From Schaalia odontolytica (GTDB lineage: Bacteria; Actinomycetota; Actinomycetes; Actinomycetales; Actinomycetaceae), in the NCBI RefSeq assembly GCF_024584435.1, contig NZ_CP102197.1, positions 1,240,001 through 1,304,000 on the forward strand: a stretch of 64,000 nt of DNA, in the 5' to 3' direction. Both the position numbers and the translations under genes were made by a program. The stretch's first letter is position 1, and each line of letters opens with the position of its first letter. Below are positions 1-64,000 of this stretch, piece by piece. Under the pieces are notes generated by a model. That model made no database searches and was not told the origin of the DNA. It worked only from the letters and a program-made list of their open reading frames with translations.

Positions 1-2
1 CC

Positions 3-461
3 CAAGGCTGGGTCTACCTGTGCGCCGTGCGCGATGCGCACTCGCGCCGAGTCCTGGGATACGCCATGGGCGAGCAGCAAAGCACCGACCTGGTCATCAC
101 CGCGCTCGACATGGCCGCCCCCACCCGTGGCAGCTTCCCCGCAGGGGTCGTGCTCCACGCTGATCGGGGAACACAGTTCACCTCCCAGAAGCTGGCCGCC
201 TACATGCGCGCCGTGCAAGGAACCGTGTCGATGGGGCAGGCCGGAGTGTGCTGGGATAACGCCATGGCCGAATCCTTGTGGGCCACCCTCAAAACCGAGT
301 ACTACTACCGACGTGCCTTCACCACCCGCGACCAGATCTACACCGGGGTCGCCACCTGGATCGAAGACTTCTACAACCACCGCCGCATCCACACCAGCCT
401 CGGCGGCAAATCCCCCATCGAATACGAACGACACCAAGCGGCCTGGACAACAGCCGCATAA
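3..461 (+). CDS. IS3-family transposase OrfB, C-terminal part (cut by window edge)
   Basis: This is the 3' part of a DDE integrase-type transposase. The reading frame is already open at base 3, so the true start lies outside the window. The visible part has the rve-fold strand (LCAVRDAHSRRVLGYAM), the second catalytic Asp in HADRGTQFTS, and the catalytic Glu in NAMAESLWATLKTE about 35 residues later. The typical IS3 tail FYNHRRIHTSLGGKSPIEYE follows. The first Asp should be just upstream. The protein ends normally, so this copy may be intact outside the window. No clear right inverted repeat was identified downstream. The family assignment rests on motifs and is secure; the exact IS name is not known. 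Confidence 0.9.
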   Translation, partial: QGWVYLCAVRDAHSRRVLGYAMGEQQSTDLVITALDMAAPTRGSFPAGVVLHADRGTQFTSQKLAAYMRAVQGTVSMGQAGVCWDNAMAESLWATLKTEYYYRRAFTTRDQIYTGVATWIEDFYNHRRIHTSLGGKSPIEYERHQAAWTTAA

Positions 462-673
462 ACAAACCGTCAACAACTTGCGCACAGGCCCAGTCGGGCT
501 AGGGTTTTGAGGCCGAGCCAGGAGAAGAAGCCCATGAAAGTCACCCACTTTCTGGTGTGAGGAGGGACATATTTGTCTTATGTGTCCTGGTTTACTTTGA
601 CAGCTGTTTTGGGGACCTAACCTGGAGTCAGGCTTGAGAGTCAAGTCGATAAAACTAGTGAAGGAGTTCAATC
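462..673. other. Intergenic: IS3 downstream flank and upstream region of the membrane protein/Crp module
   Basis: There is no gene here. TTGACA at 597-602 is a good -35 box; the only -10-like sequence at a usable distance is TAACCT at 618-623 (15-bp spacer), which is weak. A strong ribosome binding site (AAGGAG, 660-665) precedes the ATG at 674. The sequence is clearly less GC-rich than the core genome, as are the two genes that follow, which fits acquisition by transfer. Confidence 0.5.
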
Positions 674-1132
674 ATGAACGTAGAAGCTTCGTGCCAGATT
701 GGTGTGAAAGGAACTGTAGTCCAACGCCTGTTGGCGGGGGCAATCGGAGGTCTGGCCGGTGGCATGGTCTTTGGAATGATGATGTGGAAGATGGGGATGC
801 TGACCATGATCGGATCCATGATGGGGGTGGAGTCCGCGCTAGTTGGTTTTGGCATTCATATGATGATTTCGGTGATATTCGGGCTGCTTGCCGGGATTTT
901 ACTGAAATTTATGCCTTCCTGCCCCGGGCAGGGGATGCTGTTCGCCGTCGTTTTCGGTGTGGCCTTGTGGGTGATGGGCCCGCTGGTGGCTATGCCACTG
1001 ATGATGGGCGGTGCCGTCTTCCAAATCACCCAAGCTTCGATGATGTCCTTGATGGGGCATGTCATCTACGCCCTAGTGACGCTTTTCGTAGCGAAGGCTC
1101 TTCTTCCTCGTTTTGCAGGCAAACGGGCATGA
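674..1132 (+). CDS. Met/Gly-rich four-helix membrane protein of unknown function
   Basis: A 152-residue protein with about four predicted transmembrane helices. They are unusually rich in Met and Gly (for example GGMVFGMMMWKMGMLTMIG and PLMMGGAVF), with a helix pair in each half. I recognise the general look of a widespread small membrane family but cannot name a function. Met clusters in membrane segments can bind soft metals, which is only a suggestion here. The start is set by AAGGAG eight bases upstream of the ATG. The stop codon overlaps the ATG of the downstream Crp/Fnr regulator, so the two are almost certainly cotranscribed and translationally coupled. Base composition is less GC-rich than the core genome, and IS remnants lie on both sides. 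Confidence 0.75.
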   Translation: MNVEASCQIGVKGTVVQRLLAGAIGGLAGGMVFGMMMWKMGMLTMIGSMMGVESALVGFGIHMMISVIFGLLAGILLKFMPSCPGQGMLFAVVFGVALWVMGPLVAMPLMMGGAVFQITQASMMSLMGHVIYALVTLFVAKALLPRFAGKRA

Positions 1133-1890
1133 CCTACTCTTGTAGTGTGAGCATCTCGGAAAACATGGAAAAGAATCTAGGAGGCCAGCCGTCACTTAAC
1201 CCGAGGCACATGGCAGAGCAAGTACAGCCGTGTCTGCGGGAGGTGGAGTTGTTTGAACAGATTCCTCCTGCAGAGTTAGCTGGCCTTAACCAGATGCTCC
1301 CATTCAAGACCTTCGCTTCGGGGGACATGATTTACGACCCGCTACGCCCTTCTCAAGTGCTGTTCATCGTAAAAAGCGGCCGGGTTCGTTTGTTTCAGAC
1401 CAGCCCCAACGGCAAAACCTTCACACTGGCGATTTATGAGCCTGGTGACGTGTTCGGAAACATGTCGATTGTCGGCCAACACATGGGTGCAAGCTACGCA
1501 GAAGCCTTAGAAGACAGCAGCATATGCCAGCTAACACATGAGCAGGTTGAAACCTATTTCCTTGCCGACCCGCGTATTTCTCAGCAGGTCACCGCCATCC
1601 TCGCTAGGCGTGTAAAGGAACTGGAAACTCGCCTCAGCGATTTAGCGCTGCGCCCCCTTCCCCAACGGATGGCATCTTTGCTGCTGTCTATCGCGCGGCC
1701 CTCCCACTTGCCCTGGAAACATGATCTGATTGTTCCCATGACCCACGAGCAGCTCGCCAATGTCGCGGGTTCCACCCGGGAAGCAGTCAGTAAGGCCCTG
1801 GCAGATCTGGCCAAACAGGGCATGATCATCCAAAAACGCGGATCGATCATTCTGACCGACCCGCAACAACTAGAAAGAACTCTTACATGA
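1129..1890 (+). CDS. Crp/Fnr-family transcriptional regulator
   Basis: A cyclic-nucleotide-binding beta-roll domain (roughly residues 40-150) is followed by a dimer helix and a winged helix-turn-helix. The recognition region is MTHEQLANVAGSTREAVSKA near the C-terminus. I chose the ATG at 1129 because it forms an ATGA overlap with the membrane protein upstream. ATG at 1165 or 1210 would give the more usual Crp length, and no start has a strong Shine-Dalgarno. Cysteines are few and not arranged as the FNR 4Fe-4S set. The arginine/glutamate pair typical of cAMP pockets is not obvious, so the ligand is unknown. It probably regulates itself and the membrane protein. Confidence 0.88.
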   Translation: MTYSCSVSISENMEKNLGGQPSLNPRHMAEQVQPCLREVELFEQIPPAELAGLNQMLPFKTFASGDMIYDPLRPSQVLFIVKSGRVRLFQTSPNGKTFTLAIYEPGDVFGNMSIVGQHMGASYAEALEDSSICQLTHEQVETYFLADPRISQQVTAILARRVKELETRLSDLALRPLPQRMASLLLSIARPSHLPWKHDLIVPMTHEQLANVAGSTREAVSKALADLAKQGMIIQKRGSIILTDPQQLERTLT

Positions 1891-1916
1891 GTAGCCAACA
1901 ATTACTTAGGTTTATA

Positions 1917-1979
1917 GGCTCTTCCGAGTTGAGTGTGGGTGAGTGGGTGTTGGTCGGGGGTTGCGGGTAGGGGTCGAGG
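1917..1979 (+). repeat. ISL3-type left end, copy 1 (63-bp direct repeat)
   Basis: It starts with GGCTCTTCCGAGTTGAGTG, the kind of end seen in ISL3 elements. It is repeated at 3122-3184 in the same orientation with four mismatches by eye. Copy 1 lies just upstream of the wrecked ISL3 transposase. It is followed by a 12-bp inverted repeat (CGAGGTCCTTGA ... TCAAGGACCTCG) before the first transposase codons. Confidence 0.75.
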
Positions 1980-1998
1980 TCCTTGATGATGAGCGGAC

Positions 1999-3121
1999 TT
2001 GTACCCCCGCTGTCGTCAAGGACCTCGGGCGGTGTCTCACCCTACCTGCTGCTGCTCCGTGTCGCTTGATCGTTGTGATCGGTGTGATCTGCTCGTCGAC
2101 TTGGAGGGCTTCCATCTGATGGGCGTGGCTCGCACCACAGATGCTCTGGTGCTCGATGTTGAGTCGTGCAACCAGCTGGTTGGCTGCCCGGGTTGTGGGG
2201 TGATCGCTCAAGGTCACGGGCGTGTGGTGGTGGAGGTGATCGACGCGCCTTGGGCCGGGGTCCCTGTGCGGATCTGGTGGCACAATACGGCGCTGGATGT
2301 GCCGCGAACGCACCTGCCGGATCGTGACTTTCATTGAGCAGAACCACTCGGTGTGTGCTCCCCGGGCGCGTCTGGGTGTGCGGGCGATCCGCTGGGCGAT
2401 CCGACAGTTGCGCGTCGAGGGAGCCACTATCGTGGGGCTGGCCCGCCAGTGAGGAACCACGTGGAATACCGTGTGGTCCCATATCAAGCCGTGTCTGCAC
2501 GGCCGCATCTGAACCCCGCCCGCTTCGCAGGGGTTCAGGTGCTGGGGGTTGATGAGCACGTGTGGCACCACCAAGACCGACGCCGCCGGGGCCCACGAGA
2601 TCACTGGCATCGTGGACCTGACTCGCGGGAAGGATCATCCCACGGCCCGCTTGAGTGGACCTGGTGCCGGGCAGGTCTGGCACCGTGTACAAGAACTGGC
2701 TGGCCGAGCGCGGCGAAGACTTCCGTGCGGGGGTGCGAATCGCGACGCTGGATCCCCTTCCAAGGGGCAGCAAGAACGCCATCGCTTGGCCTGCTCCAAG
2801 GACGCCACCAGCGTGCCAGGCGCCTGTCACATCGTCACACTCGCCGGTGATGCCCCAGGTGAGGTGCGCCGCCGCGTCCAGCAAGACACGACCGGACACC
2901 GTGGACGCACAGGCGATCCCCTCTACCAAATCCGGCTTCTCCTGCGCGCCTCGCGTGATCGGCTCACGAAGCGTCAACAAGAACGACTCCGTGAGGCCTT
3001 CACGGCAGATGAGGCGCATATCAGTGTCGAAGTCGCCTACCGCTGCGCCCAGCAAGTCCGAGACGTCTTCCACCAAGCCACACCCGCCCACGGCCGACGC
3101 CTGGCCGCACACCTCATTAAG
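1999..3121 (+). pseudogene. ISL3-family transposase, multiply frameshifted and truncated
   Basis: Homology to ISL3 transposases is readable only by switching frames. The order is: N-terminal zinc-binding part (DRCDLLVDLEGFHLMGV, CPGCGVIAQGHGRV); then CAPRARLGVRAIRWAIRQLR; then RFAGVQVLGVDEHVWHH with the catalytic Asp; then EITGIVDLTRGKDHPTARL; then the GRSGTVYKNWLAERGEDF block; and finally VSVEVAYRCAQQVRDVFHQ-like sequence. That needs at least five frame changes. The coding homology stops at RRLAAHLI, immediately before a second copy of the element's left end, so the catalytic Glu region is missing. This is a dead element. Confidence 0.85.
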
Positions 3122-3184
3122 GGCTCTTCCGAGTTGAGTGTGGGTGACCGGGTGTTGGTCGGGGGTTGCGGGTAGAGGTCAAGG
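3122..3184 (+). repeat. ISL3-type left end, copy 2 (63-bp direct repeat)
   Basis: Near-identical to 1917-1979 and in the same orientation, so it is not the right inverted repeat of the first element. It abruptly ends the transposase homology and then runs straight into a serine recombinase tail. The best reading is a second ISL3 copy of which only the left end survives. Confidence 0.7.
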
Positions 3185-3194
3185 GACTTGGCGA

Positions 3195-3762
3195 GGCAGT
3201 AAATCATGGCCATTCGGGGGTTGGAGGAGCCGGTTTCACCCCTCCGGCCCGATGCACGACCCCGCACGTCAGCAAAGAGCAGGTCACGGCAGCGTTCCTC
3301 GACGCCGTCCACCACCTCCTCGCCAGCCGGGACCAGGTCGACGAGCTGGTCGACCAGGCGGTGCGTGCCGAACTCGACACCACCGACCTACATATCGAAG
3401 CCGACCAGCTCTTCGCCCGCATGGGTGCTGCCGCCGAGACGATTGACCAGTTGATCGCCCGCAACGCCCGCGTCGCCCACGACCAAGCCGAATACCAGCG
3501 CCGCTTCGACAAACTCACCAGTGAACACGCCACCCTCCTAGAGGAGTACCGCCGGCTCCTCGACCAGATCAGCGACCTCGACAACCGGCAAGCCGCCTAC
3601 CGCTACTACAAGAAACAACTCGCCACCCTCGATCCGGCCAGCATCGAGTTCACCCCATACCTATGGCACACCCTCGTCAACCACGCCGAAGTCAACGTCG
3701 ACGCCACCATCACGTTCACGTTCAGGGATGGAAGGTCGCAGGCGATCTCACTCAAGAAGTGA
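3195..3762 (+). pseudogene. Large serine recombinase, C-terminal remnant
   Basis: The frame reads a recombinase zinc-ribbon/coiled-coil tail: RCTTPHVSKEQVTAAFLDAV, then a long helical stretch rich in Glu, Asp and Arg (ELDTTDLHIEADQLFARMG, RYYKKQLATLDPASIEF), then the terminal strand pair VDATITFTFRDGRSQ. These are typical of the C-terminus of large serine integrases or transposon resolvases. The resolvase catalytic domain and the recombinase domain are absent, and the 5' side is replaced by an ISL3 end. It marks an older integrative element at this site. Confidence 0.75.
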
Positions 3763-5512
3763 TCATCTCAGCAATAACTGCGACATCGTGTACAGGGTCT
3801 TGGGCGCCGGGGCATACGGTGATCTCCCGGTAGTTCGGGAGTGCGATGTTCAGCGAAGGGAGTGGGGCTTCACGGAGTCGAACAACAATGAACCCGTCTG
3901 CAAGGAGATCTAAGCTCTTGACGCAATCAACGTCGGCCTTGTCGCGATGCCAGTACGAGCCGTCATATTCGATGGCGAGCTGTTTCCCGGATGGAAGATC
4001 CACGCAAATATCAACAGTCCAGGAAGAGTGAGCCTGGAACTTTGCAGAATGAATGCGGGAACCAGATTTCGCGTTTCCCCAGTGCGCAAGGGCTGCCGAA
4101 TGGTATTCGGTCTCGATCCGAGATTTTCCTGTTTCGATGCACTCCGGGCATTGCGACCCATTGACTCGCGCTGCTGGCATAGCCCGCCACCTGTGAGCCG
4201 GATCGTTTTTGCATACCCAAAGGGGCGGCTCAGCTAGCTGCGAGGTGTTCGGACGGATTTCCCACGGCGAGAGCGGATTGTCTGGTGACCATTCTTCGGC
4301 AACCTCTGGATAATGGTATGCCAGCGAATCAAGGATGGTATGGCACACAGGGCAGCGATACCGCTCATATTTATCGCGTTCTCGGGGAGTGGCTTGGAAC
4401 TCATGTCCGCAGACAGGGTCTCGCCACCAGACAATGCGACGAGACTCGGGAGAGACGTCTGCAAGGCGCAAATTGCCATTCTTGGTGGGGTGCCACTGGC
4501 TGCTGATCTCTGGTGTCAACCTGCTCGCGGAGGGATCAGCTGCCGCAGCATCCGCATTTGCTTTCCTGGTCTTAATTGCCTTGCAAGCAGAACAGCCCCC
4601 AAACAGATAGCTGAGAGGTTGGCGCGTGTTTCGGTGACCAGAAGGACACCGGAATCTATAGCCCGAACACCAGTGGTTCTCGTCGACTCGAACACTCTCA
4701 GGAGGGAGGTCGTCGTCCCAAGCGGCCAGCAGATCGGGTACATCAGCGATAGTCTTACCTGCAAAAGAAGCTCTTTTCTCTTGCCAGGCGACCCGTCGAA
4801 TCTCCTGACATTCAGGGCAGGAGAAATAGTCATTTGTAACATCTAGGATGCGAGCCTTGAACGAATGCCCTTCAGGGCAGGTCCACCATGCTTCTCGGCG
4901 CGCTTTTAATGTAGCTGTGTCCCAGAGGGATTCCGGATTGCGGTCGTGAGCCCACCATTCGACAGCTCGGTTACGGGAGTTCTTGAGGAGGTTAGCACCT
5001 CGGGCCTTATTGGTTCCTGCAGTTGCAGACTTCGGGTTCCGTCGACAGGGACAACCCCAACCAATATCTCCATTGCGTTGCGCCTCGATCCTGCCGCAGA
5101 AATTGCAGCGTGTGGCGTGAGGATCATCCTCCAAGCTGGGATTAGTCAGTGGCCCCAGATATGTGTAGCCATGAGCCTCGGCGTTCTTCTTGACGGAAGA
5201 TATCTCCACGGGCTGATCAGAACAGCCCGACATGGCGCGGGCTCCCTTCGCCCAGGCACGCCAGTAACAAGCTCGGCAAACAAGTTCACCGGCTTGCAAC
5301 CGGTCAAGAACATATTCGAAGCGGTAGTGCCCCTCAAAGCCGCAACGCGAACACCGAGTCAGCAAGTAGGCAGATGCCTTGGTGAACTCTTCAAGCAAGG
5401 TAAGGCCACCCTGAGAGTAAAGCTGATGGAGGTGATCGAGACACCACGTCGGCCGCGTGCGAGTAGTAAACGCTCCGGGTTGGCCGCACCCTTCCACACA
5501 GCAAATCTTCAC
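3752..5512 (-). CDS. Multi-zinc-ribbon protein with C-terminal PD-(D/E)XK/Vsr-like nuclease domain
   Basis: A 586-residue protein from a GTG start with a short GG-rich leader. The N-terminus has Cys/His pairs (CCVEGCGQPG, CSRCGFEG, CRACYW, CNFCGR). At least three zinc-ribbon repeats of the treble-clef type follow: WWTCPEGHSFKARILD...CPEC, FRCPSGH...CSAC, WWRDPVCGHEFQATP...CPVC, and WVCKNDPAHRWRAMP...CPEC. The last 100 residues contain LPSGKQLAIEYDGSYWH then FIVVRLRE, matching the core of Vsr/DUF559-type endonuclease folds (E-x-D ... WH). Architecture and location beside McrBC and a broken type I methylase suggest a phage-defence nuclease; that role is inferred. Its GC content is lower than that of the core genes. 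Its 3' end overlaps the convergent recombinase remnant by about 11 bases. Confidence 0.8.
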   Translation of the reverse strand: MKICCVEGCGQPGAFTTRTRPTWCLDHLHQLYSQGGLTLLEEFTKASAYLLTRCSRCGFEGHYRFEYVLDRLQAGELVCRACYWRAWAKGARAMSGCSDQPVEISSVKKNAEAHGYTYLGPLTNPSLEDDPHATRCNFCGRIEAQRNGDIGWGCPCRRNPKSATAGTNKARGANLLKNSRNRAVEWWAHDRNPESLWDTATLKARREAWWTCPEGHSFKARILDVTNDYFSCPECQEIRRVAWQEKRASFAGKTIADVPDLLAAWDDDLPPESVRVDENHWCSGYRFRCPSGHRNTRQPLSYLFGGCSACKAIKTRKANADAAAADPSASRLTPEISSQWHPTKNGNLRLADVSPESRRIVWWRDPVCGHEFQATPRERDKYERYRCPVCHTILDSLAYHYPEVAEEWSPDNPLSPWEIRPNTSQLAEPPLWVCKNDPAHRWRAMPAARVNGSQCPECIETGKSRIETEYHSAALAHWGNAKSGSRIHSAKFQAHSSWTVDICVDLPSGKQLAIEYDGSYWHRDKADVDCVKSLDLLADGFIVVRLREAPLPSLNIALPNYREITVCPGAQDPVHDVAVIAEMITS

Positions 5513-5564
5513 CCTAGTACCTCATTTTCCCTGAACTCAACCAATGGCCTCCCATTTGAACCAC

Positions 5565-6269
5565 TCACGCCGCGAGCGCGACCGTGCCGCCATTTTGTAT
5601 CCAAGTCGGACTGAAAGCTTCATAGATCGAGCGCAGCACGTCCTCCCCCGCGAGCGACTCCGCATCGGCAGCGAAAAGCACGTCAACCATCAGCTTGATC
5701 GCATCACGCGGCGTATAGAAAGCACCCGCAGCCTTCCCCTTTTTATCGAAGGCCCGATACATGACATCCTCGAAGATGTCACCCATCATCGAGTCCTCAA
5801 CGCTCGTCGATCCCAGCGACAGCGTCGAGAAGTGCTTAACCACTGCAAGCAGGCGATTCGCCGCACTCAGCTTTTCGACCAAGTTCGGAAACTCGAACGC
5901 GGTCCAGATATCCGCGATGTTGTGCGAGAAACCGTTGACGTAGCTGAGCACCGCCTTGTCCACGTTATCGTCCACTGACGCAATGTGCGCCAGATTCAAC
6001 GGGGAGACGTTATAGAAACTCAAGCCAAAACGCTCAGCGACCGCGATATCGATCAGGATCGGCGGCATCCCGCTACGTGCCTCGACGAACTCAATGACGT
6101 CTTCCTTCGTGTCCTCTAACAGACACTCGAGACGACGCAGGACCGTGAACGGCAAGATGTAATCACCGTACTCCTGCAGTTCGACGACGTTGCGCAGGTA
6201 CTTGTCAGCCGTGTCCCACACGATCCGGGCGGTGGTGGATGCCGCCGCGCGCGCTGCCTCGTTTGTCAT
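5565..6269 (-). pseudogene. Type I restriction-modification methyltransferase (HsdM), N-terminal fragment
   Basis: The HsdM N-terminal helical domain is clear (VWDTADKYLRNVVELQEYGDY, ILPFTVLRRLECLLEDT), and the start of the methylase domain is present (AAGAFYTPRDAIKLMVDVLF). The frame departs from the family at VLRSIYEAFSP, where DPTAGTGG should follow. The S-adenosylmethionine loop and the catalytic NPPF motif are therefore missing, and so are hsdS and hsdR. The start is the ATG at 6269 with AAAGGAG eight bases upstream, not the longer frame. About 235 residues remain of the usual roughly 500. It lies 91 bases downstream of mcrC on the same strand. Confidence 0.85.
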
Positions 6270-6360
6270 GCCTTTTACTCCTTTGTCCCGACGGTTTTGC
6301 CAAGACATGCGGATGCCCCATCAACGTACCTGTGCCATTGGATACCCATAGACACCCATC

Positions 6361-7416
6361 CTACGGCCCTACCCCTGACGGAGCAGTCACCAAAGCCACG
6401 ATCCCGTCCAGCTGCGCACGAATCTCCTCGAAGGGGCAGTCCAGGTCGAGCGTCGTTGCACTGATGCGGTTGCCGCTCATGCGGTAGGTGGCGTCGGGTT
6501 GGATGTCCTCGTCGGTGGCGGCGTAGAGGAGCATGCCCGAGACCTCGACGCTCTCCCCCGCGCGCTCGAAGGCGATCTGCTTGTTCTTCACGTACGTGAA
6601 GATCTGGTACAGGTTCCCCGAATGCACCGTCCTTTTCTCGAAGTTGCTCTGCATCGTGGACGCGTAGTACTTCGCGTCAATGATGAGCACGCGACCGCGA
6701 GCGCTCAGGGTGATGTCGCTGCGCATCGCGGGCAGGCCGTCACCGAAGCCGTCGTCCAGAGCCCAATCGACAAAGGACGCGCTGGCGTGAAGGTGCGGCT
6801 GCTCCCTGCGGTAGTACTCGAGGATGAACTTCTCATACAGGCGACTCATGCGCTGCTCGTCGAAGAAATCCATCATACGAGTGGTGCCGTCGCTCTGGGT
6901 TTGAAGCAGTCCTGTAACGACGAGCCAACACACCGCCATCAGCATGCGGCACGTGCGGTTGTTACGGTCGTAGCGCATGTTCCAGTTGATCGTGTGCAGG
7001 TCGATGTTGCGCACGTCCGCGAAGAACACCATGAGCTTCTTCAGGCTCTTCTTGCGCGCCCTGGAAATATCCGAGCGCACGAGCAGCGCGACCGTCGCCT
7101 TGATGACGCGATTCATCGTGGTGTCGACCGAGAAGTCATCGTAGGAGCACACGAGCTGGCGGCGTAGGATCGCCTGCGATTTCACGGACTCGGTGACCTC
7201 GATTTTGCCGCGCAGGGAGGAGCACGCCTCGGTCCGGTTCACGTACTCCTGCCCGAGGCCTCGTTTGAGCTGCAGGGAGACGCCACGCTCTAAGATCGCT
7301 GCGCAGAGCTCGGCCGCATTATCGAAGTCCTCCGTGGCCACGGAGCGGTAGCCCTGCTCGGTGAGCGCCGAGAAGGCGTAGGCGAGCATGTGGAAGACGT
7401 TGCGGACGCGAATCAC
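6361..7416 (-). CDS. mcrC: McrC-family restriction cofactor/nuclease subunit
   Basis: About 351 residues. The C-terminal half carries the nuclease-like core of McrC/LlaJI proteins: DITLSARGRVLIIDAKYYA (D...D-A-K) followed by NLYQIFTYVKN. The N-terminal half has the family blocks RNVFHMLAYAFSAL and LRGKIEVTESVKSQ. McrC docks on the McrB GTPase ring and supplies DNA cleavage. I chose the GTG at 7416, which overlaps the mcrB stop by four bases (GTGA). A GTG 30 bases further upstream is also open. It forms the second gene of the mcrBC operon. Confidence 0.9.
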   Translation of the reverse strand: MIRVRNVFHMLAYAFSALTEQGYRSVATEDFDNAAELCAAILERGVSLQLKRGLGQEYVNRTEACSSLRGKIEVTESVKSQAILRRQLVCSYDDFSVDTTMNRVIKATVALLVRSDISRARKKSLKKLMVFFADVRNIDLHTINWNMRYDRNNRTCRMLMAVCWLVVTGLLQTQSDGTTRMMDFFDEQRMSRLYEKFILEYYRREQPHLHASASFVDWALDDGFGDGLPAMRSDITLSARGRVLIIDAKYYASTMQSNFEKRTVHSGNLYQIFTYVKNKQIAFERAGESVEVSGMLLYAATDEDIQPDATYRMSGNRISATTLDLDCPFEEIRAQLDGIVALVTAPSGVGP

Positions 7417-8798
7417 CGTAGCGACCTGTGCAGCCTGTCCGCCCACTCGCGGACCTTGCCGGGCTCGTCGAACCAGTATTCCTTCAGCATCGGGATGAGC
7501 TCGTAGTCCACGATCGAGGCTAGGGCCGCGTCGGTGCAGGTCTCGGGTTTCATGTTGCAGAAGTAGCTGTGGCCGATGCAGAAGCCCTCGCCGAGCGACT
7601 CATCCTCGGCGATCGCACGGTTGAGGGATTCCACCTCGCGCACAAGCGCCTCGAACCTCGGATTATCGAGCCCGGCGAGGTAGTCGCGAAAGCCCACGGA
7701 GTCGAAGGCGGGGCGCAGCTCCACGAAGGCGAAGCGCCGACGCAGCGCGTAGTCAAGCATGGCGAGGCTGCGGTCCGCCGTGTTCATCATGCCGATGATA
7801 TGGACGTTAGCGGGAACGCAGAACAGTTCGCGGGAGTAGAGGAGTTGGAGCTTGTCCCCTCGCTTATCGCTCTCGATGAGCATGAACAGTTCGCCGAAAA
7901 TCTTGGAGAGGTTGCCGCGGTTGATCTCGTCGATGATGAAGAAGTACTCGTTGTCCTCATCGTCTGCGGCCTTCTTACAGAAGGAGTAGAAGGCTCCCTT
8001 GACAAGCTCGAATCCCGCGCCGGACGGCCTATACCCCTCGATAAAGTCCTCGTAGGAGTAGCTCTGATGGAACTGCACCAGCATGACGCGCGCGGCATCC
8101 TTAACGCCCATCATCGAGTAGGCGAGGCGCTTGGCGGCGTAGGTCTTACCCACGCCAGGCGCGCCCTGCATGATGATGTTCTTCTTAGCGCGCAGCAGCC
8201 CCACGATCGCGTCGTAGCGCTCCTCGTTCATGTAGACTTCGTCGAGGAATTGCCGGGCGGAATACTCCGTCAAGGGCATCGGCATTTCCTCGCAATCGAG
8301 CACGTCCTCATCGTCCTCAAAATAGGCCTCAAGACGCGCAAGCAGATCGGGATAGTCAGTAATTTCGGTGAGAGTCTTCATGGCGAACTGTTGATCGCTT
8401 CGCCAACTTCCCTGACGCTCCCACGAGACCTCACGCAGGTGCGGATACTCCCCGCCATCCGGGTCATAGACGTAGTTCCCCGTGACGACGCCGCGGCCGA
8501 TAATCTCCTTGAGGCCTCGTTTGACGAAGACGACATCGCCCGGCTTGATCTCGTTGGCGAACTGCCAGACGGCTCGGGCCGAATTCGTCTGTGACGTATT
8601 ATCGTCGCGAGTTTCGAGCAGCCGTTGGCGCATCTCCTCCTTGGTGGCATACTCCCTCAGATCACCGAGCTGATACCACCCCAGCCCCATAACGCCACGC
8701 GCGTAGAACTCGTCCCACATGCAGGCTCCCCGGCCGGGGGCGTAGAGCCAGTACCGCACGGTCTGCACGCCGTCATCGCCAAGAGCCGTCGCCTGCAT
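7413..8798 (-). CDS. mcrB: McrB-like AAA+ GTPase of a modification-dependent restriction system
   Basis: Residues 1-160 form an EVE/PUA-like module (VRYWLYAPGRGACMWDEFYA, KPGDVVFVKRG, VTGNYVYDPDGGEYPHLREV), the type that reads modified bases. The AAA+ domain follows, with Walker A GAPGVGKT, Walker B EYFFIIDEINRG, sensor-1 GMMNTADRSL and arginine-rich DYALRRRFAFVEL. With McrC it should cut DNA carrying modified cytosines or other bases. The ATG at 8798 is preferred because AAGGAGG lies five bases upstream; the open frame extends to 8825 with no ribosome binding site. All catalytic motifs look intact. Confidence 0.92.
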   Translation of the reverse strand: MQATALGDDGVQTVRYWLYAPGRGACMWDEFYARGVMGLGWYQLGDLREYATKEEMRQRLLETRDDNTSQTNSARAVWQFANEIKPGDVVFVKRGLKEIIGRGVVTGNYVYDPDGGEYPHLREVSWERQGSWRSDQQFAMKTLTEITDYPDLLARLEAYFEDDEDVLDCEEMPMPLTEYSARQFLDEVYMNEERYDAIVGLLRAKKNIIMQGAPGVGKTYAAKRLAYSMMGVKDAARVMLVQFHQSYSYEDFIEGYRPSGAGFELVKGAFYSFCKKAADDEDNEYFFIIDEINRGNLSKIFGELFMLIESDKRGDKLQLLYSRELFCVPANVHIIGMMNTADRSLAMLDYALRRRFAFVELRPAFDSVGFRDYLAGLDNPRFEALVREVESLNRAIAEDESLGEGFCIGHSYFCNMKPETCTDAALASIVDYELIPMLKEYWFDEPGKVREWADRLHRSLR

Positions 8799-8963
8799 CA
8801 TTGCCTCCTTGGGAAGCGCAGTCATGAGTACTGACTATCCGTCGTCATGACCACACCCTACCATCCAGGTGATCGGCGACACGATTCACACTCGCGCTCA
8901 CCCAACAGCAAAGCCGGGTCACCCTCGCGAGACCCGGCCACTGCCTAGCCAGACTGAAGCAAT
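8799..8963. other. Intergenic region: mcrBC promoter side and higA terminator
   Basis: No gene. The half next to mcrB should hold the mcrBC promoter, but no convincing -35/-10 pair is visible. The half next to higA holds the repeated terminator described separately. Confidence 0.5.
8901..8946 (-). repeat. Terminator-bearing direct repeat, copy A (downstream of higA)
   Basis: 46 bp matching 9629-9676 apart from a few substitutions and a 2-base indel, in the same orientation. It contains the hairpin GCCGGGTC ... GACCCGGC (8913-8938) and acts as the higA terminator. With copy B it brackets the higBA cassette. Confidence 0.8.
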
Positions 8964-9272
8964 TCAGGCGACTTCCACCGCCGCAAGTGGAACGATTCCG
9001 CTCAGCGTTTCACCCATTGTGTCTTCAGCACGATCGAGCTCATAGCGCATCTGCAGGTTCATCCAGAATCCTGCGGTCGTACCGAAGTAACGGGACAGCC
9101 GCATCGCCGTGTCAGCCGTAATTCCCCGCTTCCCGTGGACAACTTCATTGATACGGCGAGGTGGAACACCGATCGCGACGGCAAGCTTGTGCTGCGTAAT
9201 TCCGTACCCCTTGATGAAGTCTTCCATGAGGACTTCGCCCGGGTGAATCGGAGCAAGTTTAGTGGTAGTCAA
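8964..9272 (-). CDS. higA: HigA-family antitoxin
   Basis: 102 residues with an XRE-type helix-turn-helix: TKLAPIHPGEVLMEDF, then the HTH core TQHKLAVAIGVPPRRINEVV and TADTAMRLSRYFGTT, then GFWMNLQMRYELD. It neutralises HigB and represses the operon. I chose the TTG start at 9272 because it yields the canonical N-terminus (TTTKLAPIHPGE) and GAGG lies just upstream. The frame is open much further but runs through higB. It overlaps the higB 3' end by 14 bases, as usual for this toxin-first arrangement. Confidence 0.92.
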   Translation of the reverse strand: MTTTKLAPIHPGEVLMEDFIKGYGITQHKLAVAIGVPPRRINEVVHGKRGITADTAMRLSRYFGTTAGFWMNLQMRYELDRAEDTMGETLSGIVPLAAVEVA

Positions 9273-9540
9273 CAACCTCAACCCCTTCTGGACCAGCATC
9301 TCCCCACCTGAAGCAGATACGCCACTGATCATTGATTCGGATACTGTACCGCCCCGCCCGATTACCGCGTAGACGCTCGAGCCTGTTGCCCGGAGGAATC
9401 CGGAGGTCATCCAGATGACACGCCGCATCGATCTGACGCAACTTGCGCAGCGCAACGCGGATGATGCGTGAATCAAGGGAAGGAACAGGCTCCCTCGCAA
9501 ACAACCGCTCAGTCCGACGATCTCCGAATGACTGGATCAC
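9259..9540 (-). CDS. higB: HigB-family toxin (RelE-like mRNA interferase)
   Basis: 93 residues of the HigB/RelE fold: IQSFGDRRTERLF at the start, LRKLRQIDAACHLDDL, RIPPGNRLERLRGN, and the C-terminal RYSIRINDQWRICFRW followed by VEVVDYH. In the family it cleaves mRNA on the ribosome. The start is GTG at 9540, only about nine bases downstream of a TATACT -10 box (9549-9554), so the message should be almost leaderless. It is the first gene of the higBA operon. Confidence 0.92.
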   Translation of the reverse strand: MIQSFGDRRTERLFAREPVPSLDSRIIRVALRKLRQIDAACHLDDLRIPPGNRLERLRGNRAGRYSIRINDQWRICFRWGDAGPEGVEVVDYH

Positions 9541-9548
9541 ACCAGCAT

Positions 9549-9578
9549 AGTATATCTGGTTGCGTTATTAACGCAACC
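9549..9578 (-). promoter_or_regulatory. higBA promoter and palindromic operator
   Basis: The -10 TATACT (9549-9554) and -35 TTGCGT (9571-9576) have a 16-bp spacer. A perfect 10-bp inverted repeat, GGTTGCGTTA/TAACGCAACC with a one-base centre (9558-9578), covers the spacer and the -35. It is the expected site for autorepression by HigA. Confidence 0.7.
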
Positions 9579-9628
9579 CGATAAGTTACTCCACTACCCG
9601 ATCCGACCTTTCCCTCGCTCAGACGGTC

Positions 9629-9676
9629 CCCAACAGCGAAGCCGGGCCGCACCCTCGCGCGACCCGGCCACTGCCT
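9629..9676 (-). repeat. Terminator-bearing direct repeat, copy B (downstream of ychF)
   Basis: 48 bp, near-identical to 8901-8946. Its hairpin (9641-9668) sits just past the ychF stop and serves as its terminator. Confidence 0.8.
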
Positions 9677-9689
9677 CGATCAAGAGAAA

Positions 9690-10772
9690 TTAGACATTGA
9701 ACCTGAACTCCACCACGTCCCCGTCTTCCATGACGTAGTCCTTGCCTTCCATGCGGACCTTGCCGGCGGCTTTGGCGGCGGCCATGGAGCCGGCCTCGAC
9801 CAGGTCATCGTAGGAGACGACCTCGGCCTTGATGAAGCCCTTCTCGAAGTCCGTGTGGATGACGCCAGCGGCCTTGGGGGCGGTGTCGCCCTTGTGGATC
9901 GTCCAGGCGCGCGCCTCCTTCTCGCCGGCGGTGAGGTAGGTCTGCAGGCCGAGGGTGTCGAAGCCGACGCGGGCTAGCTTGTCCAGGCCCGACTCGTCCT
10001 GGCCGGATTCGGTGAGCATCTCGCGGGCGTCCTCGTCGTCCAGCTCGACCAGCTCGGCCTCGAACTGGGCGTCCAGGAAGATCGCCTCGGCTGGGGCCAC
10101 CAGGGCTCGCAGCTCGTCCTTCATCTCCTCGTTGTCCATCTCGGCGGCGTCCATGTTGAACACGAAGATGAAGGGCTTGGAGGTCATCAGTTGGAAGGAA
10201 CGCAGCGCGTCCTGGTCGAGCTTGGCCCCCTCGGGGCCGGACAGGAGCTCGCCGCGCTCCAGCAGCTCCAGGGCGGCGCGCGCGGTCTCGAGCACGATCG
10301 GCTCGGTCTTCTTGCCGCGCACCTCCTTCTCCAGGCGAGGGATCTGCTTCTCCACCGTCTGCATGTCGGCCAGGATCAGCTCGGTCTTGATGGTCTCGAT
10401 GTCCGAGGCCGGGTCCACCTTGCCGTCCACGTGCACCACGTCGGGGTCGGAGAAGGCGCGCGTCACCTGGCAGATGGCGTCGGCCTCGCGAATGTTGGCC
10501 AGGAACTGGTTCCCCAGGCCCTCACCCTCGGACGCGCCGCGCACGATCCCGGCGATGTCCACGAAGGACACGGTGGCGGGCAGGATGCGCTGGGAGCCGA
10601 AGATCTCGGCCAGCTTCTCCAGGCGCGGGTCTGGCAGTGGCACGACGCCGACGTTGGGCTCAATGGTCGCAAACGGGTAGTTCGCGGCGAGCACACTCGC
10701 GCGGGTCAGGGCGTTAAACAGGGTGGACTTGCCGACGTTGGGCAGTCCGGCGATACCGATAGTGAGAGACAC
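9690..10772 (-). CDS. ychF: Obg-like ATPase YchF/OLA1
   Basis: 360 residues, full length. G1 is [10 protein letters not shown]3 is FVDIAGIV with [14 protein letters not shown], and the adenine-specificity region shows FVFNMD. The C-terminal TGS domain runs from about residue 278 and ends [17 protein letters not shown]. It binds ATP rather than GTP and associates with ribosomes in stress and redox responses. It follows ispH by 37 bases on the same strand and is probably cotranscribed with it. Confidence 0.97.
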
Positions 10773-10809
10773 AGCCCCATCCTATCGGAGCGCACCGGCG
10801 GGTGTTGTC

Positions 10810-11877
10810 CTACTTGGTGTGGTTTGGCCCGGCCACGCGGGGCGCGTGGGGGCGCGCGGGAGCCATGCCCGCCTTCTTCAGGTCGGCGCGCAGGTCGCGG
10901 GGAAGCGCGAACGTCGTCGATTCCGTTTCGGTGCGGGCCACCTCGACGGTGGGGAATCCGTGCGCCTGCAGCCACTCGATCACCTCGCGCACGAGGATCT
11001 CCGGAACCGACGCGCCCGAGGTCAGGCCGACGGTGCGCGCTCCGTCGAACCAGGATTCCTTCAGTTCCTCGGCCTTGTCGACGCGGTAGGCGCCGCCCGC
11101 CCCCGCCTCGAGGGCGACCTCGACGAGGCGCACAGAGTTCGAGGAGTTCGCCGATCCGACCACGACCATGACGTCCACCTGGGGGGCGATGTGCTTGACG
11201 GCGCCCTGGCGGTTCTGGGTGGCGTAGCAGATGTCGTCCGAGGGCGGGTCAATCAGCTGCGGGAATCGCTCGCGCAGCCGGTCCACGGTCTCGCGCGTCT
11301 CATCCACGGACAGGGTGGTCTGGGAGATCCACACGACGCGGGAGGGGTCGCGCACGACGACGTTGTCCACCTCGTCGGGGCTGCCCACGACCTGAATGTG
11401 ATCGGGGGCCTCACCGAAGGTGCCCTCGACCTCCTCGTGTCCCTGGTGCCCCACGAGGATGATGTCGTAATCCTCCTTGGCAAAACGCACGGCCTCGCGA
11501 TGCACCTTGGTCACGAGCGGGCAGGTCGCGTCGATCGTCGCCAGGTGGCGGGTAGCGGCCGAGGCATGCACCGCCGGGGAGACGCCGTGCGCAGAAAAGA
11601 CGACGCGCGCCCCCTCCGGTACCTCGTCGGTCTCCTGCACGAAGATCGCCCCGCGCTTGGTCAGCGACTCGACGACGAACTTGTTGTGGACGATCTCCTT
11701 ACGCACGTACACGGGCGCGCCGTACAGCTCGAGGGCCTTCTCGACGACGTCGACGGCACGATCCACCCCGGCGCAGTATCCGCGGGGCGCGGCCAAAAGG
11801 ATGCGCCCGCTGCCCTCGCCGCGTCCTTCGGGCAGGGGAACCTCGGCGCTGGCGTGCAGGTCGACGTTTTCACTCAT
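10810..11877 (-). CDS. ispH: 4-hydroxy-3-methylbut-2-enyl diphosphate reductase
   Basis: 355 residues. It makes IPP/DMAPP in the last MEP-pathway step using a 4Fe-4S cluster. The three cluster cysteines are in [24 protein letters not shown] and [11 protein letters not shown]. The family blocks [10 protein letters not shown] and [12 protein letters not shown] are also present. The ATG at 11877 gives the usual length; an upstream open extension is a shadow of xseA. Divergent from xseA across about 117 bases. Confidence 0.96.
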
Positions 11878-11994
11878 GCCCACAACCCTATCGCTCGGGG
11901 CGCCGGGCGTGCGCGGGGGCCAGGCAATCGCACACGACCGCCGAGGCGTCGGCCGAGCGCGGCGCTCCACCCGAGCCTGTGGCATGCTGGGTCC

Positions 11995-13293
11995 GTGACC
12001 TCGCCCCACACCGCCGCCCCCTCGCCAGGCTCCCCCGCATCCGCACTCCCCCCGGCTGCCCGCGCGGCCGACACGACGCGGGAGAACCCGTGGCCGCTGC
12101 GCAGGCTGACGGAGAACATCAAGGTGTACGTGGACCGCATGAGCCCCCTGTGGGTCGAGGGTCAGGTCGTGGAGTACAAGGTGCGGCCGGGAGCGAAGAT
12201 GCACTTCCTGACGCTGCGCGACCTTCAGACCGACACGTCAATGACGGTCACGGCCTGGGCGGGCGTCATGGACGCCGCTCCCCTGACGGAAGGGGCGCGC
12301 GTCGTCACCCGCGTCAAGCCCGTGTTCTGGGAGCGTTCGGGCCGCCTCAACCTCCAGGCGGCGGAGATACACCTGCAGGGCGTGGGCGACCTGCTCGCCC
12401 AGATCGAGGCGTTGCGCGCCCGCCTGGCCGCCGAGGGACTCTTCGCGCAGTCCCACAAGAAGCCCCTGCCCTTCCTTCCCCGCACGATCGGGCTGATCTG
12501 CGGCAGGAACGCCAAGGCCAAGGATGACGTGGTGGTCAACGCCTCCGAGCGGTGGCCCCACGCGCGCTTCGAGATCCGCGAGGTCGCCGTCCAGGGCGAA
12601 CGCTGCGTAGCGGAGGTCGGCGCCGCCCTGGCCGAGTTGGACGGCATGAACGGCGTGGACGTCATCGTCATCGCGCGCGGAGGCGGCGCCGTGGAAGACC
12701 TGCTCCCCTTCTCCGACGAGCGCCTCGTGCGAGCCGCGGCAGGCGCCCACACCCCCATCGTGTCGGCCATCGGACACGAAGGCGACTCCCCGCTTCTGGA
12801 CCTCGTGGCCGACTACCGGGCATCGACGCCCACCGACGCGGCTCGCCGCGTCGTACCCGACGAGGCCCGCGAGCGCGACGGCATCGCCCAGGCCGTCGGT
12901 CGCATGCGAGGAATGCTCGCGGCCCGCCTGGCGACCGAACGCTCGAACCTGACGCTCATCTCCTCGCGGCCGGTGCTGCGCGGACCCGAGGCGATCCTCG
13001 AGAGCCACCGCACGGCCCTGTCCCAGCACGTGGTGGCCATGCGCTCCTGCCTGGAGCGACGCCTCGCCGCCGAACGCCAGGACCTGACTCGCCTGCGCGC
13101 GACGCTGACCGCCCTGTCGCCGCGCGCGACGCTGGATCGCGGATACGCGCTGCTCAAGACGCCGTCGGGCGCTCTGATCACCTCCTCGCAGCAGGTGAAG
13201 AAGGGCGACCTCATCGAGGGGATCCTCGCCTCTGGCCGCATGGTCGCTCAGGTCGTGGGCGCGACTGCCCCCACGCCGCCGGACGACCAGTAG
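11995..13293 (+). CDS. xseA: Exodeoxyribonuclease VII large subunit
   Basis: 432 residues from a GTG. The N-terminal OB-fold begins at about residue 25 ([28 protein letters not shown]). The catalytic half has [34 protein letters not shown] and [21 protein letters not shown]. The C-terminal coiled region ends [14 protein letters not shown]. With XseB it degrades single-stranded DNA. The GTG is chosen because the domain begins soon after it and ispH is divergent upstream. Confidence 0.96.
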
Positions 13294-13334
13294 CCTCCCC
13301 ACACCACCACCCGCACAACGTAAGGAATAACACA

Positions 13335-13565
13335 ATGACCTCGAAGGAACAGCTTCCCGACCCCGAGTCCCTCGGATACGAGGCCGCGCGCGACGAGCTC
13401 GTCGGGATCGTTCGGGCACTTGAGGGAGGCCAGGCCCCCCTCGAGGACACGCTGACGCTGTGGGAGCGCGGCGAGGCCCTGGCCGCCCGCTGCTCGCAGA
13501 TCCTGGACGGCGCGCAATCGCGCCTGGCCGAGAAGAGCGGGCAGCAGGCGCCCGAGGCGCGCTAG
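13335..13565 (+). CDS. xseB: Exodeoxyribonuclease VII small subunit
   Basis: 76 residues, normal size, all helical. Family motifs are YEAARDELVGIVRALEGG and PLEDTLTLWERGEALAARC. It lies 41 bases after xseA with AAGGAAT upstream of the ATG, so it belongs to the same operon. Confidence 0.95.
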   Translation: MTSKEQLPDPESLGYEAARDELVGIVRALEGGQAPLEDTLTLWERGEALAARCSQILDGAQSRLAEKSGQQAPEAR

Positions 13566-13611
13566 GGTGGAGAGCACACACCGCACACCAACGTTTCAGC
13601 GAGGAGAACGC

Positions 13612-14547
13612 ATGGCGCGCCCGTCCACCCCCCACGTGCTCGCGATCGGCGAGGCTCTCATCGACATTGTCATCGCGCACGACCAACCGGAGTGCCCCTA
13701 CGAGATACCGGGAGGCTCACCGGCGAACGTCGCGGTGACGCTGGGCAGACTGGGACGCCCGGTTGCCCTGTCCACGTGGATCGGCTTGGACGAGCTGGGT
13801 CGCCTCATCGAGTTCCACCTCACGGACTCCGGGGTACGCCTCACGGAGGACTCGCGGGGCGCTTCCCACACGTCGACGGCGCTCGCGCGCCTGGATGAGA
13901 CAGGCGCGGCGTCCTACACCTTCGACCTGGAGTGGGCCCCCACTGCCCCCATTGACGTGCCCGACAGCGCGCAGATCCTCGTTGCCGGTTCAATCTCGGC
14001 GAGTATTGAGCCCGGGGCCGACGCGGTCCTTGACGCTCTCGCCCGGGGACGCGGCCACGCCCTCGTCTGCTTCGACCCCAACGCGCGCCCCTCCATCATG
14101 GGAGACCCGACAGACGCCCTGGCCTCGGTTGAGCGCTTCATCGCGCTCTCGGACGTCGTGAAGGTCTCGGACGAGGACCTCGCGTGGCTCACGGGCGACT
14201 GCGGCATCGACGAGGTCGCCCGGCGCTGGCTGGACCTCGGCCCCTCGATCGTGATCGTGACCCGCGGCAAGCACGGCTGCGTGGCGTTCACCTCCGACGG
14301 GCTGCGCGTCGTCAAGTCCGCGGGCGATGTTGATGTCGTCGACACGGTCGGGGCGGGCGATTCCTTTATGGGTGGCGTCATCGACGCCCTGTGGAGCATG
14401 GGGTTGCGCGGCGCGACGGCGCGCGAGGAGCTGAAGAACATCGGAGAGGACCGGCTTCGGGCGATCCTCGACCGGGCGAGCGCCATCTCGGACGTCACGG
14501 TCTCCCGTAAGGGCGCGAACCCTCCCTGGGCACACGAGCTGCCCTGA
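13612..14547 (+). CDS. PfkB-family sugar kinase (fructokinase-like)
   Basis: 311 residues. The N-terminal ribokinase signature is YEIPGGSPANVAVTLGRLG and the C-terminal catalytic signature is VDTVGAGDSFMGGVIDAL, with Asp as the base. The substrate is probably fructose or a similar ketose: IGEALIDIV and the glycine-rich GGSPANVA fit fructokinases, but the sequence alone does not fix it. GAGGAG precedes the ATG, and it follows xseB by 46 bases. Confidence 0.9.
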   Translation: MARPSTPHVLAIGEALIDIVIAHDQPECPYEIPGGSPANVAVTLGRLGRPVALSTWIGLDELGRLIEFHLTDSGVRLTEDSRGASHTSTALARLDETGAASYTFDLEWAPTAPIDVPDSAQILVAGSISASIEPGADAVLDALARGRGHALVCFDPNARPSIMGDPTDALASVERFIALSDVVKVSDEDLAWLTGDCGIDEVARRWLDLGPSIVIVTRGKHGCVAFTSDGLRVVKSAGDVDVVDTVGAGDSFMGGVIDALWSMGLRGATAREELKNIGEDRLRAILDRASAISDVTVSRKGANPPWAHELP

Positions 14548-14567
14548 GGCCCCGCGAGCGCGCAGTC

Positions 14568-15329
14568 CTACTTGCCCATGCGGCGTTCCCGCTGCGCGTA
14601 GGAGCGCAGGGCGCGCAGAAAGTCGACGCGACGAAAGTCGGGCCAGTAGACCTCGCAAAAGTAGTATTCCGAGTGCACGGACTGCCACAGCATGAATCCG
14701 GAGAGGCGCTGTTCTCCCGATGTCCGGATGACGAGGTCGGGGTCGGGCTGGTCCTTTGTATACAGGTGAGCGGTGATGTCCGCGTCGGTAAAGGAATCGG
14801 CCAGTTCTTCCAGGGTGCGTCCCTCGGCCGCCGCTTCGCGCATCATGGAGCGCACGGCCTCGGTAATCTCGTGTCGGCCGCCGTAGCCGACGGCGATGTT
14901 GACCGTCATCCCCACCGTCCCCTCCGTGCGCGCCACCGACGCCCGAAGATCTTCCGCGACGCGTTCGGGCAGCAGGGAGAGGTCCCCGACGAGGGCGAGC
15001 TTCCACCGTTCCTGGTCGGCCAGGAGAGAGACGGCCTCGCAGATGATGCGCAGCAGCTCGCCCAGCTCGGCGGCGTCACGCGAGAGGTTGTCGGTCGACA
15101 AAAGCCACAGGGTGACGATGGAGACACCGGCATCGTCGGCCCACTGGAGGAACTCCGAGATCTTACCGGCGCCCGCCCGGTGCCCCTGGGACGCAGTGGC
15201 CCCCAGGGACTTCGCCCAGCGCCGGTTTCCGTCAAGGATGACGCCGATATGCGCCGGAACGTTCGCCTCGGACAGTTCGGCTTTGAGGCGACGCTCGTAC
15301 ATGTCGTAGAGCATGTTCCACTGGGCCAT
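14568..15329 (-). CDS. uppS: Z-type polyprenyl diphosphate synthase
   Basis: 253 residues. Motifs are HIGVILDGNRRWAK (catalytic Asp), SQGHRAGAGKISEFLQW, LWLLSTDNLSR, NIAVGYGGRHEI, and DPDLVIRTSGEQRLSGFMLWQ with HSEYYF. It elongates an allylic diphosphate to the carrier lipid used for peptidoglycan and surface glycans. The length matches the shorter actinobacterial homologues, so product chain length is uncertain. Convergent with the sugar kinase. Confidence 0.95.
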   Translation of the reverse strand: MAQWNMLYDMYERRLKAELSEANVPAHIGVILDGNRRWAKSLGATASQGHRAGAGKISEFLQWADDAGVSIVTLWLLSTDNLSRDAAELGELLRIICEAVSLLADQERWKLALVGDLSLLPERVAEDLRASVARTEGTVGMTVNIAVGYGGRHEITEAVRSMMREAAAEGRTLEELADSFTDADITAHLYTKDQPDPDLVIRTSGEQRLSGFMLWQSVHSEYYFCEVYWPDFRRVDFLRALRSYAQRERRMGK

Positions 15330-15420
15330 GACGTCCCTCCTGCTGTGTCGCGCCCCATGGCGCGGCGTACTCTTGTCCTGTTAAGGGTATCGCGCTGCAG
15401 GACGCAGGGAAACAGATGCC

Positions 15421-15485
15421 TTCTCGGAACTCGAGAAGTATGTTCCCGCTCAAACCTACGGCGTAGTAACCTACGGGATCGTAGG
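15421..15485 (+). promoter_or_regulatory. Palindrome cluster upstream of the hemolysin III gene
   Basis: Three perfect inverted repeats lie in 65 bases: TTCTCG-5-CGAGAA (15421-15437), CTACG-G-CGTAG (15456-15466) and CCTACG-GGAT-CGTAGG (15470-15485). The two CTACG/CGTAG sites look like tandem operators for one dimeric repressor, perhaps TetR-type. The regulator is not in the window. Confidence 0.55.
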
Positions 15486-15504
15486 AAGAGGACAGAGGTA
15501 CCGC

Positions 15505-16188
15505 ATGAAGATCGCATCACTCACACCGAAACAGTGGTTCTCGGGACAGCTCGTGCAGATCAAGCCCAAGCTGCGCGGCTGGCTCCACCTGGCCGCAACC
15601 CCCCTCTCGCTCGCCGCCTCGATCGTCCTGGTGTGCCTGGCGCCCACGCCAGCAACCAAGTGGGGCTCCGCCGTCTACCTGGCGTGTTCCCTCGTGCTGT
15701 TCGGCGTGTCGGCCACCTATCACCGCTTCTACTGGGCCCCCCGCTGGGAGACCCTGTGGAACAGGTTGGACCACTCCAACATCTTCCTCCTCATCGCCGG
15801 CACCTACACGCCGCTCACGATCGCGCTCCTGGACCGCTCCGACGCCACAGTCCTCCTCTCGGTCGTGTGGAGCGGAGCACTCTTCGGCATCGTTCTCAAC
15901 CTCTTCTGGCCCGGCGCACCGCGCTGGCTCAAGACCCTCATCTACGTTGCCCTCGGATGGGTCGCCGCATGGTATCTGCCGCAGTTGTGGGCGGGCGGTG
16001 GCCCAGCCATCGTCTTGCTGATCCTTGCCGGCGGCATCCTGTACACCCTCGGAGCAATCGTCTACGGCATGAAGAAACCCGACCCTTCCCCCACGTGGTT
16101 CGGCTTCCACGAGATCTTCCACGCCTTTACGGTCGCGGCGTGGGCGTGTCACTGCGTCGCCGTCTACCTGGCGGTCCTGTGGGCCTAA
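15505..16188 (+). CDS. Hemolysin III/PAQR-family membrane protein
   Basis: 227 residues with seven predicted helices. PAQR-family metal ligands are visible: the first His in SATYHRFYW, an Asp in LDHSNIFLLIAGTYTP, and C-terminal histidines in FGFHEIFHAFTVAAWACHC. Bacterial members are linked to membrane fluidity control rather than haemolysis. The start has GAGGACAGAGG just upstream. The operator cluster upstream suggests regulation by a small-molecule repressor. Confidence 0.92.
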   Translation: MKIASLTPKQWFSGQLVQIKPKLRGWLHLAATPLSLAASIVLVCLAPTPATKWGSAVYLACSLVLFGVSATYHRFYWAPRWETLWNRLDHSNIFLLIAGTYTPLTIALLDRSDATVLLSVVWSGALFGIVLNLFWPGAPRWLKTLIYVALGWVAAWYLPQLWAGGGPAIVLLILAGGILYTLGAIVYGMKKPDPSPTWFGFHEIFHAFTVAAWACHCVAVYLAVLWA

Positions 16189-16300
16189 GACGCCACGCGC
16201 AGCGCTTGCCGTGACGGCCTCCGGACTTGCTACACTCGAGACCATGCGCGTCGGCACCCGTGTGTCGGCGCTTCACTACTGACACGTCATTGGAGGAACC

Positions 16301-16780
16301 ATGGCTGACACACAGTGGCTGACGCAGGCCCAGTACGACCTGCTGGCGAACGAACTGAAGGAACGCATCGAGGTCAAGCGCGTCGAGATCGCGCGCCTCA
16401 TCGACGCGGCCCGTCAGGAAGGCGACCTGCGCGAGAACGGCGGATACCACGCCGCACGCAACGAGCAGTCCATGAACGAGACCCGCATCCAGGCCCTCCA
16501 GGAGATGCTCGAGCACGCCGAGGTCGGCGAAACACCCGCCGACGACGGCATCGTCGAGCCCGGCATGGTTGTCACCGCCCTCGTGGCGGGCCGCGAGCAG
16601 ACCTTCCTGCTCGGTTCGCGCGACGCGGGTGGCGACCTGGGGATCCAGGTCTTCTCCGCTCAGGCGCCCCTCGGCGCGGCAGTCATCGGCCACAAGGCCG
16701 GGGACAAGCTCTCCTTCGAGGCTCCCACGGGGCGCATGATCGACGTCGAGATCTTGGATGCCAAGCCCTTCGAGGGCTAG
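16301..16780 (+). CDS. greA: Transcript cleavage factor GreA
   Basis: 159 residues. The N-terminal coiled coil has the acidic tip ARQEGDLRENGGYHAARNEQ, and the C-terminal FKBP-like domain ends PTGRMIDVEILDAKPFEG. It rescues backtracked RNA polymerase. GGAGG precedes the ATG by four bases. Confidence 0.96.
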   Translation: MADTQWLTQAQYDLLANELKERIEVKRVEIARLIDAARQEGDLRENGGYHAARNEQSMNETRIQALQEMLEHAEVGETPADDGIVEPGMVVTALVAGREQTFLLGSRDAGGDLGIQVFSAQAPLGAAVIGHKAGDKLSFEAPTGRMIDVEILDAKPFEG

Positions 16781-16797
16781 GCGACACAGGCAGCGAT

Positions 16798-16839
16798 ATA
16801 GCGTGCGGGTCCCGCCAGGCGGCGGGACCCGCACGCTAT
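16798..16839. terminator. Bidirectional terminator between greA and AI-2E gene
   Basis: A perfect 19-bp stem with a four-base loop (AGGC), placed between convergent genes. No U-tract. Confidence 0.9.
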
Positions 16840-16852
16840 GCGTGAGAGACAC

Positions 16853-18328
16853 TCAGGGCCGCACGGGAGTCTCGTCCTCCGGCATTTCTTTGTCTCCCGC
16901 TGCCGTCGCAGAAGCGCCGACGCTCTGGGCGCCCTCGTTGGCCTGCGCCTCGCCTCCTGCCCGCTCGGGCGCCCCGTCTGCGGCCTCGTTGGCACGTGCC
17001 ACGTAGGGGCGCGTATCGGGCTTACCCGCATACGAGGCGGCGATCTCCTGCTCGAGGGTTCCCGGAGATCCCCCTGGGCGGTTCTGAGCGGTTGCCAGCT
17101 CGGGCATCGGATCGTAGCCGTGCAGGTACATGACGGTGGCGTTGATGAATGCGGCGATCGGCACGGAGAAGACCGCCCCCGCAATGCCGGCGATTGCCGA
17201 ACCCGCGGTGATGACCAGCATGACGGCCACGGGGTGCAGGGACACGGCATTGGACATCATGAAGGGCTGAAGGATGTTGGACTCAACCTGCTGGACGACC
17301 AGGATGATGACCAGCATGATGATGGCCTTCGTCAGGCCCCCGTTCACGGCGGCGACGAGAACGGCAATCACGCCCGAGGTCAGGGCGCCGAGGATCGGGA
17401 CGAACGCGGCGAAGAACGTGATCACGCCGATCGGGATGGCCAGGGGGACACCGAGGAAGAAGGCACCCAAGGCGATGCCGATGGCGTCGATCGCCGCGAC
17501 CTGAATTTGGGTGCGCACGTACGATCCGAAGGTCGCCCATCCCCGAATCGAGCTCTCGTAGACGGGAACGCGGGCGCGCGCAGGAAGCAGGCGCACGCAC
17601 CACAGCCAAATCGAGCGTCCCTCTTTCAGGAAGAAGAACAGGCAGAACAGCATGGTCAACCCGGAGGTTGCCAGCGTCCCCACGGAAGAGGTGATGTTGA
17701 GTGCACCCGTCGCCAGGGCCTCCTTGTTGGTGTTGAGCCAGCCGACGAGCTCGGAGCGCAGCTGATCGACCCAGTGGTTGAGGACCGTGGTGTCGATCTT
17801 GAGCGGCCCGTTTTTCAAGAACTCGTTGTGCGTGATCGTATCGAGCAGCGCGCGGAAGCCGTCAGCGGCCTGGGTTGCCAGCTGCGGAACCTGCTGGATC
17901 AGTTCGGCCGCGGCCTGACTGAGCGCGCCCGTGATGACCGCAAAGAAGACCAGCAGACCGACAGCGGCCGCCAGCGACGGCGGGAAATGCAGCTTGCGTC
18001 GCATCCACGACACGAGGGGTTCGAGCAGCACGGCAACCGTCAGCGCGATGGCGACGGGCATGATGACGATCGTCAGCCGGGCGGCGCCCCATAGGACGGC
18101 GGCGACGAGGCCCACGACGACCAGGGTGCGCCACGAGATCGCCGCGGCGACGCGGAGGGTGCGCGGGACCGCGTTGGCGGCATCCTTCTCATCCTGCAGT
18201 TCCTCGCGTACGGAAACGAAGACGGGGGCGGGCGCCGGATGCTCGGCGTTCTTCGCGGGCAGGACGGCAGTGAGCCGCCCCATCAGGTCGGACAGCTTCC
18301 AGCGCGGTTGGTCATGTGTGTCGGCCAC
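16853..18328 (-). CDS. AI-2E family (PerM/YdiK-type) permease
   Basis: 491 residues. It has a polar N-terminal tail of about 65 residues, then paired helices (SWRTLVVVGLVAAVLWGAA, VAIALTVAVLLEPLVSWM), a large periplasmic-type loop, and the conserved C-terminal block GVPLAIPIGVITFFAAFVP with GALTSGVIAVLVA and NILQPFMMSNAVSLHPVAV. The acidic tail after about residue 420 is low complexity. Substrates in this family are varied and cannot be read from sequence. The GTG start has GAGGAGG upstream. Confidence 0.92.
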   Translation of the reverse strand: MADTHDQPRWKLSDLMGRLTAVLPAKNAEHPAPAPVFVSVREELQDEKDAANAVPRTLRVAAAISWRTLVVVGLVAAVLWGAARLTIVIMPVAIALTVAVLLEPLVSWMRRKLHFPPSLAAAVGLLVFFAVITGALSQAAAELIQQVPQLATQAADGFRALLDTITHNEFLKNGPLKIDTTVLNHWVDQLRSELVGWLNTNKEALATGALNITSSVGTLATSGLTMLFCLFFFLKEGRSIWLWCVRLLPARARVPVYESSIRGWATFGSYVRTQIQVAAIDAIGIALGAFFLGVPLAIPIGVITFFAAFVPILGALTSGVIAVLVAAVNGGLTKAIIMLVIILVVQQVESNILQPFMMSNAVSLHPVAVMLVITAGSAIAGIAGAVFSVPIAAFINATVMYLHGYDPMPELATAQNRPGGSPGTLEQEIAASYAGKPDTRPYVARANEAADGAPERAGGEAQANEGAQSVGASATAAGDKEMPEDETPVRP

Positions 18329-18425
18329 GGAACCTCCTCTGTTTCCTCCCTAAGCCTACCCGCATGGCCTCGCTTTTCCACGCTTCGCGCGCTCAGCGAG
18401 CGAGCCGGCAGGCTGTGGTGGTGAA

Positions 18426-19061
18426 ATGAGGGGCATGAGATCTATCTTTTCGTTGGCCCATACCGGGCTTCGCGTGTCGCGTCACGCGGTTCTTGGCTCG
18501 TCGATGACGGAGGATGCGGGGACTGGCCAGGAGGTCATCTTCCTCGCGGCAGGGTGCTTCTGGGGCGTCGAGAAGGCCATGTGGAACGCTCCCGGGGTCG
18601 TGACCACGGCGACCGGCTACATGGGCGGACATTCGCCCAACCCGACGTACGAGCAGGTGTGTTCTCATTCGACGGGGCATGCGGAGACCGTGCGCGTCGT
18701 CTTCGATACCGCGCTCACGAGCGCCGCTGACCTGGTCCAGCTCTTCTTTGAGATCCACGACCCGACGCAGGTGGGTGGACAGGGCAACGACATCGGCGAC
18801 CAGTACCGTTCGCAGATCTGGACGACGACCGCCGCGCAGCTTGACGACGCTCTCGCCCTGCGCGACGCCTACCAGGAGGTGCTCACTGAGCGCGGTTTCG
18901 GCCCGATTCAGACGATCATCTCCCCCGCTCCCGATGCCCACTCCGCCGCGCGCTTCTGGTACGCGGAGGACTACCACCAGCAGTATCTGTTCAAGAACCC
19001 GGGCGGCTACGAGTGCCACGCGCGCACCGGCATCGCCTGCCCGGCACTGCCACGCTCCTAG
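18426..19061 (+). CDS. msrA: Peptide methionine sulfoxide reductase A
   Basis: 211 residues. The catalytic Cys is in LAAGCFWGVEKAMW, followed by GYMGGHSPNPTYEQVCSHSTGHAE and FFEIHDPTQ. A C-terminal resolving Cys is in YECHARTGIACP. It repairs methionine-S-sulfoxide. Two in-frame ATGs ten bases apart (18426, 18435) leave the exact start open. Confidence 0.95.
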   Translation: MRGMRSIFSLAHTGLRVSRHAVLGSSMTEDAGTGQEVIFLAAGCFWGVEKAMWNAPGVVTTATGYMGGHSPNPTYEQVCSHSTGHAETVRVVFDTALTSAADLVQLFFEIHDPTQVGGQGNDIGDQYRSQIWTTTAAQLDDALALRDAYQEVLTERGFGPIQTIISPAPDAHSAARFWYAEDYHQQYLFKNPGGYECHARTGIACPALPRS

Positions 19062-19130
19062 AGGCTCGAAAGGCCGGGCAATCGCAGCTATCGCCGCCTC
19101 ATTCGCGCCGGCGATTCACCCCAACGACGT

Positions 19131-19166
19131 GGTGGTGCGCCGCACGAAATTGTGCGGCGCACCACC
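19131..19166. terminator. Bidirectional terminator between msrA and FKBP gene
   Basis: A 15-bp perfect stem, GGTGGTGCGCCGCAC and its complement, with loop GAAATT, between convergent genes. Confidence 0.9.
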
Positions 19167-19185
19167 ATCGTGTCACGCGCCAGGG

Positions 19186-19584
19186 TCAGGAGACGCCGAG
19201 GATGTCGGTGACGAAGACGAGGGTCGCGCCGCCGGGGATGCCCGCCTGCGGGACGCCGCGTGCGCCGTAGCCCAGCGAGGAGGGGATGGACAGCAGGACG
19301 CGGTCGCCCACGCGCTTGCCCACGAGGCCCTCATCCCACCCCGGGATGACCATGCCGACGCCGATCTGGAAGGACAGGGCGCCGCCGCGGTCGAAGGAAT
19401 TATCGAAGTCCACGTCGGAGCCGAAGACCGCGCCGTAGTAGTGGCAGGTGATCGTGTCCCCGGCCTCGACCTGCTGGCCGTCGCCCGCGTGGAGGACCTC
19501 GACGACGAGCTCGTCGGAGGGGGTGCCGTCGAAGGAGAGGGCGGGCTTGCGGCCGAATTCGCCGGCGACAGAGATGTTTTCCAT
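19186..19584 (-). CDS. FKBP-type peptidyl-prolyl isomerase
   Basis: 132 residues, one FKBP domain: GDTITCHYYGAVFGSDVDFD, FQIGVGMVIPGWDEGLVGK, GDRVLLSIPSSLGYGA. There is no signal peptide, so it should be cytosolic. It is encoded 33 bases after the Bax1-I family gene on the same strand and is likely cotranscribed. Confidence 0.95.
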   Translation of the reverse strand: MENISVAGEFGRKPALSFDGTPSDELVVEVLHAGDGQQVEAGDTITCHYYGAVFGSDVDFDNSFDRGGALSFQIGVGMVIPGWDEGLVGKRVGDRVLLSIPSSLGYGARGVPQAGIPGGATLVFVTDILGVS

Positions 19585-19617
19585 GGGGGTTTTCCTTAGG
19601 GGCGGTGAAGCGGCGCG

Positions 19618-20607
19618 TCAGTTGCGGCGCATGAGGTAGGACAGGATCCTGAGGATCTCGAGATAGATCCAGATGACGTCAGTCATGATCGCGAAGGTGC
19701 ACAGCCACGAGTACTTCTCAGGCACGTTGTTGGCGACGCCGACCTTGACGGCATCAAAGTCGCGCACGAGGCACAGCACTCCGATGAAAACCGCGAGAAC
19801 GCCGATGATGACGCCGAGCGGGATACCGAAGATCGGCGTGTTGCGCACCGCCGTCATGTCCACGAGGCCGGTACCAGAGAGGAACAAGCTGGCCAAGTAG
19901 TAGAAGAAGAAGGCGACAGAGCCGATGCCGGCGACACGGGTGAGCGTGTTCGAGTTGCGTACAAAGCCCATCGTGAAGGCGCCCAGGGTCACGCCGATGA
20001 CGACGAGGGTCGCCAGAACGGCGCTCACCACGATGCCCGGGAACATCGCTTCGAAGGCGCAGGACAGGGCCCCGAGAACGAAACCTTCGATGAGCGAGTA
20101 GGCGACGATAGCGCCGGGACGCACCTTCTTCGAGAACTGGATGAACAGGGCGAGTCCGAGAGTGACAGCGCAGGCTGCGAGCGCAACCATCATCGCCGCG
20201 CCAATCGCGACCAGGCCGGTCATCCATCCGGCGGTCGCACCCACGAGAAGCAGGCCGAAGCACATGAGGGACTTGACCACGACGTCGTCGTACGTCATCG
20301 TTCCGCGATCCACCGCGTCGGCCGCGGGAGCGTTCATCATCGCCTCGTACGAGGCCATCGAATCGTCGTAGCCTGCCGGAGCGCCCTGAGGGACCCCGTA
20401 GACGGGCCCGCGATCAGCCGCCCGACCGGCCTGCGCGCCGGAGGGTCCGCTCTCCTCGGGCGCTCCGTAGGGGTTCGTCGAACCGCCGAAGGGATTGTGA
20501 GCCTGCTGGGACGCGGGCTGGTAACCGGGCATCGCAGGATAGCCCGCAGGTGTCGTGGTCTGAGCCGACCAGTCTTTGACGATGGAGTTCATCACCGGGT
20601 TGGCCAT
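19618..20607 (-). CDS. Bax inhibitor-1/YccA-like integral membrane protein
   Basis: 329 residues. A Gly/Pro/Gln-rich cytosolic N-terminus of about 125 residues precedes seven predicted helices (GLLLVGATAGWMTGLVAIG, VSAVLATLVVIGVTLGAFTM, IPLGVIIGVLAVFIGVLCL). The C-terminus ends with the conserved aspartate helix (IMTDVIWIYLEILRILSYL). This architecture is the usual actinobacterial form. Function, perhaps calcium leak, is inferred from the superfamily only. AAGGAGAT lies before the ATG. Confidence 0.9.
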   Translation of the reverse strand: MANPVMNSIVKDWSAQTTTPAGYPAMPGYQPASQQAHNPFGGSTNPYGAPEESGPSGAQAGRAADRGPVYGVPQGAPAGYDDSMASYEAMMNAPAADAVDRGTMTYDDVVVKSLMCFGLLLVGATAGWMTGLVAIGAAMMVALAACAVTLGLALFIQFSKKVRPGAIVAYSLIEGFVLGALSCAFEAMFPGIVVSAVLATLVVIGVTLGAFTMGFVRNSNTLTRVAGIGSVAFFFYYLASLFLSGTGLVDMTAVRNTPIFGIPLGVIIGVLAVFIGVLCLVRDFDAVKVGVANNVPEKYSWLCTFAIMTDVIWIYLEILRILSYLMRRN

Positions 20608-20739
20608 AGTATCTCCTTGGTCCGTTATGGTGTCTCTAGTGTCGCACGAGGCCGCGCCATACACGAAACGCACGCCCCAACACCGGCACCGACGGGCCAA
20701 GCAATGGCTCCCCGGCCTGGTCGCTGAGGACAGAAACAG

Positions 20740-20813
20740 TGCCCCCGGTGGGACTCGAACCCACAACACACCGATTTTAAGTCGGCCGCCTCTGCCAATT
20801 GGGCCACGGGGGC
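20740..20813 (-). tRNA. tRNA-Leu (anticodon UAA)
   Basis: A 74-nt cloverleaf. The acceptor stem is GCCCCCG/CGGGGGC with discriminator A. The anticodon loop is CTTAAAA on a GCCGA/TCGGT stem (one G-U pair). The T arm is GTGGG TTCGAGT CCCAC. CCA is not encoded. The variable loop has only about five bases, so it lacks the long class II arm usual for tRNA-Leu; UAA still assigns it to Leu. Confidence 0.93.
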
Positions 20814-20853
20814 GCGATGCGCGTGTCCAGCCTACGGGAGGGAAAGCACCGAC

Positions 20854-21834
20854 TCAACCGGCGTCACGGATCATCGCCATCGCGATGCCGTCAAGGATGT
20901 CGTGCTCGGAGGTGACGACCTGCTCGATCGGATGCCCGGCGGCCTCGGCGCGCGCCAGAACGCGCGTGACGATGCGGCTCCAGATAAGCGCGCCCGCCGC
21001 GATGACGTCCTCGCGCCCCTCGGGCATGAAGCCCAGGGAGGCCTTCACGGACGTCGGCTGATCGACCATGAAGCGCACGGCCTCCTCGAACTGTGCCGCG
21101 CTCAGGCGCGCGCCGTGGATGCGCTCGGGCTGGTACGACGTGAGACCCAGCGCCTGGGCGGTCAGGGTGGTCACCGTGCCCGCAACGCCCACAAGGGAGT
21201 GCACGCGCGCCAGGTCCACGGACTTTTCCGCGCCGTCCAGCTGCTCATCGATCCACGCGATCGCGCGCTCCTGGTCCTGAACGGGCACTCCGCCTGCCGG
21301 ATCCACGTGGGAGAAGAACTTCTCGGTGACACGCACGGCGCCCATGTCGATCGAAATCGCCTGCTCAACGCGGGTCGCACCCAGCACCAGCTCCGTCGAC
21401 CCACCGCCGATATCGACGACCAGCATCGGGGCGCACACGGACTCGCCCAGGCCGCTCACCGCGCCGTTGAAGGACAGGGAGGCTTCCTCCGTGCCGACGA
21501 CGACCTCTGGCTCCACGCCGATGACGGCCTGGATCTGACGCACGAAGTCCGCGCTGTTGGACGCGTCCCGGGTTGCCGACGTCGCGACGAAGCGAGTGCG
21601 GGTCGCCCCCGCCGCCTCGATCATCCGCTGGTACTCAACGGTGGCCTCGACGGTCCGTTCGATCGCCGCCGGGTCAAGGTAGCCTCGAGCATCCACCCCC
21701 TGCCCCAGGCGCACGATACGCATCTGGCGGGTCAGATCACTCAGGTGAACGGTCCCATCCTCCCCCATGCTCCCGTCGGCGACAAGGAGTCGGATCGAGT
21801 TGGTTCCACAGTCAATGGCAGCTACGCGGGTCAT
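20854..21834 (-). CDS. ppx: Exopolyphosphatase/guanosine pentaphosphatase family protein
   Basis: 326 residues with the ASKHA phosphate loops VAAIDCGTNSIRLLVADG and LVVDIGGGSTELVLG, plus SLVGVAGTVTTLTA and the RSTRDA-like ATSATRDASN. This is the short Ppx1/GppA form without the C-terminal HD domain. It hydrolyses polyphosphate and/or pppGpp. Start ATG 21834; a GTG directly before it is also possible. It is the last gene of the eno-ftsB-DUF501-ppx set. Confidence 0.92.
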   Translation of the reverse strand: MTRVAAIDCGTNSIRLLVADGSMGEDGTVHLSDLTRQMRIVRLGQGVDARGYLDPAAIERTVEATVEYQRMIEAAGATRTRFVATSATRDASNSADFVRQIQAVIGVEPEVVVGTEEASLSFNGAVSGLGESVCAPMLVVDIGGGSTELVLGATRVEQAISIDMGAVRVTEKFFSHVDPAGGVPVQDQERAIAWIDEQLDGAEKSVDLARVHSLVGVAGTVTTLTAQALGLTSYQPERIHGARLSAAQFEEAVRFMVDQPTSVKASLGFMPEGREDVIAAGALIWSRIVTRVLARAEAAGHPIEQVVTSEHDILDGIAMAMIRDAG

Positions 21835-21893
21835 CACGGTCGTTTCTCGTGGGTTACATCCCCGGAAAGAGCCCGGGGCTGGCTCAGTTTCTC

Positions 21894-22403
21894 TCAGCAG
21901 AAGCAGCGGTGCGGCGAGAAGAGGCCGCGCTCGTCAAGCATCGTCAGGACGCGGTCACCGATCGGGTTGACGCCGGGGCCGACGGCGAGGGAGTGCCCGA
22001 CCAGGGCATGCAGGCACTTGACGCGCGTGGGCATTCCCCCGGCGCTCACCCCGGAAATCTCCGGGACCTCACCGAGGGTCAGGCGAGCCTCGATATACGC
22101 GCGATGCGCGCGCTCGTAGGCGCCGCGCAGGTCCTCGTCCGCGGCGAGGTCCTCGTTGAGGCGTTCCATGACGTGCTCCGCCTCGAGGGTGGAGGCCCCC
22201 TTCACGGCGGCGGGGTGGGTGAGGTAGAACGTCGTGGGGAAGGGCGTTCCGTCGGGAAGACGCGGGGAGGTTGCGACAACCAGGGGGCGTCCACACACGC
22301 AGCGTGCGGCGATACCAACGACGCCCCGAGGGACGCGTCCCAGCTGCTCTCGCAGGACCTCCAGGTCATCGTCGGTGGCGTCGGTGGTGTGTGCGAGGCT
22401 CAT
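21894..22403 (-). CDS. DUF501 family protein
   Basis: 169 residues, typical of the DUF501 family that sits between ftsB-like and ppx genes in actinobacteria. Conserved blocks are RVPRGVVGIAARCVCGRP, LPDGTPFPTTFYLTHP and GMPTRVKCLHALVGHSLA. Cysteines at CVC, KC and CFC could bind metal. Function is unknown. The ATG overlaps the stop of the upstream gene (ATGA). Confidence 0.92.
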   Translation of the reverse strand: MSLAHTTDATDDDLEVLREQLGRVPRGVVGIAARCVCGRPLVVATSPRLPDGTPFPTTFYLTHPAAVKGASTLEAEHVMERLNEDLAADEDLRGAYERAHRAYIEARLTLGEVPEISGVSAGGMPTRVKCLHALVGHSLAVGPGVNPIGDRVLTMLDERGLFSPHRCFC

Positions 22404-23125
22404 TCTGCGCTTTCTTGGCCGGTTGTGGTCCCCTGACCCGACTGGCTGACTTCTGCCGACGGGACGGGCGTCGAGGTGGGCGGCTGATCCGCCTTCCCCA
22501 CCAGGATAGCGAGCTGGAGCACCCATGGGCGCGCGGGTCCTGTGGGTGCGGCCGCCGCAGCCAGCGCGGAGTCCTGGTATTGCGCCCCCGGATCAACGAC
22601 CGTGTACTGGGTCTCACCCGGCCGCACGTATCCGAGGCGCTCACGCGCCTGGGTCGAGATGTAGTCCGGATCGTTCCACAGGTCGAGCTGGCGCTGCATC
22701 TGGGCGTTCTTTTCCTGCTGCTCGGCGACCTGTGCCTTGATCTGCGCCAGCTCACGTTCCTGTTGCCACCACTGGTAGACGCTGGGAACAAGCATGACGG
22801 CAAGGATCGCGGCGACCGTGAGGACGACGACGAGGCGCGCCGAGATGTCGAGACCGCCGATAGACAAGACAGCGGCGCCGTCGCGCCCGACGTGCCTGTC
22901 CGCTGCCAGGGCGCCCCGCCGCACTCCTCGTTTCTTGCGGTCGGTCGACGCCTGGTCCTTGGCTCCGCGCGCCGGAGCACTCTCCCCGCCCGCGAGCTTG
23001 GCGGCCTGGGCGGCCGCGCGGCGCTGGCGCGACTTCTCCGCATTGATCTCTCGCGTCGTGCGCGGCGCATCGGACAAGGTGCGGCGGCGCCTGGAGGGAC
23101 GGGAGGAGGGACGACGGCTTGCCAT
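22400..23125 (-). CDS. FtsB/DivIC-type septum formation initiator
   Basis: 241 residues. A basic Arg/Ser/Ala-rich cytosolic tail of about 100 residues is followed by one membrane helix (LVVVLTVAAILAVMLVP), then a coiled coil (WQQERELAQIKAQVAEQQEK) and the family motif STQARERLGYVRPGETQYTV. It belongs to the division complex with FtsL and FtsQ. The C-terminal 40 residues are disordered. It is coupled to DUF501 by a four-base overlap. Confidence 0.92.
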   Translation of the reverse strand: MASRRPSSRPSRRRRTLSDAPRTTREINAEKSRQRRAAAQAAKLAGGESAPARGAKDQASTDRKKRGVRRGALAADRHVGRDGAAVLSIGGLDISARLVVVLTVAAILAVMLVPSVYQWWQQERELAQIKAQVAEQQEKNAQMQRQLDLWNDPDYISTQARERLGYVRPGETQYTVVDPGAQYQDSALAAAAAPTGPARPWVLQLAILVGKADQPPTSTPVPSAEVSQSGQGTTTGQESAE

Positions 23126-23178
23126 TGTTCTATCGTGCCTTACGTCTGTTCGTTTGGATCGACCCCACGCCGACAAGA

Positions 23179-23210
23179 CTCCGCGCGGGTCCGGAGGGAC
23201 CCGCGCGGAG
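23179..23210 (-). terminator. Terminator downstream of eno
   Basis: A 14-bp perfect GC-rich stem with loop GGAG, about 22 bases past the eno stop and upstream of the ftsB-like gene. Confidence 0.88.
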
Positions 23211-23232
23211 CTATGCGGCTAGTTGCCGACGC

Positions 23233-24606
<1,374 letters not shown>

Positions 24607-24694
24607 TCAATTCGGGGCTTTTGCTCACCCATTGGGAGGAAGACAAGCGACATTGGTCCCTGTCACGCAGCCTGTGAGTGAATGCTCACATGTC

Positions 24695-25300
24695 TCAGTG
24701 GGAGCTACCGCCGGTGGTGGATCCTCCCAGCAGCGCAGAGGCTCCACCCTGCTGGTTGCCCGCGACGGCGTCACCGAACATGGGGACCGTACTCGCCTTG
24801 TTTCCCCCCTGCGACGGCTGGCGGAATCGCGGATTGACCTGCGGATTAGCCGACTCTCGGGCCTTCGTCATCACGTCGTTGAGTCCCGCGACGATCGACG
24901 GGTCCGACTGAACGAGTCCGTTGAGCGTCTGTTCCAGGAGGATCGACCTGACGGTCGTGCGCGTGGCGTGGCCGAGCGTCAGGCCCGACAAGCCCTGCGC
25001 CTGCAGGACGCGTTCAACAGTCTGATCGACCTGTTCATCACTGATCGTAGTTCCCACCGACGAGGCCGCCGCGGCCAGGATCGGCTCGTTCAGGAGCGCC
25101 GTGCGAATCTGGTCGGCGCTGATCTGAGACTGCTGGCCGGTGAGCAGGCCCATCTGCTGGACCGCCTCGTTGACGTCCTCGGTGCTGTAGGAGCCGGAGG
25201 AGGTGACGACGGCGGCTCCTGGGTGAGCCGAGCACGCCCCCAAACCCAGTCCTGCGGCCACGATCAGGGCGGCGGTTGCCAGCTGGCGTGTATAGCGCAC
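24695..25300 (-). CDS. SurA N-terminal-like lipoprotein
   Basis: 201 residues. A lipoprotein signal with lipobox LGAC at about residue 23 is followed by a helical region resembling the SurA/PrsA N-terminal chaperone domain (VNEAVQQMGLLTGQQSQIS, DQIRTALLNEPILAAAA, DEQVDQTVERVLQAQGL). The C-terminus is Gly/Ser/Gln-rich and disordered. No parvulin domain follows, so a chaperone role without isomerase activity is plausible. The GTG at 25300 has AGGAAGGA upstream. Confidence 0.82.
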   Translation of the reverse strand: MRYTRQLATAALIVAAGLGLGACSAHPGAAVVTSSGSYSTEDVNEAVQQMGLLTGQQSQISADQIRTALLNEPILAAAASSVGTTISDEQVDQTVERVLQAQGLSGLTLGHATRTTVRSILLEQTLNGLVQSDPSIVAGLNDVMTKARESANPQVNPRFRQPSQGGNKASTVPMFGDAVAGNQQGGASALLGGSTTGGSSH

Positions 25301-25360
25301 GAGCGATCCTTCCTCGGGTGTGTTGCGACGCAATGGGACCAGTGTATTCCACCACAGGCA

Positions 25361-28300
25361 CTACGCGCCAAAAGGCACGAGAATCTTGGTCACGAGCGTG
25401 TCCACCCACTCCAGGAGAGGCGCGTCGGTGAGGGGCCTTCCTCCCACGCGCGAGGTGAGGGGAAGCGGCACCAGCACCTGGCGCACGGCTGCCTTGATGA
25501 CGGTCCCGGGGTGCAGGCGCTTGAGGCGCATGACCTGGGAATCACGCAGTTCGACGGGGCTCACGCGCAGGTACTTGCCCTGCGTCACGACCTCGGAGAT
25601 TCCCGCGCGACGCACGACTTCGCGCAGCCGTGCAACCGCAAAGAGCAGGTCGACCTGGGGCGGGATAGGTCCGTAGCGATCAAGGAGCTCCTCGCGCACA
25701 TCTGCCTCCTGCTCGGGGGTGGCAATGGCCGCGATCTTGGCGTAGACCTCCAGGCGCAGGCGTTCTCCTCGGATGTATCCGTCGGGAATGTGGGCATCGA
25801 CCTGCAGATCCATGCGCACGTCCGTCTTTTCGGCGGGCGTCTCCCCGCGGTAGGCGGCCACGGCGTCGGAGACCATTCGCACGTAGAGATCGAAGCCGAC
25901 GCCCTCGACGTGCCCGGATTGGGCGCCACCCAGGAGGTTACCGGCGCCGCGGATCTCCAGGTCGCGTTGCGCGACGGCCAGGCCTGCGCCCAGCTCGGTG
26001 TTCGCGGCGATGGTCTTGAGGCGCTCGTGCGCGGTCTCGGTGAGGGCCTTGTCGCCGGGGTAGAAGAAGTAGGCGTAGGCGCGTTCTCGGCCTCTCCCGA
26101 CGCGCCCGCGCAGCTGGTGGAGCTGCGAGAGACCGAAGGTATCGGCTCGGTCGACGATGAGCGTGTTCGCGTTGGAGATGTCCAGCCCAGTTTCGACGAT
26201 GGTGGTGCATACCAGGACGTCGAACTCGTGGTTCCAGAAGTCCTGGATGACGGCCTCCAGCTGGTGCTCGTTCATCTTGCCGTGGGCGGTGCGTACCCGG
26301 GCCTCGGGCACCAGCTCGCCGATGTGAGCGGCGACGGAGGAGATGGAGTCGACGCGATTGTGCACGTAGAAGACCTGTCCGTCGCGCAGGAGTTCGCGGC
26401 GGATCGCAGCGCTGACCTGGGCGTCCGTGTAGGCGCCCACGAAGGTCAGGACGGGCTGACGCTCCTCGGGCGGGGTCTGCAGGATCGACATCTCGCGGAT
26501 GCCGGAGATTGCCATCTCGAGGGTGCGGGGAATGGGGGTGGCCGACATGGACAGGACATCAACGTCCGTGCGCAGGGCCTTGAGGGTTTCCTTGTGTTCG
26601 ACGCCGAAGCGCTGCTCCTCGTCGATGATGACCAGGCCGAGTTTCTTGAAGGAGACCGTTCCCGTCAGCAGGGAGTGGGTACCGATGACGAGGTCGACCT
26701 CGCCCGAGGCCAGCCCCGCTTTGACCTCCTCGGTTTCCTTCGGCGTCGAGAAGCGCGAGAGGGTGCCGATGCGGACGGGGAAGCCCGCGTAGCGCTCGGA
26801 GAATGTCTCGGCGTGCTGGGTCACGAGGAGGGTGGTGGGCACGAGCACGGCGGCTTGGTAGCCGTCTTGGATGGCCTTGAAGGCGGCGCGCACGGCGATT
26901 TCGGTCTTGCCGTAGCCGACGTCGCCGGTGAGCAGCCGGTCCATCGGCACGGCCTTCTCCATGTCGGCCTTGACCTCGTCGATGGTGACGAGCTGGTCGG
27001 GGGTCTCGACGTAGGGGAAGGCATCCTCGAGTTCGCGCTGCCAGGGCGTGTCGGGGCCGAAGGCGTGTCCCTTGGTCTGCTGGCGCACGGCGTAGAGGCG
27101 AATGAGTTCCTTGGCGACCTCGTTCACGGCCTTCTTGGCGCGGGCCTTGGTCTTGGCCCAGTCGGCGCCGCCCATCTTCGTGAGGGAGGGCTCGTCGGAT
27201 CCGGTGTACTTCGAAATCTGGTCCAGGGAGTCGGTGGGCACGAAGAGCCGGTCGGCGGGCTGGCCGCGCTTGGAGGGCGCGTATTCGATGACGAGGTAGT
27301 CGCGCGTGGAGGCCGCATCCCCGCGCCCGATCGAGCGGGACACCAGCTCGATAAAGCGCCCGATGCCGTGCTGGTCGTGGACGATGTAGTCGCCCGGGTG
27401 CAGGGTCAGCGGGTCAACGCCCTTGCGGCGCCGCGAGGGCATACGGCGCATGTCGCGCGTGGAGGCCCCGGCTCGCCCGGTCAGGTCACCTTCGGTGAGG
27501 ACGGCGATCTTGAGATGGGGTGCGACGAAGCCGACGCCCGCCTGCGCGGTCGTAATCGTGACGAGGCCCGCATCGGGTCGCGCTTCGACGTCGTCCGCGA
27601 GCGCGGCCGGACACGAGGCGTCGGTGAGAATGGAGCGGATGCGTCGTCCGGGTCCGGGGCCTTCGGTCGTGACGACGATGCGCCAGCCGCCTCGGGCCAG
27701 GTTCGTCAGGTCTGCGCCAGCGCGGGCGAAGTCGCCGCGGTAGGGGCGCACGTCGCGCGCGCCAACGCGCACGAGGGTGGGCGAGACGACGAGGGGGGCG
27801 GGGCCGTCCGTCTCGGCCCCTGCGTTCGTCTGTTGCCCGAGCGCGCCGGCCAGGTCGGCGGGTGGAAGAGCGGTGATCTCCCACCAGGGGTGCTGTCCGC
27901 TTCCCCACAGGTCGCCGAAGTCGAGGAAGGAAGCCTTCGAGGCCTCGAGCGGGGTGTCCGCGCCTGCGGCGGCGGCGCTCCAGGCTGCTGCGAGGAACTC
28001 TTCGGTGGTGGCCACCAGGTCTGCGGCCCGGGCGCGGATACGCTCGGGCTCCGAGGCCACGATGGGGCACGCCGGGGGCAGGAGGTCAAGGAGTGATTCC
28101 ATCCCTCCCACGAGGATGGGGGCCAGGGATTCGATGCCGGGCGCGGCTATTCCCTCAGCGGCGAGGGAAAGCATTTCGGCGGCTCCGGGCAGGCGGCTCG
28201 CGGCCTCCCGCGCCCGGGCGCGCACGGCTTGCGTCAGCAGGAGTTCGCGGCAGGGGACGGCCCATAGCCCGTCGCCCGCCTCGCCGAGGGTGCGCTGGTC

Positions 28301-28945
28301 GGACACGGAGAACGCGCGGATGTCGTCAACCTCGTCGCCCCACAGTTCGACGCGCAGCGGATGGGGTTCTTGCGGGGGGAAGACGTCAAGGATGCCTCCG
28401 CGCACGCTTATCTGACCGCGCGCCTCCACCATGTCGACGCGCTCGTAGCCCAGCTCGGCGAGGCGCTCCGTCATCTCGGTGAGGTCCACGACGTCGCCCG
28501 CTCGCACGCGCACGGGTTCGAGGTCGGCCAGCCCGGCGATGATCGGTTGGAGGAAGGCGCGGATCGGGACGACGAGGACCGAGATGGGACCCGCGCTCGC
28601 GTCGTCGGCGACGGGGTGGACGAGGCGGCGCAGGACGGCGATGCGGCGCGCCATCGTGTCGACTTGGGGCGAGAGCCGCTCGTGCGGCAGGGTCTCCCAG
28701 GCTGGCAGCATCGCCACGCCCGGCATCCACGAGGCCAGCGCGTTGGTCAGCGACTCGGCGTCTCGCCCGGTGGCGGTGAGGACGACGAGGGGACTTTTCG
28801 CCCCGGATGCGAGGCGGGCGAGGAGGGGCGGACGAATACCCGCAGGGGCGACGATCGTGCCCGAGCGTCCGGCTTCGACGGAGTCCGCGGCCGTTTCGAT
28901 CGCGGGGTCGGTGGAAATGTCCGGGAGGAGTCCGGTGAGTAGCAC
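25361..28945 (-). CDS. mfd: Transcription-repair coupling factor Mfd
   Basis: 1194 residues, full length. UvrB-like N-terminal domains come first. The RNA polymerase-interacting CarD-like domain follows (LHPGDYIVHDQHGIGRFIEL). The RecG-like helicase has LLTGDVGYGKTEIAVRAAF, LVIIDEEQRFGVEHKE and ATPIPRTLEMAISGIREMS, with the TRG block and motif VI (QLRGRVGRGRERAYAY). The TRCF C-terminal domain begins YGPIPPQVDLLFAVARLR. It removes stalled RNA polymerase and recruits UvrA. GTG start. Confidence 0.98.
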   Translation of the reverse strand: MLLTGLLPDISTDPAIETAADSVEAGRSGTIVAPAGIRPPLLARLASGAKSPLVVLTATGRDAESLTNALASWMPGVAMLPAWETLPHERLSPQVDTMARRIAVLRRLVHPVADDASAGPISVLVVPIRAFLQPIIAGLADLEPVRVRAGDVVDLTEMTERLAELGYERVDMVEARGQISVRGGILDVFPPQEPHPLRVELWGDEVDDIRAFSVSDQRTLGEAGDGLWAVPCRELLLTQAVRARAREAASRLPGAAEMLSLAAEGIAAPGIESLAPILVGGMESLLDLLPPACPIVASEPERIRARAADLVATTEEFLAAAWSAAAAGADTPLEASKASFLDFGDLWGSGQHPWWEITALPPADLAGALGQQTNAGAETDGPAPLVVSPTLVRVGARDVRPYRGDFARAGADLTNLARGGWRIVVTTEGPGPGRRIRSILTDASCPAALADDVEARPDAGLVTITTAQAGVGFVAPHLKIAVLTEGDLTGRAGASTRDMRRMPSRRRKGVDPLTLHPGDYIVHDQHGIGRFIELVSRSIGRGDAASTRDYLVIEYAPSKRGQPADRLFVPTDSLDQISKYTGSDEPSLTKMGGADWAKTKARAKKAVNEVAKELIRLYAVRQQTKGHAFGPDTPWQRELEDAFPYVETPDQLVTIDEVKADMEKAVPMDRLLTGDVGYGKTEIAVRAAFKAIQDGYQAAVLVPTTLLVTQHAETFSERYAGFPVRIGTLSRFSTPKETEEVKAGLASGEVDLVIGTHSLLTGTVSFKKLGLVIIDEEQRFGVEHKETLKALRTDVDVLSMSATPIPRTLEMAISGIREMSILQTPPEERQPVLTFVGAYTDAQVSAAIRRELLRDGQVFYVHNRVDSISSVAAHIGELVPEARVRTAHGKMNEHQLEAVIQDFWNHEFDVLVCTTIVETGLDISNANTLIVDRADTFGLSQLHQLRGRVGRGRERAYAYFFYPGDKALTETAHERLKTIAANTELGAGLAVAQRDLEIRGAGNLLGGAQSGHVEGVGFDLYVRMVSDAVAAYRGETPAEKTDVRMDLQVDAHIPDGYIRGERLRLEVYAKIAAIATPEQEADVREELLDRYGPIPPQVDLLFAVARLREVVRRAGISEVVTQGKYLRVSPVELRDSQVMRLKRLHPGTVIKAAVRQVLVPLPLTSRVGGRPLTDAPLLEWVDTLVTKILVPFGA

Positions 28946-28984
28946 TCGCTGCCTTTCGCGGTGTGGGTGGGGGTAGCGCCGTGG

Positions 28985-29596
28985 TCAGACCCGTGAGGAA
29001 TCGGTGTGCAGGTCCTGCTGGGTGGGGGCAAATCCGCGGGTCACGATGTCTTCGACAACGTCGCTGGCCTGCTCGAAGGTAACGTCCCAGTCGGGGCGTT
29101 CCTTGGCGGGCAGCACGGAGAGGACGTAGTCGGCTGGATCCATGCGCCCCGGGGGGCGTCCGATGCCGATGCGCAGGCGGGCGTAGTCTCGGGTGCCCAG
29201 GTGGGAGCTGAGGGACTTCAGGCCGTTGTGGCCGCCTTCGCCCCCTCCGACTTTGAGGCGCAGCGTGTGCGCGGGCAGGTCCATGTCGTCGTGGATGACG
29301 AGGATGCGCGACGGGAGGATCTTCAGGAAGGAAGCCAACGCCGCGATCGGGCCTCCGGAAGTGTTCATGTAGCTGTCGGCGCGGGCGAGGACGACGCGGG
29401 GTCCGGGCACGCCGCCCGGCCCCACTCCGAGGCGCACGTCGGCGGTGTGGGTGCGCGATCGGTGGGATGTGAGGGAGGCTCCCCCACGCGATGCGAGGAC
29501 GTCAAGGGTGAGGTATCCGACGTTGTGTCGGGTGGAGGCATACTGCGCGCCGGGGTTTCCTAGCCCGACGACGAGCCACGGTCCGTCAGTCGTCAT
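28985..29596 (-). CDS. pth: Peptidyl-tRNA hydrolase
   Basis: 203 residues. The catalytic His is in TRHNVGYLTLDVLA. Also visible are LVVGLGNPGAQYA, ARADSYMNTSGGPI, VIHDDMDLPAHTLRLK and GGGEGGHNGLKSL. It recycles peptidyl-tRNA. The ATG at 29596 overlaps the end of the SGNH hydrolase gene by 11 bases, so the genes are coupled; mfd follows 39 bases later. Confidence 0.97.
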   Translation of the reverse strand: MTTDGPWLVVGLGNPGAQYASTRHNVGYLTLDVLASRGGASLTSHRSRTHTADVRLGVGPGGVPGPRVVLARADSYMNTSGGPIAALASFLKILPSRILVIHDDMDLPAHTLRLKVGGGEGGHNGLKSLSSHLGTRDYARLRIGIGRPPGRMDPADYVLSVLPAKERPDWDVTFEQASDVVEDIVTRGFAPTQQDLHTDSSRV

Positions 29597-30449
29597 ACTC
29601 CGATTGTGCCACCCGCGCCGAGAGCATGTCCCAGCGGGGGGCGTCTTCCACGACGGGAACTGCCTCACGCCGCGACGTCGCCCACGCATCCGCGAAGAGC
29701 TGGGCCCACTTGGCGTACGCGGCCGAGTTGGGGTGGAAGAAGTCCGCCGCATGGTAGGCGAAGGTGTAGGTGGGCAGGGAGTATTCCTGCGTGAGGGACC
29801 GCAGGTCGACGAGCTGCGCGTCACTGTCGGCGACGGCAGCGCCGATCCGGTCGGACATGTTCTGCGCGCGCGCCTCCTGGGGCATGATGCCGAAGGAGGG
29901 AATCGTGGAGACGAGGGAACGCGGCGGCAGGACGGATAGGACGCGGCGCAGGCGCTCCTCGAATTGTCCGGGGGCCATGTCTTCGGCCATGACATCGTTG
30001 CCCCCGACGGTCAAGGTCACCAGGTCTGGGACGCGCGAGCCGTCAATGAGGCCGAGTCCTCGCATCTGGGGAATCTGGGTGAGTTCGACGGACTCAATCG
30101 TGGCTCCCGACAGGGAGAGGTTGAGGAGCAGGACCTCTCGGTCGAGCTGGGAGGCGATCGCCGAGGCCAGGCGCGCCGGGTAGGACTCGGTAATGCGCGA
30201 TGCGCCCATGCCCTGGACAGAGGAATCGCCCAGGGAAACGATCAGGTACGGGGCGTCTCCCTCGGGATGTTCCTCGAGCTGGCGCAGCCTCTCGAGGGTG
30301 GCCAGGTTGTGGTTCTCCCAGGCCTTGCGGTAGTCGCCGCGTTGGGAGTCCAGTCGCAGGAGGCGCCCGATGGCAAGGCCACCACCGAAGAGGCTCGCGC
30401 CGCCCGCGGCCGCGCCCGCCACCTGCCATGCTCGTTTGCTGATCCCCAT
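29586..30449 (-). CDS. SGNH/GDSL-family hydrolase
   Basis: 287 residues. A short N-terminal hydrophobic segment (AAGGASLFGGGLAIGRLL) may anchor or export it. Catalytic blocks are SLGDSSVQGMG (Ser nucleophile), the Gly block near LSLSGATIES, VGGNDVMAED (Asn), and DFFHPNSAAYAKWA (Asp-His). It is an esterase or lipase; the substrate is unknown. First gene of an SGNH-pth-mfd run. Confidence 0.88.
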   Translation of the reverse strand: MGISKRAWQVAGAAAGGASLFGGGLAIGRLLRLDSQRGDYRKAWENHNLATLERLRQLEEHPEGDAPYLIVSLGDSSVQGMGASRITESYPARLASAIASQLDREVLLLNLSLSGATIESVELTQIPQMRGLGLIDGSRVPDLVTLTVGGNDVMAEDMAPGQFEERLRRVLSVLPPRSLVSTIPSFGIMPQEARAQNMSDRIGAAVADSDAQLVDLRSLTQEYSLPTYTFAYHAADFFHPNSAAYAKWAQLFADAWATSRREAVPVVEDAPRWDMLSARVAQSEYDD

Positions 30450-30493
30450 TGAAGTGTCCTTCCCTCGTTCGTGCTGCGTACCTAGTGTAACGA

Positions 30494-30536
30494 GGCCGGG
30501 GGCGGTGCTTCAAACGATGAAGCACCGCCCCCGGCC
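30494..30536 (-). terminator. Terminator downstream of galK
   Basis: A 19-bp perfect stem, GGCCGGGGGCGGTGCTTCA and its complement, with loop AACGA, directly past the galK stop. Confidence 0.92.
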
Positions 30537-30549
30537 CGGTTTCTTACCG

Positions 30550-31797
30550 TCAGTTCATGCGTCCGGCGGGCTGGCTGGGCAGGGCTCGGATGAAGTGGGG
30601 TGCCTCCCAGCCGCGCTCGGCGTATGCGCGGGCGATCGCGCTCGCGACACGCGTCGTCGCCTCCGCGTCCACCAGGGCAATGGCGCTGCCACCGAATCCT
30701 CCTCCGGTCATGCGGGCGCCGTGGGCCCCGGCAAAGCGGGCGGCCGCGACAGCAACGTCCAGCTCGGGGCAGCTGACCTCGTAGTCGTCGCGCAACGATT
30801 CGTGGGAGTCATACATGAGGGCTCCGGCCACGGCGAGGCGGCGCCCCTCCAGCGGCCCCTCGTCAAGCAGCTCAATGAAGGCGCGCGTGCGCGCAATCTC
30901 GGAGATGACGTGCCGCGTGCGAGCGGCCAAGCGCTCGTCCCCGAGGGCTGCGACTGCCTCGTCCAGGTCCGTCGCGTCGGCAAGCTGGCGGACGCCGAGG
31001 AGCCTGGCGGACTCTTCGCAGTCCGCCCGACGCGAGCCGTACTGTCCGTCGGCGAGCGAGTGCTTGGCGCGCGTGTCGATGACGAGGAGCTCGAGGCCGA
31101 CCCCGCCGAGGTCGAAGGGAACCTGGCGGGTGGACATGTCGGAGCAGTTGAGGGCCAGGGCATGGCCCTCTTGGCAGCGCATGGAGGCGGTCTGATCGAG
31201 TCCTCCCGTGTTGGCACCCGCGATCTGGTTTTCGGCGACGCGAGCGGCGTCGACGAGCTCACGTCGTCCCTCGTCGTTGGGGGACTCGATCGGTCCCGCC
31301 AGGCCGAGGGAGCACACCTCGTCCAGGGCGACGGCGGTCGCGCACTCCAGGGCGGCACTCGAGGACAGCCCTCCCCCGAGGGGGACGCACGACCACAGTG
31401 CGGCATCGAAGCCGGGGATCGGGCCGTGTCCGGCCTTTTCCAGCGCCCACGCCACGCCAGCGAGGTACGCGGTCCAGTGGTTGGTCACCTCGCCCGGTCC
31501 TCCCTTGGGCCCAAGGACGTCGAGATCGAGAACGTCGACAGCGTCGCGGGTCTGCGGCGAAATCAGTCGGATCGTTCGATCGGCGCGGGGCGAGAGCGCA
31601 ACATAAGCGCGGTGCGGTAGCGCGATCGGCAGGCAGGGGCCGCCGTTGTAGTCGACGTGCTCGCCAATAATGTTGACTCGCCCCGGGGCGCTCCACACGC
31701 CCCTCGGTTCATATCCAAAGGCATCGCGAAAGAGAGCGTTCGCCTGGGATGCCCCTTCTTCCGGGCTGGCGGCGTCTGCCCACACGAGAGCGTTCAA
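30550..31797 (-). CDS. galK: Galactokinase
   Basis: 415 residues. Galactokinase signature GRVNIIGEHVDYNGG, ATP loop PLGGGLSSSAALECATAV, and C-terminal MTGGGFGGSAIALV are all intact. It phosphorylates galactose in the Leloir pathway. It stands alone here, with no galT or galE neighbour in the window. Confidence 0.96.
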   Translation of the reverse strand: MNALVWADAASPEEGASQANALFRDAFGYEPRGVWSAPGRVNIIGEHVDYNGGPCLPIALPHRAYVALSPRADRTIRLISPQTRDAVDVLDLDVLGPKGGPGEVTNHWTAYLAGVAWALEKAGHGPIPGFDAALWSCVPLGGGLSSSAALECATAVALDEVCSLGLAGPIESPNDEGRRELVDAARVAENQIAGANTGGLDQTASMRCQEGHALALNCSDMSTRQVPFDLGGVGLELLVIDTRAKHSLADGQYGSRRADCEESARLLGVRQLADATDLDEAVAALGDERLAARTRHVISEIARTRAFIELLDEGPLEGRRLAVAGALMYDSHESLRDDYEVSCPELDVAVAAARFAGAHGARMTGGGFGGSAIALVDAEATTRVASAIARAYAERGWEAPHFIRALPSQPAGRMN

Positions 31798-31915
31798 TGG
31801 GTCCTCCTTGTCATCACACCAAGGCTACGTGAACGCCCTCACATTCTTCAAGCCGTGTGCCGCAGGACCCTACCGGTACAGTGGAGCCACCCCATACGCG
31901 ACAGAGGCAGGCGTC

Positions 31916-32464
31916 ATGTTCCTCCCCCAACGACTCCCCGGCCAGGAGTGGCTCGGCGTCGTCGTCGCTATCCCGGAGCCGTGGGTCACCCAGCTGACCA
32001 ACCTGCGGCTGCGCTTGGGCGACCTGGCCGGCTCGCGCATCCCCGCTCACATCACCCTCATGCCACCCACGCCGGTCGCCCGCGACGCGCGCCCGGCAGT
32101 CATTGACCACCTGCGCTCCATCGCGAGCCGTCATGCACCCTTCCGCGTCACCCTGCGCGGCACAGGCTCGTTCCGGCCCGTCTCGAACGTCGCCTTCATG
32201 ACCCTGTCCGAGGGGGGCGCCGCCTGCGTGGATCTCGCCGAGGAGATTCGCTCGGGCCCCCTCGACCACGAGTCACGCTTCCCCTACCATCCGCACGTCA
32301 CCCTGGCTCAGGACGTTGACGACGTGGCGTTGGACCTGGCGCTCGACATCGGGACGACCATCGAGGTCTCGTGGATCGTTCCGGGTTTCCGCTTGGACCG
32401 CATCGACCCCTCCGGGCTCTACTCCTCGATGGCTCTCTTCGACTTCGACGCGAGCAGCCGCTAG
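31916..32464 (+). CDS. 2'-5' RNA ligase/phosphoesterase-superfamily protein
   Basis: 182 residues with the two HxT motifs of the 2H family, PAHITLMPP and HPHVTLAQD, about 120 residues apart. It probably acts on cyclic phosphates or 2'-5' bonds; the substrate cannot be read. Divergent from galK across 118 bases. Confidence 0.9.
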   Translation: MFLPQRLPGQEWLGVVVAIPEPWVTQLTNLRLRLGDLAGSRIPAHITLMPPTPVARDARPAVIDHLRSIASRHAPFRVTLRGTGSFRPVSNVAFMTLSEGGAACVDLAEEIRSGPLDHESRFPYHPHVTLAQDVDDVALDLALDIGTTIEVSWIVPGFRLDRIDPSGLYSSMALFDFDASSR

Positions 32465-32508
32465 GAGAATGCGGCGCGCGCCGTACGGCGGCGGGGTCGG
32501 GGAGGCAC

Positions 32509-33336
32509 TCAGATGTCGTAGGTCACCGACACCGGGGCATGATCGGAGAATCGGGCGTCGTAGTCGGGCGCCCGTCCGATGTCGAAGGAACGAGCGAGCG
32601 CCCCGAGCCGCGGGGTCGCGTACTGGTAGTCGATGCGCCATCCGGCATTGTTGACGAAGGCTTGTCCACGCCAGCTCCACCACGAGTAGGGCCCCTGGGT
32701 ATCTCCGGCGAGATCGCGCACGGTGTCCCGCCACCCCTCGTCTACCCACCGGTTCAGGAAGGCAATCTCCTCGTCCAGGACCCCTGCCCTCTTGTTGTGG
32801 TTCGGTGTCCAGTTCTTGATGTCGCAGCGCGAGCGCACCACGTTGAAGTCCCCGCAGACCAGGGACGAGACGCCACCGTTGGCTTCCTCCGCGATCAGCT
32901 CGGCCATCCGGTTTCCGATGCGAGGCAGATGCGCCATCTTCGCGTCCTGCTTCGGGGTGTCCTTCTCGCCCGAGTGGAAGTACGCAGAGACAACTCGCAC
33001 GGGGACGCCGCCACCTTCACGGGACACGGTGGCCTCGAGCCAGCGCCCGGAGTCGACGTCGCTTTCGGCGTCGTCGAGGACGAGGCGAGGCTGGCCGTCA
33101 ATGCGCGCCCTCCCACGCCGCATGGCCACGCCGACCCCCGCGCGCCCCTTGATCCTGCAGGGGACCCAGACGCTGTCCCATTCCTCGCCCATGATCTCCC
33201 GGGAGATCTCCTCTGGCGCGCGAACCTCCTGCATGAGCAGGACGTCTGTGTCGCTGACGTGGAGCCACGACAGGAAGCCACGCTTGTGGGCCGCTCGGAT
33301 GCCGTTGAGGTTGACGCTCGTTACCGTCAGGGTCAT
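32509..33336 (-). CDS. xthA: Exonuclease III-type AP endonuclease
   Basis: 275 residues of the EEP fold. Catalytic residues sit in SVNLNGIRAAHKRG (Asn), LLMQEVRAP (Glu), VSAYFHSGE (Tyr), LVCGDFNVVR (Asp/Asn) and the final FSDHAPVSV (Asp-His). It repairs abasic sites. Convergent with the 2H-family gene. Confidence 0.95.
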   Translation of the reverse strand: MTLTVTSVNLNGIRAAHKRGFLSWLHVSDTDVLLMQEVRAPEEISREIMGEEWDSVWVPCRIKGRAGVGVAMRRGRARIDGQPRLVLDDAESDVDSGRWLEATVSREGGGVPVRVVSAYFHSGEKDTPKQDAKMAHLPRIGNRMAELIAEEANGGVSSLVCGDFNVVRSRCDIKNWTPNHNKRAGVLDEEIAFLNRWVDEGWRDTVRDLAGDTQGPYSWWSWRGQAFVNNAGWRIDYQYATPRLGALARSFDIGRAPDYDARFSDHAPVSVTYDI

Positions 33337-33450
33337 TGTTGTCTCCTTGTGCTTGCAATCGTTGCGCGGCGGCTAAGGGGCAGGCGCGGCGACGGATGCT
33401 CACCCTCGCTGCCCCTGCCCCGCCTCGCGGCGCTGCTGAGGGGGCGCCGA

Positions 33451-34355
33451 CTAGGGAATCAGTCCCGCCTGGCGCTCCGCGGCCTCGACGACGTTCGTGA
33501 CCAGCAGGGCACGCGTCATCGGGCCGACCCCTCCGGGGTTCGGGCTGATCCAGGACGCGACCTCGTCCACCCCATCGGCGACATCCCCCATCAGTCGCGC
33601 CCTACCGTGGGCGTCCCGAACCCGGCTGACGCCGACGTCGAGGACGATCGCACCGGGTGCCCCATGTCAGGGGTGATAATGCCCGCGCTTCCGGCGGCAG
33701 CCACGACGATGTCCGCGCGACGCACGTGTGCGGCGAGGTCACCCGTGCCCGTGTGGCAGACATCGACGGTCGCGTTGACTTCTTTGCGCATCAGCAGCAG
33801 TCCGATGGAGCGCCCCACCGTCACCCCGCGGCCGACAACGCACACGTTCTTTCCGGCGAGGTCAATGCCGTGACGCTCGACGAGCTCGATCACAGCGCGG
33901 GGCGTGCACGGCAGGGGCGAGTCGATCGGGCCCGACCCACGCAGGACGAGGCGTCCGAGGTTCATCGGGTGCAGGCCGTCGGCGTCTTTCGCCGGGTCGA
34001 TGCGCTCAAGGACGGCATTCGTATCGATCCCCTTGGGCAGCGGGAGCTGGACGATGTAGCCCGTACACTCGGGGTCGGCGTTGAGACGGTCGATGGCGGC
34101 TTCGACCTGTTCCTGCGTGGCATCGGCCGGCAGGTCCACTCGAATCGAGCGCGCCCCGATCTGCGCGCAGTCGCGGTGCTTGCCCGCGACGTAGGCGATG
34201 GAGCCGGGATCCTCACCCACCAGGATCGTTCCCAGTCCCGGAACGACGCCGACGGCGCGTAGCTTCTCGACGCGCTGCGCGAGCTCGGACTTGATTGCGG
34301 CGGCCGTGGCCTTGCCATCGAGGACCTTCGCGGGTCCAGGCCAGGGGGCCCTCAT
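33451..34355 (-). pseudogene. folD: Methylenetetrahydrofolate dehydrogenase/cyclohydrolase, single-base frameshift
   Basis: The N-terminal 231 residues are normal Fol[21 protein letters not shown] with the catalytic Lys, [13 protein letters not shown], and NAD(P)-site [16 protein letters not shown]. At about 33660-33665 the frame breaks after ITPDM. The downstream sequence continues the family ([13 protein letters not shown], then GDVADGV and [17 protein letters not shown]) in the next frame and ends at a proper stop at 33451. One base is missing, most simply a fifth G in a four-G run. The ATG overlaps the glyA stop (ATGA). It is either a real recent mutation or a sequence error; without the shift it would be a normal gene of about 300 residues. 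Confidence 0.9.
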
Positions 34356-35641
34356 TGCTCGAGTCCGGCGTAGAGGGGATGCTTATCCGTCAGCTTCTTG
34401 ACGCGCGCGCGCAGCGTCTCCACCTCGACGTTGCCTCCCGAAGCGCCCTGGACGAGGGTCGTGCCGATGATGTCCGCAACCTCGGCGAAGTCCTCCGCAT
34501 CGAAACCGCGTGTCGCGAGGGCGGGCGTGCCGATGCGCAGGCCCGAAGTCACGGCCGGCGGACGCGGATCGAAGGGAACCGCGTTGCGGTTGACGGTGAT
34601 GCCGACCTCGTGCAGCAGATCCTCGGCCTGCTGGCCGTTCAGCTCGGAGGCGACCAGGTCCACCAGGACGAGGTGGACGTCGGTGCCCCCCGTGACCAGC
34701 TTGATGCCCGCCTGGCGCGCGTCATCTGCTCCGAGGCGCTCGGCGAGGATCTGAGCCCCCTCGAGGGTCCGACGCTGGCGATCCTTAAACTCGTCGGTCT
34801 GGGCGATCTTCATGGCGATCGCCTTGGCGGCGATGACGTGCATGAGCGGGCCTCCCTGCTGGCCGGGGAACACCGACGAATTGAGCTTCTTGCCCCACTG
34901 CTCGCCGCGCGAGGACAGAATCATGCCGGAGCGGGGACCCCCCAGGGTCTTGTGGACGGTGGTCGTGACGACATCCGCGAAGGGAACCGGGTTCGGATGC
35001 AGGCCTGCCGCAACCAGGCCCGCGAAGTGAGCCATATCCACCCACAGGGCGGCTCCGACCTCGTCGGCGATCTCTCGGAACGCCTGGAAGTCGAGGTGAC
35101 GCGGATATGCGGACCAGCCTGCGATGATGACCCGGGGCCTGTCGGCCAGCGCCGCCTGGCGCACCTTCTCGGGTTCAATGCGCATGGTGTCACGATCGAC
35201 CTCGTAGGCGAGCGCCCTGTAGTTCTTTCCCGAGAAGTTCAGACGCATGCCGTGGGTCAGGTGACCACCGTGAGCGAGGGAAAGACCGAGAATGGGATCG
35301 CCAACGTTGGCCATGGCCATGAGCGCCGCGGCGTTGGCCTGAGCGCCGGCGTGAGGCTGAACGTTGACGTAGTTACCACCAAAGACTTGCTGAGCACGCT
35401 CAATTGCCAGGGATTCGGCCACGTCGACGAACTCGCATCCGCCGTAGTAGCGCCGCCCCGGGTACCCTTCTGCGTATTTGTTCGTCAGGACCGAGCCCTG
35501 CGCCTCGAGAACGGCTCGCGGAACAAAGTTCTCAGAGGCGATCATCTCCAGGGTGTCGCGCTGTCGCCCGAGCTCGGCATCTAGAACAGCCTGGATCTCG
35601 GGGTCCAGCTGCGCCAGCGTCACGTCGTTGAGGGAATCCAT
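34352..35641 (-). CDS. glyA: Serine hydroxymethyltransferase
   Basis: 429 residues, full length. The PLP lysine is in [19 protein letters not shown]. Also present are [38 protein letters not shown] and [11 protein letters not shown]. It interconverts serine and glycine and charges tetrahydrofolate. It is cotranscribed with folD and sits behind a ZTP riboswitch 47 bases upstream. Confidence 0.97.
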
Positions 35642-35687
35642 CGGGTTCTCCTAATTGATCATTCGATTGTGGTTGGCGGTGGCTTCT

Positions 35688-35765
35688 AGCCCAGGCGGGC
35701 GGCTATCGATGCCGACGCGCCGCTCCCCGGTGGTGGTCCACCTATTCGCCAGTCACGACGCGTTT
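35688..35765 (-). promoter_or_regulatory. ZTP (pfl) riboswitch controlling glyA-folD
   Basis: On the minus strand the conserved pfl blocks appear in order: CGTCGTGACTGGCGAA (35760-35745), AGGTGGACCACCACC (35743-35729), CGGGGAGCG (35729-35721) and the 3' pseudoknot/hairpin block GCCCGCCTGGGC (35700-35689). This aptamer senses ZTP/ZMP, which accumulates when 10-formyl-THF is short, and normally turns on folate one-carbon genes. The ribosome binding site AGGAG follows about 40 bases downstream. The expression platform is not resolved; no clear terminator was seen. Confidence 0.88.
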
Positions 35766-35898
35766 CCCAGTCTATCCTCCGCCTGTTTCCCTCGCAGCTT
35801 TCACGGGTGTCAGACAGCTACCACCTGGTCATGACTTGTTACAAATCAACGTGTGGAACTCTCATGGTGCACGAAATCACAGCATTTTTTCGCTTGTA

Positions 35899-35960
35899 GT
35901 TAACCTTTTGGTTAGCAAATAAGCTAACCGTGTGGATAGACTAGGGTTAACACCTAACGA
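35899..35960 (+). promoter_or_regulatory. Clustered TAACC/GGTTA inverted repeats upstream of the sugar-phosphate transferase
   Basis: TAACC-TTTT-GGTTA (35901-35914) overlaps GGTTAGC-AAATAA-GCTAACC (35910-35929). Another GGTTAAC and a CCTAAC follow by 35960. They look like multiple binding sites for one protein in an AT-rich promoter region. Confidence 0.5.
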
Positions 35961-36074
35961 TGACCGATACGCGCTCACCACGTTTACCCCGTAAACGTCC
36001 TAGTCGGCTCGGGTTTGACAGACCTAACCGACATGCAGCATTTGAGTTTGATTGAGCAGAAGGAATAGGCACAG

Positions 36075-36770
36075 ATGACAACCTTGACAAAGCCCACCGC
36101 GCGGGCCGCATCAACGGCTTTCGCACTTGAGCATGCATCTGATTTTGCCGTGTCCGCCGACAGGGCAATCAAGCGCGCATGCGACATCTTCGCAGCTCTC
36201 ATCGGAATCATTCTCCTGACTCCCCTCTGGCTTGTCGTCGCCCTCGTCGTGCGTCTCAACGACGGCGGACCGGCCTTCTTTACGCAGGAGCGCGTGGGCC
36301 TTGACGGGCGGACTTTTACCATGTTTAAGTTCCGCACCATGCGCGTGGATGCTGAGGCCCTCAAAGCCTCGCTCCAGGAGGCCAACGAGGCCGACGCCAG
36401 CGCGGGAAACTCGATCATGTTCAAGATTGCGAACGACCCGCGCATCACGCGAGTCGGAGCTTTCCTGCGCAAGACCTCGATTGACGAGCTTCCCCAGCTG
36501 TTCAACGTCCTGCGCGGCGACATGTCTCTCGTCGGCCCCCGCCCCCCGCTCCCCAGCGAGGTCGCGCAGTACGAACCGCGAGTGATGGGCAAGTTTGCCG
36601 TTCGTCCCGGCATCACGGGACTGTGGCAGATATCCGGCCGCTCCAACCTCTCCTGGGACGAGACGGTTCACCTGGATCTGTCCTACGCCCAGCACCGCTC
36701 CCTGACCCTGGATGCGTGGATCATCCTCCAGACCATCCCCGCGCTCCTGCGCCACGAGGGAGCCTACTAG
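36075..36770 (+). CDS. Undecaprenyl-phosphate sugar phosphotransferase (bacterial sugar transferase family)
   Basis: 231 residues. One membrane helix (FAALIGIILLTPLWLVVALV) is followed by the catalytic domain: DGGPAFFTQERVGLDGRTF, MFKFRTMRVDAE, RKTSIDELPQLFNVLRGDMSLVGPRPP and PGITGLWQISGRS. It starts glycan repeat assembly by loading a sugar-1-phosphate on the lipid carrier. It is the short WcaJ/WbaP form without the N-terminal helices. It probably primes the polysaccharide made by the minus-strand genes that follow. Confidence 0.94.
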   Translation: MTTLTKPTARAASTAFALEHASDFAVSADRAIKRACDIFAALIGIILLTPLWLVVALVVRLNDGGPAFFTQERVGLDGRTFTMFKFRTMRVDAEALKASLQEANEADASAGNSIMFKIANDPRITRVGAFLRKTSIDELPQLFNVLRGDMSLVGPRPPLPSEVAQYEPRVMGKFAVRPGITGLWQISGRSNLSWDETVHLDLSYAQHRSLTLDAWIILQTIPALLRHEGAY

Positions 36771-36793
36771 ACCCGCTTGCGTGTGTGTGATGA

Positions 36794-36830
36794 CGGGTGG
36801 GGCTCGAGCCAACGGCTCGGGCCCCACCCG
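36794..36830 (+). terminator. Terminator of the sugar-phosphate transferase gene
   Basis: A 17-bp stem (one G-U pair) capped by loop AAC, containing GAGCC-AAC-GGCTC. Confidence 0.9.
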
Positions 36831-36866
36831 TGTCTGAACCTAAGACTCTGTCTCGGCCTTAAGGGC

Positions 36867-36899
36867 TGTGGGGGGCGAACCAACGGTTCGCCCCCCACA
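36867..36899 (-). terminator. Terminator of the WecG/TagA gene
   Basis: A 15-bp perfect stem with loop AAC, containing GAACC-AAC-GGTTC. It resembles the neighbouring terminator with compensating changes. Confidence 0.9.
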
Positions 36900-36924
36900 A
36901 CCGACAAGCAGTCCTATCGCGAGC

Positions 36925-37665
36925 CTATCGTGCTCCTTCGACCACCAGCCCCAAATCGTCAAAGTGCCCGATGGCTTCCAAGCGCCTGATGAGTTCGGGA
37001 GCGTGGGCGACGAAGTCGAGAGCCTCGATCGTGTAGCGCCTCGTGAGACGACGCGGCTCGTGCGCGATACGCCACGCCCACCCGAGCCTCGCCGCGTGCA
37101 CCCAGTCGGGGAAGTAGTCATCCGCAGCCGCCGAAAACTGGTCGATCCACCCACCGGCGACGCAAGCGGAGGCACTGGGCACCTGCTCGAGCGCGTACGC
37201 GGCGACGATGTCCTGGAGGCCTGCACCCAGGCCGACGACAATCAGACGCGGATCAAACGCGCGCAGAATCCCAGGATCGGCCTTGAGGCGACGCAACCCC
37301 TCGTAGCCGTCGATCGTCTGAACATCGAAGCGCGGCAGGCGCGCGGCCGCCGCCTGCCCGGCTTCCACGGTGGTTCCGATCAGGGTGATGCGCGTTCCCT
37401 GATCAAGCCGATCGAAGACGTACGGAAGCACCAGGTCCGTTGACGTGCGAGCCACCGCGTGCCCCGCGGCACGCAGCCTCATCTGCAGGAAGGTCCCGTC
37501 GAAGCCGATAGTGTTCATGCGCGCCAGCGCGCCGAAGTCCGCGTGCAGCAGCGACCAGTGGTTGAGCCAGGATGTTGCGTGTCCGCGGGTCAGCAGGCGG
37601 TCGGCCATTGCAGCGAACGCGGCGTTGTCGACGACGGAATCGGATGTCGGCTTGTTCTCGGTCAT
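36925..37665 (-). CDS. WecG/TagA/CpsF-family glycosyltransferase
   Basis: 246 residues. Family blocks are NTIGFDGTFLQMRL, TDLVLPYVFDRL, RITLIGTTVEAGQAAAARLP, LIVVGLGAGLQD and the signature GGWIDQFSAAADDYFPDWV. Members transfer the second sugar, often ManNAc-type, onto a lipid-linked primer. The stop of the fibrinogen-like protein gene lies six bases before its start codon region, so the genes are cotranscribed. Confidence 0.9.
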   Translation of the reverse strand: MTENKPTSDSVVDNAAFAAMADRLLTRGHATSWLNHWSLLHADFGALARMNTIGFDGTFLQMRLRAAGHAVARTSTDLVLPYVFDRLDQGTRITLIGTTVEAGQAAAARLPRFDVQTIDGYEGLRRLKADPGILRAFDPRLIVVGLGAGLQDIVAAYALEQVPSASACVAGGWIDQFSAAADDYFPDWVHAARLGWAWRIAHEPRRLTRRYTIEALDFVAHAPELIRRLEAIGHFDDLGLVVEGAR

Positions 37666-37670
37666 GGGGA

Positions 37671-40600
37671 TTACCTCACCATCCTCGCTTTCAGATCGAA
37701 GGTAACAGATGCGGCGCCGCCGTAGTTGGCGTGCTCCTCGATGGCGATGCGATTCACCCCATCCTTGAGGTGCTCGCTCGGCACCGCGATGACTACGAGG
37801 TTCTTGCTGGCTTCCGCGAGAGGGACGCTGGTCGTTGCCCGCGTGTCGGGAGTGATCGTTCCCTCGGGGAGATTGACCCGCTTGAGTTCGGTGCCGTTGA
37901 TGTAGATGACGGCTCCATCGTCAACGCGCACGCGTAGCGTGAGGTCAAAGTCTGCGGTGACCGTGCCGAAGTTGACGTCTCGGGCGTAGTAGGTCGTGAT
38001 GGGGCGGTCCGCCTGGGGCAGATCGAAGGGTGTCCCCGCGTCCTTGTCGCCCCATCCGATGGGGGTCGGGCCGTGTTTCCACGTCGACAGGTCGCCGGTC
38101 GAGTTCCAGGCGGCATCGGGGGCTTCCTTGGAATTCCAGTAGTTCCAGTACATGCCCGTCGGCATGAAGTTGCCGAAGTTGAAGCCGGATGCATCCAGGG
38201 CACCGAGGGGCTTCTCCGGGTCGGGTTCGACGCGCATGTCGGGCGCCGGCGCCGGCGCGGGGTCGGGCTCGGGATCGGTGGGCGCAGGGCGAGCGGCTTC
38301 CGCTCCACCGGGAACGGCGCTGACTTGGGCATCGATGCTCATCGAGATGCTGGAGCGGTAGTTGAGGTGTGTTTCGACGGCCAGGATGTTGACTCCGGCG
38401 CGCAGGAGCGACGCGGGGACGAAGACGGTGCGGCGATCCGCCCGGGCTGCGGGCGTCGATACCGATGCGTTGGCGAAGGTCCCTGCGGAGACCGGGCCTT
38501 CACCGATCCGCTGGCGCGCGACCTCGGTGCCATTGACGTAGACGACTGCGCCGTCATCGGCGGTGACGGTGACGTTCACTCCGCCGATCGCACGCGGATC
38601 GGCGAGCGCGAAGGGGGTACGCGCGTACGTTGTGATGGGGCGGCCCTTGGCCGCACCGGGAGTGAGCTTGGTTCCCAGCGTGGGAGCGCCGTAGCCGATG
38701 GGCGCAGCGCCTCGCGGCCACGATGAGTCGTCGAACGTGGGTTGCGTCCAGTCTGCGGCGACGGCGTCGGTGGACCAGTGGTACGACCACGTGGCGTCCT
38801 CGGCGACAAGGAGCGTCGCATCCTCCGGAGTGAGGGCGGAGCCGTCGGAGGCGACCGAGTAGACGGGAGTCGAGGCCCCGCGCAGGCCCTCGGAGGAGAC
38901 GGCGCGGACGAAGAAACGGTTGTTGCCCGCCAGGGGCACGGTGACGCTCGTCGACGAGGTCGTGGCCACGGTGCGGTCATCGCGCAGGATCTCGTAGGAG
39001 GCCGCCCCGGGAACAGTGGACCAGTGGAGGGTCACCTGCTGGGCGTTGCCCTCCGACGAGCGCACGCTGGCGGGGGTGGCGGGAGCAGCTCGCCGCGTGG
39101 GCATGCGGACGAAGCCACCTGACCATTGGCTGGTCGTGCGCGTGGTGAACGAACGGGTGAAGTCACCACCGGCCCACAGGGCGCCGTCGTCGGCCATCTC
39201 GAGTGCCCACCCGCCGGTCGAGCGTTGGGACGCCAGTCGATAGGGTGTCCATCCAAGCTGCTTTCCCGTGGCCTCGTCCCAGCCTCCGACCCACTGGATC
39301 TCGTCGGCGCGGGTCCAGGTGTTACCCAGCTCGAAGTAGCGGTAGGCGTCCTGGAACGTGAAGTCCGAGCAGTGGCACGAAGCGTAGAGGACCCCCGAGG
39401 CCGAGCGGGTGCTGGCTTGCAGATCGCCGCCGTTCGCCATGACGATGGATCCCGACGTGCGGGTCATCGTGTCGGCGTTGTATCCAAACAGGGAATGCTG
39501 GGAGCCGCCAAAGTAGACGCGGCCATGTGCGGCCGTCACAGTCTGCTGGTACTTGCCGGTGTAGAAGGAGTGACGGAAGGTCCACGACTGATCGAGGGCG
39601 GCTCCTGCCGAGGTGGAGACGCGGGCTGCGTTTTCGGCGCTCCTGTCGTGAACCCGCGTGAAGAAGCCGGCGGCGTAGTAGTAGCTGACATTCTCATCAA
39701 CGTCGAGGTCAACGACTGTCCCGTTGAACTCTGGGTTCCACGTGCGGTCGGGGGTGCCGGTGAGGCTCACGCGCGCGCCGTTTCGAGCGTAGACGCGGGT
39801 CGATCCGTTGCTCAGGTGAGTGAAAGCCCCGGCGAGGTAGATCGTGTCGCCAACGAGCTTGGCGGACTTGACGGTGACCCTATTGGAGGAACCGTTGCGG
39901 ATCTGGAGAGTCCATGAGGGGTCGACCGCACCCGTCGTCGTGTCGAGGAGGACTGTTCCCGTGTGCGCTTCGCCGTTGACCCGCGTGAAGTCCCCGACGG
40001 CCAGGAGCTTGCCGCCGGGGAGTTCGACGAGATCCTTCACCTGGTTATTGAAGGTGAAGGTCTGTCCGTTCCACTCCCCCGTTGTCGCATCGAATCCGGC
40101 GAGGCCGCTGGTCGCCGTCTCGGCACCGTCCTTTCCTTTCCGCACCCCGGTGAAGTTACCTCCGACGTACATCGTGGAACCAACCTGCTCGAAGGCCTGC
40201 ACCTGGATGTTGCCTTCGCTCACGGAGCCGTTGAGGTTGCCGCTCACTCCCCACGACATGGGGGAGGCGTATTCGGACACGGTGGCCTTCGGTTGCTCGG
40301 CGCCGGTTCCGCCGTCGTTGATGGCGGCAAAGCCCGCGTCATCGGAGGAGATCTGGGGGCGGATGTAGACCTCTGCGTAGGGGTTGATGATGGTGCCGTT
40401 GCGGTGGAAGAACGACGTGGGCGAGGACGTGTCGTACCACGACTGGGCGAGCGGACCGTAGCCGAAGCCCATCGTGTACTTGTTCTGTCCCGTCGCCGTG
40501 AGGTTGACGTACCCCCATGCAGTGTTGGACCCGAAGCCCGACCAGACGATCCCGCCGTTCAGCCACGAGTCGTGGCCAAACTTAACACTGACCGGGTGGG

Positions 40601-41132
40601 CGCTCTTGAAGGGCCAGATGAAGTCACGCATCTTGGGGAAGCGCATGCGCACGGTCTGGTAGCTGGTGCCCCTGGGGTTGTACGCGCGCTGGACCATGAT
40701 GCCGTCGTCAAGGTCTGAGACGGCACCGCCGCCGAGGAGCCCGTTCACGGTTTCGTGGGAAGCCTGGAGGACACCGAAGTCGCCTGCGGTGCGGGGGCGA
40801 GTGGCGAGCTTGGACTGATTGCCCTGCCCCTGAGCCCATGTCTCCCAGCCTTCGCGTCCGCGCCCGATGAGGACCCAGCCGCCGCCGTCGGTGGTCTGGT
40901 CGCAGAAGAAACGACCCGGAGCATTCATCGTGGGTGTCTCGAGCCAGTAGGTTCCGTCCTGAGCGGACGGGTTCTTCTGCTTGATTTCCCAGCATGATGC
41001 CGCAGCCGTCGCTTCGCTGAGTCCGTCGTGGAGGGGATCGGCAGCCGCGTTGGTTGCCGGGGTGAGCGTGAGCGCTCCGTAGGCGGCCAACGACGCACAT
41101 CCGAGGGCAAGGCAGCGGCGCACAGTCTTCAT
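37671..41132 (-). CDS. Secreted fibrinogen-like domain/beta-propeller protein (paralogue 1)
   Basis: 1153 residues. Sec signal (ALGCASLAAYGALTLTPAT) cleaved near AAADP. Residues about 35-280 form a fibrinogen-like domain with FFCDQTTDGGGWVLIGRGR and ASCWEIK as its partner Cys. Then come about six propeller-like repeats of the delta-60 type (VGSTMYVGGNFTGVRKG, GGKLLAVGDFTRVNGEAHTG, DTIYLAGAFTHLSNG), a conserved YASCHCSD motif, a fibronectin III-like domain (VTLHWSTVPGAASYEILRDD), and two homologous C-terminal beta modules (DDGAVVYVNGTEVARQRI and DDGAVIYINGTELKRVNL). There is no LPXTG or membrane anchor. The ATG at 41132 has GAGGA upstream. Its place in a glycan locus suggests a glycan-binding or glycan-displayed exoprotein; that is inference. 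Confidence 0.85.
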   Translation of the reverse strand: MKTVRRCLALGCASLAAYGALTLTPATNAAADPLHDGLSEATAAASCWEIKQKNPSAQDGTYWLETPTMNAPGRFFCDQTTDGGGWVLIGRGREGWETWAQGQGNQSKLATRPRTAGDFGVLQASHETVNGLLGGGAVSDLDDGIMVQRAYNPRGTSYQTVRMRFPKMRDFIWPFKSAHPVSVKFGHDSWLNGGIVWSGFGSNTAWGYVNLTATGQNKYTMGFGYGPLAQSWYDTSSPTSFFHRNGTIINPYAEVYIRPQISSDDAGFAAINDGGTGAEQPKATVSEYASPMSWGVSGNLNGSVSEGNIQVQAFEQVGSTMYVGGNFTGVRKGKDGAETATSGLAGFDATTGEWNGQTFTFNNQVKDLVELPGGKLLAVGDFTRVNGEAHTGTVLLDTTTGAVDPSWTLQIRNGSSNRVTVKSAKLVGDTIYLAGAFTHLSNGSTRVYARNGARVSLTGTPDRTWNPEFNGTVVDLDVDENVSYYYAAGFFTRVHDRSAENAARVSTSAGAALDQSWTFRHSFYTGKYQQTVTAAHGRVYFGGSQHSLFGYNADTMTRTSGSIVMANGGDLQASTRSASGVLYASCHCSDFTFQDAYRYFELGNTWTRADEIQWVGGWDEATGKQLGWTPYRLASQRSTGGWALEMADDGALWAGGDFTRSFTTRTTSQWSGGFVRMPTRRAAPATPASVRSSEGNAQQVTLHWSTVPGAASYEILRDDRTVATTSSTSVTVPLAGNNRFFVRAVSSEGLRGASTPVYSVASDGSALTPEDATLLVAEDATWSYHWSTDAVAADWTQPTFDDSSWPRGAAPIGYGAPTLGTKLTPGAAKGRPITTYARTPFALADPRAIGGVNVTVTADDGAVVYVNGTEVARQRIGEGPVSAGTFANASVSTPAARADRRTVFVPASLLRAGVNILAVETHLNYRSSISMSIDAQVSAVPGGAEAARPAPTDPEPDPAPAPAPDMRVEPDPEKPLGALDASGFNFGNFMPTGMYWNYWNSKEAPDAAWNSTGDLSTWKHGPTPIGWGDKDAGTPFDLPQADRPITTYYARDVNFGTVTADFDLTLRVRVDDGAVIYINGTELKRVNLPEGTITPDTRATTSVPLAEASKNLVVIAVPSEHLKDGVNRIAIEEHANYGGAASVTFDLKARMVR

Positions 41133-41341
41133 CAAGTCCTCATAGGTCGCACGTTAATGGTTACTTCTATACTGTCACGGGCTTCGGCAGTACTCAACCA
41201 GTCGGTTAACAAAACCCGAGAGTCTTTGACCACACACAAGGGAACCCCCACCGCAGCGGTGGGGGTTCCCTTGTCAGCCACTGCGACCGAGCCTTAGCGG
41301 CACGGGCGCGGGGCTGTCGGCCCGATGGGACGCTCTCGTTT
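41133..41341. other. Intergenic between the paralogues
   Basis: Contains the terminator above and an AT-richer promoter region for paralogue 1 with GGTTAAC (41204-41210), the same heptamer found in the 35.9-kb operator cluster. Nothing else is visible. Confidence 0.55.
41236..41274 (-). terminator. Terminator between the two fibrinogen-like genes
   Basis: An 18-bp perfect stem, ACAAGGGAACCCCCACCG and its complement, with loop CAG. It lies just past the stop of paralogue 2, so paralogue 1 needs its own promoter. Confidence 0.92.
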
Positions 41342-44300
41342 CTACCTGGCCAGCGTGGCCGTCAGGTCGAATGTCATGGACGGAGTGCCCTTGTAGTTGA
41401 CATGCTCCTCGACGCCAACCCTGTTCGTTCCGTTCGTCAGGAGCTTGGCCGGGATGGTCACCTCAAGCAGGTCGGAGCTTGCCTTGGAGGCCGACACGGC
41501 CGCGTTGGCGAAGGTCGTGTGCCCGATCTCCCCGTCCGACATGCGCCTGGTGGCAACCTGCGTTCCGTTGACGCGCAGGACGACGCCGTCATCCGCTCGA
41601 ACCTTGACGGTCAGCGTGGTCGATGGCGTGATGGTGCCCAGGTCGATATCGCGCGCGAAGTAGTAGGTGATGGCACGGTCCTTCTTGGCGATGTCGAGGG
41701 GCGTGGCCGCGTTGGCGTCTCCCCAGCCGATGGGCCCGGACCCGCGAGACCAATCCGCGAGGGAGGCACCGGTCGACCAGTCAGATGCGGGCGCGGTGGT
41801 CGAGGTCCAGTAGTTCCACTGCGTGCCCGAGGGGATGACCGTACCGGTCTTGACCAGGGCCGCATCGATGCTGCGGCTCGCGTCCCCCGTGTTCTCGGCC
41901 TCGGCGTCGTTGGCCCTGGCGCCGCCCGAACCCGTCGAAGTGTCCGGGCGCCCTTCGACACGCACGATCGATGCCTGCATGGACACGGTGGCGGTACGCA
42001 GGTAGTTGACGTGGGTCTCGACGGCGATGACGTTCTCACCCGTCTTCAGTGCGGAAGCCGGAACGAATGTCTCGGACTGTGCGGCGACTGCCGCACTATA
42101 GCGCGGGGCCGATTCGGCTCGCGTGTTGTAGTCGACGGCGCCGGACCCCATACGGGTGCGGTGGACCTCGACGCCATTGATGTACACGACGGCACCATCA
42201 TCGGCCAGGTACTTCAGGGTGATCCCCTTGAGGGAGTTCGCGTCGTGCACGGTGAAGCGCGACCGGAAGTAGGTGGTCACAGGACGGGTCCCCCGGCGCT
42301 CAAGCTGCGTGGTGATACGCGGATCGCCGTAGCCCAAGGGGGCCGCTCCGGTCGACCAGTCGGAGTCGTCGAAGGAGTTCTGTGCCCAGTCCTCGGGAGC
42401 AGGACTGTTGTCGGCACGGTAGCTCCAGGTTGCACCGGCGTCCAGAAGCACCGGGTTCGCGGGGTCCGCCTGTCCGTGAGCCGGAGGCTGGTAGGCGGCC
42501 GTGGTGGCAGAACGATTGCCTGCGGCATCAACGGCGCGCACGAAGAAGCGGTTCTCGCCACCGCGCGGCACCGTCACCGAGGTCGCGTCTGTGGAAGCGA
42601 TCGCCCTGTCGTCACGCAGGATCTCGTAGGATGTGGCGTCGGAGACGCCTTCCCACGACAGCGTCACCGTGGATTCGTCGGCCGAGGAGCTTCGCACGGC
42701 GTTCGGCGTCTCGGGAGCGACGTTGTCACGTGCGTCGTATCGGGCAAAGCCACCGTTCCACTGCGTGCGGGAAGCGTCGATGTGGGACAGGGTGAAGTCT
42801 CCTCCCACCCACAGGTTGCCGTTGGTGTCGGTGGTGAGCGCCCAGGCGCCCGTCCTACGCTGCGAGAGTAGCTCGAAGGGCGTCCAGTGGAGGTGTTCAC
42901 CGGTGGTCGCGTCCCACGCGCCGACCCACTTGATCTCGTCGACGCGAGACCAGTCGTGACCGGCCTCCCACATGCGCTTGTCCTGATAGCTGCCGTCGGA
43001 GCAGTGGCAGGAGGCGTAGATGACGCCGTTGGCGGAGATCGTTGACGCCTGGAGGTCGCCGCCGTTACTCATCGTCACCGATGCGGAGGTGCGCTGATTG
43101 GAGCCGGTGTCGTAGCCGAAGAGCGAGTGCTCCGACCCTCCGATGAAGACGCGGTTTCCGTCCGCGGAAATGGTCTGCTGGTACTTGGCCTGTCCTTCGG
43201 AGGAAGGAACGAAGGCGAAGCCCGTATCCTGGGCGGCTCCGGCTTGGGTGGAGAACTTCGCAGCGTACCAGGCGCGCTCGCCTCCGTGGGCGCGGCTGAA
43301 GTATCCGCCGAGATAGATGGAGCTATTGGCCTCGCTGCCCCTGATGGCCTGGACGGCACCGTTGAGTTCGGGGTTCCAGGAGCGGTCGGGGACGCCATCG
43401 AGCGAGACACGGGCGGCGTTGCGGCCGTACACCCGGTTGCGGGTTCCTCCGCTCAGGTGCGTGAAGGAACCTCCGAGGTAGACGTAGCCGTCGTGGTAGG
43501 TGGCCGCACGCACGCTGACCGCTCCGCCGCGCAGAGCGCTCGAAATGGTCAGACCCCACGAGGAGTCAACCCGGCCGGTCGACGGGTCAATGACCGCCGT
43601 GCCCACGTGGGATTCGCCTCCGACGCGGGTGAAGTCCCCGGCGGCGAGCAGCTTGCCGTTGGGAAGAGCCACGAGGGCCTTGACCTGTCCGTTGAAGTCA
43701 AAAGTCTGGCCGGTGAAGTTCCCGGTTGCGACATCGAAGGCCGCAAGCCCCTGGGAGGGGACGACGGAGCCGTTTTCGCCCTGCTTCACGCCCGTAAAGT
43801 TGCCGCCCACGTACATGGTGGAGCCGACCTGGGCGAAGGCCTGAACCTGAATGTTTCCCTCTCGCACGGAGCCGTTGAGGTTGCCCGTCACGCCCCACGA
43901 GGTACGGGCGGCGTACTGCGAGACGGCGCGGGTCACCGTCGAGGCGCCTACGCCTTCGTCAGGAATACGAGCGAAGGCCGAGGAGTCCGAGGCGATGCGG
44001 GGACGAATGTAGGTCTCCGCATACGGGAAGACGGTCTGGCCGCTCTTACGGAAGAAGGATGAAGAGGAGGAGACATCGCCGCCCCATCGCGCTGCATCCA
44101 CCCCATAGCCCCAGCCGATGTTCCAGCCGGTGCGCGTCGAAGGGTAGACCTGGAGCGCGTTCCATCCCCGGTCGTAGCCGGGTGAGTTCCAGATGTCGTT
44201 CGAGACGGCGCCGCGGCCATCGATCGACATGTTCACGGGATGCCCCATCTTGAAAGGCCATACGAAGTCGGTCATCTTGGGGAACTGGAGGTCCAGCTTC

Positions 44301-44809
44301 TGGTAGGAGCTGCCGTTCGTGCTCCAGGCGCGCAAGACGCGCACCCCATCAGACTGATCCTTCACCGACTCGTTGTTGAGGAGCTGATTGATGGTGTCGT
44401 TGGAGTACTGAACGACATCAAAGGCGGAGGCGTTGCGCTCGCGCGTGGTCAGCTTCGAGGGGTCTCCCTTGCCGCCGCTCCAGCCTTCCCAGCCCTCGCG
44501 TCCGCGGCCGATGAGAACCCAGCCTCCGCCGTCTGTTGTCTGGTCACAATAGAACTGGGCGGGGTGTTCCATGGCGGGAGTCTGCAACCAGTAGGCGCCG
44601 TCGGCGGAGCTGGAATCATGCTGCTTGATGTCCCAGCAGGAGGCAGCGGCCGTGGCGGCAGAGAGTCCGTCACGCACAGTTGTCTGACCACTTGCGGGCG
44701 CCGCGGGCTGAACGCCTGCGGCGCCCGCAGCGGGAGCGAACGCAAGCAGAGCACACGCAACAATCGGCGTGGTTGCACAGATCGCAAGGCGCGAAATCGC
44801 GGACGACAT
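41342..44809 (-). CDS. Secreted fibrinogen-like domain/beta-propeller protein (paralogue 2)
   Basis: 1155 residues, collinear with paralogue 1 over its whole length. Signal peptide (ATTPIVACALLAFAPAAGAA). Fibrinogen-like domain with FYCDQTTDGGGWVLIGRGR and partner ASCWDIK. Propeller repeats (VGSTMYVGGNFTGVKQG, NGKLLAAGDFTRVGGESHVG), YASCHCSDGSYQD, and a fibronectin III-like unit (VTLSWEGVSDATSYEILRDD). Two C-terminal modules follow (DDGAVVYINGVEVHRTRM and DDGVVLRVNGTQVATRRM). Like its partner it ends without an anchor. AAAGG precedes the ATG, and the leader is very AT-rich (44815-44865). Tandem duplication is evident; functional divergence is unknown. Confidence 0.85.
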   Translation of the reverse strand: MSSAISRLAICATTPIVACALLAFAPAAGAAGVQPAAPASGQTTVRDGLSAATAAASCWDIKQHDSSSADGAYWLQTPAMEHPAQFYCDQTTDGGGWVLIGRGREGWEGWSGGKGDPSKLTTRERNASAFDVVQYSNDTINQLLNNESVKDQSDGVRVLRAWSTNGSSYQKLDLQFPKMTDFVWPFKMGHPVNMSIDGRGAVSNDIWNSPGYDRGWNALQVYPSTRTGWNIGWGYGVDAARWGGDVSSSSSFFRKSGQTVFPYAETYIRPRIASDSSAFARIPDEGVGASTVTRAVSQYAARTSWGVTGNLNGSVREGNIQVQAFAQVGSTMYVGGNFTGVKQGENGSVVPSQGLAAFDVATGNFTGQTFDFNGQVKALVALPNGKLLAAGDFTRVGGESHVGTAVIDPSTGRVDSSWGLTISSALRGGAVSVRAATYHDGYVYLGGSFTHLSGGTRNRVYGRNAARVSLDGVPDRSWNPELNGAVQAIRGSEANSSIYLGGYFSRAHGGERAWYAAKFSTQAGAAQDTGFAFVPSSEGQAKYQQTISADGNRVFIGGSEHSLFGYDTGSNQRTSASVTMSNGGDLQASTISANGVIYASCHCSDGSYQDKRMWEAGHDWSRVDEIKWVGAWDATTGEHLHWTPFELLSQRRTGAWALTTDTNGNLWVGGDFTLSHIDASRTQWNGGFARYDARDNVAPETPNAVRSSSADESTVTLSWEGVSDATSYEILRDDRAIASTDATSVTVPRGGENRFFVRAVDAAGNRSATTAAYQPPAHGQADPANPVLLDAGATWSYRADNSPAPEDWAQNSFDDSDWSTGAAPLGYGDPRITTQLERRGTRPVTTYFRSRFTVHDANSLKGITLKYLADDGAVVYINGVEVHRTRMGSGAVDYNTRAESAPRYSAAVAAQSETFVPASALKTGENVIAVETHVNYLRTATVSMQASIVRVEGRPDTSTGSGGARANDAEAENTGDASRSIDAALVKTGTVIPSGTQWNYWTSTTAPASDWSTGASLADWSRGSGPIGWGDANAATPLDIAKKDRAITYYFARDIDLGTITPSTTLTVKVRADDGVVLRVNGTQVATRRMSDGEIGHTTFANAAVSASKASSDLLEVTIPAKLLTNGTNRVGVEEHVNYKGTPSMTFDLTATLAR

Positions 44810-44923
44810 GGCACGACCTTTCGGAGTAAATGGACTTGATGAATAAATAATTACACAACAAGCCCTACCCCATCAACCGAACGGTCAAGCACGACTTTCA
44901 CAGGCGCACCACGAGCCCCTCGT

Positions 44924-46411
44924 TCAACGCTTCCTCGCCCTCACAAGGGACCCAAGTCCCGTCAGATGGAGGCGTTCCCTGAATATCCAGCAGGCGCAGG
45001 CAAAAGTCACAATCGACAGCAGTGATCCAGTAACGGTTGCAACAAACGAATCGCGGCCGAGAACCGCAGCTATACACCCGCCCGGAATCGCCACGGAAAC
45101 TCCGACAACGAGGATCGGCTTGACCACTTCGGAAAGTTTTGGTGTCACGCCGACGAATCGCGAGACCTGAACGGTGGCCATTGCGGCGTCAAGGACCATG
45201 CACACCGCCCACACGATGGCTGCAGCGACCATTCCGCCGCGCGGAATGAAGATGATGTTACCCACAATGTTGAGCGCGAGGACGACGATCTTGTTCACCG
45301 CCGCCCATCCGGAGCGCCCACTCATGATGAGCAGGGAGTGAATGTTACCGGCCATGAAGGTCACGATGGAGCCTATGCACAGAACCACGAGGACACTGGC
45401 CCCCGGGGCGAAGCCATCCCCGAGGATCCGCATGAGCGCCGGGGCGAAGATCGCCATCAGCGCATAGATCGGAGCGGCGAACAGGACCAGCCAGATGGAG
45501 GCCGTCCCATAGAGATCTCGCAGCTCGCCGGTACGCCGTCGATGCAAGAGCTTGGAGAACTGGGGCGAGACGACAACTCGCAGCGCCGTATCAACCACCA
45601 TTCCCGCCTGAATGAAGCGAATCGCTCCACCGTAGATGCCCGAGGCAGCATTGCCCGCCAGCATGCCCACGAGGAGCACGTCCAACCACTGCAGGGCCTG
45701 CTCGAGACCCGCGGTCAGGGTGCGAGGCAGGGCGAAGGAGAGAACCTGGCGCCGCCTCTTCGACGAGGGCCATCGTCCGAACGAGTCGACGGCGGAGGGC
45801 ATGTGCCGCAGCAGCAGCCACCACGCCGCGACGAGAACAACCGCGAAAGGAAGCGCCCACGCAACAGAGACGAGCGCGAGCGATCCCGTGAGCGCCGCAG
45901 CGAGCGCGACCAGGAGAGGGCGAAGGCCAGGAAGCAGGAGATTTTGAACGAGGACGTACTCACGCATGTTTCCGAGGGCGCGCAGAGCCGCCGAGGCAAC
46001 GAGCGTGAGCGCACCGATCGGGACAAACCAGAGGACGGCGCGGGTGGAGGACGCCACCTGGGCGTCCCAGATAAAGGGCGCGGCGACCTCGAGAACGAGA
46101 ACACACACGGTCGAGACGGCTACCGTCATCGTCGCCATGAAGGACAGCGTCGCCCGTATCTCCTGCGGGGCATCCAACGAGAGCCGCGGAAGCAGGTAGA
46201 TGGCGGTCGAGTCAAGGCCGACCTTGGCCAGCGCCATGACGATGGCGAAGACACCGGTCGCCTGAGTGACCACACCCGCCCCCTGCGCACCCAGCATCCG
46301 CGACAGGATGATCGTGAACGCGAACCCAAGGACCGCCGAGGCGGCAGCGCCCACGAAACCGGCAATGCCGCTACGCGCCAACGAACGTCTGGCTTGATTT
46401 GTCTCACTCAT
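44924..46411 (-). CDS. Oligosaccharide flippase (Wzx/MATE-like)
   Basis: 495 residues with about 14 predicted helices. The N-terminus (SGIAGFVGAAASAVLGFAFT, ILSRMLGAQGAGVVTQATGV) is typical of polysaccharide export proteins of the Wzx/RfbX type. It should flip lipid-linked repeat units to the outer face. The ATG at 46411 has GGGAGGACGG upstream; the longer frame has no such site. It follows a divergent promoter shared with the gene at 46471. Confidence 0.92.
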   Translation of the reverse strand: MSETNQARRSLARSGIAGFVGAAASAVLGFAFTIILSRMLGAQGAGVVTQATGVFAIVMALAKVGLDSTAIYLLPRLSLDAPQEIRATLSFMATMTVAVSTVCVLVLEVAAPFIWDAQVASSTRAVLWFVPIGALTLVASAALRALGNMREYVLVQNLLLPGLRPLLVALAAALTGSLALVSVAWALPFAVVLVAAWWLLLRHMPSAVDSFGRWPSSKRRRQVLSFALPRTLTAGLEQALQWLDVLLVGMLAGNAASGIYGGAIRFIQAGMVVDTALRVVVSPQFSKLLHRRRTGELRDLYGTASIWLVLFAAPIYALMAIFAPALMRILGDGFAPGASVLVVLCIGSIVTFMAGNIHSLLIMSGRSGWAAVNKIVVLALNIVGNIIFIPRGGMVAAAIVWAVCMVLDAAMATVQVSRFVGVTPKLSEVVKPILVVGVSVAIPGGCIAAVLGRDSFVATVTGSLLSIVTFACACWIFRERLHLTGLGSLVRARKR

Positions 46412-46470
46412 GTCCGTCCTCCCCGCTAGCCAGCGGTAACCTTGCTCCATAACCGAACGATGGGATACTC

Positions 46471-47115
46471 ATGGACTTCGTCAACTCACTCTCGCCGCTG
46501 CGCAAGAAGATCCTCCTCGCGGCCGCGATCCTCCTGATCATCTCGCTCGTCGTCGTGGCCGTCCTGCGTCTGTCGGGTTCCCCCCACGCCGATACTGCCG
46601 CCGCCTCGGGCACGCAGAGCGCCCCCGACGACCAATCCGGCGAGCCGCAGTCGATCCCGAAGACCATCACGCCCCAGTCCGGCGGCCCCTCGAACGCGTC
46701 CGGGTCCCTCAGCACCGACGCGGAGGCGGCCGGACAAACCTCTTTCGTCGTCAACACGCTGTGGGGGGCGTACTCCGATCCTGCCCAGGCGCAGGCAACA
46801 GACCTGTCCTCCGTGCTTACCGCTTCCGCGCTGGAAGAGTTCGACGCCCAGGCAGTGGAATGGTCCCGCGACGGAACCCACGCCACGGGCACGCCCACGC
46901 TGGAGGACGTGCATATCCTGAGCGATGACGGGGCGGGCAACGTCACGGTATCCGCGTGCGTGGATTCCTCATCCGTGAGCGTCCTCAACGACGCGGGAAC
47001 CTCTCTGACGGATGACACGACCATGGCTCGCGCCCTCACCTATTTTCAGTTTGTGAAGGATGGCGAGAACTGGAAGCTGTCGGGGGTGTCCTTCCCCGAC
47101 GACCCGACTTGTTGA
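46471..47115 (+). CDS. Membrane-anchored extracytoplasmic protein of unknown function
   Basis: 214 residues. One N-terminal helix (ILLAAAILLIISLVVVAVL) is followed by a Ser/Ala/Gly/Gln linker of about 60 residues and a compact C-terminal domain (AGQTSFVVNTLWGAYSDP, YFQFVKDGENWKLSGVSFP). The domain has the look of an NTF2-like/DUF4878-type fold; that is tentative. It has two Cys, one near the C-terminus. Its 3' end overlaps the convergent Wzy gene by 80 bases, which is unusual. It is divergent from the flippase. Confidence 0.75.
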   Translation: MDFVNSLSPLRKKILLAAAILLIISLVVVAVLRLSGSPHADTAAASGTQSAPDDQSGEPQSIPKTITPQSGGPSNASGSLSTDAEAAGQTSFVVNTLWGAYSDPAQAQATDLSSVLTASALEEFDAQAVEWSRDGTHATGTPTLEDVHILSDDGAGNVTVSACVDSSSVSVLNDAGTSLTDDTTMARALTYFQFVKDGENWKLSGVSFPDDPTC

Positions 47116-48553
47116 GCCGCTCCAGCATCCGCGTGGAGAAAGCCCCGTCGTTCGCGGCGGGGCTTTCCCATTCCCCGACGCGGACGATGGGCGCGGCGCG
47201 CATCGTCCCCGCGACGCTGCCCGGCGTGGGCGCGCCCTCACGCTCGGCGGCCTCGTGACGCAGAGGTTCGTTCTCTTCCTCGAGGTGTCGGGCCAGCAGC
47301 GCGACGGCCACGACGGAGAGCATCAGGCCGGTGTTCATGCCGTAGTAGAACTGCTCAACAAGGGTCGCCAGGATGATGCCGCCCAGGATCGACCCGTACA
47401 CGTCCGTCGCGCGCCACACGCGCGGAAGCATCCGAACGAAGAACGCGATGAAAAGGAAAGCTCCGACGATTCCGTAGGAGAAGAGCACCGTCCAGAATTG
47501 TCCCTGCGTGCCCAGCGACGGAAGCCACGCGGAGGCGGACGGGCGCGGTGCTCCAAAGCCCAGGAGCGGGGATTCAGCCAGTTCCGAGATGGTTTCGAGG
47601 TAGTTCGAGGCTCGGTCCTGGGTCGAGGAGGAAGCTGCCACTCGTTCGAGGAGCGATTGTGAGGCTGGCGTCGCGAGCCATGCGCCGATACCGATGACGA
47701 CCGCTGCTCCGATGCCTGCCACGGTTTGCCACGCCCCAACCCTCAGGCGTTGGAATCCGACCCACAGGACGACGATCAGCAATCCGATATACATGCCTCG
47801 ATTGAGCGTTGCCGCGGCCGGGATGACGGAAAGAGCACACAGCGCCGCAGCGACGAAACGCCACCGTGAGCGTTCGCGCCACAGGACGAACGCGAACACC
47901 AGGGCCAGGGGGAAAATCAACGAGAAGACGTTGCCGTAGGTGTTGGAATAGATGAACGGGGCGGAAGGACGAGGATCGGACAGCGCCCACGACGTCGGGT
48001 TCCACTGGGTGGTTGCGCGCCTGACGAACTCCTTGACGAAGTCGTTGCCGTGAAGCGAACGCGGAACGACGTAGTACATGAGCGTCTTGAAGCGCAGGGT
48101 CGGAAACGCCATCGCGATGAATCCGCCCACCGTCGTGGATGCGAGAAAACCCCACATGGTTGCCACGATCGTTCGCACGCTCAAAGACTTGCGGGCGTTG
48201 AAGGCGTAGACGGCGAAGATGCCGGGAGCAAGCTCGAGAGCAAAGCGGTAGATCGCGCCGATGACGCGGCCACCGGAATCCAACATGGACATGGAGGCAA
48301 TCACCCAGGCGAGGAAGAAGACCCACAGAATGGTCCCCGGCGGAAAACGCAGGCCGCTGCGGCCCACCATCAGGACGAGCATGACGATGGCGAAGAGCGG
48401 CCACATCAGGTCGCCGGCCCCCAGGACCCACCAGAGTAGGTATGCGCAGTAGGCGACGACGAACGGCCAGGCGGGCAGGTCCTGCACGTCCTCACGCAGT
48501 GGCCCGATGCTGGCGGGGGCCGGTTTGCCCCAGATTCCTCGGCGCGCGCTCAC
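47036..48553 (-). CDS. O-antigen polymerase/ligase family protein (Wzy-like)
   Basis: 505 residues with about 11 predicted helices and a large loop. The conserved C-terminal part has SNYLETISELAESPLLGFGAPR, the WzyC-type G-x-G region. The last 60 residues are hydrophilic and overlap the convergent gene. It should polymerise or ligate glycan repeats outside the membrane. The start is GTG at 48553, overlapping the previous stop by four bases (GTGA). Confidence 0.87.
   Translation of the reverse strand: MSARRGIWGKPAPASIGPLREDVQDLPAWPFVVAYCAYLLWWVLGAGDLMWPLFAIVMLVLMVGRSGLRFPPGTILWVFFLAWVIASMSMLDSGGRVIGAIYRFALELAPGIFAVYAFNARKSLSVRTIVATMWGFLASTTVGGFIAMAFPTLRFKTLMYYVVPRSLHGNDFVKEFVRRATTQWNPTSWALSDPRPSAPFIYSNTYGNVFSLIFPLALVFAFVLWRERSRWRFVAAALCALSVIPAAATLNRGMYIGLLIVVLWVGFQRLRVGAWQTVAGIGAAVVIGIGAWLATPASQSLLERVAASSSTQDRASNYLETISELAESPLLGFGAPRPSASAWLPSLGTQGQFWTVLFSYGIVGAFLFIAFFVRMLPRVWRATDVYGSILGGIILATLVEQFYYGMNTGLMLSVVAVALLARHLEEENEPLRHEAAEREGAPTPGSVAGTMRAAPIVRVGEWESPAANDGAFSTRMLERLNKSGRRGRTPPTASSSRHPSQTENR
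47138..47167 (+). terminator. UUCG-capped hairpin past the 46471 gene
   Basis: A 13-bp stem (GAAAGCCCCGTCG and partner, one G-U pair) with a TTCG tetraloop. It lies inside the C-terminal codons of the convergent Wzy gene, so it can terminate the plus-strand gene while being coding on the other strand. Confidence 0.65.
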
Positions 48554-49911
48554 GCCTCCGCGTCTCCTTCCCGGGGGTGGGCCTCCTCCTCGGAGGCCGG
48601 ACCGGTCGGGTACTCGCCGCGCGCGTCCTCCCGGACGGCGCTCTGGCCGCCCTCGTGTGCCCGATCCTGGGCGCCGCGACGGCTGGGCACCAACCTGTTG
48701 CGACGCCGCGAGGACAGGTAGAGGAAGGGCCCTTCCAGGAAGCCCTTGATCTCGGAGATGGTGAGGGATCCGGGCATGTCGCTGTCGGTACCCGAGACCC
48801 GCTCGCCTCCGGGCTTGATGCGGGCCAGAACAGCTGGCACTCGCGCAAACAGGGAGGCAAGGATCGTGGGCTTGGCGAGGATTGCCTTGGTGAGCAGGGC
48901 GGCCATGCCCGAGCCGTTGCCACGGATCTGCTTGTCGAGGCCCGCCTCGTCAACCCGGTGGCGGTGGTGCACCAGCGCATCGGGAGTATGGACGATGATG
49001 TCACCCGTGGCCAGGATGCGCGCAAACATATCGAGGTCCTCGCCTCCGCGCGTCGATGTGCCCGCTCCGAGGGCAGGATCGAAGGGGCCGACCTCCATCA
49101 GAACGTCGCGGCGTATGGCCATGCACACCCCTGCCCCCACGCGGGCGGTCGTCACGGGGTACAGCGGCCCCCCCTCGCCCTTCTCCCCCAGCGCCTCAAG
49201 GCCGCGGGGGAGGTCTGCCGTCGACCACACGCGCGCGGTGAAGTCTTTGGGGAAGCCTCCTCGGGATTCGAACCAGCGTTGGGGCGCGTAGCGCTGCTGG
49301 AGAGGCAGGACGATGCCCGTCGTCGCAGCCACGTATGGGGAGGCCGTGAAGGGGTCGATCATGGCCGTCAGCCAGTGGGGGTCAACGATGGCGTCGTCGT
49401 CGGTGAAGACAATGACTTCGCCTCGAGCCGCGAGAACGCCGCGGTTGCGTGCCCGAGACAGGCCCTGACGCGACGCCGAGACGATACTCAGCCGGGTGTC
49501 CTCGATGCCTGCGAGCTTCGCACGCGTCAGGCCCGTGTCGGGAGCGTTATCGACGACGACGAGGGTGAAGCGCTGATGGTCCTGGGCAAGAATGGCTCGC
49601 ACGGCCTCCTCGAGCATGTCCGAGGACCCGACGGTGCACATGATGACGGTGGCGTCAACGTCGGCGCCAGCACCCTCCTCCCATCCTCGGGCGGGCGCGG
49701 GTGGAACAGCGGCGACGCGCGGATCCTCCTCCGGGTGATCGGTGCCCTCGATCTCCACGAAACCGGAGTTGCGTCCATGGTCGCGCACGAGGACGAGCGC
49801 GCGAGGAGCCGACGGGTCGCCGGAGACGAGCTGGCTGACTCGGGCACTGCGGTCAACGTGCCAGACGGAGGCCGCCAGGTGATCGTCGGCGAGCTGGTCC
49901 TCGACGCTCAT
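48550..49911 (-). CDS. Family 2 glycosyltransferase
   Basis: 453 residues with the GT-A core starting at about residue 85: DATVIMCTVGSSDMLEEAV, FTLVVVDNAPDTG, GLSRARNRGVLAARGEVIVF, then DDD in FTDDDAIVDPHWL. Also RGGEDLDMFARIL for acceptor binding. The N-terminal 80 residues are an extra, poorly conserved module. It is coupled by ATGA overlap to the Wzz-like gene and by GTGA to Wzy. Confidence 0.9.
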   Translation of the reverse strand: MSVEDQLADDHLAASVWHVDRSARVSQLVSGDPSAPRALVLVRDHGRNSGFVEIEGTDHPEEDPRVAAVPPAPARGWEEGAGADVDATVIMCTVGSSDMLEEAVRAILAQDHQRFTLVVVDNAPDTGLTRAKLAGIEDTRLSIVSASRQGLSRARNRGVLAARGEVIVFTDDDAIVDPHWLTAMIDPFTASPYVAATTGIVLPLQQRYAPQRWFESRGGFPKDFTARVWSTADLPRGLEALGEKGEGGPLYPVTTARVGAGVCMAIRRDVLMEVGPFDPALGAGTSTRGGEDLDMFARILATGDIIVHTPDALVHHRHRVDEAGLDKQIRGNGSGMAALLTKAILAKPTILASLFARVPAVLARIKPGGERVSGTDSDMPGSLTISEIKGFLEGPFLYLSSRRRNRLVPSRRGAQDRAHEGGQSAVREDARGEYPTGPASEEEAHPREGDAEA

Positions 49912-51257
49912 TGTTGTTCCTTCACGTCGGCGATGAAGTCCCTGGCGGGCATCGTGTCCGTCGGACTTTCGCTGACCGGGGTGACGCGGCCTCCATCCGG
50001 CGACGAGGCGGTCGGGCCCTCAGGCGTCTCGGCCAGCGCGGCGCTCGGCCTCGGCGCCGAGGCCTGGGTGGCGCTGATCGGTTCGCCCAGGTAGATCATG
50101 CCGTTGACTTCTCGGTTGATGAGTGCCAGTTCATTCAGAAGAGCGTGCAACTTCTTCAGGTCATGCCCCCCGCGCACCGCGATGAGCACGTGTCGGGAGG
50201 GACGAACCTCGTCCAGGAGGGAGGCCAGCGGCTGGTTGATGTCGATGAGCCGCGGCGCCGGCACCCTCGTCTCGGCCAGGGAGCGTGAGAGGACGCGGTG
50301 CAGCGGGCGCGCCTGTGGGTCCGTGGCGTCCACGATCAGGTCAACCCAGTGATCGCGGTCGATCGCCATGGCAAGCATTCGGGTCGGGGCGAGCCACGGC
50401 TCGGGTGCCCCCTCCTCGGCGCTCCACACGGGCAGCGCCGTGAGGTCGGCGAGCTGAGTGGGGGAAGCGAGCGAACGCGATCGGGTTTCCTGAAGGAGTA
50501 CCGTCACGAGTCCGATAAAGAGGCCGACCGCCGTGGTAATCAGAATCATGCGCGACTTCGAGGGGGTGACCTCGTCTACCGAGGCATCCGCGTTCGTGAG
50601 AACGAGGCCGGCGCTGGCGTGGTAGGGAACGAGCTGGGCGCTCTGCTCGGTGAGCTTGCTGATCTGGGTGCGCAGCTCGGTGGCACGCGGGTTCGCGGTG
50701 GGCTTGCCGTCCTCGTCGACGAGCGCAGGTAGCGCCGCCAACTCGTTTTGCAGCGCCGTGATCTGCTCGTTGATGACCGCGCTCATCTCATCAGCGCGCT
50801 TTTCCACGAGGGAGGTGCGCTGCTCGAGGTAGTGCGCAGCGATCGCGTCGGCGGCGGCCACGGCCGCCTCGCGCGTCGACGCGGTGTAGCCGATGTTCAC
50901 GATCGTCCCGTTCGTGTCACCCGACACCTCAAGGTTGTCACGCAGCTCGCTCGCTGTGATGCCGCCGCCGAGTTGGGCAGCAGCGGCATCCAGGACAACC
51001 GCAGACTTGGCGATCCCCTGCTCGGTGGCCATGTCGGTCGTGTTCGACAACGACGCCCGCACCGCGGGAGCCGGTGTCGGAGACGGGGAGGTGACCGTCA
51101 TCGCGACGGTCGCGGAGTGGGCGACCGGCACGGCGAATGCGGCGGCGACACCCACGACCAAGCCGGCCACGGTTCCTACGACAATCGACTCCCAGCGGCG
51201 CGCCAGCGCGTGGCGCAGGATCTGCTGGCCGCCGGTGGGCGGAGGAGTAAGAATCAT
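49908..51257 (-). CDS. Wzz-like chain-length determinant protein
   Basis: 449 residues. Two membrane helices (SIVVGTVAGLVVGVAAAF near residue 30 and MILITTAVGLFIGLVTVLL near residue 235) flank an extracytoplasmic helical region with long coiled coil (KRADEMSAVINEQITALQNE). The C-terminal cytosolic part resembles a degenerate Wzc/CpsD-type region with no Walker motif (LIVDATDPQARPLHRVLSRS). It should set polymer length. The ATG at 51257 has AAGGAGA upstream. Confidence 0.87.
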   Translation of the reverse strand: MILTPPPTGGQQILRHALARRWESIVVGTVAGLVVGVAAAFAVPVAHSATVAMTVTSPSPTPAPAVRASLSNTTDMATEQGIAKSAVVLDAAAAQLGGGITASELRDNLEVSGDTNGTIVNIGYTASTREAAVAAADAIAAHYLEQRTSLVEKRADEMSAVINEQITALQNELAALPALVDEDGKPTANPRATELRTQISKLTEQSAQLVPYHASAGLVLTNADASVDEVTPSKSRMILITTAVGLFIGLVTVLLQETRSRSLASPTQLADLTALPVWSAEEGAPEPWLAPTRMLAMAIDRDHWVDLIVDATDPQARPLHRVLSRSLAETRVPAPRLIDINQPLASLLDEVRPSRHVLIAVRGGHDLKKLHALLNELALINREVNGMIYLGEPISATQASAPRPSAALAETPEGPTASSPDGGRVTPVSESPTDTMPARDFIADVKEQQ

Positions 51258-52162
51258 GACTGTTCTCCTTGGAGGTGAGAGCGCACCCACGCGGCGCGCG
51301 CGTTCAGCCGACGCTCGAGGACGCGGCGAGACGAAGCGGGTCGAGACGCGACCCCCTGAGTGTAGACCTGCACGAAGCGGTCGAGCTCACGCTCGGCCCG
51401 ATCGCGAGGAAGAGAAAGCAGCGACACCAGACGCGGCAGCTCCCGGCCCGTGAGCGCGACCGACAGGTCCGCAAACGCGCGCGCCTGCTCCGGATTCCTC
51501 CATGAATCCGCTCGCCAGGAGGCGTTTCCAGTGACTTGTCCGGGATGAATGCGGTAGAGCAGACCCCACGCCGCCAGGCGACGGATGCGCCCACCAACGG
51601 CACCGACTCGCAACCACAGGTCGTAGTCTTCGGCGGGAACAGCGCGATAACCTCCGACGCTGTCGATAATCTCGCGCGTGGCCAGCATCGTCGGATGGCA
51701 CACCGGGTTCGTCAGCAGAAGGTGCCACCCCATGTCCTCGGGAGTGATCTCGTAGGGAACACGAGGAACCGGGCGCGCACCCCGCAACTCGATCATCTGC
51801 GTAAAGACCATGTCGTCGTCGCGTTCGATAGCGCGCATCGCGCGCTTGAAACGGCCCTTGAGGGACACGTCGTCGGCGTCCATTCTGCCGACAAGGCGTG
51901 AATCCGTGCGCTCCATGAGCTGGGTGAGGACTCGCGACACACCTCCCTCGCCCGGCGTGATCTCCTCGATGCGCAGGCGCGGATCGACCACTCCCCCACG
52001 CGAGGCGCCTCGGATCGCCTCCCCGACCGTCGAGTCGCACGACGAGTCGTTGCCGACGACCAGCTCGGCGTCACGAGGCATCGCGGCGAGGGTGGAGGAC
52101 ACCGCCCGCGTGATCGTGTCCGCCGCGTTACGTGCGGGCAGGAGAACGGAGAGATCAGGCAC
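51254..52162 (-). CDS. Family 2 glycosyltransferase
   Basis: 302 residues. GT-A core: DLSVLLPARNAADTITRAV, DAELVVGNDSSCDST, DXD motif in RLVGRMDADDVS, and the acceptor motif PAEDYDLWLRVG. The start is GTG at 52162, which overlaps the preceding gene by eight bases; the open extension upstream lies inside that gene. Coupled to the Wzz-like gene by ATGA. Confidence 0.9.
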   Translation of the reverse strand: MPDLSVLLPARNAADTITRAVSSTLAAMPRDAELVVGNDSSCDSTVGEAIRGASRGGVVDPRLRIEEITPGEGGVSRVLTQLMERTDSRLVGRMDADDVSLKGRFKRAMRAIERDDDMVFTQMIELRGARPVPRVPYEITPEDMGWHLLLTNPVCHPTMLATREIIDSVGGYRAVPAEDYDLWLRVGAVGGRIRRLAAWGLLYRIHPGQVTGNASWRADSWRNPEQARAFADLSVALTGRELPRLVSLLSLPRDRAERELDRFVQVYTQGVASRPASSRRVLERRLNARAAWVRSHLQGEQS

Positions 52163-52925
52163 GACCGCCACCCGCCGCCGCGGCGGCGTCAAGCGCCCGC
52201 AGGTCGCTGAAGCGACGACGCAGCGATATCGCGCAGTGGGCGATCGCCACCGCCGCAAGGAGGGAGTACAGAACCATGAACGGAGCGCCCAACCCCCACA
52301 GCACGAACGACCAACACAGGACACCGGGGTCGGTGGGCAGCAGGATGAAGGACCTCAGGTTGCCGCCGCGGGTCTGCTTGCGTCCGGCAGCGCGCACGAA
52401 TTGTTCGGCGAGGATCTGACTCATGAACTGGCCGGAGGTCACCCACCCGTAGGCAAGCGCCACGAGCGCGAGCCACCACGACTCCGGGAGGTGGGCCATG
52501 ACCGCGATGGCGGTACAGAAGTGGATCGCGGGCGAGCGGAACGCGTCAGCAACGTGGTCGACCCACTCCCCCGTCTTGGACGAAGCACCGGTCACGCGCG
52601 ACACCTGCCCGTCGGCGGAGTCAAACATGAAGCCGACGGCGAGCGCCACTCCCACGATCAGGCCCGACCACCAGGCGGGAGACAAGGCGACCAAAGCGAC
52701 GAGGCCGATCGCCGAGAAGCACACCGAAACGAAGCTGACAAAGTTCGGCGTCCACCCTGAGGCGGCGCAGGCGGCGGCGACCACGCGGGCGGCACCCCGG
52801 TTGACCCACCGCATGTAGGCGGGCACGCCGGCACCCGGTTTCTGCGCGGCGGCGAGCGCCGAGCGGTAGGCCGCGAAACGGCTGCCCCACGAGGAGGAGG
52901 GATCGACCGCGACGGGCAAGCTCAT
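52155..52925 (-). CDS. CDP-alcohol phosphotransferase-family membrane enzyme
   Basis: 256 residues with about six helices. The active-site motif is present as FDSADGQVSRVTGASSKTGE followed by WVDHVADAF, matching D-x2-D-G ... G-x3-D-x3-D, with Ser in place of the usual Ala before Arg. It should transfer an alcohol phosphate from a CDP-alcohol. The adjacent cytidylyltransferase could supply that donor. Start ATG overlaps its stop (ATGA). Confidence 0.9.
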   Translation of the reverse strand: MSLPVAVDPSSSWGSRFAAYRSALAAAQKPGAGVPAYMRWVNRGAARVVAAACAASGWTPNFVSFVSVCFSAIGLVALVALSPAWWSGLIVGVALAVGFMFDSADGQVSRVTGASSKTGEWVDHVADAFRSPAIHFCTAIAVMAHLPESWWLALVALAYGWVTSGQFMSQILAEQFVRAAGRKQTRGGNLRSFILLPTDPGVLCWSFVLWGLGAPFMVLYSLLAAVAIAHCAISLRRRFSDLRALDAAAAAGGGRA

Positions 52926-53419
52926 TGTGCGTCCCCTTCCGCCGTCGTCTCGCTCGTCGTGCTCGCGGCCTCGTCGGCGAAGTCTTCCGGAGCGATGAAG
53001 CGACGCAGCTTCGTTGAGGATGTCGAGGGCGTGTAGGGCAGGTAGACCACGCGGGCACCAACCTCCGCCATCTCAGCTTCGAGCTGAGCGCCCTTGGGGG
53101 TGCCTTTCCAGTCGTCACCTTTGAAGAGAACGTCAAAGGGCTGCAGGCGCCACGCCAGGCGTTTGTCCTGATCGAGGTCCACGACGACCGCGTCGACGAA
53201 GCGCAGGGAGGACACGAGGTCGCAACGCTCCTTCAGCGGGATGACGGGGGCACGCCCCTTCATGCGGATGAGGGCCTCGTCCGAGGTCACCCCGACCACC
53301 AGACGATCGCAGCGCTCACGGGCCGCGCGCAGGATATTGAGGTGTCCCTGATGGAACATGTCAAAACCCCCGGGTACGTAGCCGGTGACGGAGGTGCGTT
53401 GCTGAGTCGTTTCGTCCAC
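52922..53419 (-). CDS. TagD/RfaE-like cytidylyl- or adenylyltransferase
   Basis: 165 residues of the HIGH nucleotidyltransferase fold: GYVPGGFDMFHQGHLNILRA (HxGH), VVGVTSDEALIRMKGR, RFVDAVVVDLDQDKRLAWR and the C-terminal STSSTKLRRF. The closest functional type is glycerol-3-phosphate cytidylyltransferase, which would make CDP-glycerol. A CDP-linked polyol for the next enzyme is the natural reading, but the alcohol is not fixed by sequence. First gene of the six-gene coupled operon. Confidence 0.88.
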   Translation of the reverse strand: MDETTQQRTSVTGYVPGGFDMFHQGHLNILRAARERCDRLVVGVTSDEALIRMKGRAPVIPLKERCDLVSSLRFVDAVVVDLDQDKRLAWRLQPFDVLFKGDDWKGTPKGAQLEAEMAEVGARVVYLPYTPSTSSTKLRRFIAPEDFADEAASTTSETTAEGDAQ

Positions 53420-53684
53420 GCATACAGTGTGCCATTTATCAGACGGTCAACGCGACGCTTACCCACTAAATGACCGAAAGATCACGTCTCCGCTTTATCC
53501 ACACAGTAGCAAACTCGGCCGCGAAAGCTAGGAAAGTCAAGCAAAAATGACCACGTGGCCGCACCGGTGTTCCAACAGGGCGCGCCGTGCCCGCCCCAGC
53601 TCACGGCCGACGCTCGCCAGGGGCACCCACCCAGCGCCCGGGCGCTGGCCACCGCGCAGGAGCGCGCGGCCCGCCCGAGTGTAC
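53420..53684. other. Intergenic: promoter region of the polysaccharide operon and purU 3' flank
   Basis: No gene. The part near 53420-53560 is AT-richer and should carry the operon promoter (TTGACC and TTGACT boxes on the minus strand), but no complete consensus pair is convincing. An 18-bp perfect palindrome at 53631-53648 (CCAGCGCCCGGGCGCTGG) follows the purU stop and may terminate it. Confidence 0.55.
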
Positions 53685-54539
53685 TCAGCGCGAGAACACG
53701 ACGGTGCGGTTGCCGTTCATGAGGACGCGTCGCTCTGCGTGGAATCGAACAGCCTGAGCGAGGACCCGTCGCTCGACATCTTGACCGAGCGCGACCATGT
53801 CGGGAGTGGAGTCGGCGTGGGATACCCGCGTCACGTCCTGCTCAATGATCGGCCCCTCGTCGAGGTCGGCCGTGACATAGTGGGCAGTTGCACCGATGAG
53901 CTTGACGCCGCGCTCGTGGGCCTGCGCGTAGGGACGCGCGCCCTTGAAGGAGGGGAGGAAGGAGTGGTGGATGTTAATGACGCGGCCTTCCATGGCGCGA
54001 CAGACGCCGTCGGAGAGGATCTGCATGTAGCGGGCCAGGACGACCAGCTCGACGTTCTCGGAGGCGATGAGGTCGAGGAGCTGGCGTTCCGCGTGCGCCT
54101 TCGTGTCCTTCGTGACAGGTATGTTGAGGAAGGGCACGCCGTAGAACTGGGCGACGGGGGCAAGGTCGGGATGGTTGCCAACGACCGCGATGACGTCGAT
54201 CGGCAGGCCCTGCGTCTGCTGGCGGTACAGGAGGTCGGTGAGGCAGTGGCCTTCGCGCGACACCATGATGATGGTGCGCAGTTTGCGGCCCAGGTCGTCG
54301 ACACGGTAGGTGGCGTCGAATTCTTCGGCGACGGCGGCCAGGCCCTCGTCGATGGGTGCGCGGCCCTTCGGGGAGTCCACCTCAACGCGCATGAAGAAGG
54401 TGCCCGTGTCCGAGTCGCCGAACTGCTGGGACTGGACGACATTGCCGCCGGACGCGCCGATCACGCCGGTGACGGCATGCACGATACCGGGGCGGTCCGG
54501 GCAGGACAGGGTCACGACGAGCTGCGCATTTTCAGTCAT
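53685..54539 (-). CDS. purU: Formyltetrahydrofolate deformylase
   Basis: 284 residues. An N-terminal ACT domain (LVVTLSCPDRPGIVHAVTGV) is followed by the formyltransferase fold with catalytic Asn-His in RVINIHHSFLPSFKGARPY and Asp in HYVTADLDEGPIIEQD. It releases formate from 10-formyl-THF and so balances the pool sensed indirectly by the ZTP riboswitch of glyA-folD. The ATG at 54539 is chosen over a longer frame because ACT starts there. Confidence 0.96.
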   Translation of the reverse strand: MTENAQLVVTLSCPDRPGIVHAVTGVIGASGGNVVQSQQFGDSDTGTFFMRVEVDSPKGRAPIDEGLAAVAEEFDATYRVDDLGRKLRTIIMVSREGHCLTDLLYRQQTQGLPIDVIAVVGNHPDLAPVAQFYGVPFLNIPVTKDTKAHAERQLLDLIASENVELVVLARYMQILSDGVCRAMEGRVINIHHSFLPSFKGARPYAQAHERGVKLIGATAHYVTADLDEGPIIEQDVTRVSHADSTPDMVALGQDVERRVLAQAVRFHAERRVLMNGNRTVVFSR

Positions 54540-54692
54540 GGGTTTCAGTCTACCCAGGTTCGTAGCCGTCAACGAAGCCGGGGCATCGTTTGCGGGAGAC
54601 GCCACGGCCCGGCGGGGCATCACTATTCCACACCGAACATCGGTCCTTCAGAAAAAGCCATCTCCGCTCGAAGAAGTCCTATCATCGTGCGC

Positions 54693-55187
54693 ATGAGGAT
54701 TCGCTTCGCCGCCGCCACCGACCTCGATTTCATCGAGAGTGCGTACGCTCATGCCCGCGCATTCATGCGGGCGAACGGGAACGCGACACAGTGGCCCGAC
54801 GGGTATCGAAGCCGTGCGGATGCACAGGAGGACATCAGGCGCGGGCACTGCTACATCGTCGCGGACGATGACGGGCCGCTCGGCGTCTTCTCCTACGCTC
54901 CAGGCCCTGAGCCAACCTACACCCAGATCGACGGCTCATGGCGGTCGGAGGCCAACTACCACGTCATCCACCGCGTCGTTGCCGTGCGCGGGCGGGGCGT
55001 CGCGCGCGCGATCTTCTCGTACGCCGCCGAGGGCGCCGACTATCTTCGCTGCGACACGCACGAGGATAACGTCCCCATGCGTCACGCCCTCGCTGCCTTC
55101 GGTTTCCGCGAGTGTGGCACGATCACGGTGGCCAACGGGACCACGCGCATCGCCTACGACTGGCTCACGGAAGACGTCTGCGACTGA
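54693..55187 (+). CDS. GNAT-family N-acetyltransferase
   Basis: 164 residues. MRIRFAAATDLDFIESAYA at the start, the acetyl-CoA loop VRGRGVARAIFSYAA (R-x2-G-x-A), and the final strand LRCDTHEDNVPMRHALAAFGFRECG, all typical. The substrate is unknown. Divergent from purU. Confidence 0.88.
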   Translation: MRIRFAAATDLDFIESAYAHARAFMRANGNATQWPDGYRSRADAQEDIRRGHCYIVADDDGPLGVFSYAPGPEPTYTQIDGSWRSEANYHVIHRVVAVRGRGVARAIFSYAAEGADYLRCDTHEDNVPMRHALAAFGFRECGTITVANGTTRIAYDWLTEDVCD

Positions 55188-55883
55188 GCTGACCTGCGAC
55201 CGCGCGGCAAGGCCGAAGTGTCGGCGCGCTCTCCGACGATGCGGCAGTTGCTGAACCGCTGCGGAGACCACGTCAACGCACTTGACGAATGGCCGCGAGG
55301 TCTCCCCGACGCGGCCTGCGGTGCGATGATCCGGACGGGGTCGGCCGCGAACCGGCTGGGGCTTTTTCTACATCTATGAGGCGACACGCCGACGACACGC
55401 CGCCGCAAGGACTCTAGATGTAGATATCCCCCCGAGTCACCGCAGCGGCGCACCTCCCGCCTTGCTCTCGGGCGCTCACCCGAATCCCGACAACCACACG
55501 TCTGCCGGTATCCGCCACAGCGGACGCAGGCGCGCATTGGCCGCCTTCACAGCCGCGGCGAGAGCCGGCAACCCGCGCCTTCGCCGGTTTCACGGTTGTT
55601 TCACGCCACCTAGGGCACAACTCACCGTAGTCGCCACTCCGCGCCCGCCCGACGCCAGCGTTCAGCGTGCCCCGACACGGGCCTCGACGCCACGGGAGGC
55701 CGAGCGCACGCGATCGCACCCCAGCACGACGATCCGTGGCGCACGCAATCGCGACGTGATCCGACGAGCGTCATCGCCTATGCCACACGTGATGCACGCG
55801 CACCCCGCAACATAAGCGGGCGCGCGCCCGGCCGACTAGCCGGGCGCGCGCCCTTCCCACCAACCACCGCGAGGGCGGTAGCC
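55188..55883. other. 696-bp region without a convincing gene
   Basis: Open frames here lack ribosome binding sites and recognisable protein sequence. The one ordered structure is at 55367-55427: CTACATCTA (55368-55376) and TAGATGTAG (55415-55423) form inverted arms around a tandem 10-mer CGACACGCCG-A-CGACACGCCG (55382-55402). The mdh terminator lies at the far end. It might be decayed sequence, a lost gene's promoter, or a small RNA. Confidence 0.5.
55818..55853 (-). terminator. Terminator of mdh
   Basis: A 15-bp perfect stem (GGGCGCGCGCCCGGC and complement) with loop CGACTA. Confidence 0.92.
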
Positions 55884-56942
<1,059 letters not shown>

Positions 56943-57074
56943 CTAGGATACGTCGTCGGTCACAGTGGAACACGGGCATCCAGTCCCAGGAGACCTCACC
57001 CAGGCAGTGATCTACGACATATGGAGAGGTTGAGTACCTCGACAACAGACTCTCTCGGTACCTACAGTGGGGGC

Positions 57075-58106
57075 ATGTCCGACGACCGCCCCAGCCCCTC
57101 TCCCAGCGCCGGAGCGGCGCAAGAATCGGCCCCCGCCTCGTCCCACGTCGACGAGGCCGTGGCGCACTCCGACGACCATGCGCATTCCCCGAGCGGCGTC
57201 CGCGGCGCGCACTCACACGATCATGCCCACTCATCGGCGTCCGCGGCACGCATTGGGTGGGCGCTCGTGGTGACGGGTACGGTCGTCGCGGCCGAGCTGG
57301 TCGGCGCCTTCTGGTCAGGGTCCCTGTCGCTGGCGGCGGACGCGGGGCACATGGTCGTGGACGCCTCCGGCCTCGTTATCGCGCTGATCGCCGCACGCCT
57401 CATGCGCCGCCCGCGCGACGAGAAGCGCACGTGGGGATGGGCGCGCTCCGAGGTACTGGCCGCGGCGCTACAAGCCGGCATGCTCCTGACAATCAGCGTC
57501 ATGGTCGCCTGGGAGGGCGCGTGGCGAGTGCTCTCACCACCCGAGGTCGAGGCAGGCCCCATGCTCCTCATAGGCATCGTCGGCCTGGTCGCTAACGTCG
57601 CGTCTCTGGCAATCTTGGCGGGTCGACGCGACGCGAACCTCAACATGAAGGCAGCGTTCCTGGAGGTCGCCAATGATGCGCTCGGATCCGTCGCGGTCAT
57701 CGTCGCGGCCGTCACCGAGTGGGCATTCGGCTGGACACGCGCCGACGCCCTCGCCTCGCTCCTCATTGCTGCGCTCATGGCGCCGCGCGCGCTCGCGCTC
57801 CTGCGCAGGTCCCTGGCGATCCTCATGGAGCAAGCACCTGAGAGCGTGGATGTGGGCGAGCTCCGCACACACATGATGGGCACCGAAGGAGTGCTTGATG
57901 TGCATGACCTGCACGTGGCCGCCGTGTCCTCACGCCTGGTGACGGTCACCGCGCACGTGACCGTCACGCACGAGGCCGACGGCCCCTGCCGTGACCGTAT
58001 CGTCCACGAGCTCGGCGAATGCGCTTCACACCACTTCCCCATCAGTCACTCAACGTTCCAGCTCGAATGTCCACAGCACCGCGAACACGAGCACCTGGAA
58101 CACTAG
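57075..58106 (+). CDS. CDF-family cation efflux transporter with His-rich termini
   Basis: 343 residues with six helices. The N-terminal 60 residues are rich in His and Asp (HSDDHAHSPSGVRGAHSHDH), and the C-terminus ends in His-Glu repeats. Metal-site motifs are LAADAGHMVVDASGL in helix 2 and FLEVANDALGSVAVIV in helix 5, where Glu stands in place of the first His of CzcD. Such proteins export Zn, Co or Cd with proton antiport; the metal is inferred. A 47-bp piece of its 3' end is duplicated at 61209-61255. Confidence 0.93.
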   Translation: MSDDRPSPSPSAGAAQESAPASSHVDEAVAHSDDHAHSPSGVRGAHSHDHAHSSASAARIGWALVVTGTVVAAELVGAFWSGSLSLAADAGHMVVDASGLVIALIAARLMRRPRDEKRTWGWARSEVLAAALQAGMLLTISVMVAWEGAWRVLSPPEVEAGPMLLIGIVGLVANVASLAILAGRRDANLNMKAAFLEVANDALGSVAVIVAAVTEWAFGWTRADALASLLIAALMAPRALALLRRSLAILMEQAPESVDVGELRTHMMGTEGVLDVHDLHVAAVSSRLVTVTAHVTVTHEADGPCRDRIVHELGECASHHFPISHSTFQLECPQHREHEHLEH

Positions 58107-58146
58107 GGCACAAAACCACCGCGATTGACAGGCGGTCAGCCGTCTT

Positions 58147-58476
58147 ATGGTCGCTCGAATGAACGCTGATATAGGTTTCACTCCGGGCACACTGATTGAG
58201 GCGGCCCGGAGCATTCCGGCCTATCGCCGCCCCCCTTCGCAGTCCATCTCCCCCCTGGGAAAAGAGCTCGCACCCCTGTGCCAGGGCGCTAATGGCCCGT
58301 ACGTAGAGACGCTCTCTCACGCAATGACGAGTTGGAGCAATTCCCTCAGCACCCGCTACGAGGATCCCGGGCCACTATCGGATGCCCTCGTCGGTGTCGA
58401 GCAGCCATTTGGCGACTGCGAGACAGCGATCGTCCGGTCTCTAGATCGAGGCAGCGTCAGGTTCGAGCGGAGATGA
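58147..58476 (+). CDS. Small protein of unknown function upstream of a WXG100-like gene
   Basis: 109 residues (105 from the second ATG at 58159). No domain recognised. It is soluble, with HAMTSWSNSLSTRYEDPG in the middle and two Cys. The start region has no strong ribosome binding site, so expression is not certain. Its size and position beside the next gene fit the paired small proteins of type VII secretion-associated loci. Confidence 0.45.
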   Translation: MVARMNADIGFTPGTLIEAARSIPAYRRPPSQSISPLGKELAPLCQGANGPYVETLSHAMTSWSNSLSTRYEDPGPLSDALVGVEQPFGDCETAIVRSLDRGSVRFERR

Positions 58477-58551
58477 CAGCAGTTCCCCTAGCGGTCGCTT
58501 GGGCGCTGTCTTACAAGCCCTATCTGAGCAAGACGCTGGCGGAGGCGCACA

Positions 58552-58974
58552 ATGAGCGGCGAATCGAAACTAGTGTTTCACGAGGCAAACGCCCGTGCAA
58601 TGGCCGCCCTTTTCTCTGAGAAGGCAGCGCTCGTTGGCAATTTCATTCCCGACGTGAACGACGCAATCGCCAGCGCGGTTAAGGACTGGACGGGCGAGTC
58701 ACGTGAGGTATGCGATGCCGCACTGAAGCGCTTGGAGGCGCGCGGGGAAGCACTATGTACGTTGCTCACCTCCGCATCCGAAGCAATGACGAAAATTCAC
58801 GAAGAAGGCAACAAGGCCGAGGTCAAGGCCTTCGCCCATCTCCGCACCGTGGCTTCGCAGCAGCGTCAAGGAGTAAGGGCCCCTGGCGCCACTCGTGGGA
58901 GCGGCGCCAGGGGCCCTGCTGGCTGCCCGGAGCTCAGTCGCCCCAGGCGACGTTCACGAGGGCGCCCCTGTTGA
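58552..58974 (+). CDS. WXG100-like small protein
   Basis: About 100 residues of credible sequence. Two helices flank a W-x-G turn: NARAMAALFSEKAALVGNFI, then VKDWTGESREVCDAALKRLE and LTSASEAMTKIHEEGNKAEV. This matches the size and layout of ESAT-6/WXG100 proteins. GGAGG lies six bases before the ATG. After about residue 105 the frame runs through a 15-bp terminator hairpin and becomes Arg/Gly/Pro-rich. One base shift would end it at TAA 58874-58876, so the tail may be spurious. Confidence 0.55.
   Translation: MSGESKLVFHEANARAMAALFSEKAALVGNFIPDVNDAIASAVKDWTGESREVCDAALKRLEARGEALCTLLTSASEAMTKIHEEGNKAEVKAFAHLRTVASQQRQGVRAPGATRGSGARGPAGCPELSRPRRRSRGRPC
58876..58917 (-). terminator. Terminator downstream of the beta-helix gene
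   Basis: A 15-bp perfect stem (AGGGCCCCTGGCGCC and complement) with a 12-base loop. It lies just past the stop of the minus-strand gene and within the tail of the WXG-like frame. Confidence 0.88.
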
Positions 58975-60934
58975 CGGGAGCATTGGCGTTGAGGTCAAGG
59001 GATTCCGCAACCTCGGGGTCGAGTGTGGTGCCCGACTTCTCCAGAGGGCTGCCGGGAGCAGGATGCAGGTCGGAGGCTCCGAACTGGTTCTCCTGGCCGG
59101 GCAGGTTCACGAAGAGCTTCTGCTCGGTGCGCGGGGCGACGATGTCTTGCCCGTGTGCCTCGCGTCCCTTGGCCTCGCGCCCCGGCGCCGAGTCCGTGCC
59201 CACCTGCGGATGGGATGTGAACTCAGCGAGCGTGGGGGCGTTGAATGCGCCGCTTCCACCGCCATCCTTGGCCCACTCCCAGTGGATGGTGAACCGCTCG
59301 GTGTCCTTAGAGGTGCGGTAGTACGTGTTGTAGTCAAGCCCCTGAGCCTCTTCGGGGCCGTACACGGCGGTGCCGTCGCCGTTCACGCCGCCGCTGAAGC
59401 GCAGCATGACCGAGTAGCGCCACGGGTCGTCCTTCTTAGAGTTGGTGGACTTCGTCAGCACATTGTTGTAGATCTGGTTGTCGGTGGCGTTCCAGGTCAG
59501 GCCGTGTTCGCCCGACCACTTCTCGGGGGCAGTGCATTCTCCGGCCTTGTTGCGTGCGTTGCAGCCGTCGTAGCGCGTGTCCTCACGGATCACCATGGGG
59601 GAGAGAGTATCGACGATGGTATTGTTGAAAATCTTGTCGGAGTCGGTGCCCGACAGGACGATTCCCTCGAAGGAATTCTCGACGATGTTCGAGGCGATAA
59701 TGTTGCCGGAACTCACCTCGTCGAAGATCGCGGACTTCCCAACGTTGATGAAGTGGTTGCCGACGATCTCGGAGTTGATGACGCCCTCGTCGAACCAGAC
59801 GCCGATGAGGCGACGCGGGCTATCCACGTTGGGATCGTTGTGATTGTAGCCGGCCTCAGAGTAGTCGTGCGTGTTGAAGGCGTAGCGCACGCCATCGACG
59901 TGCGTGATCTTTGTGTCGCCGATGGTGCAGAAGGCTCCGCAGTTGTCAACGATGAACCCCGCCTGGTTGTTCATCGACCAGGTGTTGTGCTCGACGGAAA
60001 TGTCCGAGGATCGGTTGATGCCGAAGCCGACGCCGCCGTTGTGGGTGATCGTGTTGCCCGACACCGTGGAGCCGTCGGCGTTCGTCAGGCCCAGTGCTGT
60101 GCCCATCGCCGAGTACTGGAAGGTGTTGTTGGTGACTGAGACGTTCTTCGCGCCAACGAAAAACATGACGCCGCCGGTGAGGGTGCCGATCTCGGGATCC
60201 TTGTAATCCCACTGCTGCAGGGGCGAGTACTTCTCGACGGTGAAACCATTGAAGACGGATCCCTCTCCGCCCAGCGTGAGCGAGCGGTGGTGTTGGACGA
60301 CCTCGACGGTGTGCCCGGAGGGGTTGTCGCCCAGGACGTAGGAGACGCCGGTGTGGGGCTTGACGTTGTATCCCTGGCGGTTATTCTGAGGGTTGACCAG
60401 GGTCACGGGGTCGGGGTCGTTGACCCAGAAGGTGCCCGGACCCACCTCGGAGCGATCCGCCACCTGGGTGAGTTCCTTACCGTCAACGAAGACCTGTTCG
60501 GGGTAGGCGGCCATGCCCTCGATTGCGGGGTTCGCGTTCACGGTGCTCACGTGCGAGAAACGGACGAAGTCGCTGCGAGCTGAGGAGTAGGTGCCGTCAC
60601 CGTTGTCGTTCCAGTCCGTGACGATGTCCGCGCCGTTGAGTGAGACCTGCTGCCCTTTCCCGGCGGTGATCGTGAGCTTCTTGGATGTGGAGAGTTCGCC
60701 TTCACGGTAGGTGCCCGAGGCAACTTCGACAGTCGCTCCTGAGGGCGCTGCTTTCAGTGCTGCTCCCAGCGTGGCGAACGGGCGCTCTGCGCTGCCGTCG
60801 TTGGTGTCTGAGCCGGAGGCTTGGGAAACGTGGATCGTAGTGACCGGGGCGGCGAGCGCCGGGACGGCGATAAGTCCCGCCGATACGAGCGCGAGGGCGC
60901 CCACGGCTCCGATTGTCCTGTTGAGATAGCGCAT
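58934..60934 (-). CDS. Secreted right-handed parallel beta-helix protein
   Basis: 666 residues. Sec signal (GAVGALALVSAGLIAVPALA). The start of the mature part (IHVSQASGSDTNDGSAERPF, then GATVEVASGTYRE) is the DUF1565-type opening. Many beta-helix coils follow with N-x-I/F-x-N ladders (NVSVTNNTFQYSAMGTALG, NIIASNIVENSFEGIVLSG, SDKIFNNTIVDTLSP). No catalytic residues are secure. It may be a polysaccharide lyase, epimerase or adhesin. It ends without an anchor signal. The ATG at 60934 gives the signal peptide a normal position; the longer frame does not. Confidence 0.88.
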   Translation of the reverse strand: MRYLNRTIGAVGALALVSAGLIAVPALAAPVTTIHVSQASGSDTNDGSAERPFATLGAALKAAPSGATVEVASGTYREGELSTSKKLTITAGKGQQVSLNGADIVTDWNDNGDGTYSSARSDFVRFSHVSTVNANPAIEGMAAYPEQVFVDGKELTQVADRSEVGPGTFWVNDPDPVTLVNPQNNRQGYNVKPHTGVSYVLGDNPSGHTVEVVQHHRSLTLGGEGSVFNGFTVEKYSPLQQWDYKDPEIGTLTGGVMFFVGAKNVSVTNNTFQYSAMGTALGLTNADGSTVSGNTITHNGGVGFGINRSSDISVEHNTWSMNNQAGFIVDNCGAFCTIGDTKITHVDGVRYAFNTHDYSEAGYNHNDPNVDSPRRLIGVWFDEGVINSEIVGNHFINVGKSAIFDEVSSGNIIASNIVENSFEGIVLSGTDSDKIFNNTIVDTLSPMVIREDTRYDGCNARNKAGECTAPEKWSGEHGLTWNATDNQIYNNVLTKSTNSKKDDPWRYSVMLRFSGGVNGDGTAVYGPEEAQGLDYNTYYRTSKDTERFTIHWEWAKDGGGSGAFNAPTLAEFTSHPQVGTDSAPGREAKGREAHGQDIVAPRTEQKLFVNLPGQENQFGASDLHPAPGSPLEKSGTTLDPEVAESLDLNANAPVNRGALVNVAWGD

Positions 60935-61195
60935 GAATTCACTTTCTGGGTATCCGGTGTTCACGAACCAACACAAACCGAATGGTAAAAGTTGGTCACC
61001 CAGTACGATACCCCCTCTTGTCGCGTAAGCCAAGCCGGTAAGGATTCTGTCTGTCGTAACGGTCAACCGCTCGGCGCTGGTTGGGTTCCCAGCGAGGTTT
61101 ACCTTGTTGGACGGTGCGGGCCACATTGCCTGCTCAAGCCGCGGTCGCTGTCCCTTGCCACTTCGTTTGACGACTGTGTCTCGCCGCGGCGTGAC
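60935..61195. other. Intergenic upstream of the beta-helix gene
   Basis: AT-richer stretch (60960-61010) that should contain the beta-helix gene promoter. No gene and no other clear element. Confidence 0.5.
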
Positions 61196-61594
61196 TCAGT
61201 GGGTCAGATGCTCGCGTTCGCGGTGCTGTGGGCATTCGAGCTGGAACGTTGAGTGTGCGATGGGTTCGCGGTGGCATGCATACTCGCCCCTCGTGCTCAG
61301 GGTCGCGCCCAGGCGACGGCGATGCCTCGTCAAGACCTCCCTACGCTCCCCGACCTCGTCCCCGGACACGGCGAGACAGGTCCCGCACTCTAGGCACGCC
61401 GCGTACTCGACACCAACCGTGCCATCGGCTTCAACCGAGTACACCTTCGCCGGGCAAATCCGCTCCAACAAGGCGTCGGCGCCAGTGGCGCGAGCGAGTT
61501 CCTGATTAACCTTGATGTGCGATTCTTCCTCATCCAGGTTGTAGGTGTTCCCGGCCAGTCGGGCCGGGACACTCTCGATGACGAATGATGCCAT
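61196..61594 (-). pseudogene. FixX-like ferredoxin fragment fused to the tail of a CDF transporter
   Basis: Residues 1-75 are a FixX-type ferredoxin: NTYNLDEEESHIKVNQELAR, RICPAKVYSVEADGTVGVEY, AACLECGTCLAV. The FixX C-terminus is missing. From about residue 108 the frame reads GEYACHREPIAHSTFQLECP, matching the end of the CDF protein encoded at 57075-58106 (GECASHHFPISHSTFQLECP). The hybrid arose by deletion or rearrangement. A strong site (AAAAGGAGG) precedes the ATG, so it may still be translated. Confidence 0.75.
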
Positions 61595-61621
61595 TGCTCG
61601 TCCTCCTTTTAGAAAACCTCG

Positions 61622-62215
61622 TCACAGGGCGCGGATGCCCGCGAGGACATCGCCGATGGTCTGAGGCCCGTAGGTGTACAGGGCGAACATGGGAATGGCC
61701 TGGCACAGCCAGATGACTCCGATGAACACGAATCGGCGCAGATAGACTCCCCGCAGGACCTTGCGCACTGAGGTCGGCGCCGCTTCTTCGGACTTGGGCA
61801 GGCGAACGTTTGCCCCCAGGGTTTCGTGGACGATACGCTGCGCTTCCTCGGTTCGTCCCTTGGAGACAAGCCAGCGCGGTGACTCCGGGATGTTCCACCT
61901 GCCGAGGAGGATAAGGATGCAGGGGACAGCCGAGGAAGCGAGCATGTATCGCCAGCCGTGAGCGGTGTTGATGAGCGCGAAGCCGACCAGAGCGGCGACA
62001 TTGGCGCCGAGGTACCAGGCAGCGGCGATGACCCCCATGGCCTCGGCGCGGTACTTGCGCGGCGAAAACTCCGCGATCATCGACGTCGCAATCGGGTAGT
62101 CGGCGCCCACGGCGACGCCGACCAGGAACCGTAGGATGACGAGCATCGGCGGGGCGTGGACAAAGGCGCACAGGACCGACAGGACGGCGATCACCACCAG
62201 GTCGATGACGGGTTC
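61622..62215 (-). pseudogene. MFS transporter, internal fragment
   Basis: About 190 residues of a sugar/acid-porter-type MFS protein. It runs from the third helix (LVVIAVLSVLCAFVHAPPML, RFLVGVAVGADYPIATSMIA) through the conserved ESPRWLVSKGR motif to a stop after PMFALYTYGPQTIG. The first two helices and the C-terminal half are missing. No proper start is visible. Confidence 0.82.
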
Positions 62216-62372
62216 GTTGGAAGCACAGCTTGCCTTCCTTGACCTCCCACAGTCGGGTCGTCAGGGTGCTTCCCGGGTGCACCGGGGAGGTAATGCGGGT
62301 CTTAATGCGGGTAACGCGCTCGGGTTCGCCGGGGACGAATGCGTTGATGGCGTGACACATGTCACCGCGCGA
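62216..62372 (-). pseudogene. MaoC-like hydratase, internal fragment
   Basis: About 50 residues (MCHAINAFVPGEPERVTRIK, SPVHPGSTLTTRLWEV, EGKLCFQ) match the C-terminal half of MaoC/hot-dog enoyl hydratases. Both ends are cut. The sequence then runs into the MFS fragment. It is part of the same cluster of broken genes. Confidence 0.6.
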
Positions 62373-62453
62373 CGCAGTAGACGGATTCCCCGATCACGCA
62401 CGGAGACCGCGGTACGCGAGACGGCACACGACAGCGTCTTCCCCGCGCGCCTC

Positions 62454-63761
62454 TCAGTCGCGCCCGCCCGACACCCGGACGCAGTTCGCCGCCCATAGGC
62501 CCGTCAAGGCCGCCGAGTCCGACCACGGGAACGCCAGGTAGTCGCCCGCCAGAATGACCGGGCCCCTGTGCTCAACGCGATAGCGGCGAACCCTGCCGAC
62601 TCGCCCGACCCGGCAGGTCGGCATCGCGGCGGGAATCCTCACGACGCGGCTCGCCTCCCCATCAACGGCGTCTTCCACAGTCGGCGCGAGCTCGCACAGC
62701 GCCGCAACCGCTCGCGTCACCACATCGGCGTCTGGCTCTCCCTGGGAGATCAAACGCTCCGCCGCCTCCCCATCGAACATCACGGTCACGGCATCTGCGC
62801 CCGGCGCCGCGTGCCCGGCGCGGCTCGCCACACACAGCGCGGCAATGGGGCCAGCCTGACTCGGCGACGCCAGCAAACCGTATGCACCGCCCAACTCGCG
62901 TTCCGTCAGGCGACGACGGCACGCGAGGACGACCAGGAGCCCCGAGCTATAGGGGGTCGACAGCAACTGGGTTTCGAGCGGGGACGGATCCGCCACGAGC
63001 GAAGCGGCCGCGGGTGCGGGAACGGCCAAGACGATCCGATCCCCCTCAACCACCGTCCCGTTGGCGAGGACCAACGCGCCGCCGGTCCTGTCGCGTTCGA
63101 CACGCACAACAGGAGCCTCGTAGTGGATCGACAGTCCCGCGGCCAACGCCCGAGGTATCGCCTCGAGCCCGGGATCTGCGGTGAGCGTCGTGAACGGGCG
63201 CGAGCCGTAGGACACCATGGCCAGCGCCGCCGACGCCGACGTCTGCGCAAGGTCCTGAAAGTAGTATCCCCGAAACGACGAGCCGATGACAGCGTTCGTG
63301 AAGGCCCGCCCAAATCGCCCGGAGCACCACGCATCGGCGGGCACGTCAATGTCGGCCCACTGGGCCGGGTCAGCCGGATTGGCCTTCGCCAGGCGCGGAA
63401 ACTGGCGGGCCAGCTGCCATCCCGCCTGGGCGGCTTCGTGCCAGCCCATCACGCCCGCTCGCACCATCGCGAATCCGTTGGGGACGTAGGTCACAGCCTG
63501 CGAGTCGACGATGATTCCTGCGCGCGCACGAATCGGGCGGAGCGCAACGCCGAGGCGCTCAGCCATGCGCGGGATGACACGGTAGGTGGAGGACAGGAAG
63601 TTAGCGCCGACCTCGACCCGACAATCGGCGACCGTTGCGGTCTCCATGCGTCCGCCCGCGCGCCCGCTCGCCTCGTAGACCTCGACGTCCTGGCCCCACC
63701 CGGCCAGCGCATCCGCACACGCGAGTCCCGAAATCCCAGCGCCGACGATCAAGGTTCTCAT
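62454..63761 (-). CDS. FAD-dependent amine oxidase/protoporphyrinogen oxidase-family enzyme
   Basis: 435 residues. N-terminal dinucleotide fold TLIVGAGISGLACADALAG with EVYEASGRAGGRMET, GANFLSSTYRVIPRMAERLG, the substrate-domain helices, and the C-terminal FAD-contact GPVILAGDYLAFPWSDSAAL. It oxidises a C-N or C-C bond, but the substrate is not readable. No haem or carotenoid genes lie nearby, so hemG/hemY cannot be assigned. Confidence 0.88.
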   Translation of the reverse strand: MRTLIVGAGISGLACADALAGWGQDVEVYEASGRAGGRMETATVADCRVEVGANFLSSTYRVIPRMAERLGVALRPIRARAGIIVDSQAVTYVPNGFAMVRAGVMGWHEAAQAGWQLARQFPRLAKANPADPAQWADIDVPADAWCSGRFGRAFTNAVIGSSFRGYYFQDLAQTSASAALAMVSYGSRPFTTLTADPGLEAIPRALAAGLSIHYEAPVVRVERDRTGGALVLANGTVVEGDRIVLAVPAPAAASLVADPSPLETQLLSTPYSSGLLVVLACRRRLTERELGGAYGLLASPSQAGPIAALCVASRAGHAAPGADAVTVMFDGEAAERLISQGEPDADVVTRAVAALCELAPTVEDAVDGEASRVVRIPAAMPTCRVGRVGRVRRYRVEHRGPVILAGDYLAFPWSDSAALTGLWAANCVRVSGGRD

Positions 63762-63778
63762 GACGCCATACTAGCGAC

Positions 63779-63892
63779 TCACGCGAGCATTCCGTGAACG
63801 TCTAGGTTCTTGTGGTGGTTGCGGCGATTCTTGGTGAAGAAGTTCGTGGACGCCTCCCCTGCGCGCTGACGCCGGCGCCCCCCTCGTTCCAC
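63779..63892 (-). CDS. Possible small basic protein
   Basis: A 37-codon frame from GTG with GAGG just before it. The last 24 codons have strongly GC-biased third positions and an ordered-looking sequence (STNFFTKNRRNHHKN then LDVHGMLA). It is not a member of any family I know. It could equally be the tail of a decayed gene. Confidence 0.3.
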   Translation of the reverse strand: MERGGRRRQRAGEASTNFFTKNRRNHHKNLDVHGMLA

Positions 63893-63935
63893 CCTCGGAG
63901 CAACAGGCACTGGCGGCGCTGCCCTCGATCGGTCG

Positions 63936-64000
63936 GATGCCGATTCTCCAGGGGATCATCCTATTTGTCGGTCTTGTCGCGGCACACGTGAGCGCCAGCC
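63936..64000 (+). CDS. Possible start of a membrane or exported protein (cut by window edge)
   Basis: From ATG 63936 the frame reads MPILQGIILFVGLVAAHVS with GC-rich third positions and continues past the window. The hydrophobic start fits a membrane or signal segment. No good ribosome binding site; weak call. Confidence 0.25.

Follow-up and report, generated by a model that had tools for sequence, protein, structure and literature searches.

The known proteins closest in design are Bap1 and RbmC of Vibrio cholerae, two secreted multi-domain proteins that share a beta-propeller binding one exopolysaccharide and that are unlike in their other domains, according to the part of PMC10102183 that was available. 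Individual domains of the exoproteins reported here also have known relatives: Pfam places their propeller in the same family as that of the Rax2/DUF5122 proteins, and the fibrinogen-related domain of intelectins and ficolins opens with the same SC...DGxYxL...CDxxTxGGGW sequence and cysteine pair. NCBIfam NF040941 ('fibrinogen-like YCDxxxxGGGW domain-containing protein'), a 46-residue model of the motif only, is silent on propeller, locus and function. Among the matches listed in the open-access literature, nothing in print was found on the exoprotein family; 'fibrinogen' and 'polysaccharide' were absent from the available main-text portions of two Schaalia odontolytica papers (PMC12369343, PMC10768705), and the available portion of a lipocone paper (PMC12419801) describes propellers in other systems, with fibrinogen absent.

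The window, that is, the whole stretch of 64,000 nucleotides that was analysed, contains an initiating transferase, glycosyltransferases, Wzx, Wzy and Wzz together, the gene set of a Wzx/Wzy-dependent polysaccharide locus, and the genes of two exoproteins, A and B, flanked by WecG and Wzx (Table 1). The Wzy and Wzz calls have Pfam scores below cut-off and are also based on position and conservation. As read from the gene content, the nucleotidyltransferase and the CDP-alcohol phosphotransferase suggest that the polymer may carry a phospho-polyol.

Table 1. Coordinates in the window of the polysaccharide locus genes, the exoproteins with their domains, and the partner protein P18.
Feature	Position	Strand	Remarks
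Short WcaJ/WbaP-type sugar transferase (Bac_transf)	36075..36770	+	divergent
WecG/TagA/CpsF glycosyltransferase	36925..37665	-	
Exoprotein A	37671..41132	-	1153 aa; export-type N-terminus, fibrinogen-like N-terminal domain, Rax2-like beta-propeller, fn3, beta-sandwich modules
Exoprotein B	41342..44809	-	1155 aa; tandem paralogue of A
Two repeated C-terminal beta-sandwich modules of B	41345..42448	-	41975-42448 and 41345-41842
fn3 unit of B	42485..42715	-	profile match
Beta-propeller of B	42740..43927	-	about residues 295-690
Fibrinogen-like domain of B	43955..44677	-	residues 45-285
Wzx-type flippase	44924..46450	-	
P18, membrane-anchored partner	46471..47115	+	antisense within operon; between wzy and wzx
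Wzy-type polymerase	47036..48553	-	Wzy_C 24.5 bits, below cut-off (31.7)
GT2 glycosyltransferase	48550..49911	-	
Wzz-like chain-length protein	49908..51290	-	weak Pfam match, below cut-off
GT2 glycosyltransferase	51254..52324	-	real start probably inside frame
CDP-alcohol phosphotransferase	52155..52925	-	motif DxxDGxx(A/S)Rx8GxxxDxxxD seen in sequence
RfaE-II/TagD-like nucleotidyltransferase	52922..53419	-	below cut-off for both equivalogs

The original prediction had described two collinear secreted proteins of about 1150 residues, each with a beta-propeller, a CHC motif, a fibronectin III-like unit, two repeated C-terminal modules and no wall anchor, and these elements were recovered, with N-termini of export type. 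A and B are 49% identical across 1126 columns; the TTG-led frame of A extends over 37671-41135 on the minus strand, with the ATG at 41132 as its likely start. The fn3 profile matched the fn3 domain of chitinase A1 (3.6e-5), and the two C-terminal modules of B matched each other with 32% identity (E 5e-23). A C-terminal sorting motif (LPxTG-type signal plus transmembrane segment), the mark of sortase-anchored surface proteins, was found in 0 of 61 members of the exoprotein family, and a strongly hydrophobic C-terminal stretch was likewise absent from all 61. The architecture is conserved in 61 cores, which rules out chance, and around this constant core the modules vary: the tails differ in length and composition from genome to genome, and short members of 793-870 aa (e.g. 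L105, L113, L117) end about 90-120 residues past the core. Tandem duplication of the exoprotein genes was seen repeatedly across loci, and no relatives were found in a scan of viral_contigs.

The propeller was supported by both profile and model. Pfam Rax2 scored 31.5 bits for B, above the cut-off of 28.8, and 17.6 bits for A, below it; AlphaFold2 modelled residues 287-705 of B with a pLDDT of 72.3 and a pTM of 0.81, whereas full-length B, run with four sequences, gave no usable model (mean pLDDT 45.9, mostly 20-38 in the fibrinogen-like part). The propeller model resembled many solved propellers, including the designed eight-bladed Tako8, WD40 and Kelch; among the 50 matches listed the query TM-score never exceeded 0.51, which does not fix the blade number. 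The CHC motif lies at residues 601-603 of B (43001-43009, minus strand) and 586-588 of A (39369-39377, minus strand), and in the 61 cores its C, H and C were conserved at 95%, 100% and 95%, respectively, while H561, D585, Q587 and H602 were invariant. The same region was visible in the alignments of four genomes without a motif-bearing frame (L043; L034/L047; L035; L041). Unlike the exoproteins, these Rax2/DUF5122 proteins without a fibrinogen-like start had no CHC cysteines, and H561 was retained in L043 only; H602 was kept in all four and the GD.Q pair in three, so that part of the conserved set is a general propeller feature. Patterns of the form H...GGDxQ or GGDxQ...CH were not found by searching ten loci without a motif-bearing frame.

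The fibrinogen-like domain fared differently, in that its start was upheld and its extent was not. NF040941 scored 74.8 and 71.7 bits for the window exoproteins, far above the cut-off of 30, C58, C88 and GGGW were conserved at 100% in the 61 cores, and the exoproteins thus have the N-terminal FReD subdomain, recognizable by its cysteine pair and GGGW. The likeness is limited to the first ~70 residues: in the 33 matched solved FReD-type chains, the best stretch reached residue 72 at most in a profile of 240 positions, and none aligned past that point, into the half that carries ligand and calcium sites in the lectins. No calcium or ligand residues of intelectins or ficolins were identifiable in the exoproteins. 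Pfam Fibrinogen_C reached 15.9 (A), 16.6 (B) and 20.6 bits (B domain alone) against a cut-off of 22, and matched 36 of 45 domain members at E<=0.01. The best solved relatives were intelectins (6.5e-10 to 1.6e-8), not ficolins. Therefore, the argument that the domain binds acetylated sugars as ficolins do is unsupported, since homology ends by residue 72, Fibrinogen_C stays below its cut-off and intelectins are the closest structures. Intelectins bind exocyclic diols, and recognition of a phospho-polyol in their manner, an idea raised by the nucleotidyltransferase and CDP-alcohol transferase, was dropped as a claim, since the homology lies outside the half that binds ligands.

The association of the exoproteins with the polysaccharide genes had earlier been inferred from position in one genome; it was found to recur in many and thus no longer rests on that position. 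The finding that the original prediction had named as its refutation, homologues mostly lying apart from glycan genes, did not materialize. In all 19 same-family loci read, Wzx and WecG are neighbours of the exoprotein gene. Of 25 loci outside the genus that carry the fibrinogen-like motif, 20 had Wzx and/or Wzy within about 10 kb, compared with 0 of 18 control regions from genomes carrying the motif. The distant count was 19/25 by profile and 20/25 with L050, whose Wzy_C match came from Pfam; L048 and L049 were among the 21 loci used to train the locus-gene profiles, and with both left out the count by profile was 17/23. The Fisher test was performed on 20/25 and repeated with 17/23 and 19/25. 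Control regions, 18 in motif genomes and 18 in motif-less genomes, were placed at round coordinates and not at random, and L165 of the motif-less set was excluded as it touches locus L145. In the distant loci gene order was altered and linkage retained (e.g. L048, L049, L103, L109), in actinobacterial genomes of up to 9.4 Mb; the five loci without Wzx or Wzy in the stretch read were L112-L114, which sit on contigs of 9-12 kb, and L117 and L118, which do not. Within the genus, the exoprotein profile and the CDP-alcohol transferase each gave hits in 23 of 35 genomes, and the two sets are identical; in one of these genomes (G556) the exoprotein profile found short propeller and tail matches only.

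Loci without the motif indicate which part of the system is constant. In an order-wide sample, the CDP-alcohol transferase was present in 24 of 30 motif genomes vs 61 of 366 motif-less genomes; the motif and transferase searches share one genome list and were treated as one sample, and the gap formed by transferases above 300 bits (19 genomes, each carrying the motif) was given no weight, since motif loci had supplied most of the sequences for the profile. Of the 61 motif-less transferase genomes, the loci of 28 were read, and a Rax2-like propeller frame was present in 18 of these, compared with 0 of 35 control regions. The first eight loci (5/8 with a propeller) were viewed before the other 20 (13/20) were picked; ten of the 28 had no propeller by profile, and L143 has one by Pfam. 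LamG and PKD domains were found in all four propeller frames of more than 1000 aa that were scanned (L139, L142, L143, L144). The constant part is the propeller together with the locus, and not the fibrinogen-like domain.

A further gene in the same interval, unmentioned in the original prediction, encodes P18, in which an N-terminal membrane segment, read from the sequence, is followed by an extracytoplasmic-type domain. The minus-strand ORF at 46404-47039 was rejected as an operon gene, being an artefact over P18: substitutions fell mostly at third codon positions of the plus-strand reading frame in all eight relatives compared, and the plus-strand protein outscored the minus-strand ORF in 19/19 loci. 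In 12 of the 25 distant loci a P18 homologue is the neighbour of the exoprotein gene and shares its strand; it was missing from the stretch read in the other 13, and was found in none of the 28 motif-less CDP-alcohol transferase loci. These gaps, and the opposite-strand position in the wzy-wzx gap in the window group, imply that strict pairing is unnecessary.

The exoproteins probably hold or use the sugar coat of this and related bacteria, and the proposal that they bind, decorate or are held by the polymer is plausible. One way of using it would be enzymatic: the extreme conservation of H561, D585, Q587, H602 and the CHC cysteines marks a possible site in the propeller at which an extracytoplasmic ligase, transferase, lyase or modifying enzyme could act on the polymer, and the absence of the cysteines, of most H561 and of the searched patterns from the motif-less genomes compared fits such a site. 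However, H602 and GD.Q persist in most of those same propellers, neither Pfam nor NCBIfam matched any enzyme family, the structural neighbours listed are generic propellers, and recurrent tandem paralogues would suit binding better than a single catalytic step, all of which leaves an enzyme unlikely.

The co-occurrence of exoprotein and locus, the company that P18 keeps with the fibrinogen-like version and the proline-rich linker of protein A would also agree with a protein glycosylation system, in which the exoproteins accept the Wzx/Wzy glycan and P18 assists at the membrane. In Actinomyces, LCP ligases are known to form glycoproteins. Neither a glycosylation site nor a ligase was identified here, however, and the members of 793-870 aa are too short past the core for a linker, which makes the acceptor role rather improbable. 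The variation of the tails among genomes would be expected of adhesins for host or partner-cell glycans whose place in the locus would reflect only the clustering and joint exchange of surface genes. Against this, linkage persists in distant actinobacteria with other gene order and large genomes, for which a common host niche seems unlikely, and hitchhiking alone would hardly yield the same set of genus genomes as the transferase, although a single shared gain or loss could; we consider this the most improbable of the alternatives.

That the exoproteins are secreted matrix proteins of the locus's own polymer, by analogy with Bap1 and RbmC, is a reading to which we give about an even chance. 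Once exported, the beta-propeller would bind the polysaccharide made by the same locus, and the fibrinogen-like domain with the fn3 and beta-sandwich modules would bind another target, such as more polymer, other cells or surfaces. P18 may aid export, folding or surface tethering of the exoproteins, and tethering would account for the absent wall anchor. The repeated tandem duplication fits roles besides matrix binding as well. More tentatively, and with somewhat less confidence than in the matrix role itself, the loci may represent a widespread two-part system of actinobacteria, in which those with a CDP-alcohol phosphotransferase and an RfaE-II/TagD-like enzyme carry their own giant propeller recognising the polymer, swappable fibrinogen-like, LamG, PKD, fn3 or beta-sandwich modules set the stickiness of the coat, and the fibrinogen-like branch adds P18. 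Such a system would stand as an independent parallel, in Gram-positive bacteria, to the Vibrio 'double-sided tape'.

If this holds, unnamed actinobacterial proteins (NF040941, Rax2/DUF5122 propellers) would gain a function via defined polysaccharide loci, and the Vibrio design of matrix protein plus polymer would have a Gram-positive counterpart. The window comes from an Actinomycetaceae genome whose clade seems close to Schaalia odontolytica; Actinomyces bouchesdurhonensis was the one relative with a name that was found. The matrix-protein idea is directly testable if Schaalia odontolytica strains carry the locus: a saturated transposon library exists (PMC12369343, available portion), and coat genes of the species are relevant to its phage and its Saccharibacteria epibiont, according to the available part of a review (PMC13414283). 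Like Bap1 and RbmC, the exoproteins have an export-type N-terminus, no anchor and a beta-propeller, and gene linkage ties them to one polysaccharide system. The likeness proposed is one of architecture and linkage; Pfam assigns the exoprotein propeller to Rax2/DUF5122. Unlike Bap1 and RbmC, the exoproteins come from Gram-positive actinobacteria, where their genes lie within a Wzx/Wzy locus; they begin with a fibrinogen-like domain and have a membrane-anchored partner.

The polysaccharide locus, carried by a 2.39 Mb single-contig genome (window, 1240001-1304000), is transcribed on the minus strand in the order nucleotidyltransferase, CDP-alcohol phosphotransferase, GT2, Wzz-like protein, GT2, Wzy, Wzx, exoprotein B, exoprotein A and WecG, with a short WcaJ-type transferase gene divergent on the plus strand. 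An identical order was found in Actinomyces bouchesdurhonensis (Actinomycetaceae), with 73-92% identity for the locus genes. The locus transferase bears the CDP-alcohol transferase motif; neither it nor the nucleotidyltransferase reaches an equivalog cut-off. By their families, the two suggest a phospho-linked alcohol, for example glycerol, on the polymer. About 5.5 kb beyond the locus lies a right-handed beta-helix protein (NosD/Beta_helix/DUF1565) with an export-type segment, its start likely internal to the frame; the protein may act on polysaccharide as a lyase or an epimerase.

Features of the locus and its surroundings (window positions)
Feature	Position	Strand
Polysaccharide locus	36075-53419	
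Exoprotein A	37671-41132	minus
Exoprotein B	41342-44809	minus
Frame opposite P18	46404-47039	minus
P18, membrane-anchored partner gene	46471-47115	plus
Beta-helix protein	58934-61126	minus

The original prediction of two exoproteins within this locus was confirmed. A (1153 aa) and B (1155 aa) share 49% identity, and each carries an N-terminal hydrophobic export-type segment, a fibrinogen-like domain with the NF040941 motif above cut-off, a Rax2/DUF5122-type propeller, an fn3 unit and two related beta-sandwich modules. Apart from two cysteines among the N-terminal 19 residues, both proteins have just four, namely the pair at the start of the fibrinogen-like domain and the two of the CHC motif. 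A hydrophobic stretch precedes the core in 61/61 family members (best 18-residue mean, 1.57 to 2.69, from stop-to-stop frames that count residues upstream of the start), and none of the 61 ends in a sorting signal or a strongly hydrophobic segment. The frames at loci L111 and L115 (2466 and 1745 aa) hold long extra sequence beyond the common fibrinogen-propeller core.

The likeness to fibrinogen is confined to part of the domain. When a domain profile of 45 sequences and 240 positions was compared with solved chains, intelectins ranked first (XEEL, 6.5e-10), followed by angiopoietins, tenascins and fibrinogen. Among the 33 chains listed, techylectin-5A apart, the best-matching stretch was over by profile position 72 of 240; the short techylectin-5A match (positions 41-58) likewise fell inside it. 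In ficolins and intelectins the ligand site sits in the other half of the domain, so that it has no demonstrated counterpart in A and B. The window proteins also score below the Pfam Fibrinogen_C cut-off, and the argument from ficolins, that the domain binds acetylated sugar, was therefore not supported.

The exoprotein gene(s) stood beside Wzx and WecG in all 19 same-family loci read (ten plus nine), with Wzy in the same stretch in 17 and elsewhere on the contig in L059 and L060. The exoprotein profile matched 23 of the 35 genus genomes, 22 over most of its length; in genome G556 it matched only in two short pieces, one in the propeller and one in the tail, on separate contigs. The CDP-alcohol transferase matched the identical 23 (the G556 match is weak and shares a contig with the propeller match), and Wzy matched 21 of them. 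Because the genomes are related, this 23/23 co-occurrence does not amount to 35 independent trials, and a single joint gain or loss could lie behind much of it.

The NF040941 motif is rare (4/296 phylum and 30/396 order genomes). All 25 non-genus genomes from these searches were read over up to ~10 kb each side, a second match in genome G697, on a short contig, being left out. At least one frame joining the fibrinogen-like domain to a propeller was present in 25/25 loci. Custom profiles detected Wzx or Wzy in 19/25 (17/23 once the two loci that had served for training are removed), or 20/25 with the Pfam Wzy_C protein of locus L050 added, as against 0/18 control regions from 18 of these genomes; within the stretch read, neither was found in L112, L113, L114 (contigs of 9-12 kb), L117 and L118. 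The predicted link between the exoproteins and the polysaccharide locus is thus strongly supported. A CDP-alcohol transferase was found in 13/25 distant loci, compared with one weak match in 18 control regions (L127), and a nucleotidyltransferase in 7/25; in L097, L099 and L102 the transferase lies ~4 kb outside the stretch read. By reading, the L050 protein (4972-7782, 937 aa) looks like a fusion, with an N-terminal half resembling a flippase and a second half of the Wzy_C polymerase/ligase kind, only the latter being backed by Pfam.

P18 is a real gene, with substitutions mostly at the third position in 8/8 relatives compared, and by reading has an N-terminal membrane segment. Its homologue was present in 19/19 same-family loci; in the window group it is antisense at the wzy-wzx junction, over a minus-strand frame. 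In 12/25 distant loci it is a same-strand neighbour of the exoprotein gene (11 upstream; between two copies in L107), and in the stretch read of the other 13 it was not found. A lipobox-like site was seen in 7/32 matches scanned; of these seven, one belongs to a protein from control region L126 and another, in L053, is doubtful. Since L126 holds a weaker relative, the P18 family is wider than this system.

The CDP-alcohol transferase also occurred in 61 of the 366 order genomes lacking NF040941, and 28 of these loci (L137-L164) were read. By the same profile and threshold, a propeller frame was present in 18/28 versus 0/35 controls. Pfam scanning of seven frames showed Rax2 propellers above cut-off joined to LamG and PKD domains in L139 and L143 (the latter's propeller by Pfam only), LamG and PKD with DUF5122/Rax2 below cut-off in L142 and L144, a propeller alone in L137, a Wzy-like protein in L140 and no Pfam match in L138. 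P18 was found in 0/28. The window's Wzy subtype was likewise found in 0/28 and Wzx in 1/28, weakly; the fibrinogen-like branch therefore has a Wzx/Wzy subtype of its own. What stays constant across the loci is the propeller.

In a tree of 61 cores, A and B fell in two neighbouring clades inside the window group (joining branch, 92/84), and separate tandem duplications were placed in genomes G554, G565 (three copies) and G364 and in the G867/G613 lineage. The recurrence of such duplications at a single site suggests that more than one binding specificity has been selected.

From these data we infer the function of the exoproteins. By analogy, there is about an even chance that they are matrix proteins, in which the propeller would bind the polymer made by its own locus, the remaining modules would bind other targets and P18 would serve as a helper or tether at the membrane. 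The near invariance of the H561/D585/Q587/H602/CHC set among the 61 cores would fit enzymes acting on the polymer, which we consider unlikely; a role as glycoprotein acceptors appears somewhat less probable still, and one as host adhesins the least probable. For the matrix-protein reading, the nearest proven case is Bap1/RbmC, in which the conserved propeller binds VPS, as seen by gel shift, and the remaining domains are different (PMC10102183). The exoproteins are alike to Bap1/RbmC in design, and we claim this likeness rather than membership.
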